Shown piece by piece: positions 1 through 64,000 of a stretch of 64,000 nt of DNA. Numbering within the stretch: the first letter of the stretch is position 1; every line of letters begins with the position of its first letter. Source of the stretch: Cephalotus follicularis (Eukaryota > Streptophyta > Magnoliopsida > Oxalidales > Cephalotaceae). The stretch lies in contig BDDD01001826.1 in assembly GCA_001972305.1 (NCBI GenBank), forward strand, positions 13,389-77,388, written 5' to 3'. The notes under the pieces were generated by a model. That model was not told where the DNA came from, searched no databases, and saw only the letters and a program-made list of their open reading frames with translations. The translations under genes and the position numbers were made by a program.

Positions 1-2
1 AG

Positions 3-902
3 CAGGAGATAGTGAGACTGCATGGGACTCCGGTATCTATTGTTTCGGATAGGGATCCCCGTTTCACTTCGCGGTTTTGGAAAGGATTCCAGAAGGCTTG
101 GGGTACTAGGCTCAGTTACAGTACAACTTTTCATCCACAGACAGATGGGCAGACTGAGAGAACCATCCAGACCTTAGAAGATACGTTGAGGTCTTGTGCC
201 TTGGAGTGGACTGGGAGCTGGGATGAATATTTGAGCTTGGTGGAGTTTTCCTACAATAACAGTTGGCATGCTAGTATCGGTATGACTCCGTTTGAAGCTC
301 TTTACGGGAAGAAGTGTCGAGCTCTGACATGTTTGGATGAGGTTGGAGAGCGAGTTATCGAGGGACCTGAGCTAGTACAGATCACTACCGAGAAAGTGGC
401 AATAGCAAGGGAGAGATTGAAAGCGGCTCAATCTAGACAGAAGAGTTATGCGGACAGACATCGGAGGGATTTAGAGTTCAAGGTGGGTGAACATGTGTTC
501 TTGAAAGTTTCAACTTGGAAAGGAGTCCGACGTTTTGGGCTGAAAGGAAAGTTGAGTCCGTGGTTTATCAGGCCTTTTGAAGTTCTGGAGAAGATAGGCG
601 CGGTTGCTTATCGGTTAGCTTTGTCTCCGCAGTTAGCACATGTCCATAACGTGTCCCATGTGTCTTTGCTGAGAGGTTATCAGTATCATCCCCTACATGT
701 GGTTCACTATCCGTTGGACAGTATTCGAGAGGATCTATCTTGTGACGAGGAGGCCGAAGCTATTCTGGATCGACATGAACGAGTGGCACGTAGCAAGACC
801 GTTTCTTTTGTGAAAGTGCTGTGGAGGAATCATCCCGAACGTGAGGCTACCTGGGAGCTTGAGGAGCATATTCGGGAGCGATATCCGCACTTGTTTGTTT
901 GA
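3..902 (+). CDS. Integrase C-terminal half with chromodomain, element A (5' end outside window)
   Basis: The frame is open from position 3 to a stop at 902, about 299 residues. In order it shows an integrase core segment with SDRDPRF near residue 13, the block [10 protein letters not shown] near residue 45, a GPF-type segment near residue 195, and a C-terminal chromodomain that includes [17 protein letters not shown] and ends YPHLFV. The HHCC zinc region and the first catalytic aspartate lie outside the window. Integrase joins the cDNA ends to host DNA; the chromodomain is known in this family to bind histone marks. This stretch looks whole. It is very similar to the minus-strand copy at 60475-61989. 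Confidence 0.9.
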
Positions 903-940
903 CGTATGTTTATGTTTGTGATTTCGGGACAAAATCTTCT

Positions 941-955
941 TTTTAGGGGGGTGGA
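941..955 (+). promoter_or_regulatory. Polypurine tract of element A
   Basis: The tract TTTTAGGGGGGTGGA sits directly before the LTR start TGTAATACCC. Such a tract primes plus-strand DNA synthesis in LTR elements. The same arrangement, on the other strand, lies at 60423-60440 in element M. Confidence 0.8.
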
Positions 956-2082
956 TGTAATACCCTGTCCGTTCGTAAATGTATTTTACGGACCTTTTAT
1001 GTGTGTTTTCGGGCTTTTTAATTTTGTTTAATTTTAAAAGTCCGGTTGCCCTATGATTTGGGCTGACTGATACCAGTCCAATTTTGTGTATGTTATGCTA
1101 TGTTGGGTTTGGAGTTTTTATTTTATTTAATAAAAATTTTATTTTAATAAAACAATTCATTTCTATCTTATAAATCCTTTTAATCCATTTTAATTTATTT
1201 ATTTTAATTAATTTTTCTTTATTTCCTTCCTTTTTCTTTTCTTTCCTATTTCTTCTTCTTTCCTATTCTTCCCTCCTTTCTCCCGAAGCCTTCCCTCTCC
1301 CTCATTAATTCTACTCGTTTTCAATATTGTTTTCCTTTTCTAATTCCCTGAAATCCTCCTTTCTTCCCTTTTGAGCAGATTTGGTCTCCCTTTTTCCTTT
1401 TGTGAGTGTCCTTGTCATTTTTACATGCCTTCATCCTTCCTGCAAAGTGTCACTGCCGAATTCTATTTGTGGTGTCTGTGTAAGCTGCTGTGTAATCATT
1501 TCCTCAAGTTTGAAGAGGTAAATTCAACCCTTTAGTTGTTGTTTTGAGTTGAATTCAATTGGTTTGCTAAGTATGTCCTTGTTTTGGTTTTTCTTTGGCT
1601 CTGTTTTGTTCACAGCCGATTGTGAGTGTGTGCTAGTGTTCCTTCTACTATTTTCTGGGTTCTTTATACCACTACAGGTCAGTTAATTCGTTCGTTTCCT
1701 CTATGGTTTTGCTACAATGTTGTAATTTGAGTTTTATGCTCTTAATGTCCATTGGTTTTGACCTCATGTATAATTATATGTTCTGTCATGGTATTAGTAG
1801 GTTGTCAGCATGTTTTCTGTACCATAACTTATCACAAACTGGTTTTATAACGTCTGTAAATGATTATGGACAGAGTCTGGACATATGAGTATGCATATCG
1901 TTTTGTTTTCTCCTAAAACTAAGCCACTGTCGAATTGTTTCTGAGTCAATTATGTGTTCCTGATACATCTAAATGCCATATATGGTCTTATGTTTGTGTC
2001 CATGTGTGTCTCGTTTAGTGTGGTAATCATTTAAACCATTTTCTGCATCAAATCGTCAAGTTACCTACTGTTCTGTCGTCAA

Positions 2083-2292
2083 GAACAGTCGGGTGTTCTT
2101 GTGGACCGTCGGCTGGATTGGATGAACAGTCGACTGCCATATGAACACAGTCGACTGTCCTAGGTTGAGTAGTTGATTGGATCTATGAACCAGTCGACTG
2201 CCTGCATTCTAGTTTGAGTAGTCGACTGGCCCTTGTGATTAGTCGACCGCCAAGCTTCTCCAGTCGGCTGGTGCTCTGTAATAGTCGACTGT
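2083..2292 (+). repeat. GTCGAC palindrome cluster in LTR of A (CAGTCGACTG class)
   Basis: About ten copies or near-copies of CAGTCGACTG and CAGTCGGCTG lie here, about 15 to 35 bases apart, for example at 2130, 2150, 2193, 2219, 2257 and 2283. The cluster starts about 1.13 kb into the LTR and lies between the possible leader splice donor and acceptor. Element M carries a weaker cluster at the matching place. Function is unknown. Confidence 0.75.
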
Positions 2293-3752
2293 TTTGCCCA
2301 GAAATGTACTGTTTTCAATTGTTTTGATTCGTCTGTTCCTCGAATCAATCCGGGTCTTTTCTAAACACTGTAATGAGTCTGTTTAATGTCTCTAATGTTT
2401 CTTAGACCCTTATATGTACTGTTTTGGGTGTCTTTTAGTTTGTTGTGCTTCAAAGGGGGTTGTCTTAATCTTCTTCCGTAAGTGAATGGTAAACGCATAA
2501 GGTACGGATTTTCTGTTCCTTGGCTATCTGATATTTCGAACTGGAAACAGTTTTGCTATGCTTCTTCGTTTATGAAATCGATAATGTTTTATGATTTTGA
2601 CACGTTTCGACAATAAAGTTGGTTTGACATTTTAAATGATTCCGACTTTATACATATGATATGAAATGATACGATATGTTATGAAATGTATGTTATGATA
2701 CCGTTGTGAGCGATTTCCGAATATGTTATGTGAAAACATATTTTATGTGGTTTTAAATTGATTTCGATAAATGAATGTTTTTGAAACGATTGAATACTGA
2801 GTATTGTACCCACCTATGGAGCGTACCATAAGCACGTCGTGGGCCTGGCACGGGGACATGACACTTCCGTAGCGGTGTGATTAGTCTACGGCGTCTCTGA
2901 GTGTATGAATAAATCCCATGAGGTGGATTTATGGATCCGCTATGTATGATAAAGGCGTATGAATCGATTCTAGTTTATGTGATCTGAGGTGTGATCAGAT
3001 ATGTGGTCCGAGGTGTGATCGGATATGTGTATGTGAGAAATGACTTGTGTAGTACCTTACACTTCAATTCTAGTGGGCATGTGGAATTAGCACCTCCCTT
3101 GCCAAAATTATGTTATGTGATATGTATGTGGCTCAGTATGATTCTGTGAATTATGAAATGATGATTTGAAATGTTTCTTTAATCTTTCGAAATATATGAA
3201 ATTGGTATTTGAATATGATTAAACTGTTTTAACTGTTTAAGATTTCTGTTACGTTATTATTGAAATCTTACTGCTTTTAAATTTATCGTTTACTGTTTTA
3301 TTTCCCTTATCCGTACTGAGGTTTGCTCGGCCGCGTTTTTGTTTCCAAGCGGCAGGTTTTCAGGAGGAGCAGGGGAAAGTGTGACGAGTGATGACCACCC
3401 TATGTTTTTGGATCCCTAAGAGTGTGATCCATATGTTATGTCTAGTGGTCATAAACACTGATAATTATGTTTATATGTTTTAAATTGGAACTTGAACATG
3501 TTTAAGTATTTCCGAAAATGATTATTTGTTAAGTTTTTAATGTTTCAGTTATGATTAGACCACCATGTTTTTGGCTAATAAAGTAAAAGTTATGATTCGT
3601 TAAGTTATTGTAACGCCCGGGGTTTTCGTTAAGGTGTAATGTTGCATTTCTAATATAATGTTACACGTTGAATTAATGAGGATCGTGTTTTTCCCCTTTG
3701 GAGTGTTGAAAGTTGCAAGAAAAAGTGTGTTAGTGTGTTTTTGTGCAGGGGG

Positions 3753-3900
3753 CAGTCGACTGCCACAGGGAGGCAGCCGACTGGACTCCCCTGGTGAATG
3801 CGGCAGCTTGCTGCTGTGAGGAAGCAGCCGGCTGGTTTGAGTGTCGGCAGAAACAGTCGACTGCCAAGTCATGGCAGCCGACTGCCAGGCGTCAGACAGC
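3753..3900 (+). repeat. Palindrome block 1, 5' LTR of B (CAGTCGACTG class)
   Basis: About six copies of GGCAGTCGACTGCC or CAGCCGACTG lie 145 to 290 bases after the LTR start, upstream of the TATA-like box at 3986. Several are bounded by GGC on the left and GCC on the right, which lengthens the palindrome to 14 bases. Confidence 0.8.
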
Positions 3901-3985
3901 CACGTGCTGTCAGCCTTAAAGTGATAAAAAGTGGGAGTTTTGATAATTTTTAGGGAGAGGACAGAGAGAGGGGCCGAGTTTCCTC

Positions 3986-3996
3986 CATAAAAACAC
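3986..3996 (+). promoter_or_regulatory. TATA-like box, LTR of B
   Basis: CATAAAAACAC follows a GA-rich tract (about 3953-3975). K has GCATAAAAACG at the same relative place, also behind a purine tract, which supports a promoter role. Weak by sequence alone. Confidence 0.45.
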
Positions 3997-4418
3997 AAGC
4001 TTCCCTTCTCCAATCTCCATCCTTCTCGGTGGATTCAAGAGTGTTTGAGAGTAGAGAAAATGGAGTGAAAGTGTGTGTGTTGTGGATATACGGAGCTTGG
4101 TGTTGAACCGTGGGCTTGGAGGCCAGACCAGTGGAGGAACCGAACCAGTGGAGGCTACTGGACGGATTTGGGGGTGCAAGGACCTCGGATTCGGGACTTA
4201 AAGAGGTGGATTGTAACTCCTAACTTGGAGTTCTATGGTAGGGAAAAGCTATATTTGTGATTTAAAGTCAATTATAATGATGTTTATGAGTGAAATGCAT
4301 ATGTTACACTGTGATAAAGCATGAATGTGTGTTGTGGTGATAGTGGTTTGTGGTTTGAATGGTTTCAAGTGGATTGAACATGTGTGATTTCTGCTGTTTT
4401 TGGGCACTGCCCGTAGGG

Positions 4419-4875
4419 GCAGTCGACTTGGCAGGGAGGACAACCGACTGTCCGAGGCCAGCAGTCGACTGTTCGTGAGGAACAGCCGACTGCCCATGGA
4501 AACCAGCCGACTGTGCATTGGAGCCAGTCGACTGTTCGTTCCTGGAATTGCAGGTTGCTTCCTGTTGATTGAGTAGCCGACTGCCAGAGGAACGCAACCG
4601 ACTGTGGGTGGGGCATCCTACTGTTTTTGGTAACAGCCGACTGTCCACGTGTCACTCTACCCGGACTTGCTGAGGTGGTATGCTGGGACAAGTGGCGACA
4701 AAGGAATGTGTATGGACCAGCCGACTGCCTGGAGAGGGCAGCCAACTGCTAAGTGAGGGACCAGTCGACTGGCAAGGAGGGCAGCCGACTGTTGGTCAAG
4801 GACAGCCGACTGCCAAGGAGGGCAACCGACTGTTGGTTAAGGGCAGCCGACTGCCAAGTGAGAAATAGCCGACTG
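4419..4875 (+). repeat. Palindrome block 2, 5' LTR of B (about 18 sites)
   Basis: I count about 18 sites, on average about 26 bases apart. The right half CGACTG is nearly constant, while the left half varies among CAGT, CAGC and CAAC. Spacers often pair as GCC-AAGGAG-GGC, so neighbouring sites can also fold on each other. Confidence 0.85.
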
Positions 4876-6170
4876 GTTGGGACTGTTTTGCATTGTGATC
4901 ATATGTGTGCATCTTGTACTGTGATAAACTGTATTTCGAATTCATTATGGATGATTGTGAAACGTTTTACCCCTTTTGGAGGTGCAAACATGATTTCTAT
5001 AAATCATTACTTTATGTGAGATGTACGTTTGGAGATATATATATATATATTCTCGAAAGATTGCGAAAATGGCTTCCACAACCTTGTGAAAATGTGTTCG
5101 GTTAACTGAATGGTTTATTGAAATCATTGTTGTTTGGAAAGGTATGTTTTCCAAAAGGATTGCGAAATGGCTTTCAAGAGATTGCGAAACTGTTATACGA
5201 AATACATATTTTTGAGGCATTTGAATGTAGTTCAAATAACCGGGTTTTACGGAAAGTGTATGATTCCAAGTACTTTGATACTTGAGTTTTTGGAAAAGTA
5301 TTGTTATATATATTTTGACAAATATATATGTTGCAAGTATTTATATCTATAAATTACTTGAAATGTTTGAAGGAAAATGTATTGTTGCAAGTATTTTACG
5401 AAGCATAATTTACTTGGGAAATGGAGTGTTATATATATATTTTGACAAATATATATATATGTTGTAAGTAGTTATACTTTAAATGTTTTGGAAACGAACT
5501 GCAATATTTTGAACGAGATGTTTTCATCAAGTATTTATTTTATAAACTACTTGAGTTATTTTGTGTGTGTGCTGTGATTGCACCGTTATCGTGATTGTGT
5601 TGAGTATTGGTACTTAGCCGCCGTGATAGTATTGTTTACTGTGAATTGATTGTTGTTACTTAGCCGCCGTGCTAGTAACGTGGATGTTATTGTATTGATT
5701 GTGATTGATTGTTTCCGCTAGCGGGGTAATGTTGGTACTTAGCCGCCGTGCTAGCATCGTGAGTGTTGCCGTTAGCGGGGAAGTGTTGGTACTTGCCGCC
5801 GTGCTTGTATCGTAGTGTGTTCCGAGCGTTGTCCACGCCGTCGTGCCTGTGACGGGAACAATTGTTTGCATTGAGTGTATTGATTGTCTGCCATGACATG
5901 CTTGATTGAGTATAGTGTTGTCCTTTGGGACGTGACTGATCCTTATTGTGGAGTGATGGGTCCTTAGAGACCTGAGACATAGTTGGCTACTTGTGCCGTT
6001 GTGATATTGTGGACCGTGTAGTGTGATGATGTGTTATGGTGACATCGTGGGCTGTGACCTTGTGGTCGTGGCATATATATATATGCATCGAGATATAGTA
6101 TGTACTGCATCATTGTGCATTCATGTCATGACATGTTTTATCCTTGACCTTGGATCACTTTTATGGTTTT

Positions 6171-6200
6171 GCCGAGTGAGGACAAAGGCTAACCCCCTAC
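6171..6200 (+). promoter_or_regulatory. Conserved LTR motif of unknown role (copy in B, 5' LTR)
   Basis: The core TGAGGACAAAGGCTAACCCC is followed by CCTAC and then a pyrimidine-rich acceptor. Copies are at 11176-11205 (B 3' LTR), 17694-17723 (C), 13581-13610 (D, minus), about 22913-22950 and 29154-29190 (F, minus) and about 56737-56770 (K, minus). Each is about 350 to 460 bases before the LTR end. Confidence 0.7.
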
Positions 6201-6557
6201 AACTTCGGTGTGTTTCAGGTTGGTGCAGCCGTTGGTTACCGTTGGGCTCCAAGGATCAAAGTGAAGTTTTATGTTGTTTACTTTTGAGGAATGTTTATGG
6301 ATCATTGTAATAAATGAATGGTGGTAATAATGAATACTGTACACGCTCCATTTGAGGGTAGTTAACTGTGATGATGTTCACTGTTGTAGCATGTAGTATG
6401 GGATACATGTTACGTTATATTTCGGCTTATATTATATGCTTCCGCGAGTTGTTAATGGATATGGAAAGTTTTAATTTTATGGTATTTTGCATAAGCCGGA
6501 TTTATATGTTAATTGCCACCACTTTTATATGTTATTGGGAACCGGGGTGTGACAACA

Positions 6558-6569
6558 TGGTATCAGAGC
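6558..6569 (+). promoter_or_regulatory. Primer binding site of B (tRNA-iMet type)
   Basis: TGGTATCAGAGC lies three bases after the 5' LTR. It is complementary to the 3' end of plant initiator methionine tRNA, the usual primer for minus-strand DNA. Confidence 0.9.
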
Positions 6570-6586
6570 TTATATTCCTTTTATAA

Positions 6587-7340
6587 GCTATCGCTGGGAT
6601 ACTATCCTTGGCAATCAAAATGATTGATACTACAGTAGTGGAAATCAAGCATATTCCATGTATGCTTAAATTGAATAAGGAATTTATCCAAGCTAATATT
6701 TTCCTTGGTAATTAACGAATTTTTTCCTTGAGATGACTACTAATGACATATTTTCCATATAGGAACAAGATGGACGGTCGGAGAAGACGCGGAAGGCGTG
6801 GGTTTGTTAACGAGAATGTTCCCGAGGGAATGAATGTTGGAGGAGACCCTATGGATGATGTTCCACAGGGAGCTGCTGATGTGAATGTGTCGGGGGCAGC
6901 GCCCGGAGTGAGAGATTCGTTGGATCGCATCGCTGATTTCTTTCAGCAGCAGATGGCTGCCTATCAGCAACAGATGGCTGCTAATGCAGCGAATATGGAA
7001 GAGATGCGGCGACTGTATGCCCAAGCTCAGCCTCAGTACATGGCTCCTGCTCAGGGTGCATATGATGACGGTAATCAGTTTGGGAGGGACCTTGAAAGGT
7101 TCATGAGACAGAGTCCACCCAGTTTCAGAGGAGAGTTGGATGCTACCATTGCTGAGAGGTGGTTGCAGGATCTAGAAAAGATCTTTGATGTGATGAACTG
7201 TACAGATAACCTGAAACTAAAGTTTGCTGTCTATCGTCTATGGGGCGAGGCCATCCACTGGGGGGAGATGGCCAAGGCAAAGTGGGAGTCAACTGGACTC
7301 GGTTGTACTTGGGAGGGGTTCCGGAAGGAGTTCCTCGATG
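6587..7340 (+). repeat. Direct repeat copy 1: leader plus gag start of B
   Basis: This 754 bp segment is repeated at 7474-8227 with the same length and a few percent divergence by eye. It holds the end of the untranslated leader and the first part of gag, from the methionine at 6770. It shows the N-terminal RRRRGRRG region and the retrotransposon gag domain start (RSPPSFRGELDATIAERWL-like block). Confidence 0.9.
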
Positions 7341-7473
7341 CTAAGATCCGACCCCCGAAGAGAGTGAGCGACTAGCCAAGTGGCTAGAAGATGATGAGCA
7401 GGCTAGATGTCTTGCCCTTCTTGGGATGACACCTGAGCTTCAGCGTCAGAATGAAAAGATTGAGACCTTATCT
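7341..7473 (+). mobile_element. Captured fragment of a Ty1/copia gag inside element B
   Basis: This 133 bp stretch between the two gypsy direct repeats has a frame reading EESERLAKWLEDDEQARCLA and then GMTPELQRQNEKIETL. It matches the gag N-terminal region of copia E (AKWIDEDEQAHCL and GMVPELQRQ, about 32215-32300) and of copia G (about 41430-41500). Gypsy gag does not have this block. Copy choice between two co-packaged RNAs during reverse transcription would explain it; I infer the mechanism. Confidence 0.85.
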
Positions 7474-8227
7474 GCTATCGCTGGGATACTATCCTTGGCA
7501 ATCAAAACGATTGATACTACAATAGTGGTAATCAAGCATATTCCATGTATGCTTAAATTGAATAAGGAACTTATCCAAGCTAATATTTTCCTTGGCAATT
7601 AACGAATTGTTTCCTTGAGATGACTACTAATGACATCTTTTCCATATAGGAACAAGATGGACGGTCGGAGATGACACGGAAGGCGTGGGTTTGTTAACGA
7701 GAATGTTCCCGAGGGAATGAATGTTGGAGGAGACCCTATGGATGATGTTCCACAAGGAGCTGCTGATGTGAATGTGCCGGGGGCAGCGCCCGGAGTGAGA
7801 GATCCGTTGGATCGCATTGCTGATTTCTTTCAACAGCAGATGGCTGCCTATCAGCAACAGATGGCTGCTAATGCAGCGAATATGGAAGAGATGCGGCGAC
7901 TGTACGCCCAAGCTCAGCCTCAGTACATGGCTCCTACTCAGGGTGCATATGATGATGGTAATCAGTTCGGGAGGGACCTTGAAAGGTTCATGAGACAGAG
8001 TCCACCCAGTTTCAGAGGAGAGTTGGATGCTACCATTGCTGAGAGGTGGTTGCAGGATCTAGAAAAGATCTTTGATGTGATGAACTGTACGGATAACCAG
8101 AAACTAAAGTTTGCTGTCTACCGTCTATGGGGCGAGGCCATCCACTGGTGGGAGATGGTCAAGGCAAAGTGGGAGTCAACTAGACTCGGTTGTACTTGGG
8201 AGGGGTTCCGGAAGGAGTTCCTCGATG
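7474..8227 (+). repeat. Direct repeat copy 2: leader plus gag start of B
   Basis: Second copy of the 754 bp segment at 6587-7340. It runs on into the rest of gag, so this copy belongs to the full gag region. Confidence 0.9.
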
Positions 8228-8838
8228 TTTATGTGCCCCAACTTGAGCAAGAGCGAAGGGAGACAAAGCTCCTAGAGCTACGTCAAGGAGAAATGACTGT
8301 GGCGGAATATACAGCAAGGTTTATGGAACTAGCCAGGCATTCCCCCTATCTAGTAGCTGATGATGGTAAAAAGATACGGAGGTTTTTGAAAGGTCTGCGA
8401 TCGGATGTTCGGTCAAGGATCAAGGCTATGGAACTGGGGACCTTTGTGGAGGTCGCTCAGAAGGCAAGGTTGTTAGAGAGCATCTCAAATGAAGACCGTG
8501 CTGAAAGGGCTCGTAAGCAGCGAAGCCAACAGGGCCCTACTCAGTTCGGGCCAGCGTCATCACAATGGCAAGGCAGTGATTCTCCGCCCAGATCATCTGA
8601 GGATCAACCTCGACAGACTGCCACCCAAGGAACTCCTAGTCAGGAGAGTAATGTAAGGCCTGGGGTTTGTTTCCACTGTGGTCGTACCGATCATCAAGTG
8701 AAAGATTGTCGGGTAAAGAAAGGGTTATGTCTGAAGTATGGAGCATCTGGTCACTTGGTGAGGGATTGTCCAGAGATTTCTATGGCAGTACCCACAAGGT
8801 CTGCGGGTGATAGTGGCGCTGCAGCTGGGCCTTCGTAG
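7717..8838 (+). CDS. Gag of element B (capsid and nucleocapsid), Ty3/gypsy type
   Basis: The frame of 373 residues shows the plant retrotransposon gag domain in its first half (RWLQDLEKIFDVMNCTD, then WEMVKAKWE, RQGEMTVAEYTARFMELARH, RFLKGLRSDVRSRI). A Gln/Ser-rich linker follows, then a CCHC zinc knuckle CFHCGRTDHQVKDC and a second knuckle-like segment CLKYGASGHLVRDC. Gag forms the particle and binds RNA. The matching start in the first repeat copy (6770) lies further upstream relative to the domain. No pol frame follows. It is closely related to the gags of F and K. Confidence 0.88.
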   Translation: MNVGGDPMDDVPQGAADVNVPGAAPGVRDPLDRIADFFQQQMAAYQQQMAANAANMEEMRRLYAQAQPQYMAPTQGAYDDGNQFGRDLERFMRQSPPSFRGELDATIAERWLQDLEKIFDVMNCTDNQKLKFAVYRLWGEAIHWWEMVKAKWESTRLGCTWEGFRKEFLDVYVPQLEQERRETKLLELRQGEMTVAEYTARFMELARHSPYLVADDGKKIRRFLKGLRSDVRSRIKAMELGTFVEVAQKARLLESISNEDRAERARKQRSQQGPTQFGPASSQWQGSDSPPRSSEDQPRQTATQGTPSQESNVRPGVCFHCGRTDHQVKDCRVKKGLCLKYGASGHLVRDCPEISMAVPTRSAGDSGAAAGPS

Positions 8839-9156
8839 CGAAGAGACACCGGCAAGGGCATCATGTGAGGTAAAAGTCCTTACTTTTGTTTTAAGCATGA
8901 GTTTGATTTCTTTTGCTTTTGTAAGTGACTTGTTATTACCAATCAGAGTTGTTCTGGGTTACGGACCCTTTGTGTTGTAAGTAAACTGTTTAGGAGGACC
9001 AACTCCATGTAAGGGTCGTAAGCGGGAATGAACCATACAAGGCTGTGGGCCGTGAACAGACGGGGGATCGTGAAAGAGAAAATGTGAGAACGTTGTTCTC
9101 ACTTACCCTGGTGTTGTTTTAATTTAAAGGACGAAATTCCTTGAAGGAGGAGTGAA
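8839..9156 (+). other. Untranslated tail of B with polypurine tract
   Basis: No coding sequence is visible between the gag stop and the 3' LTR. The end GACGAAATTCCTTGAAGGAG (9131-9150) followed by GAGTGAA resembles the tail before the 3' LTR in K, where the purine tract GGAGGGGTGGA is used. This tail probably keeps the signals needed for copying. Confidence 0.7.
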
Positions 9157-11559
9157 TGTAACGCCCGGGGTTTTCGTTAAGGTGTAATGTTGCATTTCTA
9201 ATATAATTTTACACGTTGAATTAATGAGGATCGTGTTTTTCCCCTTTGGAGTGTTGAAAGTTGCAAGAAAAAGTGTGTTAGTGTGTTTTTGTGCAGGGGG
9301 CAGTTGACTGCCACAAGGAGGCAACCGACTGGACTCCCCTGGTGAAGGCGGCAGCCAGCTGCTGTGAGGAAGCAGCCGGCTGGTTTGAGTGTCGGCAGAA
9401 ACAGTCGACTGCCAAGTCATGGCAGCCGACTGCNTTTAGAGTGGATTGAACATGTGTGATTTCTGCTGTTTTTGGGCACTGCCCGTAGGGGCAGTCGACT
9501 TTCCAAGGAGGACAGTCGACTGTCCAGGGAGGACAGTCGACTGTCCGAGGCCAGCAGTCCACTGTTCGTGAGGAACAACCGACTGCCCATGGATACCAGC
9601 CGACTGTGCATTGGAGCCAGTCGACTGTTCATGCCTGGAATTGCAGGTTGCTTCCTGTTGATTGAGTAGCCGACTGCCAGAGGAAGGCAGCCGACTGTGG
9701 GTGGGGCAGCCGACTATTTTGGGTAACAGGCGACTGTCCACGTGTCACTCTACCCGGACTTGCTGAGGTGGCATGCTGGGACAAGTGGCGACAAAGGAAT
9801 GTGTATGGACCAGCCGACTGCCTGGAGAGGGCAGCCGACTGTTGGTTAAGGGCAGCCGACTGCCAAGTGAGAAACAGCCGACTGGTTGAGACTGTTTTGC
9901 ATTGTGAGCATATGTGTGCATTTTGTACTATGATAAACTGTATTTCGAATTGGTTATTGATGATTGTGAAACGTTTTACCACTTTTGGAGGTGCAAACAT
10001 GATTTCTATAAATCATTACTTTATGTGAGATGTACGTTTTGAGATATATATATTCTCGAAAGATTGCGAAAATGGCTTCCACAACCTTGTGAAAATGTGT
10101 TCGGTTAACTGAATGGTTTATTGAAATCATTGTTGTTTGGAAAGGTATGTTTTCCAAAAGGATTGCGAAATGGCTTTCCAGAGATTGCGGAACTGTTATA
10201 CGAAATACGTATTTTTGAGGCATTTGAATGTAGTTCAAATAACCGGGTTTTACGGAAAGTGTATGATTCCAAGTACTTTGATACTTGAGTTTTCGGAAAA
10301 GTATTGTTATGTATATTTTGACAAATATATATGTTGCAAGTATTTATATCTATAAATTACTTGAAATGTTTGAAGGAAAATGTATTGTTGCAAGTATTTT
10401 ACGAAGCATAATTTACTTGGGAAATGGAGTGTTATATATATATTTTGACAAATATATATATATGTTGTAAGTAGTTATACTTTAAATGTTTTGGAAACGA
10501 ACTGCAATATTTTGAACGAGATGTTTTCATCAAGTATTTATTTTATAAACTACTTGAGTTATTTTGTGTGTGTGCTGTGATTGCACCGTTATCGTGATTG
10601 TGTTGAGTATTGGTACTTAGCCGCCGTGATAGTATTGTTTACTGTGAATTGATTGTTGTTACTTAGCCGCCGTGCTAGTAACGTGGATGTTATTGTATTG
10701 ATTGTGATTGATTGTTTCCGCTAGCGGGGTAATGTTGGTACTTAGCCGCCGTGCTAGCATCGTGAGTGTTGCCGTTAGCGGGGAAGTGTTGGTACTTGCC
10801 GCCGTGCTTGTATCGTAGTGTGTTCCGAGCGTTGTCCACGCCGTCGTGCCTGTGACGGGAACAATTGTTTGCATTGAGTGTATTGATTGTCTGCCATGAC
10901 ATGCTTGATTGAGTATAGTGTTGTCCTTTGGGACATGACTGATCGTTATTGTGGAGTGATGGGTCCTTAGAGACCCGAGACATAGTTGGCTACTTGTGCC
11001 GTTGTGATATTGTGGACCGTGTAGTGTGATGATGTGTTCTGGTGACATCGTGGGCTGTGACCTTGTGGTCGTGGCATATATATATATATGCATCGAGATA
11101 TAGTATGTACTGCATCATTGTGCATTCATGTCATGACATGTTTTATGCTTGACCCTGGATCACTTTTATGGTTTTGCCGAGTGAGGACAAAGGCTAACCC
11201 CCTACAACTTCGGTGTGTTTCAGGTTGGTGCAGCCATTGGTTACCGTTGGGCTCCGAGGAGCAAAGTGAAGTTTTATGTTGTTTACTTTTGAGGAATGTT
11301 TATGGATCATTGTAATAAATGAATGGTGGTAATACTGAATACTGTACATGCTCCTTTTGAGGGCAGTTAACTGTGATGATGTTTACTGTTGTAGCATGTA
11401 GTATGGGATACATGTTATGTTATATTTCGGCCTATATTATATGCTTCCGCGAGTTGTTAATGGATATGGAAAGTTGTAATTTTATGGTATTTTGCATAAG
11501 CCGGATTTATATGTTAATTGCCACCACTTTTATATGTTGTTGGGAACCGGGGTGTGACA
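9157..11559 (+). repeat. 3' LTR of element B (contains one N)
   Basis: It matches the 5' LTR from TGTAACGCC to GGTGTGACA but is 2403 bp long. At the single N (9434) about 490 bp present in the 5' LTR (about 3884-4365) are not present, which points to an assembly join and not to biology. Palindrome blocks are at 9298-9434 and 9487-9890; the latter has about 15 sites against 18 in the 5' LTR. Confidence 0.88.
9487..9890 (+). repeat. Palindrome block 2, 3' LTR of B (about 15 sites)
   Basis: Same class as the 5' LTR block but with about 15 sites. The lost sites are whole units, so the array grows and shrinks by units. Confidence 0.8.
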
Positions 11560-11881
11560 GTTATGTTTATGCTCAGATAAGATATGTTATGTTATGATAG
11601 GTTAAGTATTGTGCCCTGTGACGACTCCCTCCGTCCGGGGGTGTTACATTAATACCACATTTTAAACCCAAAATAGCATTTCTTCGTGCCCCTTGGACCA
11701 GATTCAGCCCAAGGCTTCCATTCTCCAATTATCACATTTTGGTCCAATAATAATGACACATTTAAGGCCCAAATATCAATATTAATACCATTTAAGCCCA
11801 ATTTCTCATTTAAACAATTCGGCCCAACATTCAGCTTAGTCTAACAACCATTCTTTTATATTATAAAATTCTTGGTGTTAC

Positions 11882-12196
11882 AGACGCCATATACAGCTAG
11901 AGTCCCTATGCATCGACTCCATGGAGAGAATGCATCGATAGCGTTTAAACCAGTGACTTACGCTCCGATGCTATGGAGAGCATGCATTGACATCATGTGT
12001 AGCTGAAGTCACTAGGCATTAATGCCATGAAGAGCATGCGTTGATGCCATGGTTGCCATGAGAAACCAGTGACTTACGCGTTGACGCTATGTTGTTTAAG
12101 CGTCGACGCTTATACGAAATGAGACAACACGCCTGTTTCATCTTATCATTGGCATTGACGCATAGATAAGATGAGAGGTATGGCGTTGACGCCATG
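11882..12196 (+). repeat. Degenerate GCGTCGACGC palindromes in copia G LTR
   Basis: Sites such as GCGTTGACGCTA and AAGCGTCGACGCTTA (about 12099-12113) and many CAT-rich relatives (GCATTGACATC, GCGTTGATGCC) lie about 100 to 430 bases upstream of the TATA box at 12311. The repeated phrase AACCAGTGACTTACGC occurs twice. Confidence 0.6.
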
Positions 12197-12310
12197 ACAG
12201 GCTAATACGCGGTATCTCACCGAACTTGAGAGAAGATGGTGACTTTTGGGAAGTGTGTTCGAGAATATAGAGATCTGACTTGGACACTTTATGAGAGAGA
12301 AGTCAAAAAC

Positions 12311-12318
12311 TATAAATA
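12311..12318 (+). promoter_or_regulatory. TATA box in the G LTR
   Basis: TATAAATA in the context AAACTATAAATAGCTAAAGG is a strong plant TATA match. It lies in the LTR part of G, so it probably set the start of the genomic RNA. Confidence 0.6.
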
Positions 12319-12892
12319 GCTAAAGGACAAGATGTCAAAAAAAAAAAGCCGAACACACTAGACTCTTTCTCTTTCTGCTTCTAGCTTACACGTTGATGCC
12401 ATATGCCTAGGCGTCAAGGCCAAATCGTCTGGTTCGAATTGCAGCCATTTTCAACCCTCCTGTCATGCCGCAAAGTTCGTTATACGTGGAGATAACTTGT
12501 ACACTGCATCTTATCTTTACATAAAATGATTTAGTGTAGGTTAAACACTTGGCTTACATCTTCCTTATCCGTGGCTTGAGGAGGCACTTTGGAGTTATTG
12601 TATTCAAAGGGTTGAGGGAGCATCACTTGAAGGAAGGAGTCTTCACCCCTGGTAAGAATCTTGTTCTTGTGGCCGTGGTAGCGGGTTGTAGCTTAGGTTA
12701 GATGTAACGCCCGTAATTTCCATGTGTTGTAATTTCACAATGTAAATGTACTTTAATTGTGGAATTAATAAAAAGATGGATTTTCCGAATTTGATGATGT
12801 TTTCCCAACTCTGATGATGTAGAAATTGGAGTCCAATTGTTAGAGAAATGTCAAAGGTGTAATTCAGTTAAACGGCACAATTTTAGGGTTAA

Positions 12893-12996
12893 AGCGCTGA
12901 CGCCTGGACTTGGGGCGTCGACGCTCAAGCCGTTAAAACGTGTGTTTAAATGCAACACATAAGCGCCGCCGCCTGCATGTGAACGTCGACGCTTTG
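12893..12996 (+). repeat. Palindrome block 1 of LTR C (GCGTCGACGC class)
   Basis: Four sites, among them GGCGTCGACGCTC and GAACGTCGACGCTTTGC, lie about 190 to 290 bases after the LTR start and upstream of the TATA box at 16185. Confidence 0.7.
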
Positions 12997-14573
12997 CGGC
13001 GTGTTCTGCATACTCATAACAGCAGATGGATATGTCACAGGGAGGTGTTTCCTTGTCACTTATCAAGCATCTTAGCAGGTGTTTAAGAACGTGGCAATGC
13101 ATGCCTTTGTTGCCAGACATACATGCAACAACAAGGCATGGGACAGAGGGATAATCCCTCAGTGCATGGTCTGTGGAGAGAGAGAGAAGGACACCTGTTG
13201 CACCTGGTCTGCATGAAATGGGAGGAGTTAATCTGGTGGGTTTTTGTCACACCCCGTTTTCCAATCACGTTAGACAAGCATATGTGGTGATATCAGTAAT
13301 TAAATATATATGTATTCCAGCATTCATTCAACACTTCGTAAACAATATGCGGAAGCATTCGAAAGCCGGAATATAAATACAAGTCGTCCGCACGCATCCC
13401 ATACTACGTGCGGGAACAAGTCAAGTAATTATCCTTACATAAGGAAATACAACAAAAACAAGGTATGAACCATTCAATACAAATTAAAGTACAACATCAT
13501 AAATAACAACCTTAAATCAAAAGTAGAAGCTCTCCAAGCTTCAGCAGCGATCTCCAAACGTCTTCGCTTAATCTGAAATTGTAGGGGTTAGCCGTTGTCC
13601 TCACTTGGCTAAGTAGGAAGATAATGTATGCTAAGGAGTATATGGATGCAACATGTATGACAGTTTATATCAAAATAACATTTGAATGTGCCAATATATA
13701 AGCAAACATGCCAAGTGGCCATAAACAATACATATGCAAGAATACCGCACAAGGGTACAATCAATTCGTCCGCATTTGGGTGTCACAGGTCGCTAACTCC
13801 TAGCACCAACTGTGCACCACCTACCTATCACCCTACACTCCGAAGATGATAGATCAGGTAACATTTACTACCGGCGTTGGCGGGTAGTTTAACAATAAGA
13901 TCTGCAATGCAGACACATTTGGGTGATACTCTGGCCAACTCCTGGCACCCAGGATCACTTCCGTAGTCAGTGACATCCTCCATCACTCGGCTACGGCAAT
14001 AAGCATGGACAAACAATTCAAGCATTTCAATAATAATATTACATATATCGATAATATGCAATATAAAGGTTGTTTTCTTTACAAACATATAACAATTCAT
14101 TTATCGTACATCTCATATGAGGAAAACGACTTCAATTCAATAGTGGTTTCCAGTTTGGGAAACAAAACAGTAGGTACCTCTCATACGAGAAAAATCAGTA
14201 GTTCATTTGGCAATAATCATTCATTTGAAAATGATAGTTGATATCATAATTTGGGTACATAGCCCATAGTTGGTTTCAATTATTGAAATACAAGTGGTGT
14301 TGGTGTTAAATGATACAAAAACAGTATATACTAATATGACAGTAGCATATTCAGTAACAATAATCAAGCAGTAGCAATTCAAGAATTCACAAGAATAGCA
14401 TTTCAAAGTCATTCATATGCAACTCTCACAAGGAGTGCGTACGTTGTTTAGTTTTGGAATGTAATTGTATATGAGGCCAGGATTGACTGTTCTAGTCATC
14501 CATATGAAGGCCAAGTCGATTACATTCAAAATTGAGGCCTTAACAGGACTTATATCAGTAATTTGGCCTAGAA

Positions 14574-14690
14574 CAGTCGACTGCTCTCAGGAACAGTCGG
14601 CTGTTTTGGTTGAGTAGTCGAATGATCTCTCTTGACAGTCGACTGGATGCATTGAGTAGTCGACTTTCATGAAGAACAGTCGACTGCTTC
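14574..14690 (-). repeat. Palindrome block 2 of LTR D (CAGTCGACTG class)
   Basis: Six sites, including CAGTCGACTG at 14575 and 14679 and CAGTCGGCTG near 14603, lie inside the predicted leader intron of D. Confidence 0.75.
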
Positions 14691-15737
14691 TGCCCAGAAA
14701 TGCAGGTAGTAGCAGTTTGTGATTTTCAATCTCTAATACAAATCCAATCAAACATGCAACAATGCAGAAAAGTAAACATACATGTCATGCATGATCATAT
14801 GTTCCAAAACATAGCGTTACCCCTACCTTAAAACGCTATCCCGAAATCAATGGAGCTTGATTTCTCTCTTTGAGTTCCAAGCCTTTTTCACCAACAATCT
14901 TTCAATCCAGCAGAAACAATCTATGTATGCATGTTTATGAACACATGCATTAGCACCAGAAGGTTTCAGTAAATACTTATAACAACTACAATTCCAACAG
15001 TGGCTAGTCCCTAGTTCATTGAGTCTTAAACATCACTCTTATCATTCCCTCTGAACTCTTTGTCAAATACCTTTCAATTTCGGGTTCTTTGATCTTAATG
15101 TTGACAGAAAATGTATGTGTATACTTAGGGGAATCAGTCATTATAACAACTGACTAACAACAACAATAATCAAAATTAGAGTTATTTAACTCTCTAAGCT
15201 TCATATCCATTTCTCTCTTCTTTCCCTTACCATCTTAAATCAATTCTAAAGTTGTTAAACTTAACCATTGATAGGAGATATTAACATTCCTAAATGCACT
15301 ACAATCACAGCAGCAGTAAGTTCGAATTTAGAAACTTACCAAGAGTCCAAAGCTTCAATCCACCTTCTTTGAGCTCTCTCAATCCTCCAATGCAAGCTTC
15401 CAATAATCTCCAGCAACTCTCCTCGATATTCAGTGTTTCTAACACTCATTCTCAGCTCATGCACAGCTGATATAGGGGTCTGGAGCTTCAGAATTCGCCA
15501 GGCTCCATTACTCAACTCTCTCATTTCCTTCTCTCCCTCACATGCATCCTCTTTATCACCCTTCTCACTTCTATTTTGCAGGTTGCAGGTCTGCAACTTG
15601 CAGATGGAATAGAGGGCATGCAAGCATGCCTTTTTGCATGCTCTGGCAGCTCCTGTCTCGTGTGACACCTGCCCACCATGCAATCTCCTCTTTGTTCAGT
15701 CTAACAGGCATGCACATACACCTGTTCTGTACCGATC

Positions 15738-15915
15738 CCGTCGACTGTCTTCAAATGGCAGTCGACTGTCCACTACACGCATCAGGCAGTCGACTGCTCC
15801 CCTGTGACAGTCGGCTGTCTTGCCTGATTTTGGTTATCTTAAGTTTGATTTTCACCAAATCGGCTGTTCCTTCATAAGCCAGGCAGTCGACTGTTACCCT
15901 ATGACAGTCGGCTGT
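15738..15915 (-). repeat. Palindrome block 1 of LTR D (CAGTCGACTG class)
   Basis: Six sites lie about 170 to 350 bases from the LTR start. A 70 base phrase with GACAGTCGGCTGTCTTGCC occurs twice (about 15806 and 15902), so the block grew by local duplication. Confidence 0.75.
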
Positions 15916-16184
15916 CTTGCCTGATTTCGGTTATCTTAAGTTTGATTTTCACCAAATTGCATCTCCATTCATCCCAAGTAATTACCAATCACAAAAATTA
16001 TTATAATTGGACATTAAATTCAAATGAGTGCACATTTTATTAATCAATATTACAATGCACACGAATTGAATTTGCGGCTATTACAGTTTTGGCAGAAGGG
16101 AACAAAAATGTTCTGCATAAAATGCCTACTCATCTCACCCATCCCATCTGTTACAGAGAGCTACAGGGTAAATAGCACTGTGAG

Positions 16185-16193
16185 TTATAAAAG
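16185..16193 (+). promoter_or_regulatory. TATA box of LTR C
   Basis: TTATAAAAG followed by AGAGCAAGAGAAC, about 340 net bases after palindrome block 1. Confidence 0.6.
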
Positions 16194-16363
16194 AGAGCAA
16201 GAGAACTTGAGAGAGGAAACAACCACCATTGTTGAGCAAAAAGGGGAGCTTGCACACCAACTGCTAGGATGAACCAGGGAGTTTCCAAGCCATACCTGGG
16301 GATTCAAGTGACCTGTTGAATACTAAAAGAGGTGGACTTTCGGCTTCTAACTTGAGGCCAGAG

Positions 16364-17730
16364 GTAGGGGAAGCCATAATTGTAAATTGTGTTCAAAATT
16401 TGGTGTTTGTCCAGTGATGTTTATGCATGAATTTCATGGTTTGATGATTCGTATTTAGTCACTGAAATGATTCTACCATGTACTGGGTGTGTCACATGAT
16501 ATTGCATAGCCGTTTTCTGTGCTTTATACCTATTAGAATACATGTTATATGCATGGAAATGCCATTGTTTAGCCATGTCGTGAGGTAGAAGACGACCCCT
16601 GCTTGAAACCGTCGACGCCTAAGTAATGACCGTCAACTCTTAGTACTGTGAACTGCGTTTTATATGTTGAAATGCATTTAAACATCGACGTCTAAAGGAG
16701 GAGATATCGAAGCCCAGACACTGAAAGTGCTGACGCTAAGGGACTAAACAGCGCCGCCTAAGGCACATAAGCGTCGACGCCTGAGGAATAAACGCCGACG
16801 CTTTAAAGTCCTGTTTGGACAGTTTTTACGGTTTTGGTGCCCGACGATCCTGTTTTCTCTTAGGATGCATTAGAGCATCTGTATACATTGCATATGCATT
16901 ACTTACTGCCTGTTCTTGACTGTCCATGGATTGATTATGATTTCTAAGTATCGTTACTTTAGAAATGCCTATATGAGTTGGAACTATTATGCTAAAAACG
17001 AAAATATAAGATGAGTGTTATTATATTTTTGAACATGTTGAGAAAGCAATTTCCGCTTACTGAAACTGTTTAAAAGTATTTCTACTACTGAATATTTATA
17101 TTTCAAATGTTTATAACCATCGAAAACATTTTGAAATGAACTGAGTGTTGCCGATCTAAACGATCACCACTGTACTAATACTACACTGTTTACTGTTTAA
17201 TTCATTTTTTGCTCTGTGAATTGCTATGTGGTTGTGCTTGAGCCACTGGTTGCATGGCAGAGGCTGCCAGCGCCGGCTAGTGGTAGGGTTGACCTAGGGG
17301 TCAGGAGTATGGCTGGGTAACTCACTGTACTGTACTATTGCCTCGCTCGGATGCCTAGAGTAGGGACCGGAGTGGGAGTGTAGCTTGGGGCCAGGAGTTG
17401 GCGGCGTTACACATACTGCCTAACTGTTGTGGTTCTGTGTGGACATACTGTACTGCCTGTTGGTCCTTTTCGGACATTACTGTGACTGTGGATGTGATCC
17501 TGGCCGGATCACTACTGTACTGTTCCTGCATACATATTTTTTCTTATATATGTACCCACTGTTATTTCACTGTACTGTTAAATATATATATTTCTCATAT
17601 ATATATATAAACTGGTTTTCCTGCACTGCATCATTTATGCATACATTACATGACATGCATCTAATGTTGATCCCAAGCTACTTTTATGACTTAGCCGAGT
17701 GAGGACAAAGGCTAACCCCCTACTTTACAG
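16364..17730 (+). other. Predicted leader intron of LTR C
   Basis: Donor GAG/GTAGGGG at 16363/16364. The conserved motif is at 17694-17723 and the acceptor TACTTTACAG ends at 17730. Palindrome block 2 (16607-16803) lies in its first fifth. Predicted only. Confidence 0.45.
16607..16803 (+). repeat. Palindrome block 2 of LTR C (GCGTCGACGC class)
   Basis: About eight sites such as ACCGTCGACGCCTAAG, AAGCGTCGACGCCTGAG and AACGCCGACGCTTTA. The class is the same as in block 1 of this LTR. Confidence 0.75.
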
Positions 17731-18116
17731 AATGATGCAGTGGACCGGTTGGACTGGCACGGACGAAGAACAAGTTGTTATGATGCTCTTAATTTTACTT
17801 ATTCTCCTGTTTTGTAATAAACTGGGTTGTTAAAGGAATTTTGATGTACCGTTCTTATGGGTTTGTTAAATGGGTTGATTTAATTATACTATGATCATGC
17901 TCCATTTATTGGGCGATTAACGGTGTTGGACTTGTATTGGGTAGCGTGCAGTATGGGATGCACGTTACGAGTTGACAGCTTATGAATTCTTATGCTTCCG
18001 CAACTGATATCTTGTTATAAGTTTAAAATTTATGGTTTTGCATAAGCTGTATTTATGTGTTAATTGCCTTTATTGCTTTAATGTTGCCTTCTCGATAAAC
18101 GGGGTGTGACATTAGA

Positions 18117-18499
18117 GAACCCTAGCCGAACCCCCTTGCCCATATGGTGGTTTCCTTGCCATCCCTTACGGTTAGGGATGATTGGGTTCGGGTTGGTTAG
18201 ACTTTTGGTTAGGGTTTGTGTGTTTCCTTGTGAGCCTCCTTAGGAGTCCATTTCTACGCTTTACAGTAGCCCTATTGTTCTAACCAGTTTTACCCCATGC
18301 TTTGTTTTTGTTTTTGGTTTTATTGAATCTTTAATTATGGTTCCTTGGCACTCATTGGGACAATTTGGACTTTGATTAGGGCATCCCATTGCTTGGGGAT
18401 TATTCAATTGGATGAAATTTAAAATTCATCGGCCCTAATCCCTAAAGTCCGAATTAGTTTATATGTATTCCGCTGCGTCCCTTAGGGCTGTTCCCAACA
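18117..18499 (+). repeat. End of the 5' LTR of copia G
   Basis: The stretch resembles the end of the E LTR (21240-21454), with GATTAGGGCATCCCATTGCT and a final GTTCCCAACA directly before the primer site. No gene is visible. Confidence 0.75.
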
Positions 18500-18501
18500 A
18501 G

Positions 18502-19167
18502 TGGTATCAGAGCGACCCAATTGACTTCAATTATACCTCAATTTGATGTTTAGTGGATTGGAGATTGCATATGTGTCTTGGCCGATTTTATGTAGCCCTA
18601 CGTTTAGTGGGAGTTCCATCTTTATTGGTCACACTAATGAAATCGACGAACCATTGAGCGCCAAATTGTTACATGTTAATTCAATTATATATTGGTCATA
18701 TTTTTCAATTTCTTATGCATGCTGGTAGGGTTGGGACTCGACCTAGATTTGTGTTTTCTTGTGTGGATAATTTAATTACTTTGTTACATTCATGGAATTC
18801 AATCGGTCTGTAATAAGGCTGCCTGGGTGCGCCGTATTTATTCTTGTTATTTTTCTTAGAGTGAAATTCTATTCTCCCTCAATTGTATTTCTTTTTCGTT
18901 AATTCTATACAAATGGCTGTAAGTTGAAGAAAGGAGATCAATGAAGATTGAAGGGAAGATTAAGAAGATTGCAAGACCTGTTGAAGGCCATGTATGCGTG
19001 GTAGCATTTGTAATAGAGTTAAATTAAATTAGTACACCAAGAAGGACCAAGTGATCACGTTGGCTCACATGATTACTTATAGCTTAAGTCCCAAGTCATG
19101 CCACTTTTATGGTGCATGAGATGGATGTTTTCTTTGCAAACAATTGAAACACGTCCTAGCATGTTAA
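18502..19167 (+). other. Primer site and first part of the leader of copia G
   Basis: TGGTATCAGAGC (18502-18513) is the tRNA-iMet primer site. The leader that follows matches E at 21457-22120, for example CAATCGGTCTGTAATAAGGC at about 18800 and 21759. It continues at 40547 after element E. No long frame is present. Confidence 0.85.
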
Positions 19168-21454
19168 TGTTAGGTTAGGGGTGTCCTTACATGCCACGTG
19201 GTGTGGTGCTTGAATTAATACACTCTTGATATATACAGTTATGTATTCCATTTATGTTCTATGTGCAAATTTATTTATATTGGCATGATTATATGGCTCA
19301 TCCAACCCTTCCAAAAGGAACAGAATAATTAATTTTAATTAACTGTATGCCATAGATAGCCTTGCCACATCAAAGGGTTTGATCTATTTCCAAGGTGGCC
19401 ATGAGAATGAGATCCTTATTCCTTGTGACTAAACGGTTCCAAGTCATAGGTTCACTTTCATTGGGCCATTATTGAACCGGGGTAAAGACTTGCCACATTA
19501 TGCTTGCCCCCAGAGAGGGAGGATGGATCTTATCATGGACCATTCGGTATTATCCTAAAGCTAATGTGGGGTGCGTGCGTAAATGCATGATGCTGAACAG
19601 ACCCACCAATAGGATCCCTATTTTAATAGTCAATACCCATGTCAATAGGGATTCCTATGGTCTCGGTAGTGTATAGCCTATGGTGACTAGTAGGTCCACG
19701 CCTACGTTGTCTCCTTTGACCTGAGTGGCTAGCATTCATTGTGTGGTGACTGCTTGACTTTGATTTCAACCTTCCCCAGCACTAGCCACGTGCTGGCAAA
19801 AGGGTTGTCTTTGCGTCTTGTGGAAATTACATTGAGATGTATGAGTGAGTGCGCAACAAGGAATCGTCACACCCGAGCTGTGGGTGACCAGCTCTCTTTG
19901 TCTATGTACATTGTAGACCTAAAATCCTGTACAGGTTATAGACAGACCAGAGAGAGGGTAGTTTCCATGGGAGGTTTCTCATAGTCTCAGTGCGTTCACA
20001 GATATTTGGTATCATGGCTAAATCTAGGGGTGACATTCATCAAAACCCTAGACAATTGATCATAACTAAGTATGACGAGGGAAACACTACACATATGTCG
20101 ATGACTGGATAAGGCAACTGGCTATTCTGTTCCTGATTGATAGACATGGTAATACACGGATCCGGGGGGGGTGACTGGAGATCACACCGGTGCTATTTTA
20201 ATGGTCGGTGACTATTAGAATAGTCGTACCAGACAAATGGGATGATCTGGGAATTTATCATCATACAGGAGATCGACAGGCTTTCGAGTGCTGCCAGACT
20301 TTGAACTAGTCGACGTGGAGAGAAACATGTCATTTAGTAAAAGGTTGACATCAAGGAGATGTTACTTTGCTAGTGAATATTTTATTTGCTGGATTCGGGT
20401 CCATGCAATACCATGATAAAATATTTCGAGCGAAGAGTTGATATGACTTTACATTAAGTGCTTTGGGAACTTATTGTAAAGAGAAAGCATTGGGCTAACT
20501 TTGGGCTTGGGATTAATTCCCATGTCATGGGAGAATTTGGGCCATAGGGAATGGACCATCTTGGCTTATTTTTGGGCTCAACAATGTATGAAAGAAGGAG
20601 GCCCAAAATCATGCCCAAAATTAATTACACCCATGTTGACTTTGTCAACTTATTTTCATTCATTCATCACACGGCAACAACCCTGAGTGGGAAAGTGTTT
20701 GGCCGGCCATGTGATGGAATTGTGTGAAATTTTAGTTATAAAATGTGATGACTCATTGTTGCATTAATCACTAGAAGACAAAAGAGAGTAAGTGCATAAA
20801 AGACAAATGCATTCAGTAAGATATTTTTATAACTTACTAATCAAGCGTTGTCTTTAATATATAATGTGCATGCACGAAAAACTGAGGACTCTCTCTTGCA
20901 AACTCTCCCTCTCACATATTGCTCTCTCCCCCATTTTCTCTCTTTTGGCCATGGTATTCATTTCCCAAAGTGAGCCCACACCATTTGTCTCCAAATAAAG
21001 AGAGTTTTATATCGTCTAAACCTTTCACACTTCCTTAGTCATTTTAGGTAGAAATTTTTTTGTATTGCAATGGATCTTTACCTAGATTAATTTAGTCTAG
21101 ATTAAACAAAAAACCCCTCTATCTTTTCCTCCTTGCCGTGGTAAAAGGGAGGCCTTGGAGCTATTGGTTTTGGATTAAAGAGTAGAGGGAGCTTGACTTG
21201 AAGGAAGGAGTTCTTCACTTTGGTAATATTTTTTTCTCCTTCTTTTATCTTCATGAAGCTTTGTCATGGCTTTGGATTTGATTGTATGTTTAATTAGTGA
21301 TCTTGGAAATTATTTGGGACTCTTTGTTTATAGGTTTTAGGTTATTCCCATTTCTTGGGAATTAACTATTTGGTTGGAATTAAAGTTAATCACCCTAATG
21401 CCGAAAATTCAAATTGAGTGCTTCTGCTGCCCTATGAGTCATAGGTACCCAAAA
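19168..21454 (+). repeat. 5' LTR of copia E
   Basis: About 2.29 kb, starting TGTTAGGTTAGGGGTGTCC. It matches 36066-40541 minus solo LTR H. The end region has AGTCATAGGTACCC and A-rich bases before the primer site. No GTCGAC palindrome arrays are visible, in contrast to the gypsy LTRs and to G. Confidence 0.88.
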
Positions 21455-21456
21455 AG

Positions 21457-22483
21457 TGGTATAAGAGAGACCTAATTAACATCAATCAAACCTTTATTTG
21501 ATGACTAATGGCTTTGGGGTTGGTTTCCCTTCAGTGGCCCATTTTATTGTAATCCTAGATTTAGTGGGAGTTGCAATTGCTTCAGCTTTTCGTGAAATCG
21601 ACGAGCCATTGAACATTATATTTTTTACGTGTTAATTCAATTATATATATGGCTATATTTTTGAATTTTTTATGCATGCTGGTAGGCTTGGGACTAGACC
21701 TAGTTTTATGGTTTCTTTTGTGGATGATTTAAATTCTTTATTACATTTAAGGGAATTCAATCGGTCTGTAATAAGGCTGCCTGTGCTCGCCGTTTATTTT
21801 CTTGTCCTTTATTTTATAGGGAATAGAATTCTCGTCTCCCTCAATTGTATTTCTTTTCTTTTAATTGTACAATGGATGTTAATGGAAAAAAAGGAAACCA
21901 ATTAAGCTTGAAGAGGGGATCAAGAAGAATGCAAGACCAATTGAAGACCATGTATGCGTGGTAGCAAAATGTAATAGAGATAATTAAATTAGTACACCTA
22001 GGAGACTAAGTGGTGACGTTGGCTCACGTGATCACTTATAGTTTTATATCCCAAGTCATGCCACTTTTAGGATGCATGAGATGGATGTTTTTATTTTTGC
22101 AAACAATCCAAACACGTCCAAGCGCGTTCAGCCGTTCCAAAGGGATTGGAAGATAATTAAATTAGCTAATAATGGCATTGGTAATTTAATAAAATTGATG
22201 AGACCAAATTCCTCCAAATCATATAAATAATAAGTCCATAAGTGGTGGGGCGTATAGCTACCCTGTCGTTGGCCTTCCATAATCATCGTTGAGTGGTGTG
22301 GACATATTGGGGATGGCACCAGCTACAGCTAAGGTCCCCTGTATGACCATTTCGATTCAATTTCAGTGTGAGCTACACTGGATGGAAATAATCATGTTTT
22401 GAGATTCTGACAGGCTACAGCGTGTGGATGTGAAAACGGGTTCATTTCTTTGAGGATTGTGGGTTTGACTTATACCGGGATCT
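21457..22483 (+). other. Primer site and leader (first part) of copia E
   Basis: The diverged primer site TGGTATAAGAGA is at 21457. About 1.0 kb of non-coding leader follows, matched to G at 18502-19167 and 40547-40900. The direct target duplication TATGG of element F lies at 22484-22488. Confidence 0.8.
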
Positions 22484-22488
22484 TATGG

Positions 22489-24744
22489 TGTCACACCCCG
22501 TTTTCCATTATAATAGCAATTAAGTGGTAATACCAATCGATATAACATTATTCAGCTTAATCGAAAAACGGGAAATTTTTTTAAAACTTTCCAACATACA
22601 ACTATAGAGGAAGAAATATAATAATTTAAGCTGAATTATTAACGTATCACGCATCCCACACTACGTGATACAAAATTGTTCATTACAAAACCCAACATCA
22701 TCGTCGATTGTCCTCAAACGGACCGTAATCACTAATACAATAAAAAATACGATTACCCAAGATAAAAATATTATCCACCAAGTACAATAACCCAAATATA
22801 AAAAATCAATGTTCATTGTCTGAAAACAAACCACAACAGAGAACATCTCAGTCTTCTCTTCAATCCAAGTCCGTGTAGCCATAAAACCAACTGCATCAAT
22901 CTGAAATAGTTGAGGGCTGGCCTTTGTCCTCACTCGGGTAAGTAGTAAAGTCATAAATACAATTCGGGATCCAAGATAATGCATTTCATGTAATGTATGC
23001 GATCATGGATGCAATACATAGTATCCCATAATGATACATATATATGTGTGTACATAAAATATATATATGTGTACATACATGTATAACTGCCAATAGAGTA
23101 AACATGCCAATTCGCTACAATCCAACAATCCATTTACAAATCTATGAAGGCGCCGCCAACCCCTGGCCTAGACACTGTACTCCTCACTCCAGTCACCACT
23201 CTGCAGATGACTCGAAGTAGGCCACAATCCAAAGTCATTAGCACGACGGCTAAATGACAACAACATGGGTTGCTCTAGATAACTCCTGGCACCTAGAGTC
23301 CAACCCGCCTCTCGTGAGAATGGCATCTCCACCACCGCAACTAATACAGCACAATCCCAAACACAATCCAATTCAAGTCATTTATAAAAAATAAATACTT
23401 GAAAACATATATATTTTCCAATATATAAAACAATCCACTTTCCCAAGTAAGATATGCATCATAAAATACTTGTAACAACATATTCGTTTAAAGTATGTAA
23501 CAATCCTTTTTAAACGGCATGTTTATTCAAAACATGCATCAGTCCATTTTTAAAACTACATTTCTGTTTGAACATAGCAATTTATACAAAATAGCAATTC
23601 GCAACAATTCATGAGTGCAACTCCCTAAAAATGATAAGTCATTTTTAAAGCAATAATAATCTAATTCAAGCAACAATCCACATTCCAGACCCAATACAAT
23701 GCAAGTGCAATGCAATCATATGCTCAAACATGCCTAGAGTTATTTCTGGAGTCGTTTCGGAGCTAATGGGTCCAATTCGAGTCAAACCCTTCAAACCAGG
23801 ACGATAAGCGTCGACGCTTATCCTCTGGGCGTCGATGCTTATTACGAAAGCGTCGACGCTTAAGGTAGGAACCTTAACACGTCGTCGCTTCATGCAATAA
23901 ATTCCCAGGAGCATCAAAACCACAGGCTTCGATGCTTTCCATAATCATCGACGGTTAAGTGATAGTAGGAAATGTCACAACAACCAGTAGCTTTTCAAGG
24001 GAGAATTCATCCCCCAAACGTTCATACAATCCAGAAAGGTTCCACCCAGGTGTAGTACGCAGCAGGTTATCAATATTTGTAACAAAAACCCCAAACCATG
24101 AACAAGTCATGCAATCCATAAGTGAACATTACATACAAACCACAACGAATAACGTAGTCCTACAAATGTTCATATAAGGCGTCGACGTTTTCTTTAAGCG
24201 TCGACGTCTATCGCCTTAACACACAAGGGCGTCGACGATTATAACGTGAGCGTCAACGCTTAGGTAGTCCAGTATCGCCATTCTCGTCGACCCAACCTAA
24301 CCAGGTGAAACAACTCAATAATCATACCAATCTAGTTCGATCATTGACTTAGATTACACATGTATGATCAGTTTATAGATTTCAGTAAACATCATAAAAA
24401 TCCAGCAAGCCAACAATCCAAAATTAACATGCAAATCATGCATAACAGCAATGACAAAACAGTAACTTCAATTCCAACTTTGCATGTATAAATCCACTGC
24501 AATTTCCCCTACCTTCAGTTCCCAGTTAGGAACTTGAAAGTCCACCACTTTGTGTTCCAAAGACCGTCATCGCAGCTCCAAGATCTGTCCAGTAATTGCC
24601 AGCCTCAAGCTCCAACTTTCGAGCTTCAAGTTGTTCAACAATGGAGTAAAAATGGTTCTCTCCTCTCACTGGTTTTTCCTCTCCAACCTACTGGTTCTCT
24701 TTCCATTTCTTTTCACAGGTGTTTGAACGGGAGAAAGGTGAAAA
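22489..24744 (-). repeat. 3' LTR of F (shorter than its 5' LTR)
   Basis: Starts (plus view) TGTCACACCCCG and matches 28733 onward for about 2.26 kb. Palindromes of the GCGTCGACGC class are at 23805-23955 and 24178-24295. The conserved motif is near 22913-22950. Confidence 0.85.
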
Positions 24745-25334
24745 TGCGGGTGAAATGTTGTGCTGAGATTCAATCTCGTTCTGAAGGTAGTCATGAATCT
24801 CTTCCAAAAGTTGGAAGTACAGATCGAATCCCGATCACATACGATGCTCACCGGAACACCTTGCAGTCTCACAATCTCCTTTACATATAATCGAGCTAAC
24901 TTGCTCGTCGAATCTGTGACATGTGTAGGTAGAAAGTGTGCTGACTTCGTGAGTCTATCCACGATGACCCACACTGCATTATGACGATGCTTAGTCAGTG
25001 GAAATCCAGAAACACAGTCCATAGTTATGTGTTCCCATTTCCACTCTGCCACTGGCAATGACTGCAATAGTCCTGCTGGTCTCTAGTGTTCGGCTTTGAA
25101 CCTCTGGCAAGTCAAACACTTTGCAATGTATCTGGCAATATCCTGCTTCATACCGGACCACCAATAGTTCCCCTTCATGTCTTGGTACATCTTCGACCTA
25201 CCAGGATGAATGCTACATGAAGATTTATGAGCTTCAGAAAGTAATGCATCCTTCAACCCATCCTCATCCGGAAGACAAACTATTCCTCGAAATAAAAGTA
25301 TACCATCCGCGTGCATTCGAAAATCAGAATCCAA
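24745..25334 (-). pseudogene. Integrase remnant of F
   Basis: On the minus strand it shows the zinc-binding end (HPGRSKMYQDMKGNYWWSG, then CLTCQRFKAEH) and the core start (ITMDCVSGFPLT, then VDRLTKSAHFLPTHV, SIVCDRDSI). The rest of integrase is not seen. Fossil. Confidence 0.85.
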
Positions 25335-25376
25335 ACATAGATTCTCTCGAATATTCTGTAACTTGAAATCATAGAG

Positions 25377-26946
25377 CTAAGCATTCTTAATCTCGTCAAG
25401 CAATGCCGGCTGTACTCGAAGACTAGCAATAAAGACACCCGGTGACCGTGTAAATGGTGTCCATCTATGAAGATCCCCCAACAGTTTCCATTGAGATACC
25501 ATCGTACTAGCTAACATATCTTTACGACTCAATGCATCTGTGACCACATTTGCCTTTCCAGGATGATACTTGATAGTATAGTCATAGTCATTAAAGAACT
25601 CCACCCATCTCCATTGTCTCATGTTAAGTGCATATTGACAGAACAGGTATCTCAAACTCTTATGATGAGTGAAAATCTCAAATTGTGCCCCATACAAATA
25701 ATGCCTCCATATCTGAAGAGCAAATACAATCGCAGCCAGTTCAAGATCATGCGTCGGATAGTTCTCATCATATGGCTTTAGCTTCTGCGAAGCATAAGCG
25801 ATCACCCTACCACGTTGCATTAGTACACAACCCAATCCTCTACTCGAAGCATCACTGTAAACTGCAAAATTCTCACTACCCTCGGGTAGTGCTAAGTCAT
25901 GAGCAGTAATCAACCGGTCCTTCAGCTCTCAAAAGCTGGTCTCACAATCCTCGTCCCAAATGAGCAAAGTCTTCTTTTGGGTCAACTTTGTCAATGGTAC
26001 CACAATCCTCGAGAAGTTATGGATGAACCTCCGATAGTAACCCGCCAAGCTAAGAAAGCTACGTACCTCAGTCACGTTCCACGGTTGCGGCCGATCCCGC
26101 ATGACCTCTGTCTTTGACGGATCCACCACAAAGCCCTCTCTAGATACTATGTGACCAAGAAAGATCACATGGTCAAGCCAGTAATTCTCACTTGCTGAAC
26201 TTAGCATACAGCTGCTGCTCTTTGAGAATTTGCAAAACCAAACTCAGATGGCATGCATGCTCCTCCTCGCTCCTCTAGTATACCAATATGTCATCGATGA
26301 ATACAGCCACAAATTAGTGGATGTACGGTCGAAAGACATCATTCATCAATGACATGAATGCTATCGGTGCATTGGTAACACCAAACGGCATTACCATAAA
26401 CTCATAGTGTCCATACCTCGTACAGAAGGCACTCTTCTATACATCTCCTTCCCTTACTCTCAATTGGTGATAACCCGACCTCAAATCGAGTTTAGAAAAT
26501 ACCCTCAACCCCTGCAGTTGGTCGAACAAATCCTCAATGTGCGGAAGAGGATACTTGTTCTTGATGGTTGCTTTATTCAACATCCGATAGTGGATACAAA
26601 GCCTCATTGACCCATCCTTCTTCTTCACAAACGAAACTGGTGCTCCCCACGGAGAAACACTAGGCCGAACAAAGCCCTTATCAATTAGGTGTTGTAACTA
26701 CAACTTCAATTCTCGCAACTTTGCGGGAGCCATCTGATAAAGTGCCTTAGAAATAGGAGCCGTATCGGGTACTAGATAAATCACAAATTCCATACTCCTT
26801 TTTGGCAATATGAACACCAAATCTGTAGGAAATACATCAGGAAATTCATTTACAACAAGAATTTCCTCGAAACTTGTACCTTTCTCTTTCCTCTGATCAA
26901 TCACGTATGCCAGAAATCCCTCACATCCCTTCTCTAGAAACCTCAA
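25377..26946 (-). pseudogene. Reverse transcriptase and RNase H remnant of F
   Basis: RT blocks include [20 protein letters not shown] (about 26570-26628), [13 protein letters not shown] and HIVSREGFVVDPSKTE. RNase H shows [40 protein letters not shown] and [16 protein letters not shown]. In gypsy elements these copy RNA to DNA and remove the RNA strand. Fossil with several breaks. Confidence 0.88.
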
Positions 26947-26972
26947 TGCACGAATCTAAGATATAATCGGTG

Positions 26973-27530
26973 TCAAAAATCCATTTTCTCCCTTGAATTG
27001 AAAAGTAGAAAAGTAGTACCATCGGGAAGACAAAAATCCACAGTCCTGTTGTAGCAGTCCATGTGAGCACGATGGGCTGACAACCAATCCATTCCCAATA
27101 TGACATCAAAGTCATGAAGGGGCAATACTATCAAGTCTGCATACAATGAAATGTGTGCCATAGACATCTCGCAACCCCTATACACGGAATCCGTACACAT
27201 GGAATCTCCAGCAGGTGTACCCACATCAAGCACATCAGGCATACAATCCGGTGTCATATCTAAGCATGATGCAAATCGTGAAGCTATAAATGAATACGAT
27301 GCTCCAGGATCCATCAATACTCTAGCAGAAAAACTAAAAATGTACAATGTACCTCAAACAACAGAAGTAGACTCTGGCACTTCTGTCTGAGTGAGAGTGA
27401 AAACTCTACCTTTTGTGATACCCTTGCCGATATCCCTCCGCTGTGATGGTCCAACTGTAGTACTACCAGTCGCAGGTCCAGTAGGTGCTGTAGACTGACC
27501 CCTCGGACAGTCCCTCGCTAATTGTCCAGT
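26973..27530 (-). pseudogene. Protease remnant of F
   Basis: The block VLMDPGASYSFIASRFA near 27310 corresponds to the aspartic protease loop region, followed by the typical ADLIVLPLHDFDVILGMDWL. Fossil. Confidence 0.8.
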
Positions 27531-28553
27531 TGTCCCTCACCTCAAACACAACCCATTCTTCTTCCAGCAATGCTTCTGTTTATGTCCAGCTCGTCCACAA
27601 TGGAAGCAAACTCCAGTATGTGCATTACTACCCTGACTAGGAGTACCCTGTGTAGCAGTCTGCTGAGATCTGTTCTCTGAGGACTTCGTAGGAGAACCAC
27701 TGCCGTGCCACTTGAAAGAAGCTGGTCTAGATTGTGTCAGGCTCTGTTTGTTCTGCTGTGCTAGGGACCTCTCCGCTCGGTCCTCACTGGATATGCTCTC
27801 CAGTACCCTCGCTTTCTGAGCAAACTTTGAAAAAGTCCCCAGCTCCATAACCCTATTCCTCGACCGAAGATCCAGTCATAACCCTCTCAAGAACCTCCGT
27901 ATTTTATTCACTTCATCAGCCACCAGATAAGGTGAATATCTTACTAGCTCCATGAACCTTGCTTGATACTCTGACACTGTCATCTCTCCTTGATACAACT
28001 CAAGAAGCTCTGTCTCCCTCCTCTCTTTCTCAACACGGGGTCAATAGGAATCAAGGAACTCACTCTGGAATCTCTCTCATGTACTATCGAGTCCATATGG
28101 CTCCCACCTTGCCTTGACCATCTCCCACTAGTGAGTGGCCTCTCCCCATAGTCGATACACAATAAACTTCAGTTTCTAGTCATCTGTACAATCCATCACT
28201 TCAAAGATCCTTTTGAGGTCCTGTAACCACCTCTCAGCAATGGTAGCATCAAGCCCTCCTCAGAAACTAGGAGGATTCTGTCCCATGAATCTCTCCAAGT
28301 TCCTCCCAAACTGGTTCCCATTCTCACGGTGATACTGAGTAAGAGCTCTATGTTGAGGCTGAGCATGAAAATGATTCCAGCGCATCTCCTCCGCAAGAGC
28401 CGCATTAATATCCATCTGATGCAGGAAGTAGTCGGCAATATGATCCAACGGATCCCTTCCGTCATTTCCTTGTTGAGGAACATTATCATTTGGTTCTCCC
28501 CCAACATTTGTCTCAGCAGCTCTAGCTCTCGCACATGTTCTCCTTCTATCCAT
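27531..28553 (-). pseudogene. Gag remnant of F
   Basis: From MDRRRTCARARA at 28553 the minus strand shows a gypsy gag (GNQFGRNLERFMGQNPPSF), the gag domain, and a zinc knuckle CFHCGRAGHKQKHCWKKNG near 27560. It matches the gags of K and B. Fossil with several breaks. Confidence 0.85.
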
Positions 28554-28716
28554 TTTTGTTCCTATAACAAAATGATTTCATTAGCAATCATCTCAAGTAA
28601 CCAATTCGTTAATTGTCTAAGCATATATGGAATATGCTTGACTACCACTATTGTAGTATCAAATCATTTAGTTGCCAAGGATAGTATCCTAGCGATAGCT
28701 TATAAAAGGAATATAA

Positions 28717-28727
28717 GCTCTGATACC
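28717..28727 (-). promoter_or_regulatory. Primer binding site of F
   Basis: GCTCTGATACC, the reverse of GGTATCAGAGC, lies five bases before the 5' LTR edge at 28733. tRNA-iMet type. Confidence 0.8.
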
Positions 28728-30017
28728 GCTGTTGTCACACCCCGTTTTCCATTATAACAAAAATTAACTGGTAATAGCAATCGACATAACATTATTCAGC
28801 TTAATAAAAAAACTGGAAAAAAATCTAAAACTTTCCAATGTACAACTATAGCAGAAGCAATATCATAATTTAAGCTGAATTATTTACGTATCACGCATCC
28901 CATATTACGTGATACAAAATTGTTCATTACAAAACCCAACATCATCGTCGATTGCCCTCGAACGGAGCGTGATTAATAATACAATAACAAAATACGATTA
29001 TCCAAGATAAACATATTATCCACCAAGAACAATAACCCAAATACAAATAATCAATGTTCTTTGTCTGAAAACAAAACATAACAGAGAACATCCCAGTCTT
29101 CTCTTCAATCCAGGTCCGTGTAGCCATAAAACCTGTGCATCAATATGAAATAGTAGGGGGTTAGCCTTTGTCCTCTCTTGGCTAAGTAGTAAAGTCATAA
29201 ATACAATTCAGGATCAAAGATGATGCATGTCATGTAACGTATGCGATCATGGATGCAATACATAGTATCCCATAATAATACATATATATGTATATATATA
29301 CATGTATAACTGCCAATAGAGCAAACATGCCAATTGGCTACAATCCAACAACCATTTACAAAGCTACGAAGGCGCCGCCAACTCCCGGCCAAAACACTGT
29401 ACTCCTCACTCCAGTCACCACTCTCCAGATGACTCGAAGTAGGCCACAATCCAAAGTCATTAGCACAGCGGCTAAATGACAACAACATGGGTTCCCCTAG
29501 CCAATTCCTGGCACCTAGAGTCCAACCCACCTGTCAGTGACAATGGCATCTCCACCACCGCAACTAATGTGGCACAATCCCAAACATAATCCAATTCAAC
29601 TCATTTATAAAAAATAAATACTTGAAAACATATACATTTGCCAATATATAAAACAATCCATTTTCCCAAGTAAGATATGCATCATAAAATACTTGTAACA
29701 ACATATTCGTTTAAAATATGTAACAATCCTTTTTAAACGACGTGTTTAATCAAAACATGCATAAATCAATTTTTAAAACTACATTTCGGTTTGAACATAG
29801 CAGTTTATACAAAATAGAGATTTCCAACAATTCACGAGTGCAACTCCCTAAAAATGATAAGTCATTTTTAAAGCAATAACAATCCAATTCAACCAACAAT
29901 CCACAATCCAGACCCAATACAATGCAAGTGCAATGCAATCATATGCTTAAACGTGCCTACAGTCGTTCCGGAGCTAACGGGTCCAATTGAGTCAAACCCT
30001 TCAAACCAGGAGGATAA

Positions 30018-30192
30018 GCGTTGATGCTTATTCTCTGTGCATCGATGCTTATTTCCTCTAAGCATCAACGTTTATCACAAAAGCGTCGACACTTAAGGTA
30101 GGAACCTTAATAAGTCGTCGCTTCATGCGTTAAATTCCCAGGTGCATCAAAACCACAGGCGTCGACCTTTTCCATAAGCCTCGACGGTTAAG
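30018..30192 (-). repeat. Palindrome block 2b, 5' LTR of F
   Basis: About six GCGTCGACGC-type sites, several decayed to GCGTTGATGC or GCATCGATGC. Confidence 0.7.
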
Positions 30193-30412
30193 TGACATCA
30201 TGAAATGTCACTGTAACCATTTGCTTTCCAAGGGAGAATTCATCCATCAAACGTTCATACAATCCAGAAAAGATCCACCCAGGCGTAGTACGCACATCAG
30301 GTTATCAATATTTGTAACCAAAACCCCAAACCATGAACAAGTCATGCAATCCATAAGTGAACATTACATGCAAACCACAACAAATAACGCAGTTCTGAAA
30401 ATGTTCATATAA

Positions 30413-30533
30413 GGCGTCAACGTTTTCTTTAAGTGTCGATGTCTATCGCCTTAACACACAAGGGCGTCGACGCTTATAACATGAGCGTCGACGCTTAGGG
30501 AGTCCAGTATCGCCATTCTGGTCGACCCAACTT
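30413..30533 (-). repeat. Palindrome block 2a, 5' LTR of F
   Basis: About five sites including GGGCGTCGACGCTTATAAC (about 30462) and GAGCGTCGACGCTTAGG. Confidence 0.75.
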
Positions 30534-31001
30534 AACCAGGAGAAAAGAACTCAATAATCATACAAATCTAGTTCAATTATTGACTTAGATTACACATGCA
30601 TGATCATTTTAAAGATTTCAGTAAACATCATAACAATCCAGCCAGCCAACAATCTGAAATTAACATGCAAATCATGCATAACAGCAATGACAAAATAGTA
30701 ACTTCAATTCCAACTTTGCATCTATAAATCCACTGCAATTTCCCCTACCTTTAGTTCCCAGTTAGGAACTTGAAAGTCCACCTCTTTGTGTTCCAAAGAC
30801 TGTCACAGCAACTGCAAGATCCGTCAAGTAGCTGCCAACCTCAAGCTCAAACTTTTGAGCTTCAAGTTGTTCAACAATGGAGGAAAAATGGTTCTCTCCT
30901 CTCACTGGTTTTTCCTTTCCAACCCACTGGTTCTTTTTCCTTTTCTTTTCACAAGTGTTTGAATGAGAGAGAGGAGAAAATGGAGGTGCTCTTATGCAGG
31001 T

Positions 31002-31003
<2 letters not shown>

Positions 31004-31042
<39 letters not shown>
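31004..31042 (-). repeat. CT microsatellite in the LTR of F
   Basis: A pure CT run of about 39 bases (GA in LTR sense). It lies just upstream of a TATA-like GCATAAGAGC in the F orientation. Solo LTR I has a GA run in a like place. Confidence 0.9.
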
Positions 31043-31045
<3 letters not shown>

Positions 31046-31311
31046 TTTGAATGCATACACCCGTGTTCTCTTTCTTATTTTCCCAGTTTTTTGTTTCTTT
31101 CTTCTTATTTACAGGTGTGCATGTAGCTACACTTGTCATTTTATTCCTCCCATGTCAGTCATGCATGACGGGGAATCATGGTGCATGCCTGGCGTCATGC
31201 AACATGGCCAACACGTTTTCAAAGTGTAAGTTAAGGCGTCTGAATAATGCCCCCAACACGCCCCCTTGCACCACATTTCTGTCAGTATCAGAACGGGCCT
31301 AATAATCGACG

Positions 31312-31470
31312 CTAAGCGTCGACATTAACATGCAGGCGTCGACGCTTTGGTTACTTCATGCAACGGCATCGACGCGTTCCTTCCACGTCGACATTTATGT
31401 GTGTACCCGTTTGGCGCGTGTTTTAAATTGATTAGGTGTCGACACTTTCCTCACGGCGTTAACGCTTTTG
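31312..31470 (-). repeat. Palindrome block 1, 5' LTR of F (GCGTCGACGC class)
   Basis: About seven sites such as AGGCGTCGACGCTTTGG (31334) and AAGCGTCGACATTAA, 200 to 360 bases from the LTR start. Confidence 0.75.
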
Positions 31471-31676
31471 GCTCAAAACTGTGTCATTTTGCCTCAAAGC
31501 ATGCCTTTGAACATTCCTTTATCATTTTCTATCGTTCCTTTCTTCCGAAAATCAATATTAAAATTTGGAAAACATCATCAATGTTTGAAATTTCACCATT
31601 ATCATTATTTCAATAATAAGATTACATTTAAAACCAAAATATTACATATTGCGAAAATCTCGGGCGTTAAATATGG

Positions 31677-32041
31677 TTACGATCTTGCTACAGCAGAGAG
31701 CATCAGGGCTGGAAGGCCAAATATTACATCGGATCTTACATTTCAAGGGAAGAGCCAGAGAATGTAAATTGGAACTCATTCCCACCTAGTTAGATATTAT
31801 AGTTTGCGCAGCTATAGCTGGGACTATGATATTCTGGATAGATTCCGATCCCCATTAGGAAGCGAGAAGCTTCCCGAATTCCACATGGGGGTGTGGGATA
31901 CGATTAGAATAGTGGGAGGAGCCGTAATTACAAAAGACCAAGGATTGTGGTAATAACATTAAATGGAATTTTCTGCTAAAATTTCTTTCTTTTATGTTTC
32001 CTCTTTTATAGGTTTCTAGATATATACAGACTCTGCTTAAA
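31677..32041 (+). other. Leader of copia E (second part)
   Basis: Non-coding sequence up to the gag start. It matches G at about 40880-41250, with GATTCCGATCCCCA and GAAGCGAGAAGCTTCCCGAA. No gene is visible. Confidence 0.8.
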
Positions 32042-32990
32042 ATGTCAATTGGCTCAACACTTTCACGCATATTGGAATCTAATAAGCTTACAGGTTCGAA
32101 CTTTATTGATTTACTGTGCAATCTGCGCTTAGGACTCACGAGCATGAAGCTTGCTCATGTCATGACTGAGAGCCCCTCTATATTTGGAGCCACCTCTACA
32201 GAAGACCAAAAGGCCAAATGGGCCAAATGGATAGACGAGGATGAGCAAGCTCATTGCCTAGTGATTCCTGGTATGGTCCCAGAATTGCAAAGACAACACT
32301 AGAAACTTGAAACCCTTAGAGCTATACTTCTCCAACTTTAGGAATTGTATGGATCCCAGTCGAGGACCGAGAGGTTTAACTTGTCCCGTTAGCTCTTTTC
32401 TTTGAAGATGATCGAGGGAGCTTCAGTCGACGCACACGGACTGAAGATGATAGATCTCATTGAGCAGCTGCATCAGTTAGATCTCACCATGGACAATGAT
32501 TTTAAATTGGCCTAGTACTTTTCTCTCTTCCACGGTCATACTCCCAATTCATCACAAACATCCATATGAACAAGCTGAACACGGATCTACCTAGACTAGT
32601 GGAAATGCTTCGTACGGCCAAAGCAGACGTGGACCATGGGAAGTCCAAGTCCAATGTGATGCTTCTACCTTCTACTTCTTCCCGGACAACTCCTAATAAG
32701 AGAAGATCGAGAGGATCTACGTCGAAGGTCAAGGTGCCCATGATTCCTAAAAGGAAGAAGAAGAAGAAGAAAGGAAGACAATCTACTGGGTCGGTGGGGC
32801 CAGTGGTTGGGGAAGCCATCCTAGACACAATCCGAAAGCTTCGGGCTAAAGACTGTTGCTTCCATTGTGAGAAGCAAGGTCATCGGAGATCTCAGTGCTG
32901 AGAGTTCCAACAGTCCAAATCAGAAGGTGCCTCGGGGTCATGTACTTTTATGATTGAGCTTTTTCTAGTTGAAAATGTTAGTTCAACTTG
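32042..32990 (+). pseudogene. Gag remnant of copia E
   Basis: It starts MSIGSTLSRILESNKLTGSN and shows the copia gag region with DEDEQAHCL, a basic linker near 32690-32800 and a zinc knuckle CCFHCEKQGHRRSQC near 32860-32900. Fossil with a few breaks. Confidence 0.82.
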
Positions 32991-33009
32991 GGTTTTGGAT
33001 TCAGGTTAT

Positions 33010-34385
33010 GGAACTAATATTTGTAACTCTTTGTAATCCCAAAGAGGAGCTCGAAAGCTTGAAGCTAAGAAAGCACTAGACTTACATCTTGGTGATGGGT
33101 CAAGGATTCACACTACTTATATAGGCGTTTTTGAGTTGATTTTGTGTAATGGGAATGTATTAAAACTTGATCCTTGTTATTATGTCGGGAACCTTGTAAG
33201 GAACATTATATCTATTTATTATTTGTATAAGATGGGCATAGAGCTCACTTTTACTGCATTTACTTGTAGTCTTATGCATAACAAAGTTCTTATATGTGAG
33301 GGACACATAGACAATGGGATTTATGTCTTAAATACAAATCAACAAATGGCTCTAACAATTCAAACTGGAACTAGCACTAAAAGACAAAGAGAGATAAGCG
33401 ATATAAATCCTTCATATGTATGGCATTGTAGATTAGGTCATCCTAGCGATGCTAGATTAACACGTTTGGTTAAGGATGGTCTTCTCGGCATCCAGGACGT
33501 GGAGTCCTATCCTATGTGTGAGCCATGTCTTATTGGTAAGATGACCAAATCTCCCTTCTCTGGGGTAGGCGAAATGGTAGTGGACATACTAAGACTTGTC
33601 CACACCGACGTCTGTGGACCTATGTTGATAAATGCTATTGGAGGTTTTGCCTACTTCATTATCTTCACCGATGACTTGTCATGGTATGGGTATGTGTTTC
33701 TAATGAAACATAAGTCTGAGGCCTTTGATAGGTTCAAAGAATTCAGACTAGAAGTAGAAAAGCAAATGGGTAAACCTATTAAGATCCTCTGGTCGGATCG
33801 AGGTGGCGAATACCTCTCTGCTTAATTCCTGGGTTATCTTAGGGATAACAGAATTCGCTCTCAATGGCACCTCCTGGAACACCATAGCATAATGGTGTGT
33901 CCGAGCGGAGGAATAGGACCTTGATGAATATGGTCTGGTCCATGATGTCTTTTTCAGATCGCCTATATCATTATGGGGTTATGCACTGCAAGTGGCAGCA
34001 CATATCCTAAACCGGATTCGTTCTAAATTCTTCCCCTCCACTCCTTATGATGTATTTAAAGGGAGGAAACCACGCCTAAACCATCTTAGGGTTTGGGGCT
34101 GTCCTGCTTATGTTAAGAGGCATGAGCGAATCATTGCTGGTTTGTGGGGTATCCTAAGAGGAGCGTGGGATACTACTTTTACCATTCCAACAAACCAAAG
34201 GTTTTTGTTTTGGAAACTGCTAAATTCCTAGAGAGGGATTACCTGCTTGCAGGGAGAAGTGGGAGCAAGGTGGAACTGAGAGAGTTATCACATGGTGAAA
34301 GCTCACAGGATGAAGAGGAAATAAAGGTTAAACCCTCTAGAGACATAATTGGGGATGGACGCCAACCTCAGAAAGGATCTCTCCT
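33010..34385 (+). pseudogene. Integrase remnant of copia E
   Basis: The zinc region WHCRLGHPSDARL then CEPCLIGKMTKSPFSG is at about 33420-33560. The catalytic core follows (HTDVCGPM, FTDDLSWYGYVFLMK, ILWSDRGGEYLSA), then HILNRIRSKFFPSTPYDVFK and a conserved LRVWGCPAYVKR block. Integrase before RT shows the copia order. Fossil with a few breaks. Confidence 0.85.
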
Positions 34386-35984
34386 TTGGTAAGGAGATCA
34401 GGCCGAGTTTCAACAATTCCTGAGATATATGGTTTTCTCATTGAGGGCACTTATGAACTCAACGAAATCGATTATGACAAGCCTATCAGCTACGAGGAAG
34501 AAATGAAGAGCACTGAATCCGGGGCATGGCTTGAAGCCATGAAATCCGATATGGACTCCATGTACGCGAACCAAGGATGGAACTTGGTAGATGCACCTAA
34601 GGGTGTTACTCCTATTGGTTGCAAATGGATCTTCAAGGGGAAGATTGGTGTTGATGGTAAGATAGAGACTTATAAAGCACGATTGGTTACGAAAGGGTAT
34701 AGGCAAAGACACAGAGTCAACTATACCGTAACTTTCTCACCAGTCCCTATGGTTAAGTCCATCCGGATACTGCTTGCTATTTTCGCTCATTATGATTATG
34801 AGATATGGCAAACGGATGTCAAGACAGGTTTCTTGAATGGCTATCTTGAAGTGGACATTTATATGTCACAACCTGAGGGGTTTACATCCAAGGAGCATCC
34901 ACAGAGAGTGTGCAAGCTCCAAAGGCCTATTTATGGCCTTAAGCAAACATCCCGTAGCAGGAGTATCCATTTTGACGAGATCGTTAAGACTTTTGGTTTC
35001 ATCAAAAACGTAGATGAGCCTTGTATATACAGGAAAAGCCCAAACATCACTTTCTTAGTACTATACGTGGATGACATACTAATCATAGGGAATGATGTGG
35101 GTATGTTACAGTCCATTAAAGTATGGTTATCTAAGAACTTCTCCATGAAGGATTTGGGAGAGGCTTTCTATATATTTGCTATAAAGATCTGTAGAGACAG
35201 ATCTAATACGTTTCTAGGGCTCTCCCAAAGCTAGTACATCAGCAAGGTGCTGAAACGGTATGGCCTTGAGTATTCCAAGCGTGGCCTACTACCAATTGGT
35301 TAGGGAATTCACCTGTCCAAGAGGATGTCTCCACAGACAGATGAGGAGAGGGCATGCATGAGTAGGCAACCATATGCTTAGGCTGTTGTCTCCATCATGT
35401 ATGTCATGCTTTGTACTAGGCCTGATGTCACTTATGCCTTTGGTATGGCTAGTCGATTTCAGTCCAACCCTTGTGAGAAACACTGGGAAATAGTCAAAGG
35501 GGTTCTCAAATACCTAAGAAGGACTGAGGATACTTTTTGGACTTATGGAGGAGATAGTGAATTGAAATTAGATGGTTATACTGACTCTAGTTTCAATAGT
35601 GAACCAGATTATCACAAGTCCATTTCAGGATTCATTTTCGTCCTGAACGGCGGTGCTACGAGCTGGAGGAGTTCGAAGCAAGAAACTACTGTGGACTCCA
35701 CAACGGAAGCGGAGTATGTTGCAGCCTCTGATGTCGCTAAGGAAGCTGTTTGGATGCGAAAGTTCATTACTGAACTTGATGTTGTTCCAACCATTGCCCA
35801 TCCAGTTGCGGTATACTGTGACAACAATGGGGCTGTTGCGCAAGCCAAAGAGCCATTTCATCATCTCTCCAAACACATATTGCGACGGTATCATCTGATC
35901 AGAGAGATCATTGATAGAGGAGACATCACTTTAGAGAGAGTTGCCACGGAGGCAAACTTAGCAGACCCACTTACAAGGATTTAA
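34386..35984 (+). pseudogene. Reverse transcriptase and RNase H of copia E
   Basis: RT blocks include GCKWIFKGKIG, YKARLVTKGYRQ, WQTDVKTGFLNGYL and the catalytic LYVDDILIIGND at about 35055-35100. RNase H includes SISGFIFVLNGGATSW, STTEAEYVAASDVAKEAVWM and YCDNNGAVAQAKEP and ends near ANLADPLT at 35984. Near-complete but in at least two frames; treated as a fossil. Confidence 0.87.
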
Positions 35985-36741
35985 GCAGCACTGTACTTGA
36001 GAGACCCAGAAGTGCAATGGGCTTCGGCTATAGGTCGTTGTGGCTTGAAGGGCCAAGTTTGAGATTGTTAAATTAGGGGTGTCCCTACATGCCACGTGGT
36101 GTGGTGCTTGTATTAATACACTTTTGATATATCCAGTTCTGTATTCCATTTATTTTCTATGTGCAACTTTATCTATATCGGCATAACTCTATGGCTCATC
36201 CCAACCTTCCAAAAGGAACAGAGTAATTAATTTTAATTAACCGTATGCCATATATAGCCCTTTCACATCAAATGGTTGGATCTCTTTCCAGGGAGGCCAT
36301 GAGAATGAAATCCTTATTCCCTGTGACTAAACTGTTCCAAGTCATAGGTTCACTTTCATTGGGCCATTGTTGAACAAGGGTAAAGACTTGCCGCATTATG
36401 CTTGCTCCCAAGGAGGGAGGATGGATCTTCTCATGGACCATTCAGTATTATCCTAAAGCTAATGTGGGGTGCGTGCGCGGATGCATGATGCTAAACTGAC
36501 CCACCAATAGGATCCCTATTTGGATAGTCAATACCCATGTCAATAGGGATTCTTATGGTCTCGATAGTGTAGAGTCTATGGTGACTAGTAGGACTACGCC
36601 TACGTTGTCTCCTTTGAACTGAGCGGCTAGCATGCATTGTGTGGTGCTGCTTGTGTAATGACCCAAGTTTCCATGTAAGATATTAATTATGGAAAATGAT
36701 TGCTATTGTGTAAATTGCAAATAGTTCAAGGGACCCGTAGT

Positions 36742-36850
36742 ATGACCCTACGCTCGGGGGGTTCGGGGGTTCCGCTCCCCGGTGAGCGGACTGGGGGTCC
36801 CGCTGCCAGGTCAACGGGCAGGGGCTCGGTGGCAGCGCCCCCGGAAGAAA
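36742..36850 (+). other. GC-rich stretch with G-runs in LTR H
   Basis: Runs such as GGGGGGTTCGGGGGTTCC are followed by CCCCGGTGAGCGG and GGGGGTCCC. Several runs of four or more G could form a quadruplex. I lacks it, so it was gained by H or lost by I. Confidence 0.6.
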
Positions 36851-36887
36851 ATGGAATTTGGCTAAGTGATGAGAAGGAAAACTGTCT

Positions 36888-37222
36888 TAAGCGCCGACAG
36901 TTCCACTTCAAGCGTTGATGCTTGGGTAGTAACGGTCGACGCTTAGACCCCTTCTATCTACGCTTTAAACTAGTACAAGGGTAAATTGGACAAAGCCCTC
37001 ACACCGTCGACGCTTAGGGATAAAGAGTCGACGCTTTGGTCAACGGTTGACGCTCTAAATGTAAACGTCGACACTTTGAAGTCAAGTGTGTCAGTTGACC
37101 TGGATGAAGAGTTAAAGTGGTGACGCTTTGTTAGAAAGCGTCAGCGCTTTCATCGGGATATAAGTGAAAAACTCAGGTCAAGCCCGTGACCGCTGACGCT
37201 TAGAAAGAAAACGTCGACGCTT
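36888..37222 (+). repeat. Palindrome block of LTR H (GCGTCGACGC class)
   Basis: About ten sites, for example ACGGTCGACGCTTAG (36931), CCGTCGACGCTTAGG (37006), GAGTCGACGCTTTGG and AACGTCGACGCTTTGAG (37211), all upstream of the TATA box at 37444. The right half CGACGCTT is better kept than the left. Confidence 0.78.
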
Positions 37223-37443
37223 TGAGCTACAGACAAAACACAAAATCTGACTTTTTGGCATTTTATGAGTGAAAATCTTTAATTTTGGACACGTGGCAGG
37301 CCAGAGGAGGATGATATGAGATGTTATCAGGTGATCTAACCGGTGTAAACACTTGGACTGGTTGAAATTAAACACATGGGTTGCTATGAGAGGAAACTGA
37401 GTTGTGTGAGAGGGGGGAAGACTTGCCTCCCAAGTAATCCTTC

Positions 37444-37450
37444 TATTTAA
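37444..37450 (+). promoter_or_regulatory. TATA box of LTR H
   Basis: TATTTAA in TTCTATTTAATGGCTC. I has TATTTATA at the same place. Confidence 0.5.
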
Positions 37451-40400
37451 TGGCTCAGAGGGTTGAACTCAGTCATTTTGGCTGAGAACGAAAGTGTTCC
37501 TACTGAGAGTGAAGTGGTGAATTCGTGGAGAGCAAAAGAGAAAAAAAATTCTAAAGCAAAGTAAGGAAATTCTATACCCATTCTCTACAAACTATCCCCT
37601 GTTTTGATTCAAAATTATACAGCAGATTAATCTATTGATATCTTGTTCAATTCTTGATTGATTTTTGAATGGTTGGATGTTCTGGCAACGTTAGGATGTC
37701 CTCTTTAAATGTTATGCTTTGCATGTTTCAAGATTCTATCTATTTCTTGACGAAACTCCATGTTTAAAATTTTTGTTTGGGTACTGTTTTATTCCTGGAT
37801 TATGCAGCAACTTCTTTAAATCATATCTTGCTCGTTTCTTGATTAAAAATTAAATGGTTGTATGTTTTGAAGACATTAAGATGTCCTTTTTAACTTTTAT
37901 GTTTTATGTACGTCGAAATTCTGTCGAATTCTTGATGAGAATTGATGTTTCACTTTACTGGTCATGCCCTGTTTTCATATGGAACCAGCCACTTTCAAAA
38001 ATTCATAACGGATTCAATTCTGAACCAATTGTCATGATCTTGAGCTTTCTGAATTCTTAAAGAGGTCTAGTTTAATGTTTATGTTTTAAGTTTTCTCTAA
38101 AAATGCTTGTTTCTATATGAATTATCAGATTTAGTAAAGCTATACAAAACTGTTTTTATGAACTCATTTGAGTCAATTACTCAAATGAAGAGAAAGGTTT
38201 ATGAATTGTGAAAGAGATGTTATGAAATGATTTTTATGATTGCACAATGCCCCGGTGAAGCGGTGTAAAGGGTTCATTAAAGTTTTTATGAATTTCATGT
38301 TTACGAAATGATCTAGTTATGATATTAACTAGAAAAGTAATATGTTTTATTAAATGCTCTAGTTATATGTATTGACTAGAAAAATGTTATGATGAAATGT
38401 GTTTACTATAAAAACACCTTACTGAGCCATTTTGAGCTCATTCCTTTCAATGTTGGTTTCAAATAAAATGTTTTCAGGAAATGAATGAATGGAGATTACG
38501 AGCTTAGAGGAAGCTCTTAAGAAGGAGTTTTTGTGAAAGAAAGGCTATGCGATGATATTTGCATTAATGTTTTGATATGTAATAAGAACAAAGTTTTCTG
38601 CTGTATTATATGTTTATGTAGAAGAATGATCATGTGTAATGTAGACCAACGATATGGTTATGACATCTTTATATAAGATGATTACGTATAAAGTTTGAAT
38701 TTAAGATTATGTATGATGTTGCAAGACATGAGTTTATGATGTAGTGTACTTTTAGAGAATAGTACCAAAGGATGTATCGTTTCACACCCAACGTAACGCA
38801 ACCGATCTTCGGAGTTCACTTTGAGCTATTAGCGAGCTCGGGTCGGGTTCGTTACAGCTTGACTCTCATTTTCACCTTCCCCAGCACTAGGCACGTGCTG
38901 GAAAAAGGGGTGTCTTTGGTTCTTGTGGAAGCTGCATTGAGATGTATGAGAGAGTGTGCAACAAGGAATCGTCACACCCGGGATGGGGGTGACAAGCTGT
39001 ATTTGTCTATGTACGTTGTAGACTTAAAATCCTGTACATGTTATAGATGGACCGGAGACAGGGTAGTTTCCATGGGAGGTCTGTCATAGTCTCAGTGCGA
39101 TCATAGATATTTAGTATCATGACTAAATCTAGGTGTGACATTCATCCAAACCCTAGATCGTTGATCGGAGCTAAATATGATGAGGGAAACACTACACTTA
39201 TGCAAATGACTGGATAAAGCGACTGACTATTCGGTTATGGTAATACACTGATCCAGGGGGTGACTGGAGATCACAGCGGGGCTATTTTAATAGTCGGTGA
39301 CTATTAGAATAGTCATACCAGATAAACGAGATGATCTGGGAATTTATCAACATATTGGAGATCGATAGGCTTTCGGGTCCTGCCTGACTTTGAACTGGTT
39401 GACCTATAAAGAAACATGTCATTTAGTAAAAAGTTGACATTAAGGAGATGTTACTTTGCTAGTGAGTTTTTTATTTGTTGGATTCGCGTCCATCCAGTAC
39501 CACGATAAAATATTCCGAGCGAAGAGTCGATATGAATTTACATTAAGTGCTTTGAGAACTTATTATAAAGAGAGAGCATTGGGCTAACTTTTGGCTTGGG
39601 ATTAATTCCCATGTCATGGCCAAATTTGGGCCATAGGGAATGGACCACCTTGGCTTGTTTTTGGGCTCAACATTGTATAAAAGGAGGCCCAAAATCATGC
39701 CCAAAATTAATTACACCCATGTTGACTTTGTCGACTTATTTTTCATTCATGCATCACACGGCAACAAGAGTTGGTGGGAAAGTGTTTGTTGGCCATGTGA
39801 TGGAATTGTGAGATATTTTAGTGGTAAAATGGGATGACTCATTGTTGCATTAATAACTAGAAGACAAAAGAGATTAATTGCATAAAAGACAAATGCATTA
39901 AGTAAGATATTTTTATAACTAACTAATCAAGCTTTGTCTTTAATATATAATGTGCATGCATGGAAATTGAGGAGTCTCTCTTGCAATCTCTCACTCTCAC
40001 ATATTGCTCTCTCTCTCGCATTTTCTCTCTTTTGGCCATGGTTTTCATTTCCCAAAGTGAGCCCACACCATTTGTCTCCAAATAAAGTGAGTTTTATATC
40101 AACTAAACCTTTCACACTTCCTTAGTCATTTTATGTGGAGATTTTTGTGTATTACAATTGATCTTTACCTAGATTGATTTAGTCTATGTTAAACACAAAA
40201 CCTCTCCATCTTCTCCTCCTTGTCGTGGTAAATGGAAGGCCTTGGAGCTATTGGTTTTGGATTAAAGAGCAGAGGGAGCTTGACTTGAAGGAAGGAGTTC
40301 TTCACTTTGGTAATATTTTGTTCTCCTTCTTTTATCTTCATGATGCTTGGTGATGGCTTTGGATTTGATTGTATGTTTAATTAGTGATCTTGGACATTAT

Positions 40401-40546
40401 TTGGGACTCTTTGATAATAGGTTTTAGGGTATTCCCATTTCTTGGGAATTAACTATTCGGCTAGAATTAAAGTTAATCACCCTAATGCCGAAAATTCAAA
40501 TTGAGTGCTTCTGCTGCCCTATGAGCCATAGGTACAAAAAAGTTAA

Positions 40547-41253
40547 GCCATCCAAAATGATTGGAAGATTAAAATTAATCTAAAACGGCTTTGGTAATTT
40601 CATTGAAATTTGATGAGACCAAATCCCTCCAATTTGCAAATAATAATTCCATAAGCGGTGAGTCATATGGCTGCCCCGTCGTTGGCCTTGCACATTCATT
40701 GTGGAATGGTGTGGACATATTAGGGATGGCACTGTAAAATTAGAGGTCCCCCGTATGACCTTTTCTATTTAATTTCAATATGAGGTACACTGGAAGGAAA
40801 TGACTCTGTTTTGGCATCTGGACATCGATACGTGTGGGTGTTTCAAAGCAAGTTAATTTCTCTGAGGATTATGGGTTTGACTTACACTAGGATCATATGG
40901 TTTGCACAGTGGAAGTTGGCACCATATGGGCCGGGAGGCCAAATCTTGTATCGGATCATACATGTAGGGCGAGAGGTCCTAATGTAAATTTGTATAGATA
41001 CCTACCTATTCAGGTATTATGGTTTGCACGGCGAAAGTCGGGACTATAGTATGCTGGATAGATTTCGATCCCCACTAGGAAGCGATAGGCTTCCCGAAAT
41101 CCACATGGTGGTGTGGGATACGATTAGAATAATATGAGGATCCATAATTACAAAAGACCAAGGATTATGGTAATAATATAAATGGAATGATTTGCTACTT
41201 GTACTCTCTTTTGTTTCCTCTTTTACGGGTTGCTAGTTATTACCATATGTTGC
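40547..41253 (+). other. Leader of copia G (second part)
   Basis: GCCATCCAAAATGATTGGAAG continues the leader cut at 19167 and matches E at about 22128 onward. No gene is visible; it leads into the gag of G. Confidence 0.82.
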
Positions 41254-41699
41254 AAAAGGTCAGTTGGCACAACACTTTCACGAGTTTTTGAAACCAATAA
41301 GCTTACGGGTCCAAATTTCTTGGAGTGGCAGCACAACCTGCACTTAGTACTCATGAGCATGACGCTTTCTCATGTCATGACTGAGAGCGCCCCCAAATTG
41401 GGAGCCAACCCATCGAAAGAGCAAAAGGCCAAGCGGGCCAAATGGTTAGATGAAGAGGAGCAAGCTCGTTGCCAAGCGATTTCGGGAATGGTCCCATAAT
41501 TGCAAAGACAGCACGAGAAACCTTAAACCCTATGATCCATACTTCTCCCTCTTTAGGAGTTATATGGATCCCGATCGAGAACCGAGCGGTTTAATGTACT
41601 GACCCGAATTTCCATTAAAGATATTAATTATGGAAAGATGATTGCTATTGTGTAATTGACAAATATTTCAAGGGACCCGTAGTATGACCCTCACACTGG

Positions 41700-41845
41700 C
41701 GATGCTTACGAGAAAGCGTCAGTGCTTTGGAGGCAACCGGCGACGCTATAATTGTAAACGTTGACACATTGAAGTCAAGTGTGTTAGTTGACTTGCACGA
41801 GACCTGTAAGCGGCGACGCTTGGAGAAAAGCGCTGATGCTTTGTT
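41700..41845 (+). repeat. Degenerate palindrome block of LTR I (GCGTCGACGC class)
   Basis: Sites such as AAGCGTCAGTGCTTTGG, AACGTTGACACATTG and AGCGGCGACGCTTGG are more decayed than those of H. The block lies about 250 to 390 bases upstream of the TATA box. Confidence 0.6.
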
Positions 41846-42018
41846 CGGCAGACTAGTTGCCCAAATCTGGCTTTTGTCCTTTTGTGGGTTAATTTTTATT
41901 AATTATGGACACGTGGCAGGCCAGGGGAGAAGAATTTGAGACACTATCAGATGTTATAATAAGTGTCTCCACTAGATTGGATTGAATTTAGGCACATGGG
42001 CTATTTTGGAGAGATGAC

Positions 42019-42022
<4 letters not shown>

Positions 42023-42056
<34 letters not shown>
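42023..42056 (+). repeat. GA microsatellite in LTR I
   Basis: A GA run of about 34 bases, ending about 30 bases upstream of the TATA box at 42087. Confidence 0.9.
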
Positions 42057-42058
<2 letters not shown>

Positions 42059-44111
42059 CTTACTCTCCAAGCCAACCAGTTCGGCCTATTTATAAGTGTA
42101 GTTCACCTAAGAAGAGTGTAGTGGTTGCTGAGATTGAATAGGAGAATCCATCTAGAGAAGAAATAAGGGAATTCTAAAGCAAAGTAAGGAAATTCTATAC
42201 CCATTTTCTCCAAAGTAATCCCCTGTTTTACTTCCAGTTTTACAGCAGATTGTTTTATTGATATCTTGCTCAATTCTTGATGAATTTTTGAATGGTTTAA
42301 TGTTTTGGAAACTTCAAGATGTCTTCTTGAACTGTTATGTTTTATGATTCTAGAAATTATATCATATTGTTGATGAGAATCCATGTTCCATTTTACTACT
42401 CATGCCCTATTTTCAAAGGGAACCAGCCACTTTAAAAATTCATAGTAGATTCAATTCTTAACCAAATGTTATAAACTTAAGCTTTCTGTAATTTTTGAGA
42501 TGTATACTTCAATTTCAATGTTTTAAGTTTTCTCAGAAAATGATTACTTCTGTATGAAATGTTAATTTTAGAAATGCTATGCAAAACTATTTATGAATGC
42601 TTTGAGTTATGTACTCAAAATGATGAGAAATGTTTATGAATTGCGAAAGAATGATGTTTAAGAATGCTTTGAGCTGATCACTTAAAGTATCAAGGAAATG
42701 TTTTATGAAATGATGAATGAACCACCCCTGGATTGCGATCCAAGGGAAATGGAGCGAGATGCTCAATATTAATGGAGCGAGATGCTCACGGACATGCATG
42801 TGATGTAAGGATAGTAATCGGGTGGTGCACAATGCCCCGGTGAAGCGGTGAAAAGGGTTCATCAAGGTTTTTATGACTTTCATGTTTACGAAATGACCTA
42901 GTTATGAGTTTAACTAGAAAAGTGATATGTTTTTATGAAATTCTTTAGTCATATATGTTGACTAGAAAAAGGTTACGAAAAAATGTGTTTACAGTAAAAA
43001 TATCTTACTGAGCTATTTTGAGCTCATTCTTTTCGATGTTGGTTTTCAAATAAAATGTTTTCAGGAAAGAATTAAGAAGAGAATTCGAGCTTTAGAGGGA
43101 GCTCTTAAGAAGGAGTTTTTGTGAAAGAAATGCTATGCAATAGTGTTTGCATAAATGTTTTGATATGTAATAAGAACGATGTTTTTCCGCTGTATTATAT
43201 GTTTATGTAAAAGGATGATCCTGTGCAAATGTATAAGAATGATATGGTTGTGATACCTTTAGATAAGATGAAAATGTATAAAGTTTGAATTTAAGATTTT
43301 GTATTATGTTGCAAGACATGAGTTTATGATGTAATGTACGTTTAGAGAAGAGCATCAAAGGAGGTAACGGTCCACCCCCACGTAACGTAACCGATCCTCG
43401 AAGTTCGCTTAGAGCTATTAGCGGACTCGGGTCGGGGGCGTTACATTTAACTTATCCTGTTAGCACTTCTGTACGAAGTTGGCCGAGGAATCTTCAGTTC
43501 ACGGTCATGGATTGAAGATGATTGATCTTATTGAGCAGTGGGCTCAGTTAGATCTCACCATGGAGAATGATTTCTACATTGACCTGGTGCATTCATCTCT
43601 CCCTCAATCATTCTCCCAGTTCATCACAAATTTCCACATGAACAAGGTGGATACTAATCTATCTGAACTTCTGGAAATGCTTCGTACCGCCGAAGCCGAC
43701 ATGGACCATGGGAGGTCCAAGTCGAATATGATGCTTCTTCCTTCTACTTCTTCCCGGACAGCTCCAAGAGGGGGCGGATCGAGAGGATCCAATTCCAAGG
43801 GCAAGGCGCCCATGAAACCCAAAGTGAAGACAAAGAAAGGGAATAGACCAGTTGCGTCGGCGGGGCCAGTGGTTGGGGGAGCCATCCTTGATACAATCCG
43901 ACAACTTCAGGATGATGATTGTTGCTTTTATTGTGGAAAGCACGGTCATTGGAGATCACAGTACAATGAGTTCCAAAAGTCCAAATTAGGAGGTGCGTCA
44001 GGGTCAGGTACTTTCATGATTGAGCTTTATCTAGCTACTAATGTTAGTTCAACTTGGATTTTGGATTCAGGTTATGGAACTAATATTTGTAACTCTTTGT
44101 AGGGGCTAAGA

Positions 44112-45363
44112 GGCGCTAGACAGCTGAGAGAGGCTAAAGCTTTGGACTTGCACTTAGGTGATGGATCGAGGATACACACCACATCAATAGATGTTTTTGA
44201 GTTGCCTTTGGGAAATGGCCATCTAATTAAACTTGATCCTTGTTATTTTGTCAAGAACCTTATAGGAAACGTTGTTTCTATTTCATATTTGTATAAGATG
44301 GGCATGGAGCTCACTTTTTCTGCATATGGCTATAGACTTATACATAACAATGTTCTTTTATGTGATGGACACATTGACAATGGGATCTATGTTTTAAATA
44401 CAAATGAACAAATGGCCTTAACAATTCAACTGGAACTAGCACTAAAAGGCAAAGAGAGATATGCGATATAAACCCTTCATACATATGGCATTTTAGATTA
44501 GGTCATCCTAACAAGGCTAGACTAACATGTATGGTCATGGATGGTCTTTTAGACATCCAGGGAGTGGAGTCATTTCCTACGTGTGAGCCATGTTTAATTG
44601 GCAAGATCACCAAATCTCCCTTCTCCGGGGTAGAAGAAAAGGCAGTGGACATACTGGGACTTGTCCACACAGACGTCTACAGACCTATGTCGATCAATGC
44701 TATTAGAGGTTTTCCCTACCTCATCACCTTCACCGATGACTTGTCACGGTATGGGTATGTGTTTCTAATGAAACAGAAGTCTGAAGCCTTTGAGAGGTTC
44801 AAAAATTTCAGACTAGAAATAGAAAAGCAAATGGGTAAACCCATTAAGATCCTACGGTATAATAGAGGTGGTGAATACCTATTTGCTGAATTTCGGAGTT
44901 ATCATAGCGATAACAGAATTCTCTCTCAATGGACACCTCCTAGAACACCACAGCATATTGGTGTGTCCGAATAGAGAAATCGAACCTTGGTGAACATGGT
45001 CCAGTCCATGATGTCTTTCGCTGATCTTCCTATATCATTATTGGGTTATGCACTGCATACGGCAGTGTACATCCTAAACTGGATTCGTTCTAAATCCATC
45101 CCCTCCACTCCTTACAAGGTTTTCAGAAGGAGGAAACCTAGCCTAAACCATTTGAGAGTTTGGGGCTATCCAGCTTATGTTAGGAGGTAGGAGCCTTATA
45201 AGTTGGAGGCACGAGCGGATCGTTGCCAGTTTGTGTGATATCCTAACGAGAGCATAGGATATTACTTTTACCATACCAGCAAACGAAAGACTTTTGTTTC
45301 GCAAATAGCCAAATTCCTAGAGAAGGAATACCTGCTTGCAGGGAGTAGTGGGAGCAAGGTGGA
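44112..45363 (+). pseudogene. Integrase remnant of copia G
   Basis: It shows the zinc region end CEPCLIGKITKSPFSGVEE and the core (HTDVYRPMSINA, FTDDLSRYGYVFLMK, GKPIKILRYNRGGEYLFAEF), then SMMSFADLPISLLGYALHTA and LNHLRVWGYPAYVRR. It breaks off at element M; the remainder should lie right of M, outside the window. Fossil with a few breaks. Confidence 0.83.
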
Positions 45364-47328
45364 TGTAACACCCCCGATCGGTGGGAGTCGTCATGGGACA
45401 TATAACGTAACATAACATAACATAACAGCATATAAAATTCATCTTTATTGAAACGTGATGGTCTAAAAACATAAACTGATAACATAACTGAAACAAATCA
45501 TAATCCAAAACTTAAACATAAACTGAAACTGATAACTAAACATAGTTCTGAAAACTTAAACATAAACCAATGTCATAAACACAAACTATTATATGTTCAT
45601 AAAACAGGCCTACTACAGCCATATAATAGCATAAACATGGTGGGATCAACTCATAGAATCCATAAGGGAGTCACTCTCATCAAACATTGCCTCGATGCTC
45701 CTGATAACCTGCTGCATGGAAAACAAAACATGGTTGAGCAAACCTCAGTACGAATATAGAATGTAAAACCAGTAAACGATAATTTAAAAGCGGTAAGATT
45801 TCAAAGTTACTTCAAAACAGAAATCTTAAGCAGTAAAATAGTTTAAACATTCTTTGAAATTGCCCTCGGCAAAACGTATAAGTCATAACCATAGCTTGGA
45901 AAACATAAAACATACCTTTCACAACCACATGTTCCATAACTGAGTATCATAACATATCACATATCAGAAACACATAGTAGCAAGGGACTCGCGTCATCCA
46001 CATTGCCAATAGAATTGAAGTGTACGGCACTACACAAACAATTATATCACATAATATAAAACTAGGATCGATCCATAGGCCTCTATCACAAATCCTATCC
46101 ACGGATATCACAGAGAGACACCGTAAACAAATCACACCTTTACAGAAATTGTCATGTCCCCATGACAGGCCTACGACATGCTTATGGTACGCCCCTTAGG
46201 AGGGTACAAACTCAGTATGTCACAATTTCGAAAACATTGATTTTATCATAATCGATTTTAAAACACATAAAGGTTTTCCAAAACATATTCATAAATCGTT
46301 ATCAAACTATATCATTTCACATAACACATACTTTCATAATCGGAAAATCATCCTACTTATTTTCACAATAAAAGACAATTTCATAACATTTCATAAACAT
46401 ATCGGAACCGAAGTATAAAGCCAGAAATATTCATTTTCATAAAATATTAAACTGACTTCATTTCTAAAACATATACAAATACAGATCATACCGGAGTTCA
46501 TAAAATCGACAGAATCGTGTCACACCCCGTTTAAGAGAAAACGACATATAAGCAGTAAAGGCAATTAACACATAAATACAGCTCATGTAAAAACCATAAA
46601 ATTTAAACTTTTAACCAGCTGTCAGTTGCGGAAGCATTAAAAATCCATAAGATGTAAAACCTGTAGCGTGCATCCCATACTACACGCTACCCCAAACAAC
46701 CCAACATTGTTAATCGCCCACAAAACGGAGCGTGATCACAGTACAAGTTTAAATCCCATCATCAATNCACTCCCACTCCGGTCCCTACTCCAGGCAACCG
46801 AGCGAGGCAACAGTACAGTGAATTACCCAGCCATACTCCTGGCCCCTAGGTCAACCCTACCACTGGCCGGCGCTGGCAACCTCCGCCATGCAACTAGTGG
46901 CTCAAGCACAAACACATATCAATTCACAGAGCAAACAGTGAATCCAAGCAGTAACAGTACAGTAAACAGGACAGTAGTGATCGTTTAGATCCACAACTGG
47001 CAGGTTGTTTCCAAAATGTTTTTCAAAAGTAACAACATTGGAAATATTGCATTTTCAGTAGAAAATACTTTTAACCAGTTTCAGTGGTGGAAATCGTTTT
47101 CCAAAGATGTTTGAAAATACGATATCAATATTCATTTGTACTCAATATAGTAGTTTCAAGTTACATATGCATTTCTAAAGTAACAACACATTAGAAATCA
47201 TAATCCGAGTACAATCAGTACAAACAGGCAGTACATAGTACATATGCAATGCATACAAATGCTCAAATGCATCCTAGCAGGAATCGGGATCGTTTCGCAT
47301 CGTTTTAGGCAAACAACAGTCCAACCAG

Positions 47329-47585
47329 TCGGCTGGAATCCTTGCCAGTCGACTGTTCTGGGTCGAGCAGTATTAGTAGTCGGCTGGTTCCTTCTACCAG
47401 TCGACTGTCCATTAGGCAGTCGGCTGTTGTCCTTCAACAGTCGACTGTTACAGTACACCCATACGAGAACATTCCCAGATTACCATTTTCTGGGCAGTAC
47501 GAAGTATGAACAGTCGACTGCTTTCCATTGGCAGTCGACTGGTCTCATTGAGTAGTCGACTGTCTTCCTTTGACAGTAGGCTGCT
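47329..47585 (-). repeat. Palindrome block 2, 3' LTR of K
   Basis: About eleven CAGTCGACTG and CAGTCGGCTG sites in near-alternation, about 20 to 30 bases apart with one larger gap. Confidence 0.8.
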
Positions 47586-48399
47586 CTACGAACCAGTGGC
47601 ATGCAAATCGATCTAACTACTCCAACGGATCATGGTAAGCAGATAACTTAAGCTCAGGGATAGGGATACAACTACAGATTGTCATATCATCCATATAACA
47701 GTTCATCCAACATTCATTTCATCATGCAAGCCAATGCCATAAAAGGTTCAACATGCATGCACAATAATCACATTTGATTCTCAGTAGGCAGGCATAGCAG
47801 TTGAAAATAGTAGCAACCACAGTCTAAAATCAGTAGCTACAACTCACAAAACCAGGCATTTCGAATCATGGAACATGCAGTACGTTTAAACTCAAAATGC
47901 CATTACAACTTCCCCAAGCTTTGATTCCAAGTTAGGAATCTGTAAGTCCACCCTTTGCGTTCCAATCAGTGACGTTCTGAGCTCCCCAGAAGCTCCAACT
48001 CCAAGCCCAGCAGCTCCAAGAACAGCCCAACAGCTCCAACTCGAGCTCCAAGCTTCAATAATGGTAAAAAACACTCCTTTTCCCTCTTTTCTTTGTGTCT
48101 TTCTATACTATTTTCTCTGGTTCTCTAACTTTTCAGTACTAGTACGAGAGAGGTGAGTGAAGACGTTTTTATGCAGAGTCTTTTCTCCCTTTCTCCCTTC
48201 ACATGGCACCAAAACCACATTCCCTCATTCACATGCATGCACACACTCACAGGTCTGATTTCTCTGCCCCATGAAGTTTTACATGATGCACAGGTGTCCT
48301 CGCCTTCCATCCTTTCGGCTGCATGAAGCACAAATGGCCTCCACTTCCAATGTCAGTTGTAACATGTGATTTCTGTCACATGCAACAAACAGAGCATGA

Positions 48400-48556
48400 T
48401 CCAGTCGGCTGCCTTTCCTTGGCAGTCGGCTGTTCGCCTGGTAGTCTGTTGCCAAGTGTCACGACAGTTGGCCAGTCGACTGGTTCATCCCACCAGTCGA
48501 CTGCCTCCACACGCAGTCAGCCAGTCGACTGGTCTCCCATACCAGTCGACTGCCTC
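48400..48556 (-). repeat. Palindrome block 1, 3' LTR of K
   Basis: About seven CAGTCGACTG-type sites 170 to 330 bases from the LTR start. Confidence 0.8.
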
Positions 48557-48727
48557 CAGTGTACATACCAAGTAATCACACTTCCAAGTGTAAAATTGAT
48601 TAAAAACAACATTATCATAGTTTGGGAAACATCATCAAATTCGGAAAAATCCATCACTTTATTAATTTCACAAATAAAATACATTTACATCGTGAAATTA
48701 CAATACACGAAAATTATGGTCGTTACA

Positions 48728-48738
48728 TCCACCCCTCC
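48728..48738 (-). promoter_or_regulatory. Polypurine tract of K
   Basis: On the minus strand GGAGGGGTGGA lies directly before the LTR start TGTAACGACC. It follows the typical ACGAAATTC tail. Confidence 0.8.
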
Positions 48739-48773
48739 TTCAAAAGAATTTCGTCCTCGAAATTCAAAACAAT

Positions 48774-49607
48774 CTAGAACAAGTGCGGGTAGCGTTCTCG
48801 GATATCCTCCTCACGCTCCCAAGTTGCTTCATCAGGTCGGTGGAACTGCCACTGAACCTTGACCATGGAGATGGTTCGGTTCCTCCAAATCTGCGTCTTC
48901 CGATCAAGAATCCGCACAGGCAATTCCTCACAGGATAGATCATCTCGAGGGTGGAAAGCAGTACTCAGGTTCAGCTTCGTCTTGAAAGCTGTCTGAAATC
49001 TCTTCCAGAAGTTGGAAGTGAATATGGCATCCCTATCACATACGATGCTGACTAGAACACCGTGTAGCCTCACTATCTCCTTTACATACAAACGAGCTAG
49101 CTTGCTCGCAGAATCAGTAACATGTGTAGGTAGAAAGTGTGCTGATTTAGTGAGTCTGTCCATGACAACCCATACGGCGTTGTGACAGTTCAGAGTCAAA
49201 GGAAAACCCAAAACAAAATCCATCGTAACATGTTCCTACTTCCACTCTGGAATTGGCAAAGGTTGTAGCAAACCTGCCGGTCTCTGGTGTTCAGCCTTAA
49301 CTGTCTGGCAAGTCAAATACTTTGCCACATACTCGGCGTTCTCCCGCTTCATGCCAGGCCACCAGTAACACTTCTTCGTGTCTTGATACATTTTAGTGCT
49401 ACCGGGATGAATACTGTACAGAGATTTTTGAGCCCCGCGGAGTAACTCATCCTTCAGTCTTGGTTCGTTCGGAAGACACACACGTCCCCGATATCTCAGG
49501 ATACCATCAGCATGCACTCGGAAATCGGACTCTGAATCCAAATTCTCTCGAATCCGTTGCAACTCCGGATCATGTGGTTGTGCATCCCTGATGTGGTCTA
49601 GTAACAC
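48774..49607 (-). pseudogene. Integrase and chromodomain remnant of K
   Basis: The zinc end (HPGSTKMYQDTKKCYWWPGM, CLTCQTVKAEHQRP) is at about 49270-49420. The core start (MDFVLGFPLTL, VMDRLTKSAHFLPTHV, SIVCDRDAIFTSNFW) follows, and the chromodomain end (VKVQWQFHRPDEATWEREED then ERYPHLF) is near 48774. Fossil. Confidence 0.85.
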
Positions 49608-52600
49608 ATGTCACACCCGTTCCCTACAACAACCGATATCCTACCGAGAACGGATATGACGTTCCATATGACAACTTCTGTTCGGAAGTCGCCATATGTT
49701 TATATAACTTAAAAAAAAACCACTTCAAGGCTTTCCAAAACCATTCATAAAATTTGACTTTTCCAAAACTTCGAAAATTTTTCTAACTCTTAAATTTTTA
49801 CGAAAATCGGGCATGTAGTATCCGTTTATCGGACTATGCCCCTGTAAATAAAAACACAGTTTATATTCATACTCCCGAAGGAGGAATCGACAGTTTATAA
49901 TCGGGCTCAGCCCTCAGCAAACCACAATTTAAAGCAGTAAACATTGGTTGGGCTCAGCCTCAACCATTTCAACAAGCAATAAAAGTAAATCTATAGGGCT
50001 CGGCCCTTTCAAAAGCAAAACTATAAAGGAAAATGTTTATATGAAAACATAAGTAAATGCGTAATTTAATTGCTGATGTAGTATGATATGCATGTGTTAA
50101 AATCTTGGTAGCATGCCCTGCCTCCGTGGTCAATCATCAACAGCAACAAACTAGCAATCACTTACCATCTTGCCTTTATCTGGAAGGAAAAGAAAAGAGA
50201 GGGGGTTAGTCCAAATGACTAAGTAAGTCCACTGAACGAATATCAAAGTCAAGACAGAAATCAAATACATGAGAGTCAACAACAAATCCAAGTATCTGAA
50301 TATCAACTCAAGATACGATCATAAATCAAATATCAAACATCAAGAATGTAGTATGTGCCCAAATAATCATAAACAACAAAAATATAAGGGGATGTTGGTA
50401 CCAATCCTGTCACTGTCTCATATCCCCGCCAAATCACATGGCGTCATATCATATCCGCTACAGCAATAATGTAGGCCAATAGGCTACAGGATGTGATCAT
50501 CATCCATCATACACCGGTGCAGAGTGCCTATGGTAAGCATAACATCCAAACCACGCACGAGGGGTCGGCATATACCGCACCGACCCTAGCCCTTGCCGAG
50601 AAAACCCGCACGCACACTCAACCTCATCCGAGGGACCCGCGTACGATATATATCAACAACCAAACACAGTCCAATAGGAGGGTAATGGAGCAGCTCTGCT
50701 GCACTCACACTCAGCATACTATCATAGACAATAGTATGCCGCAGATCCAGGTATGGAACACGGGGGCAGTTTCCACATAACACCCCATCATAGACCAATG
50801 GGCCTGCTAACTAGAGTTGAGCGTCAAACATATACCACTCCTTGGACCGGTAATACATATCATATGCATAATCCCGGTACCCAGCATCAGAGCAAAACAT
50901 AGTAAAATAATATAACAAGTCACAAAGTCACAAGTGTGAGAAGGTGACCAAGTCACCCAGAACATCGAGCTTACCACTGCTCGAAAATCATATCACAATC
51001 CAAAGAATATAGCAACAAAAGACAAACGGAATACAATCTCGGCCAATATCATATATCACAAGAACACAGGGCACATATGCAAACAACAAGACTCTCATCT
51101 GATGAATAGAGAAAAGGAACATCCCATTCACAACGAAAATGTACAAAGGCACACAGCCACAATGCAACAATTTCCAACACAAGATTCGAATTACTCAACG
51201 GTACCAACAATAAAGTTCAATTATATCGACACAGAGATGGAAAGAATATAATAGCAATAGCAACAAAACAAAATACATCTCCGTAGGAGCCAAATCGATA
51301 CACGACAGCAACAGAAACATATATGTCCACAAGAGCCATGTAGATACAACAGCAAATGATTGGATGGACATACAATTACAACTAATTCATAGCAATATAG
51401 GGTTCAGTCAAGAATGCCCAATAAAGGATTCCGAATATACGATGATGGAAACCAATCACAAGGGCTATCAAAAAGCTTAGGAATCGTAAATACAGGATAT
51501 CAACAATCATATGAATCAACAAGCTATGGCGTTTAAAAATCACAGCAGTGGCAATATCCAGCATCAAGGAATACCAACAACAAATGAGATAAAGTAAGAA
51601 AGGAGATGTTCTACTCACTGTTTTACTACATATCTATCACCGGATTACTAGAATAGTTTGTCCCAGACTAGCCCCTCAATCTTTGGAATTAGATATAGAA
51701 TCGCCGTCTACAAAGTCATTGAATTAATGTCTCATTAATACCACTTTCTATGTCTAATCACGTAGGATGTATACAATACATGTGTGAGATGCCATACGCA
51801 TCAAAATGCCATTACATAATGACTCATTAACCACATTTCTATACTTCAATTAACCTCTCTATTTCTTAGGAGGATTCCAACTTCTAACACCCGTGCAACT
51901 CTCATTTTCACTAATTATTACCCATTTCAAGACATCCACTATTATTAACTATCACTACGCCACTTACACGCACATGTAGGAATTATGCAATTCCTCCAAC
52001 ATATATATATATCAAAAGACCGTTTAACTGATTTTCTCCTCCCAGTTTCGCTTACATTCATTTCTCATAATTACATTCTTATCCATCTTACTGATCACCA
52101 TTTGCTAGTAATATCTCATAATCTATTCTTTACTCTTATCAATGCTTCCACCACCATAACCTACCATTAAAATAGGCATTACATTTCTAAGTTTATTTGC
52201 TTTATTGGCCGGCATCATAAGATTAATTGATTTAACTGATTTTGTCCCTTAAAGTTCAATGAGGCTCAAACTTACTTCTTCTTGAATTCCAATTTAAAAA
52301 TTTACTCAATTTACTACTAAAGTTTAGAGATAACAGCTTTTACTCAAGTCTAATGCATCACAATACTTGATTAAATCAATATAAACTACGAAATTACTAT
52401 AGGAGAGGAAATTCACCTCGTTGGATGCATAATCTGATCGTAGCAAAATGTCGTCGGATCTCCGCTGATGTCCGGCCACCTTCCCAGAGGCCGCTATAAC
52501 ACTGTTTTGCAGGTACACCATGAATTGGCCAGCTTCAAAGTTCAAAAAGACCATCAATGGCTGCGCTGAAGGTTCACTAAGCTTCTGCCCCTCCACTGCC

Positions 52601-52877
52601 AGCCTATCAAACGGCCAAACTACACTCAAATGCCGAAGAACCGCCGTGACTTGGCGCCAAACGTGGCATCATAGGCGGCAGGGGAGCTGCGGCAGTGGCC
52701 GCTCGGCGCATGGATAGAAGAAAAGATAAGGGAGAAGAAAGAGAAAGAAGAAATGGAAAGATTACCTAGCAGTGGAGCTCGTCGTTTCCTCTTGGCATCG
52801 ATCTCCGATCGCCGGCGCTTCGGTTTGCAGGCGTCTCTCTCTATCTCTCCCGCCCACTCTCTGCTCTCTCTCTATTC

Positions 52878-52968
52878 TCTCTCTCTCACGGGCGCCTAGC
52901 ACCCGTTTCTTTCTTTTAATTTTTGGCCAGGCGCGTCTAGCGCCTTCTAGACACGCCCGGCACCTTTT
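52878..52968 (-). repeat. GC-rich cluster of CTAG/TCTAGA half palindromes near the start of L
   Basis: GGGCGCCTAGCACCC, GGCGCGTCTAGCGCC and TTCTAGACACGCC occur within 90 bases, about 120 to 210 bases from the LTR start. This is where block 1 lies in the other LTRs. It may be a third palindrome class, but there are few copies. Confidence 0.35.
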
Positions 52969-53068
52969 TTTTTTAAAATAACATAATTATTATATATAAT
53001 AATAGTAATTACTGAAATGCCATTCACCAATTTGCACGCTCATGTGTTTTGCAAATCAGCCCCGTAAA

Positions 53069-53087
53069 TGTGACACGGGGTGTCACA
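53069..53087 (-). repeat. Terminal hairpin at the start of LTR L
   Basis: Arms TGTGACAC (53069-53076) and GTGTCACA (53080-53087) with three G between form a perfect inverted repeat right at the LTR edge. Confidence 0.85.
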
Positions 53088-53094
53088 ACACAGG

Positions 53095-54588
53095 CTATAC
53101 TCGCATATCGGCCAGAAAGATCCCCGGTGACTGATTAAATGGAGACAACTCTTGGAAGTCTTCTAACATCTTCCACTGCGACACCATCGTACTGGCAATC
53201 ATAGCCTTGCGGCTCAAGGCATCAGCGACCACATTCGCTTTCCCCGGGTGGTACTGAACACTGCAATCATAATCATTAAAGAATTCAACCCACCTGCGCT
53301 GTCTCATGTTCAGTGTATCCTGACAAAATAGGTACCTCAAACTCTTGTGATCGGTAAAGATCTCAAATTGCGCCCCATAAAGATAGTGCCTCCACTTCTG
53401 AAGGGCGAAGACAATAGCCGCAAGCTCAAGGTCATGAGTCGGGTAGTTTTCTTCATACGGTTTCAGCTTCCTAGAAGTATAAGCAATCACCTTTCCTCGC
53501 TGCATCAACACGTAGCCCAAGCCTTTACCCGATGCATCACTATAGACTGCAAATCCCTCGTTACCCTCAGGTAATGCCAAGATAGGAGCGGAAACCAACC
53601 GATCCTTCAGTTCACGAAAACTAGCCTCACAGTCTTCGTCCCAGACAAAAGGAGTTTTCTTCTGGGTCAGTCGAGTCAAGGGTTCGGCTATCCTTGAAAA
53701 ATTCTGGATAAACCTCCTGTAATACCCCGCCAAACCAAGGAAACTGCACACCTCCGTCACATTCTTTGGTTGCGGCCAGTCCCGTACCACTTCAGTCTTT
53801 GACGGATCCACCGTCAAGCCTTCTCCAGATACTATGTGACCGAGAAAGATCACATGGTCAAGCCAAAATTCACACTTGCCGAACTTGGCGTACAATCGAT
53901 GCTCTCTAAGAACATGCAATACTAGTCTCAGATGATGAGCGTGCTCCTCCTCGCTCCTCGAATATACCAGTATGTCATCAATAAACACTACAACAAACTG
54001 GTCCAGGTATTGTCGGAATACGTCATTCGTCAATGACATAAAAGCTGTCGGTGCATTGGTAACACCAAACGGCATCACCAGGAACTCGTAATGACCAGAC
54101 CGTGTCCGGAAGGCAGTCTTCTCAATGTCTCCTTCCCTTACTCGCAGTTGGTGATAACCTGACCTCAAGTCGAGCTTGGAAAACACCCTTGATCCTTGCA
54201 ACTAATTAAACAACTCCTCAATGTGGGATAAAGGATACTTGTTCTTGATAGTTGCCTTGTTCAACATTCGGTAGTCGATACAGAGCCTCATCGACCCATC
54301 CTTCTTCTTGACAAACAGTACAGGTGCTCCCCACGGGAAAACACTAGGTCGAATAAAACCCTTATCGATCAGATCTTGCAACTGCAATTTCAGTTCCCTC
54401 AACTCTGCAGGAGCCATTCTATACGGTGCTTTAGAAATAGGAGCTGTACCTAGTATAAGATCGATAACAAACTCCATATTTCTCCTTGGTGGTAAAGACC
54501 CCAAGTCATCAGGAAATACATCTGGAAATTTGCACACAACTGGAATTTCCTCCAAACTCAAGCCTTTCTCTTTCCTTCGATCAATCAC
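53095..54588 (-). pseudogene. Reverse transcriptase and RNase H of K
   Basis: RT blocks: [57 protein letters not shown] and the catalytic [18 protein letters not shown] (about 53930-53990). RNase [51 protein letters not shown]. The run from 53095 to 54201 is open for 368 residues. Belongs to a broken element. Confidence 0.9.
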
Positions 54589-54633
54589 ATAGGCCAGATA
54601 TCCCTCGCATCCCTTCTCTAGGTACCTCGCTGC

Positions 54634-55224
54634 TCAAATAAAAGATAAGATCGGTGTCGAGAACCCCTTGTCTCCCTTGAACTGAAAAGTCATTCCATCG
54701 GGCAGACAAGAATCCACAGTCTTATTGTAACAATCCGTGCGAGCACGGTGTGCCGATAGCCAATCCATCCCCAATATAACATCGAAATCACGGATAGGCA
54801 GCACAATCAAATCTGCATATAAAGGAATGCCTGCCATAGACATCTCACAACTCCTATATACCGAATCAGTATACATGGAAGTCCCAGTCGGTGTACTCAC
54901 ATCAAGGATGTATGACATGCAATCAGGGGTAACATCTAAACAAGATGCAAAACGTGCAGATATAAAGGAATGTGATGCTCCAGAATCCATCAGTACTCTA
55001 GTAGAATAACCATATATGTACAGAGTACCTCCAACAACAGAAGTTGACTCTGGAACCTCTGTCTGAGCAAGTACAAAAATTCTACCTTTTGTGATGCCCT
55101 TGCCGGTATCCCTCCTCTGTGACGGTCCCGCCGCCGCACTGCTACTACTCCCTGGCCCAGTAGGCGCTGTAGCAGGACTCTTTGGGCAGTCCTTCACTGA
55201 ATGACCAGGTGCCCCGCACCTCAA
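54634..55224 (-). pseudogene. Zinc knuckle end and protease of K
   Basis: MRCGAPGHSVKDCPK is the end of a knuckle. A Ser/Ala linker and GKGITKGRIFVLAQ follow, then the aspartic protease block VLMDSGASHSFISARFA and ADLIVLPIRDFDVILGMDWL. The protease would cut the polyprotein. Frame is open for 196 residues within a broken element. Confidence 0.87.
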
Positions 55225-56233
55225 GCACCAACCATTAAATCTCCAGCAATCCTTTTGTTGATGGCCGGTACGACCATAGTAATAGCATCCTCCAGATCTA
55301 GCATTACTCCCTTAACTAGGAGTACCCTGTGAAGCTGCCTGTTGACACTTGTTCTTCGACGACTTCGTCAGAGAACCCCTATCTTGCCACTTTGACGACG
55401 CCGGTCGGGACTGTGTAGGACTCTGTTTACTCTCGTTTTCACGAGCTCTCTCAGCCCGGTCCTCGCTGGATATCGTCTCCAACATTCTTGCCTTCTGAGC
55501 AACTTCCACAAAAGTCCTCAGCTCCATAGCTCTAATCCTCGACCGAAGATCCAGTCACAAACCCCTCAGAAATCTCCGAATCTTCTTTTCTTCGTCAGCT
55601 ACCAGATAAGGTGAATGTCTGGCTAGCTCCATAAACCTGGCCTGGTACTCGGCCACAGTCATCTCCCCTTGACGCAGCTCCAAGAGCTCCGTCTCTCGCC
55701 ATTCTTGCTCAATACATGGAACATAAGTCTCCAGGAACTCTGTCTGGAATCTGTCCCAAGTGCCGTCCAGCCTCTGTGATTCCCATTTTGCCTTAACCAT
55801 TTCCCACCAATGAGTTGCCTCACCCCATAGGCGGTACACAGCAAGCTTCAGTTTCTGAGCGTCAGTACAGTCCATCACCTCAAAGATCTTTTCCAAGTCT
55901 TGCAGCCATCTCTCAGCAACAATAGCATCAAGCTCTCCCTTGAAGCTGGGTGGATTCAGCCCCATGAACTTCTCAATATCTCTGCCAAACTGGTTACCAT
56001 CCTCTCCCGGACAGTGGTCGAGCGCCCTATGCTGCGGTCGAGCTTGCGTAGTACTGGCGCATCTCCTCCGCATTAGCCCTGTTAAAGGCCATCTGCTGCT
56101 GAAAATAGTCCGTAATCTGAGCCATCGAATCTTTGTCATCTTGGGGAATATTCATCCCTTGCGGAACATTAGTTTCTTCAGGGGCATTAGCTCCAACAGC
56201 CCTAGCCCTAGCGCGTGTTCTTCTACGGTCCAT
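55225..56233 (-). pseudogene. Gag remnant of K
   Basis: From MDRRRTRARARAVGANAPEE at 56233 it shows the gag domain (RWLQDLEKIFEVMDCTDAQ, WWEMVKAKWESQR, RQGEMTVAEYQARFMELARH) and a Gln/Ser-rich linker. Closely related to F and B. Fossil with a few breaks. Confidence 0.86.
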
Positions 56234-56329
56234 TGTTCCTATAAGAAGGTTGACGGTCAGTCACGACTTTAGGAAAAACAATTCATCAAATGCCAAGGAA
56301 AGCATCCTAGCTAAGCATATATGGAATAT

Positions 56330-56341
56330 GCTCTGATACCA
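56330..56341 (-). promoter_or_regulatory. Primer binding site of K
   Basis: GCTCTGATACCA is the reverse of TGGTATCAGAGC, four bases before the 5' LTR edge at 56346. Confidence 0.9.
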
Positions 56342-56729
56342 CTCTTGTCACACCCAGTTTAAGAGAAAAAGACATATAAGCAGTAAAGGCAATTCACACA
56401 TAAATACAGCTCATGTAAAAACCATAAAATTTAAACTTTTAACCAGCTGTCAGTTACGGAAGATTGAAAAATCCATAAGCTGTAAAACCCGTAGCGTGCA
56501 TCCCATACTACAAGCTACCCCAAACAACCCAACATTGTTAATCGCCCACAAAACGGAGCGTGATCACAGTACAAGTTTAAATCCCATCATAAATTAAATT
56601 CATAAGAACGGTACATCAGAACTCCTTTAACAACTTAGTTTATTACAGAACATGAGAATGAGTAAAACTGAGAACAATACAATAACTTGTTATTCGGCCA
56701 TGCTAGTCCTACAGGTCCACTGCATCAAT

Positions 56730-58034
56730 CTGTAAAGTAGGGGGTTAGCCTTTGTCCTCACTTGCCTAAGTCATAAAAGCGGTTTGGGAATTAAAATAAA
56801 TGCATGTCATGATATGGGATGTCCACATAGGACCACAACAACAGGCAGTATGTGTAACGCCGCCAACTCCTAGCCTCACGCTACACTCCCACTCCGGTCC
56901 CTACTCCAGGCAACCGAGCGAGGCAACAGTACAGTGAGTTACCCAGCCATACTCCTGGCCCCTAGGTCAACCCTACCACTAGCCGGCGCTGGCAACCTCC
57001 GCCATGCAACTAGTGGCTCAAGCACAAACACATATCAATTCACAGAGCAAACAGTGAATCCAAGCAGTAATAGTACAGTAAACAGGACAGTAGTGATCGT
57101 TTAGATCCACAACTGGCAGGTTGTTTCCAAAATGTTTTTCAATAGTAACAACATTGGAGATATTGCATTTTCAGTAGAAAATAATTTTAACCAGTTTCAG
57201 TGGTGGAAATCGTTTTCCAAAGATGTTTGAAAATACGATATCAATATTCATTTGTACTCAATACAGTATTTTCAAGTTACATATGCATTTCTAAAGTAAC
57301 AACACATTAGAAATCATAATTCGAGTACAATCAGTACAAACAGGAAGTAAATAGTACATATGCAATGCATACAAATGCTCAAATGCATCCTAGCGGGAAT
57401 CGGGATCGTTTCGCATCATTTTAGGCAAACAGCAGTCCAACCAGTCGGCTGGAACCCTTACCAGTCGACTGTTCTGGGTCGAGCAGTACCAGTAGTCGGC
57501 TGGTTCCTTCTACCAGTCGACTGTCCGTTAGGTAGTCGGCTGTTGTCCTTCAACAGTCAACTGTTACAGTACACCCATACGAGAACATTCCCAGATTACC
57601 ATTTTCTGGGCAATACGAAGTATGAATAGTCGACTGCTTTCTATTGGCAGTCGACTGGTCTCATTGAGCAGTCGACTGTCTTCCTTCGACAGTCGGCTGC
57701 TCTGCGAACCAGTGGCATGCAAATCGATCTAACTACTCCAACGGATCACGGTAAGCAGATAACTTAAGCTCAGGGATAGGGACACAACTACAAATTGTCA
57801 TATCATCCATATAACAGTTCATCCAACATTTATTTAATCATGCAAGCCAATGCCATATAAGGTTCAACATGCATGCACAATAATCACATTTGATTCTCAG
57901 TAGGCAGGCATAGCAGTTGAAAACAGTAGCAACCACATTCTAAAATCAGTAGCTACAACTCACAAAACCAGGCATTTCGAATCATGGAACATGCAGTAAG
58001 TTTAAACTCAAAATGCCATTACAACTTCCCCTAC
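56730..58034 (-). other. Predicted leader intron of the K LTR
   Basis: Donor at 58035/58034, acceptor CTTTACAG/ATTGATGCAG at 56730. The same acceptor wording is seen in C (17721-17740). Contains palindrome block 2. Predicted only. Confidence 0.45.
57435..57700 (-). repeat. Palindrome block 2, 5' LTR of K
   Basis: About eleven sites, aligned with 47329-47585. CAGTCGGCTG and CAGTCGACTG often alternate. Confidence 0.82.
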
Positions 58035-58514
58035 CTTTGATTCCATGTTAGGAATCTGTAAGTCCACCCTTTGCGTTCCAATCAGTGACGTTCTGAGCTC
58101 CCCACAAGCTCCAACTCCAAGCCCAGCAGCTCCAAGAACAGCCCAACAGCTCCAACTCGAGCTCCAAGCTTCAACAATGGTAAAAACATTTTTTTCCCTC
58201 TCTTCTTTGTGTCTTTCTCAACTGTTTTCTCTGGTTCTCTAACTTTTCAGTACTAGTACGAGAGAGGTGACTGAAGACGTTTTTATGCAGAGTCTTTTCT
58301 CCCTTCCTCCCTTCACATGGCACCAAAACCACATTCCCTCATTCACTTGCATGCACACACTCACAGGTCTGATTTCTTTGCCCCATGAAGTTTTGCATGA
58401 TGCCCAGGTGTCCTCTCCTTCAATCCTTTCAGCTGCATGAAGCACAGATGGCCTCCGCTTCCAATGTCAGTTGTAACATGTGATTTTTGTCACATGCAAC
58501 AAACAGAGCATGAT

Positions 58515-58670
58515 CCAGTCGGCTGCCTTTCCCTGGCAGTCGGCTGTTCGCCTAGTAGTCTGTTGCCAAGTGTCATGACAGTTGGCCAGTCGACTGGTTC
58601 ATCCCACCAGTCGACTGCCTTCACACGCAGTCAGCCAGTCAGCTGGTCTCCCATACCAGTCGAGTGCCTC
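58515..58670 (-). repeat. Palindrome block 1, 5' LTR of K
   Basis: About seven sites 185 to 340 bases from the LTR start, upstream of the TATA-like box. Confidence 0.8.
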
Positions 58671-59150
58671 CAGTGTACATACCAAGTAATCACACTTCCA
58701 AGTGTAAAATTGATTAAAAACAACATTATCATAGTTTGGGAAACATCATCAAATTCGGAAAAATCCATCACTTTATTAATTTCACAAATAAAATACATTT
58801 ATATCGTGAAATTTTATTTGTGAAATTACAATACATGAAAATTACGGGCGTTACAAATCGTATTCATAAAACTGATTTTATTTCGAATAAATCATATGTC
58901 CAAGAAGAGAATATACGTACCTTATGCGATCACATATAGGCTTACGAATAACCGATAATTTAAAAGTCCCACGTAGCACAATAATCTATACAATATGAAA
59001 ACATTCATATAAGGGTCTGAAAAATCATTGTGGGCATAAAACAAATTCATAACGGTGCTTAAAGCAGACCCGGATTCATCGGAAGAATAAACAGATAAAA
59101 GAATATGAAAACAGAAAGTTACAGGACAATCCAGGCGACCTTAGCAGAGC

Positions 59151-59337
59151 TCCAGTCGACTATACAAAGCATGGCAGCCAACTGTATCACATGGACTAGC
59201 TGACTACTCAACCAGGATAGCAACCAGTAGACTGAGACAGGGGGTCCAATCGACTATGCAAGACAAAACAGTCGACTGGTTCATAAGGCAATCGACTACT
59301 CAAGGAAAAACAGTCGATTGTTCATATAGGCAGCCGA
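59151..59337 (-). repeat. Palindrome cluster in LTR of M (CAGTCGACTG class)
   Basis: About eight decayed sites such as CCAGTCGACTATAC, AACAGTCGACTGG (59268) and CAATCGACTAC, about 1.1 to 1.27 kb into the LTR, as in A. Confidence 0.65.
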
Positions 59338-60422
59338 AAGTCCCGGGCGACAGAAGACAAGAATTTGACAGTTATATGCAATTTTGCTTTCAAAGCTTAG
59401 ATTCCACAATACCAGAGTACTAAAAACACTTAAAAGGACTCTAAATGGTATTTAAAAAAGCAACATAACACTGCATTAAATAAAAGATACAAAACAGTGG
59501 CCAACTAGTGGTGAGTAGGAAGAACAAACCTTTGCATACCTATTTCCTAAACAATTTTCTAACTCTAGATTACAAAACTGACTCTAAATGCTTATAGGTT
59601 ACCAACAACCTCAGAATTACTTGACAGAACATAAAGAGCAAGAAACAAAACCAATTTACAACTAGCAACCTATATGCAAGAATTGGATAGCCAATAACAC
59701 AAAACCAATCACCATGACATAATAACATAAGAAACCAACCTGATGAATGACCAAAAACAGTTGCAGAGAAACCAATATCAGTGGACAACAACGGCTTATC
59801 CAAAAGAAAACAAGAGACGAAAACACACTTTCACTGCTTGCCATTCTTATGCATAACAAGCAACAAAATCCTTAAACCAACTATGAACACCAAACCTAAT
59901 TATTGAGGAAGACACTTGCACAAGAACACAACGAATTCTTACACTTGTAGGTTCGGCGTTTTCCAAGAGTACAAGAAACCAAGATGGCATCACACGGTAA
60001 CCAACTTGTATACTTAAATAGAAAAAGGGAGAGGAATTCGGCTAAGATAAGGAAAAGGAGAGACAAAATCATGTTGGATTAGGAAAGAGGGAGAGATTTT
60101 CAGGTGAGGGAGTTAAGGGGAGAGAGATAAATGGGATTTGGGAGATATGGGAGAGAACGGATTCGTGAGAGAGGGAGAGATAAGAGAGAGAAAAAGAAAT
60201 AAATTAAAATAAAAGATTTGCTTTTATTAATTTAGTAAAAACTGATTTAAAAGAATTTAAAATAAAATAAACAATCCCTACATACACATACATACTAACA
60301 TATCAATAACCAAGGCTGGTATCAGTCAGCCCAAACACATAGACCCAAAATAAAGTAGACCACATACTTAACAAAACAGATTAAAAGTTTGAAATATGTA
60401 TACGGACAAATAGGGTATTACA

Positions 60423-60440
60423 TCCACCCCCCCTTAAAAA
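60423..60440 (-). promoter_or_regulatory. Polypurine tract of M
   Basis: On the minus strand TTTTTAAGGGGGGGTGGA leads directly into the LTR start TGTAATACCC. It matches 941-955 in A. Confidence 0.82.
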
Positions 60441-60474
60441 GATTTCGTCCCGAAATCATAACCATAGTCGTACC

Positions 60475-61989
60475 TTACACAAACAAGCGAGGATATTGCT
60501 CCCGAATGTACTCCTCCAATTCCCATGTAGCTTCATGCTCGGGATGGTTCCTCCACAAAACTTTCACAAAGGGAACGGTCTTGCTACGAGTAACCCGCTC
60601 CTGTAGATCTAGAATAGCCTCTGCCTCCTCATCACAAGATAGATCTTCCCGAATACTGTCCAGAGGATAGTGTACCACAAGCAGGGGATGATACTGATAA
60701 CTCCTCAAAAGAAACACATGGAACACATTATGGACATGTGCTAACTGTGGAGGCAAAGCTAACCGATATGCAACCGTGCCAATATTTTCAAGAATTTCAA
60801 ATGGTCCTATAAACCGAGTACTCAACTTTCCCTTCAGCCCAAACCGTCGGACTCCTTTCCAAGGAGAACGTTTTAAGAACACCTGTTCACCTACTTTGAA
60901 CTCCAAGTCTCTCTGATGTCTATCCGCATAACTGTTCTGTCGAGATTGATCTTCTTTCAATCTCTCCCTAGCTATAGTCACTTTTTCAGAAGTGATCTGA
61001 ACTAGCTCGGGTCCCTCAATAACTCTTTCCCTAATCTCATCCCAACACGTCGGAGTTCGACATTTCCTCCCATATAAAGCTTCAAATGGAGCCATCCGAA
61101 TGCCAGCATGCCAACTGTTGTTGTAGGCAAACTCCACTAAACTCAAATACTCATCCCAGTTTCTAGTCCACTCCAAAGCACAAGACCTCAACATATCCTC
61201 TAAAGTCTGGATGGTCCTCTCAGATTGCCCATATGTCTGTGGATGGAAAGCCGTACTATAATTCAGCCTCGTACCCCATGATTTCTGAAGTCCCTTCCAA
61301 AATCGTGAAATGAAACATGGATCCCTATCCGAAACAACGAATATAGGAGTCCCATGAAGTCTCAAAATCTCCCGCTGGAAAATCTCCACCAAACGGTCCA
61401 CAGAAAAATCCTCACGAATAGCCAAAAAGTGAGCCGATTTGGTCAATCGATCCACTACAACCCAAATAGCATTATTCCTTCTGAAAGTTCTCGGTAAGCC
61501 AGTAACAAAATCCATCACAATACTTTCCCATTTCCAGACTGGAATCTCCAAAGGTTGTAATAATCCACTAACCCACCGGTGTTCAATCTTAACCTGCTGA
61601 CAGACCAAACACTTTCCAACGAATTCAGCTACATCCCTCTTCATTCCATTCCACCAGAAATTTTTCTTTAAGTCTCTATACATTTTTGTAGAACCCAGAT
61701 GTATAGAAAATGGAGAACTATACGCCTCAGACCAAACAGCCTCTCTGATAGTAGGATCAGCCAGTACACACAACCGACTACCCAAGCATATAATACCATA
61801 CTCATCCCCACAGAACTCGGACTGCTTACCCTCGTCAACATTCTGGACTAAGGCCCATAACTCACCATCATCACTCTGAGCTACCTTAATCCTAGATATA
61901 AGAGTAGGTTCTATATTCATACCGGCCATATAACCTCCAGAACCCCGAACAAACAAATTCAAATCCAATCGCTCCATATATGGTATCAA
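60475..61989 (-). CDS. Integrase with chromodomain, element M
   Basis: Open for 504 residues. The zinc region (HLGSTKMYRDLKKNFWWNGM, CLVCQQVKIEH) is at about residues 96-140. The core has MDFVTGLPRTF, VVDRLTKSAHFLAIR, SDRDPCFISRFW and [27 protein letters not shown] segment lies near residue 395, and the C-terminal chromodomain includes [18 protein letters not shown], ending RLFV. Near-identical in plan to 3-902. This part looks long and complete; the element as a whole has a few breaks. Confidence 0.9.
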   Translation of the reverse strand: MIPYMERLDLNLFVRGSGGYMAGMNIEPTLISRIKVAQSDDGELWALVQNVDEGKQSEFCGDEYGIICLGSRLCVLADPTIREAVWSEAYSSPFSIHLGSTKMYRDLKKNFWWNGMKRDVAEFVGKCLVCQQVKIEHRWVSGLLQPLEIPVWKWESIVMDFVTGLPRTFRRNNAIWVVVDRLTKSAHFLAIREDFSVDRLVEIFQREILRLHGTPIFVVSDRDPCFISRFWKGLQKSWGTRLNYSTAFHPQTYGQSERTIQTLEDMLRSCALEWTRNWDEYLSLVEFAYNNSWHAGIRMAPFEALYGRKCRTPTCWDEIRERVIEGPELVQITSEKVTIARERLKEDQSRQNSYADRHQRDLEFKVGEQVFLKRSPWKGVRRFGLKGKLSTRFIGPFEILENIGTVAYRLALPPQLAHVHNVFHVFLLRSYQYHPLLVVHYPLDSIREDLSCDEEAEAILDLQERVTRSKTVPFVKVLWRNHPEHEATWELEEYIREQYPRLFV

Positions 61990-63300
61990 CTACGGCTGAG
62001 TAAGCAAAGCTGCTACACTCCCAGAACTCTTCCTACTAAGAGCATCAGCTACCACGTTTGCTTTACCAGGGTGGTACTGAATATTCAAATCATAATCCTT
62101 TAAAAGTTCCAACCACCTTCTATGTCGTATATTCAACTCCTTCTGAGTGAAAATGTACTTGAGACTCTTATGATCAGTAAAAACATCATAAGTTTCTCTG
62201 TACAAGTAGTGCCTCCAAATATTCAATGCACAGACAACTGCTGCCAACTCAAGATCATGTGTAGGGTAGTTCACTTCATAAGGCTTTAACTGTCTCAAAG
62301 CATATGCTATCACATGACCATGTTTCATTAGAACACATCCCAAACCTTTCTTGGAAGCATCACTATAAATCTGGTATCCTCCCGACCCAAATGGTAAACG
62401 TAGAATCGGTGCAGACACAAGACCGTTCTTCAACTTCTCAAAGCTTGCTTCACGCTCATTGTTCCACACAAACTTGGCTCCTTTTCTCATAAGCTGAGTC
62501 AGTGGCAAGGCTATAGAGGAAAAGCCTTCTAGAAACCGTCTATAGTATCCAGCCAAACCCAGAAAACTCCTAACCTCTATCATTGTGGTAGGTCTCAGCC
62601 ATTTAGTAATCGCCTCAACCTTAGCAGGATCCACACAAATACCTTCCGCTGTAACTACATGGCCCAAGAATGCCACTTGTTCCAACCAGAACTCACACTT
62701 CAAAAACTTCGCATAAAGCTGGTTCTTCCTCAATATCCCCAGAACTAAATGAAGTTGATCTTCATGTTCCTCCTTTGACTTCGAATACACAAGTATATCA
62801 ATGATGAACACAATCACAAACCGGTCCAAGAACTCATGAAATACCCGATTCATCACATCCATGAAGACTTTCGGTGCATTCGTAAGCCCAAATGGCATCA
62901 CCAAGAATTCATAATGCCCATACTGTGTGTGAAAAGCAGTCTTAGGCACATCTTCATCTTTTACCCGCATCTGATGATATCCCAACCTCAAATCAATCTT
63001 GAAAAAATACCGTGCACCTTGGATTTGATCAAATAGGTCATCAATCCTAGGCAAAGGGTACTTATTTCGAACAGTGATCCAATTCAATTCTCTTTAGTCT
63101 ATGCACAGCCTCATAGATCCATCTTTCTTTTTCACAAATAAAACTGGAGCTCCCCACAGCGAAACACTTGGCCGGATAAAACCCCGATCTAACAACTCTT
63201 GCAACTGCTCATTCAGCTCTTGCAACTCAAGCGGTGCCATCCTATAATGTGCTTTAGATTTAGGTTCCGCCCCAGGAATGAGCTGGATGGTAAACTCCAC
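61990..63300 (-). pseudogene. Reverse transcriptase and RNase H of M
   Basis: RT blocks: [66 protein letters not shown]. RNase [75 protein letters not shown]. The 61990-63087 run is open for 365 residues. Treated as fossil with few breaks. Confidence 0.88.
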
Positions 63301-64000
63301 TTCCAGTTGCGGTGGCGAACCCGGTAAATCTTCCGGAAAACATCTGAAAACTCTCTAACCATTGGATAATCCTCAAGACGAGGTTCATCCTTAGAGACAT
63401 CCTTCACAACAGCTAAGAATCCCTCGGCGCCCTTAGCTACCAATTTCGGAGCTTTCAAAGCCGAAATAATCTTGACATCCTTCTTCGTTCGAGAACCTTG
63501 ATGAATAAAATCAGGTCTTTCCACATCTCTGAACAAAATCCTCCAGCCATAATAATCAATCGTAGATCAATGGCGATCCAACCAGTCCATACCTAGAATC
63601 ATATCAAAGTCATTCATATCAATAGGAGGAAGATTCGCCTCATGAATCCGATCATCAAACAAAATAGGACAATCATATAAACACTCAGATATCATAACAG
63701 AAGTCCCCATAGGGGTTAAAAGAACCAGAACTGGATCCAAGGACTGAAAAGGCATCCCAGGACACCGAACAAAAGATCTCGCTACCACCGAGTTAGTCGA
63801 TCTAGTATCATAGAGAACATAAGGTCTACGATTACAAACAGAAATAAAACCCGAAACCGTACCTGGAGCATTAGCTGCCTGATATGTCGTAATGGCAAAG
63901 ACTCGACCTCCCACATTGCGTTGCCCAGCATCAGCACTATTTCCTTTCCTCTCCTTCGCATGAAAATCAGGACAATCTTTCTCGAAGTGACCCATCTATC
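63301..64000 (-). pseudogene. Zinc knuckle and protease region of M (cut by window edge)
   Basis: MGHFEKDCP at 63995 is the end of a zinc knuckle. The protease region has VLYDTRSTNSVVARSF and MNDFDMILGMDWLDRH, and the linker to RT ([20 protein letters not shown]) follows. Gag lies outside the window. Fossil with few breaks. Confidence 0.82.

Follow-up and report, generated by a model that had tools for sequence, protein, structure and literature searches.

Arrays of GTCGAC palindromes in chromovirus LTRs of Cephalotus follicularis as candidate binding sites for a host factor

The LTRs in a 64,000-nucleotide stretch of Cephalotus follicularis DNA (the window) contain clusters of 10-base palindromes with a GTCGAC core, which raises the question of what these clusters do. 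The original prediction offered a family-specific DNA-binding factor, a concerted copy mechanism or RNA folding. GTCGAC occurred 72 times in the window compared with a mean of 6.1 in 30 dinucleotide shuffles, and its ratio of observed to shuffled counts was the highest among the 64 six-base palindromes. The proposed check on clustering, applied to the window, gave 17 runs of four GTCGAC within 300 bp compared with none in each of the 30 shuffles. The analysis covered this one window of one genome, in which 12 LTRs were delimited, and the LTR letters follow that list.

956-3603, plus strand: LTR A, main part, continuing at 11565-11648 past the nested B/C element
3609-6554, plus strand: LTR B5, 5' LTR of the B/C element, TSD GTTAT
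9157-11559, plus strand: LTR C3, 3' LTR of the B/C element
12703-13244, plus strand: solo LTR D, first part, interrupted by E and continuing at 16091-18111, TSD TTAGA
13245-16085, minus strand: solo LTR E, TSD GTTTT
22489-24752, minus strand: LTR G3, 3' LTR of the G/H element
28733-31671, minus strand: LTR H5, 5' LTR of the G/H element, TSD CCATA
36654-38856, plus strand: solo LTR I
41595-43445, plus strand: solo LTR J, related to I, TSD TTTAA
46518-48727, minus strand: LTR K3, 3' LTR of the K element, TSD AATCG
56346-58855, minus strand: LTR L5, 5' LTR of the K element
56330-56341: primer-binding site TGGTATCAGAGC after L5
58861-60422, minus strand: LTR M, first part, continuing at 46513-45364 past the nested K element

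These LTRs (30,176 bp) held 68 of the 72 GTCGAC, against 4 in the remaining 33,824 bp, which confirmed the predicted clustering. The sites with at most one mismatch numbered 97 within LTRs and three outside (12078, 12100 and 12183), compared with a mean of 0.5 in 40 shuffles of the LTR DNA. At most two mismatches gave 145 sites within LTRs and 18 outside, and about 10 of the 145 may be due to chance because the shuffles averaged 10.3. The following cluster lies outside the delimited LTRs.

11910-12420, strand unassigned: class-b-like cluster, 7 sites with at most two mismatches
12310-12319: TATA box CTATAAATAG within this cluster

The LTRs had been described as unrelated, which proved to be wrong, as the LTRs have both ends in common and are collinear in alignment. 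Pfam matches in the B/C, G/H, K and M elements were to Ty3-type gag, RT/RNase H, integrase or chromodomain. Seventeen ORFs of at least 150 aa were found, 12 with Pfam matches, all of gag, pol or chromodomain types, and 5 without any. The Chromo matches, at the end of the integrase ORF at 60478-61989 (24.2 bits) and in a K ORF at 48777-49235 with no other match (24.4 bits), scored just below the Pfam cut-off of 25.1. Judged from sequence, the site-bearing LTRs belong to Ty3/gypsy chromoviruses. We tentatively take the lineage to be Tekay/Del, from LTR length, LTR ends and the primer-binding site, which is presumably of the tRNA-Met type.

The sites are fully palindromic 10-bp sequences of two classes, CAGTCGACTG or GCGTCGACGC, with half-sites CGACTG or CGACGC and the GTCGAC core common to both. 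The blocks are listed below with the number of in-class sites at up to two mismatches.

2086-2291, plus strand: A block 2, class a, 9 sites
3753-3884, plus strand: B5 block 1, class a, 5 sites
4420-4875, plus strand: B5 block 2, class a, 17 sites
9301-9884, plus strand: C3 blocks 1 and 2, class a, 20 sites
12894-12992, plus strand: D block 1, class b, 4 sites
16609-16801, plus strand: D block 2, class b, 3 sites
15738-15914, minus strand: E block 1, class a, 6 sites
14574-14686, minus strand: E block 2, class a, 6 sites
23808-24293, minus strand: G3 downstream blocks, class b, 10 sites
31316-31465, minus strand: H5 block 1, class b, 5 sites
30018-30494, minus strand: H5 downstream blocks, class b, 8 sites in two groups
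36912-37220, plus strand: I block 1, class b, 7 sites, each imperfect
48402-48552, minus strand: K3 block 1, class a, 6 sites
47326-47583, minus strand: K3 block 2, class a, 10 sites
58516-58666, minus strand: L5 block 1, class a, 6 sites
57442-57699, minus strand: L5 block 2, class a, 10 sites
59153-59320, minus strand: M block 2, class a, 7 sites

Two blocks of the same class were present in 7 of the 12 LTRs (B5, C3, D, E, H5, K3 and L5), and to this extent the two-block claim stood; it did not for I, with block 1 only, or for A and M, with block 2 only. J retains two weak, recognisable sites, and G3 is without its first ~683 bp, block 1 having been lost with this part. Block 1 lay at offsets from 145 to ~356 (up to 567 in I), in agreement with the predicted ~145 to 360. 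Block 2 lay at 0.81-1.65 kb, as predicted (~0.8 to 1.65 kb), except in C3 (336-728), which lacks ~477 bp of B5, including the promoter-like box, with the gap at an N near 9434. Likewise, ~290 bp are missing from K3 relative to L5, coinciding with an N at 46767. At least eight in-class sites were found in eight LTRs (B5, C3, K3, L5, H5, E, A and G3), seven in each of M, D and I, and two in J.

The two blocks flank a predicted box, which is CATAAAA-like in B, D, K and L and CATAAGA in H, so that block 1 precedes it as claimed. Conserved splice-site-like sequences were predicted further downstream, and block 2, which sits downstream of the box, would lie in a putative leader intron.

58278-58289, minus strand: predicted promoter-like box of L5, TGCATAAAAACG, between the blocks
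48164-48175, minus strand: predicted counterpart of the box in K
16114-16126, plus strand: predicted counterpart of the box in D
3985-3996, plus strand: predicted counterpart of the box in B
30988-30998, minus strand: predicted box in H, reading TGCATAAGAGC
58025-58038, minus strand: predicted 5' splice-site-like AAAG/GTAGGGGAAG of L5, conserved
16360-16373, plus strand: predicted splice-site-like counterpart in D
30739-30752, minus strand: predicted splice-site-like counterpart in H
24503-24516, minus strand: predicted splice-site-like counterpart in G
4235-4248, plus strand: predicted splice-site-like counterpart in B
56730-56750, minus strand: predicted branch-point-like CTAAC and acceptor-like TTTACAG near the LTR end of L5, conserved
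17710-17730, plus strand: predicted CTAAC/acceptor counterpart in D
6187-6218, plus strand: predicted CTAAC/acceptor counterpart in B
11192-11223, plus strand: predicted CTAAC/acceptor counterpart in C
13573-13593, minus strand: predicted CTAAC/acceptor counterpart in E
29146-29166, minus strand: predicted branch-point/acceptor counterpart in H, with TTTCAT replacing TTTCAG

All 97 sites with at most one mismatch conformed to a single class per LTR, and the claim that both blocks of any LTR share a class was borne out. The distance between adjacent sites was exactly 21 bp in 58 of 120 cases and 19-23 bp in 82 of 120; distances other than 21 bp showed no phasing on multiples of 10.5 bp. The cores of 36 unit pairs with a spacing of exactly 21 bp, drawn from 8 of the 12 LTRs, were 86% identical, partly by construction since they were picked at up to two mismatches, compared with 29% for the 11-bp spacers, whose sequence is near-random (25% identity expected from composition, 28% found between LTRs and 31% within). 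The classes differ symmetrically, at positions 1/10 and 2/9, a result that is partly circular because the site search itself used two palindromic consensuses. LTR D combines K-like ends with class b blocks, and this mosaic look suggests an exchange of the LTR interior between families. Concerted copying, as originally proposed, could be retained only in the form of such an exchange, as it is implausible that the 10-bp cores would be copied while the 11-bp spacers were not.

The spacer CpG observed/expected ratio was 0-0.46 in seven of eight LTRs compared with 0.52-0.85 in the rest of the same LTRs; the exception was LTR H (0.70 compared with 0.69). For whole blocks, the ratio was 1.36-1.60 in class b (D, H and I) and 0.55-0.79 in class a (A, M, B, E and K); the cores contain CG by definition. 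Between the two LTRs of one insertion, the changes in cores and in the rest were 13/200 and 46/2179, 17/110 and 182/2118, and 8/160 and 76/2047, respectively, and those at CG positions were about equal (17/128 in cores and 60/363 in the rest). Thus, change in the cores is no slower than in the remainder of the LTR, indicating that the sites are not kept in dead copies. Within the palindrome, position 4 was C in 25 sites of B, E and K and position 7 was G in one; position 1 varied in 11 of 27 class b sites of D, H and I and in 6 sites of A and M, and position 10 varied in none of either group. Given this unequal constraint on the two halves, a simple symmetric dimer would not fully account for the pattern. 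The commonest variant, CAGCCGACTG, is a T to C change at position 4.

An RNA-level function appears unlikely, whether neighbouring sites form hairpins, block 2 near the 5' end of the element RNA pairs with block 1 near its 3' end, the RNA dimerises or the hairpins feed small-RNA production. Most block stretches folded more stably than dinucleotide shuffles (z below -2 in 13 of 16 sense and 15 of 16 antisense stretches), but this is expected of any palindrome array. With the classes pooled, complementary bases beside neighbouring sites were in weak excess (p of 0.011 and 0.016, uncorrected, at two of four flank positions), and, in three maize Copia families, small RNAs are described as mapping preferentially to palindrome motifs of the LTRs (PMC5311732). 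However, neighbouring cores of either class showed no compensation (20 position tests; 49 + 11 pairs; smallest p of 0.14) in a test of low power because the cores vary little, the change in CAGCCGACTG gives C.A mismatches that break sense-RNA pairing in the 25 sites of B, E and K, and block 1 lies upstream of the promoter-like box. The RNA folding of the original prediction is therefore disfavoured. It is hardly credible that the arrays are a neutral by-product, a functionless 21-bp unit duplicated in tandem, even though Tandem Repeats Finder detected several blocks with a period close to 21 bp, as well as a duplication of 97 bp (15783-15972). Spacer identity is near chance while core and spacing persist, which speaks against recent tandem duplication, the sites occupy corresponding places in families with hardly alignable LTR interiors, and CpG is depleted in the spacers of seven of eight LTRs.

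The arrays might instead serve element-encoded anti-silencing of the VANC type, in which the element's own protein would bind family motif arrays and remove DNA methylation, with the classes arising by co-evolution. VANC targets are described as arrays of short motifs in non-coding parts, including introns, with motifs that vary from one related family to another (PMC5735166), and site class differs here among families with homologous LTRs. Nevertheless, no such domain was found in the 17 ORFs, although an extra gene could be missing because the elements are truncated or nested, and the VANC motifs quoted in PMC5735166 are non-palindromic; we consider this improbable. Host silencing, with the sites docking a repressor or methylation readers and not serving element expression, is very unlikely. 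Intact cores are dense in symmetric methylation contexts (CG in each and, in class a, also CHG positions), but active lineages should lose such sites, which recur across families here, and in dead copies their loss proceeds at roughly the usual rate.

The arrays are probably cis-regulatory elements at which a host DNA-binding factor, acting as a dimer, drives the LTR promoter. Among the three original proposals, a DNA-binding factor is best supported because of the fixed spacing, the near-random spacers, the single class per LTR and the position around the promoter-like box. A host sequence-specific protein, probably a dimer on the two palindrome halves, would occupy neighbouring sites in large numbers, with a separation of about two helical turns, both in block 1 upstream of the LTR promoter and in block 2 downstream of it, within the putative leader intron. 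We infer that the bound factor would increase rather than repress transcription of the element. Each family uses one of the two site classes, which different members or variants of the factor would recognise, and an exchange of the LTR interior between families could bring a change of class. For comparison, DREB/CBF (AP2) binding sites have an RCCGAC-type core. R[CT]CGAC was present on a strand in 77 of 96 sites and in 29 of 48 sites without GTCGAC, compared with 16-51% in a crude null. Two GTCGAC elements reportedly failed to recruit Arabidopsis CBF3 (PMC5209670, data not shown there), and our literature search found no known factor for GTCGAC palindrome sites.

The original prediction knew of no named element class defined by such arrays; a named precedent exists in the RM boxes of Sireviruses (Ty1/copia), in which palindromic motifs cluster at high copy number within the LTR (Bousios et al. 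2010, PMC2829016). As described there, RM boxes start 200-400 bp into the LTR, shortly upstream of the TATA box, have at least eight copies of a palindromic motif that varies by element with diverged flanks, form CpG islands, and are specific to Sireviruses, 12 of the 13 RMs bearing a CGG-CCG signature. The Vitis RM CGGTCGACCG matches the present arrays in its GTCGAC core and 10-bp length, at least eight copies occur in 8 of the 12 LTRs, and a cluster lies upstream of a predicted TATA-type box; variation of the motif among elements and divergence of its flanks are further points in common. The arrays differ in belonging to Ty3 chromoviruses and in lacking the CGG-CCG signature, as CAGTCGACTG and GCGTCGACGC have other flanks around GTCGAC. 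Further differences are the 21-bp spacing, a second block beyond the promoter-like box and the presence of two classes in LTRs that are homologous. The best reading is that the arrays are a chromovirus counterpart of RM boxes; relative to known arrays, their spacing, their placement in two blocks and the switch between two versions look new.

The HTLV-1 U3 repeats are sites for a dimeric host factor and drive the LTR promoter; they differ from the arrays here in being few, in having a bZIP/CREB site and in using a viral co-activator. The likeness of the HTLV-1 LTR 21-bp repeats (PMC509288, PMC506788) lies in the repeated sites, with no claim of a sequence relation. A 2016 Genome Res study (via PMC5311732) similarly describes a rapidly evolving palindrome-rich regulatory part of LTRs, but with a small-RNA mapping link and in another superfamily. 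The VANC targets of VANDAL resemble the arrays as short non-coding motif arrays, intronic and upstream, and differ in belonging to DNA transposons that encode the binding protein (PMC5735166). Families of crapaud in Podospora (PMC10787394) differ in the 5' part of the LTR with the rest more alike, as do D and K, and Retrolyc1/Tnt1 subfamilies (cited in PMC2829016) show the same likeness in their U3 variation; unlike here, palindrome arrays are not described in the passages on these elements.

A broader and rather doubtful possibility is that chromovirus LTRs carry a fast-evolving recognition code, its two classes read by different co-evolving trans factors, possibly anti-silencing. Such a code would lie on both sides of the promoter, with one set in a leader intron, and families would swap it as a module of the LTR, which would let groups of elements share or escape a common regulator. 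Chromoviruses make up a large share of many plant genomes, and to our knowledge how they are switched on is largely unknown. If true, a short, regular and easily tested LTR code that comes in two versions in related families would help to trace the controlling factor. It would also let one ask whether two unrelated retrotransposon groups, Sireviruses and chromoviruses, arrived at a similar mode of control by convergence.

The 12 LTRs in the window were delimited by self-comparison, LTR ends and target-site duplications, and are grouped as follows (suffix 5 or 3, 5' or 3' LTR).

A and M: one family, in opposite orientations
B5/C3, G3/H5 and K3/L5: LTR pairs
D, E, I and J: solo LTRs

Most LTRs started with TGTAACGCCC or a variant and ended with GGGGTGTGACA or a variant; G3 lacked its start, and the start of H5 was TTTAACGCCC. 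The original prediction had regarded these LTRs as unrelated, which proved wrong, as they are collinear over their length, with the best alignment at the start and end. A Pfam search of all 17 ORFs of at least 150 aa returned matches for 12 and none for 5. The matches in the site-bearing elements were Ty3-type gag, protease, RT, RNase H, integrase and chromodomain, and other nested elements gave copia-type matches. The site-bearing elements are probably Tekay/Del, judging from their LTR length, ends and primer site. The reverse of the orientation assigned to A and M was considered and dropped; the LTR starts adjoining pol place A on the plus strand and M on the minus strand.

Several structural features were also observed. 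The ends of the related chromoviruses A and M (1-1205 and 61376-60192), about 79% identical, lie in inverted orientation, one at each end of the window. The B/C element contains a tandem duplication (6581-7340 and 7468-8227, 97% identical) spanning the beginning of the gag ORF together with the sequence preceding it, and has no pol ORF of at least 150 aa between its LTRs. Relative to the G/H element, the K element carries approximately 3.5 kb extra (49609-53087), bordered by LTR-end-like sequences, between the integrase-end part and the RT/RNase H part. At the two N bases of the window (~9434 and 46767), one LTR of a pair is shorter than the other by several hundred bases (C3 vs B5, K3 vs L5), and these missing stretches may be assembly gaps instead of deletions.

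The GTCGAC core occurred 72 times in the 64-kb window, compared with a mean of 6.1 in dinucleotide shuffles, and its observed/shuffled ratio was the highest among all 64 six-base palindromes. The perfect 10-mers CAGTCGACTG (n=34) and GCGTCGACGC (n=8) represent class a (outer bases CA..TG) and class b (GC..GC), which differ symmetrically at the outer bases. The 12 LTRs held 68 of the 72 cores and 145 sites at up to 2 mismatches, of which about 10 may be due to chance (10.3 in shuffles). Most statistics refer to 8 LTRs, with C3, G3, J and L5 omitted so that LTR pairs count once; this set comprised 96 sites (68 class a and 28 class b), two of which, one in D and one in M, were weak, off-class and outside the blocks. 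All 97 sites with at most 1 mismatch in the 12 LTRs kept one class per LTR. Outside these LTRs, sites at this threshold were confined to a cluster at 12078-12183, and the class-b-like cluster region (11910-12420) flanks a canonical TATA box, CTATAAATAG. A three-site pattern was found at 31 loci in a bacterial and archaeal collection, and viral contigs gave zero matches for this pattern and for one pol fragment.

The distance between adjacent sites was exactly 21 bp, or two helical turns, in 58 of 120 cases and 19-23 bp in 82 of 120 (distances up to 120 bp, 12 LTRs); in the 8-LTR set, 54 of 78 distances were 19-23 bp. General helical phasing was rejected, since the 24 other distances (8 LTRs) have a period of ~11 bp with a phase missing zero, and the recurrence of some non-21-bp distances reflects homology between families. 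Where neighbouring units were exactly 21 bp apart (n=36), identity was 86% in the cores, partly built in because sites were chosen by similarity, and 29% in the 11-bp spacers. The near-random spacers indicate that the arrays are old rather than fresh tandem copies, and core and spacing have been kept nevertheless. CpG was lower in the spacers than in the remaining LTR in 7 of 8 LTRs, the exception being H. When the paired LTRs of a single insertion were compared, the cores had changed at a rate at least equal to that elsewhere in the LTR, although part of the B5/C3 core differences may stem from misaligned array units; change at CG positions was about equal (17/128 vs 60/363, three LTR pairs). 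We infer that selection preserves the cores in active lineages only.

A CATAAAA-like box lies between the two blocks in B, D, K and L (CATAAGA in H). About 250 bp past the box (246-251 in B, D, H and L) is a conserved 5' splice-site-like sequence, (A/G)AG|GTAGGGGAA, which is ATG|GTAGGGAAA in B and replaced by AAAGCTTGGGG in K3. B, C, D, E and L have, close to the end of the LTR, a branch-point-like CTAAC and an acceptor-like TTT(A/C)CAG; H has CAT instead of CAG, G3 has an altered branch motif, and this stretch of K3 falls inside the N gap. Donor-like sequences of other kinds occur at comparable places in E, I, J and A, and the pattern search found none at the comparable place in M. From the positions of the box and the donor- and acceptor-like sequences, block 1 is predicted, on the basis of conservation, to lie upstream of the likely promoter and block 2 inside a putative leader intron. 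The splice-like signals at 58025-58038 to 56730-56750 (minus strand), with counterparts in B, D and H, would delimit such a putative intron in a chromovirus LTR leader.

The class b blocks of D, a solo LTR interrupted by E, lie where its identity to the class a LTR L5 is 32-64%, compared with 88-91% in the first ~105 bp and 63-98% past ~1320. Block 1 of D resembled H (59-74%) more than L (44-52%), as did the second half of block 2 (58-59% vs 32-39%), the first part of which was nearer L. We interpret this pattern as an ancient swap of the LTR interior, which would move both blocks together, although the low identity there makes this interpretation uncertain.

The three explanations originally proposed, namely a DNA-binding factor, concerted copying and RNA folding, fared differently. 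A dimeric DNA-binding factor is favoured, as it would account for why the sites are palindromic, fall into two symmetric classes, keep a fixed spacing and lie where they do. A permutation test on the position pairs 1/10 and 2/9 was significant with pooled classes only, and is partly circular, since two palindromic consensuses had been used to find the sites. Within a site, the flanks beyond the 10-mer were not complementary in excess (k 1-4; smallest p 0.14 for pooled classes, 0.15 for class b). A simple symmetric dimer is at odds with the asymmetry of the sites: variation was greater in the left half than in the right half in B, E and K (32 vs 9, p 0.0004) and in D, H and I (27 vs 12, p 0.02), the p values assuming an independence that the sites do not fully have, and the halves were equally variable in A and M (11 vs 11). 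The rule that CAGCCGACTG is always in the sense strand held in B, E and K (25 vs 1), was broken in A and M (1 vs 4), and was rejected. Pairing of the palindromes in RNA is disfavoured. Most blocks fold more stably than shuffles, but this is what palindromes predict anyway; neighbouring cores showed no compensation (at low power), and the commonest site variant disrupts sense pairing. The antisense strand exceeded the sense strand in folding excess over shuffles in 13 of 16 block stretches. As a candidate for the binder favoured here, DREB/CBF was set aside: the resemblance to R[CT]CGAC is suggestive, but a negative result has been reported for GTCGAC (PMC5209670). A VANC-like element-encoded binder was not found among the 17 ORFs.

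Among the matches listed (titles and abstract starts, subscription literature thinly covered), no report of palindromes or an LTR intron in chromovirus LTRs appeared, a weak sign of novelty; the site strings themselves turn up in 643 papers, and the titles of those listed were mostly from cell biology and cloning. In the way motifs change from family to family, the closest functional parallel is that of VANC targets (PMC5735166). The closest known structures are the RM boxes of Sireviruses, described in the accessible part of the report as palindromic, high-copy and upstream of TATA, with CGGTCGACCG in Vitis (PMC2829016). There, database comparison mainly returned stress-factor sites, reporter tests were called for, and the motif was termed Sirevirus-specific after comparison with classic Ty1/copia elements (PMC2829016). 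The arrays in this one window differ in belonging to Ty3 chromoviruses and in their 21-bp spacing, second block and two classes.
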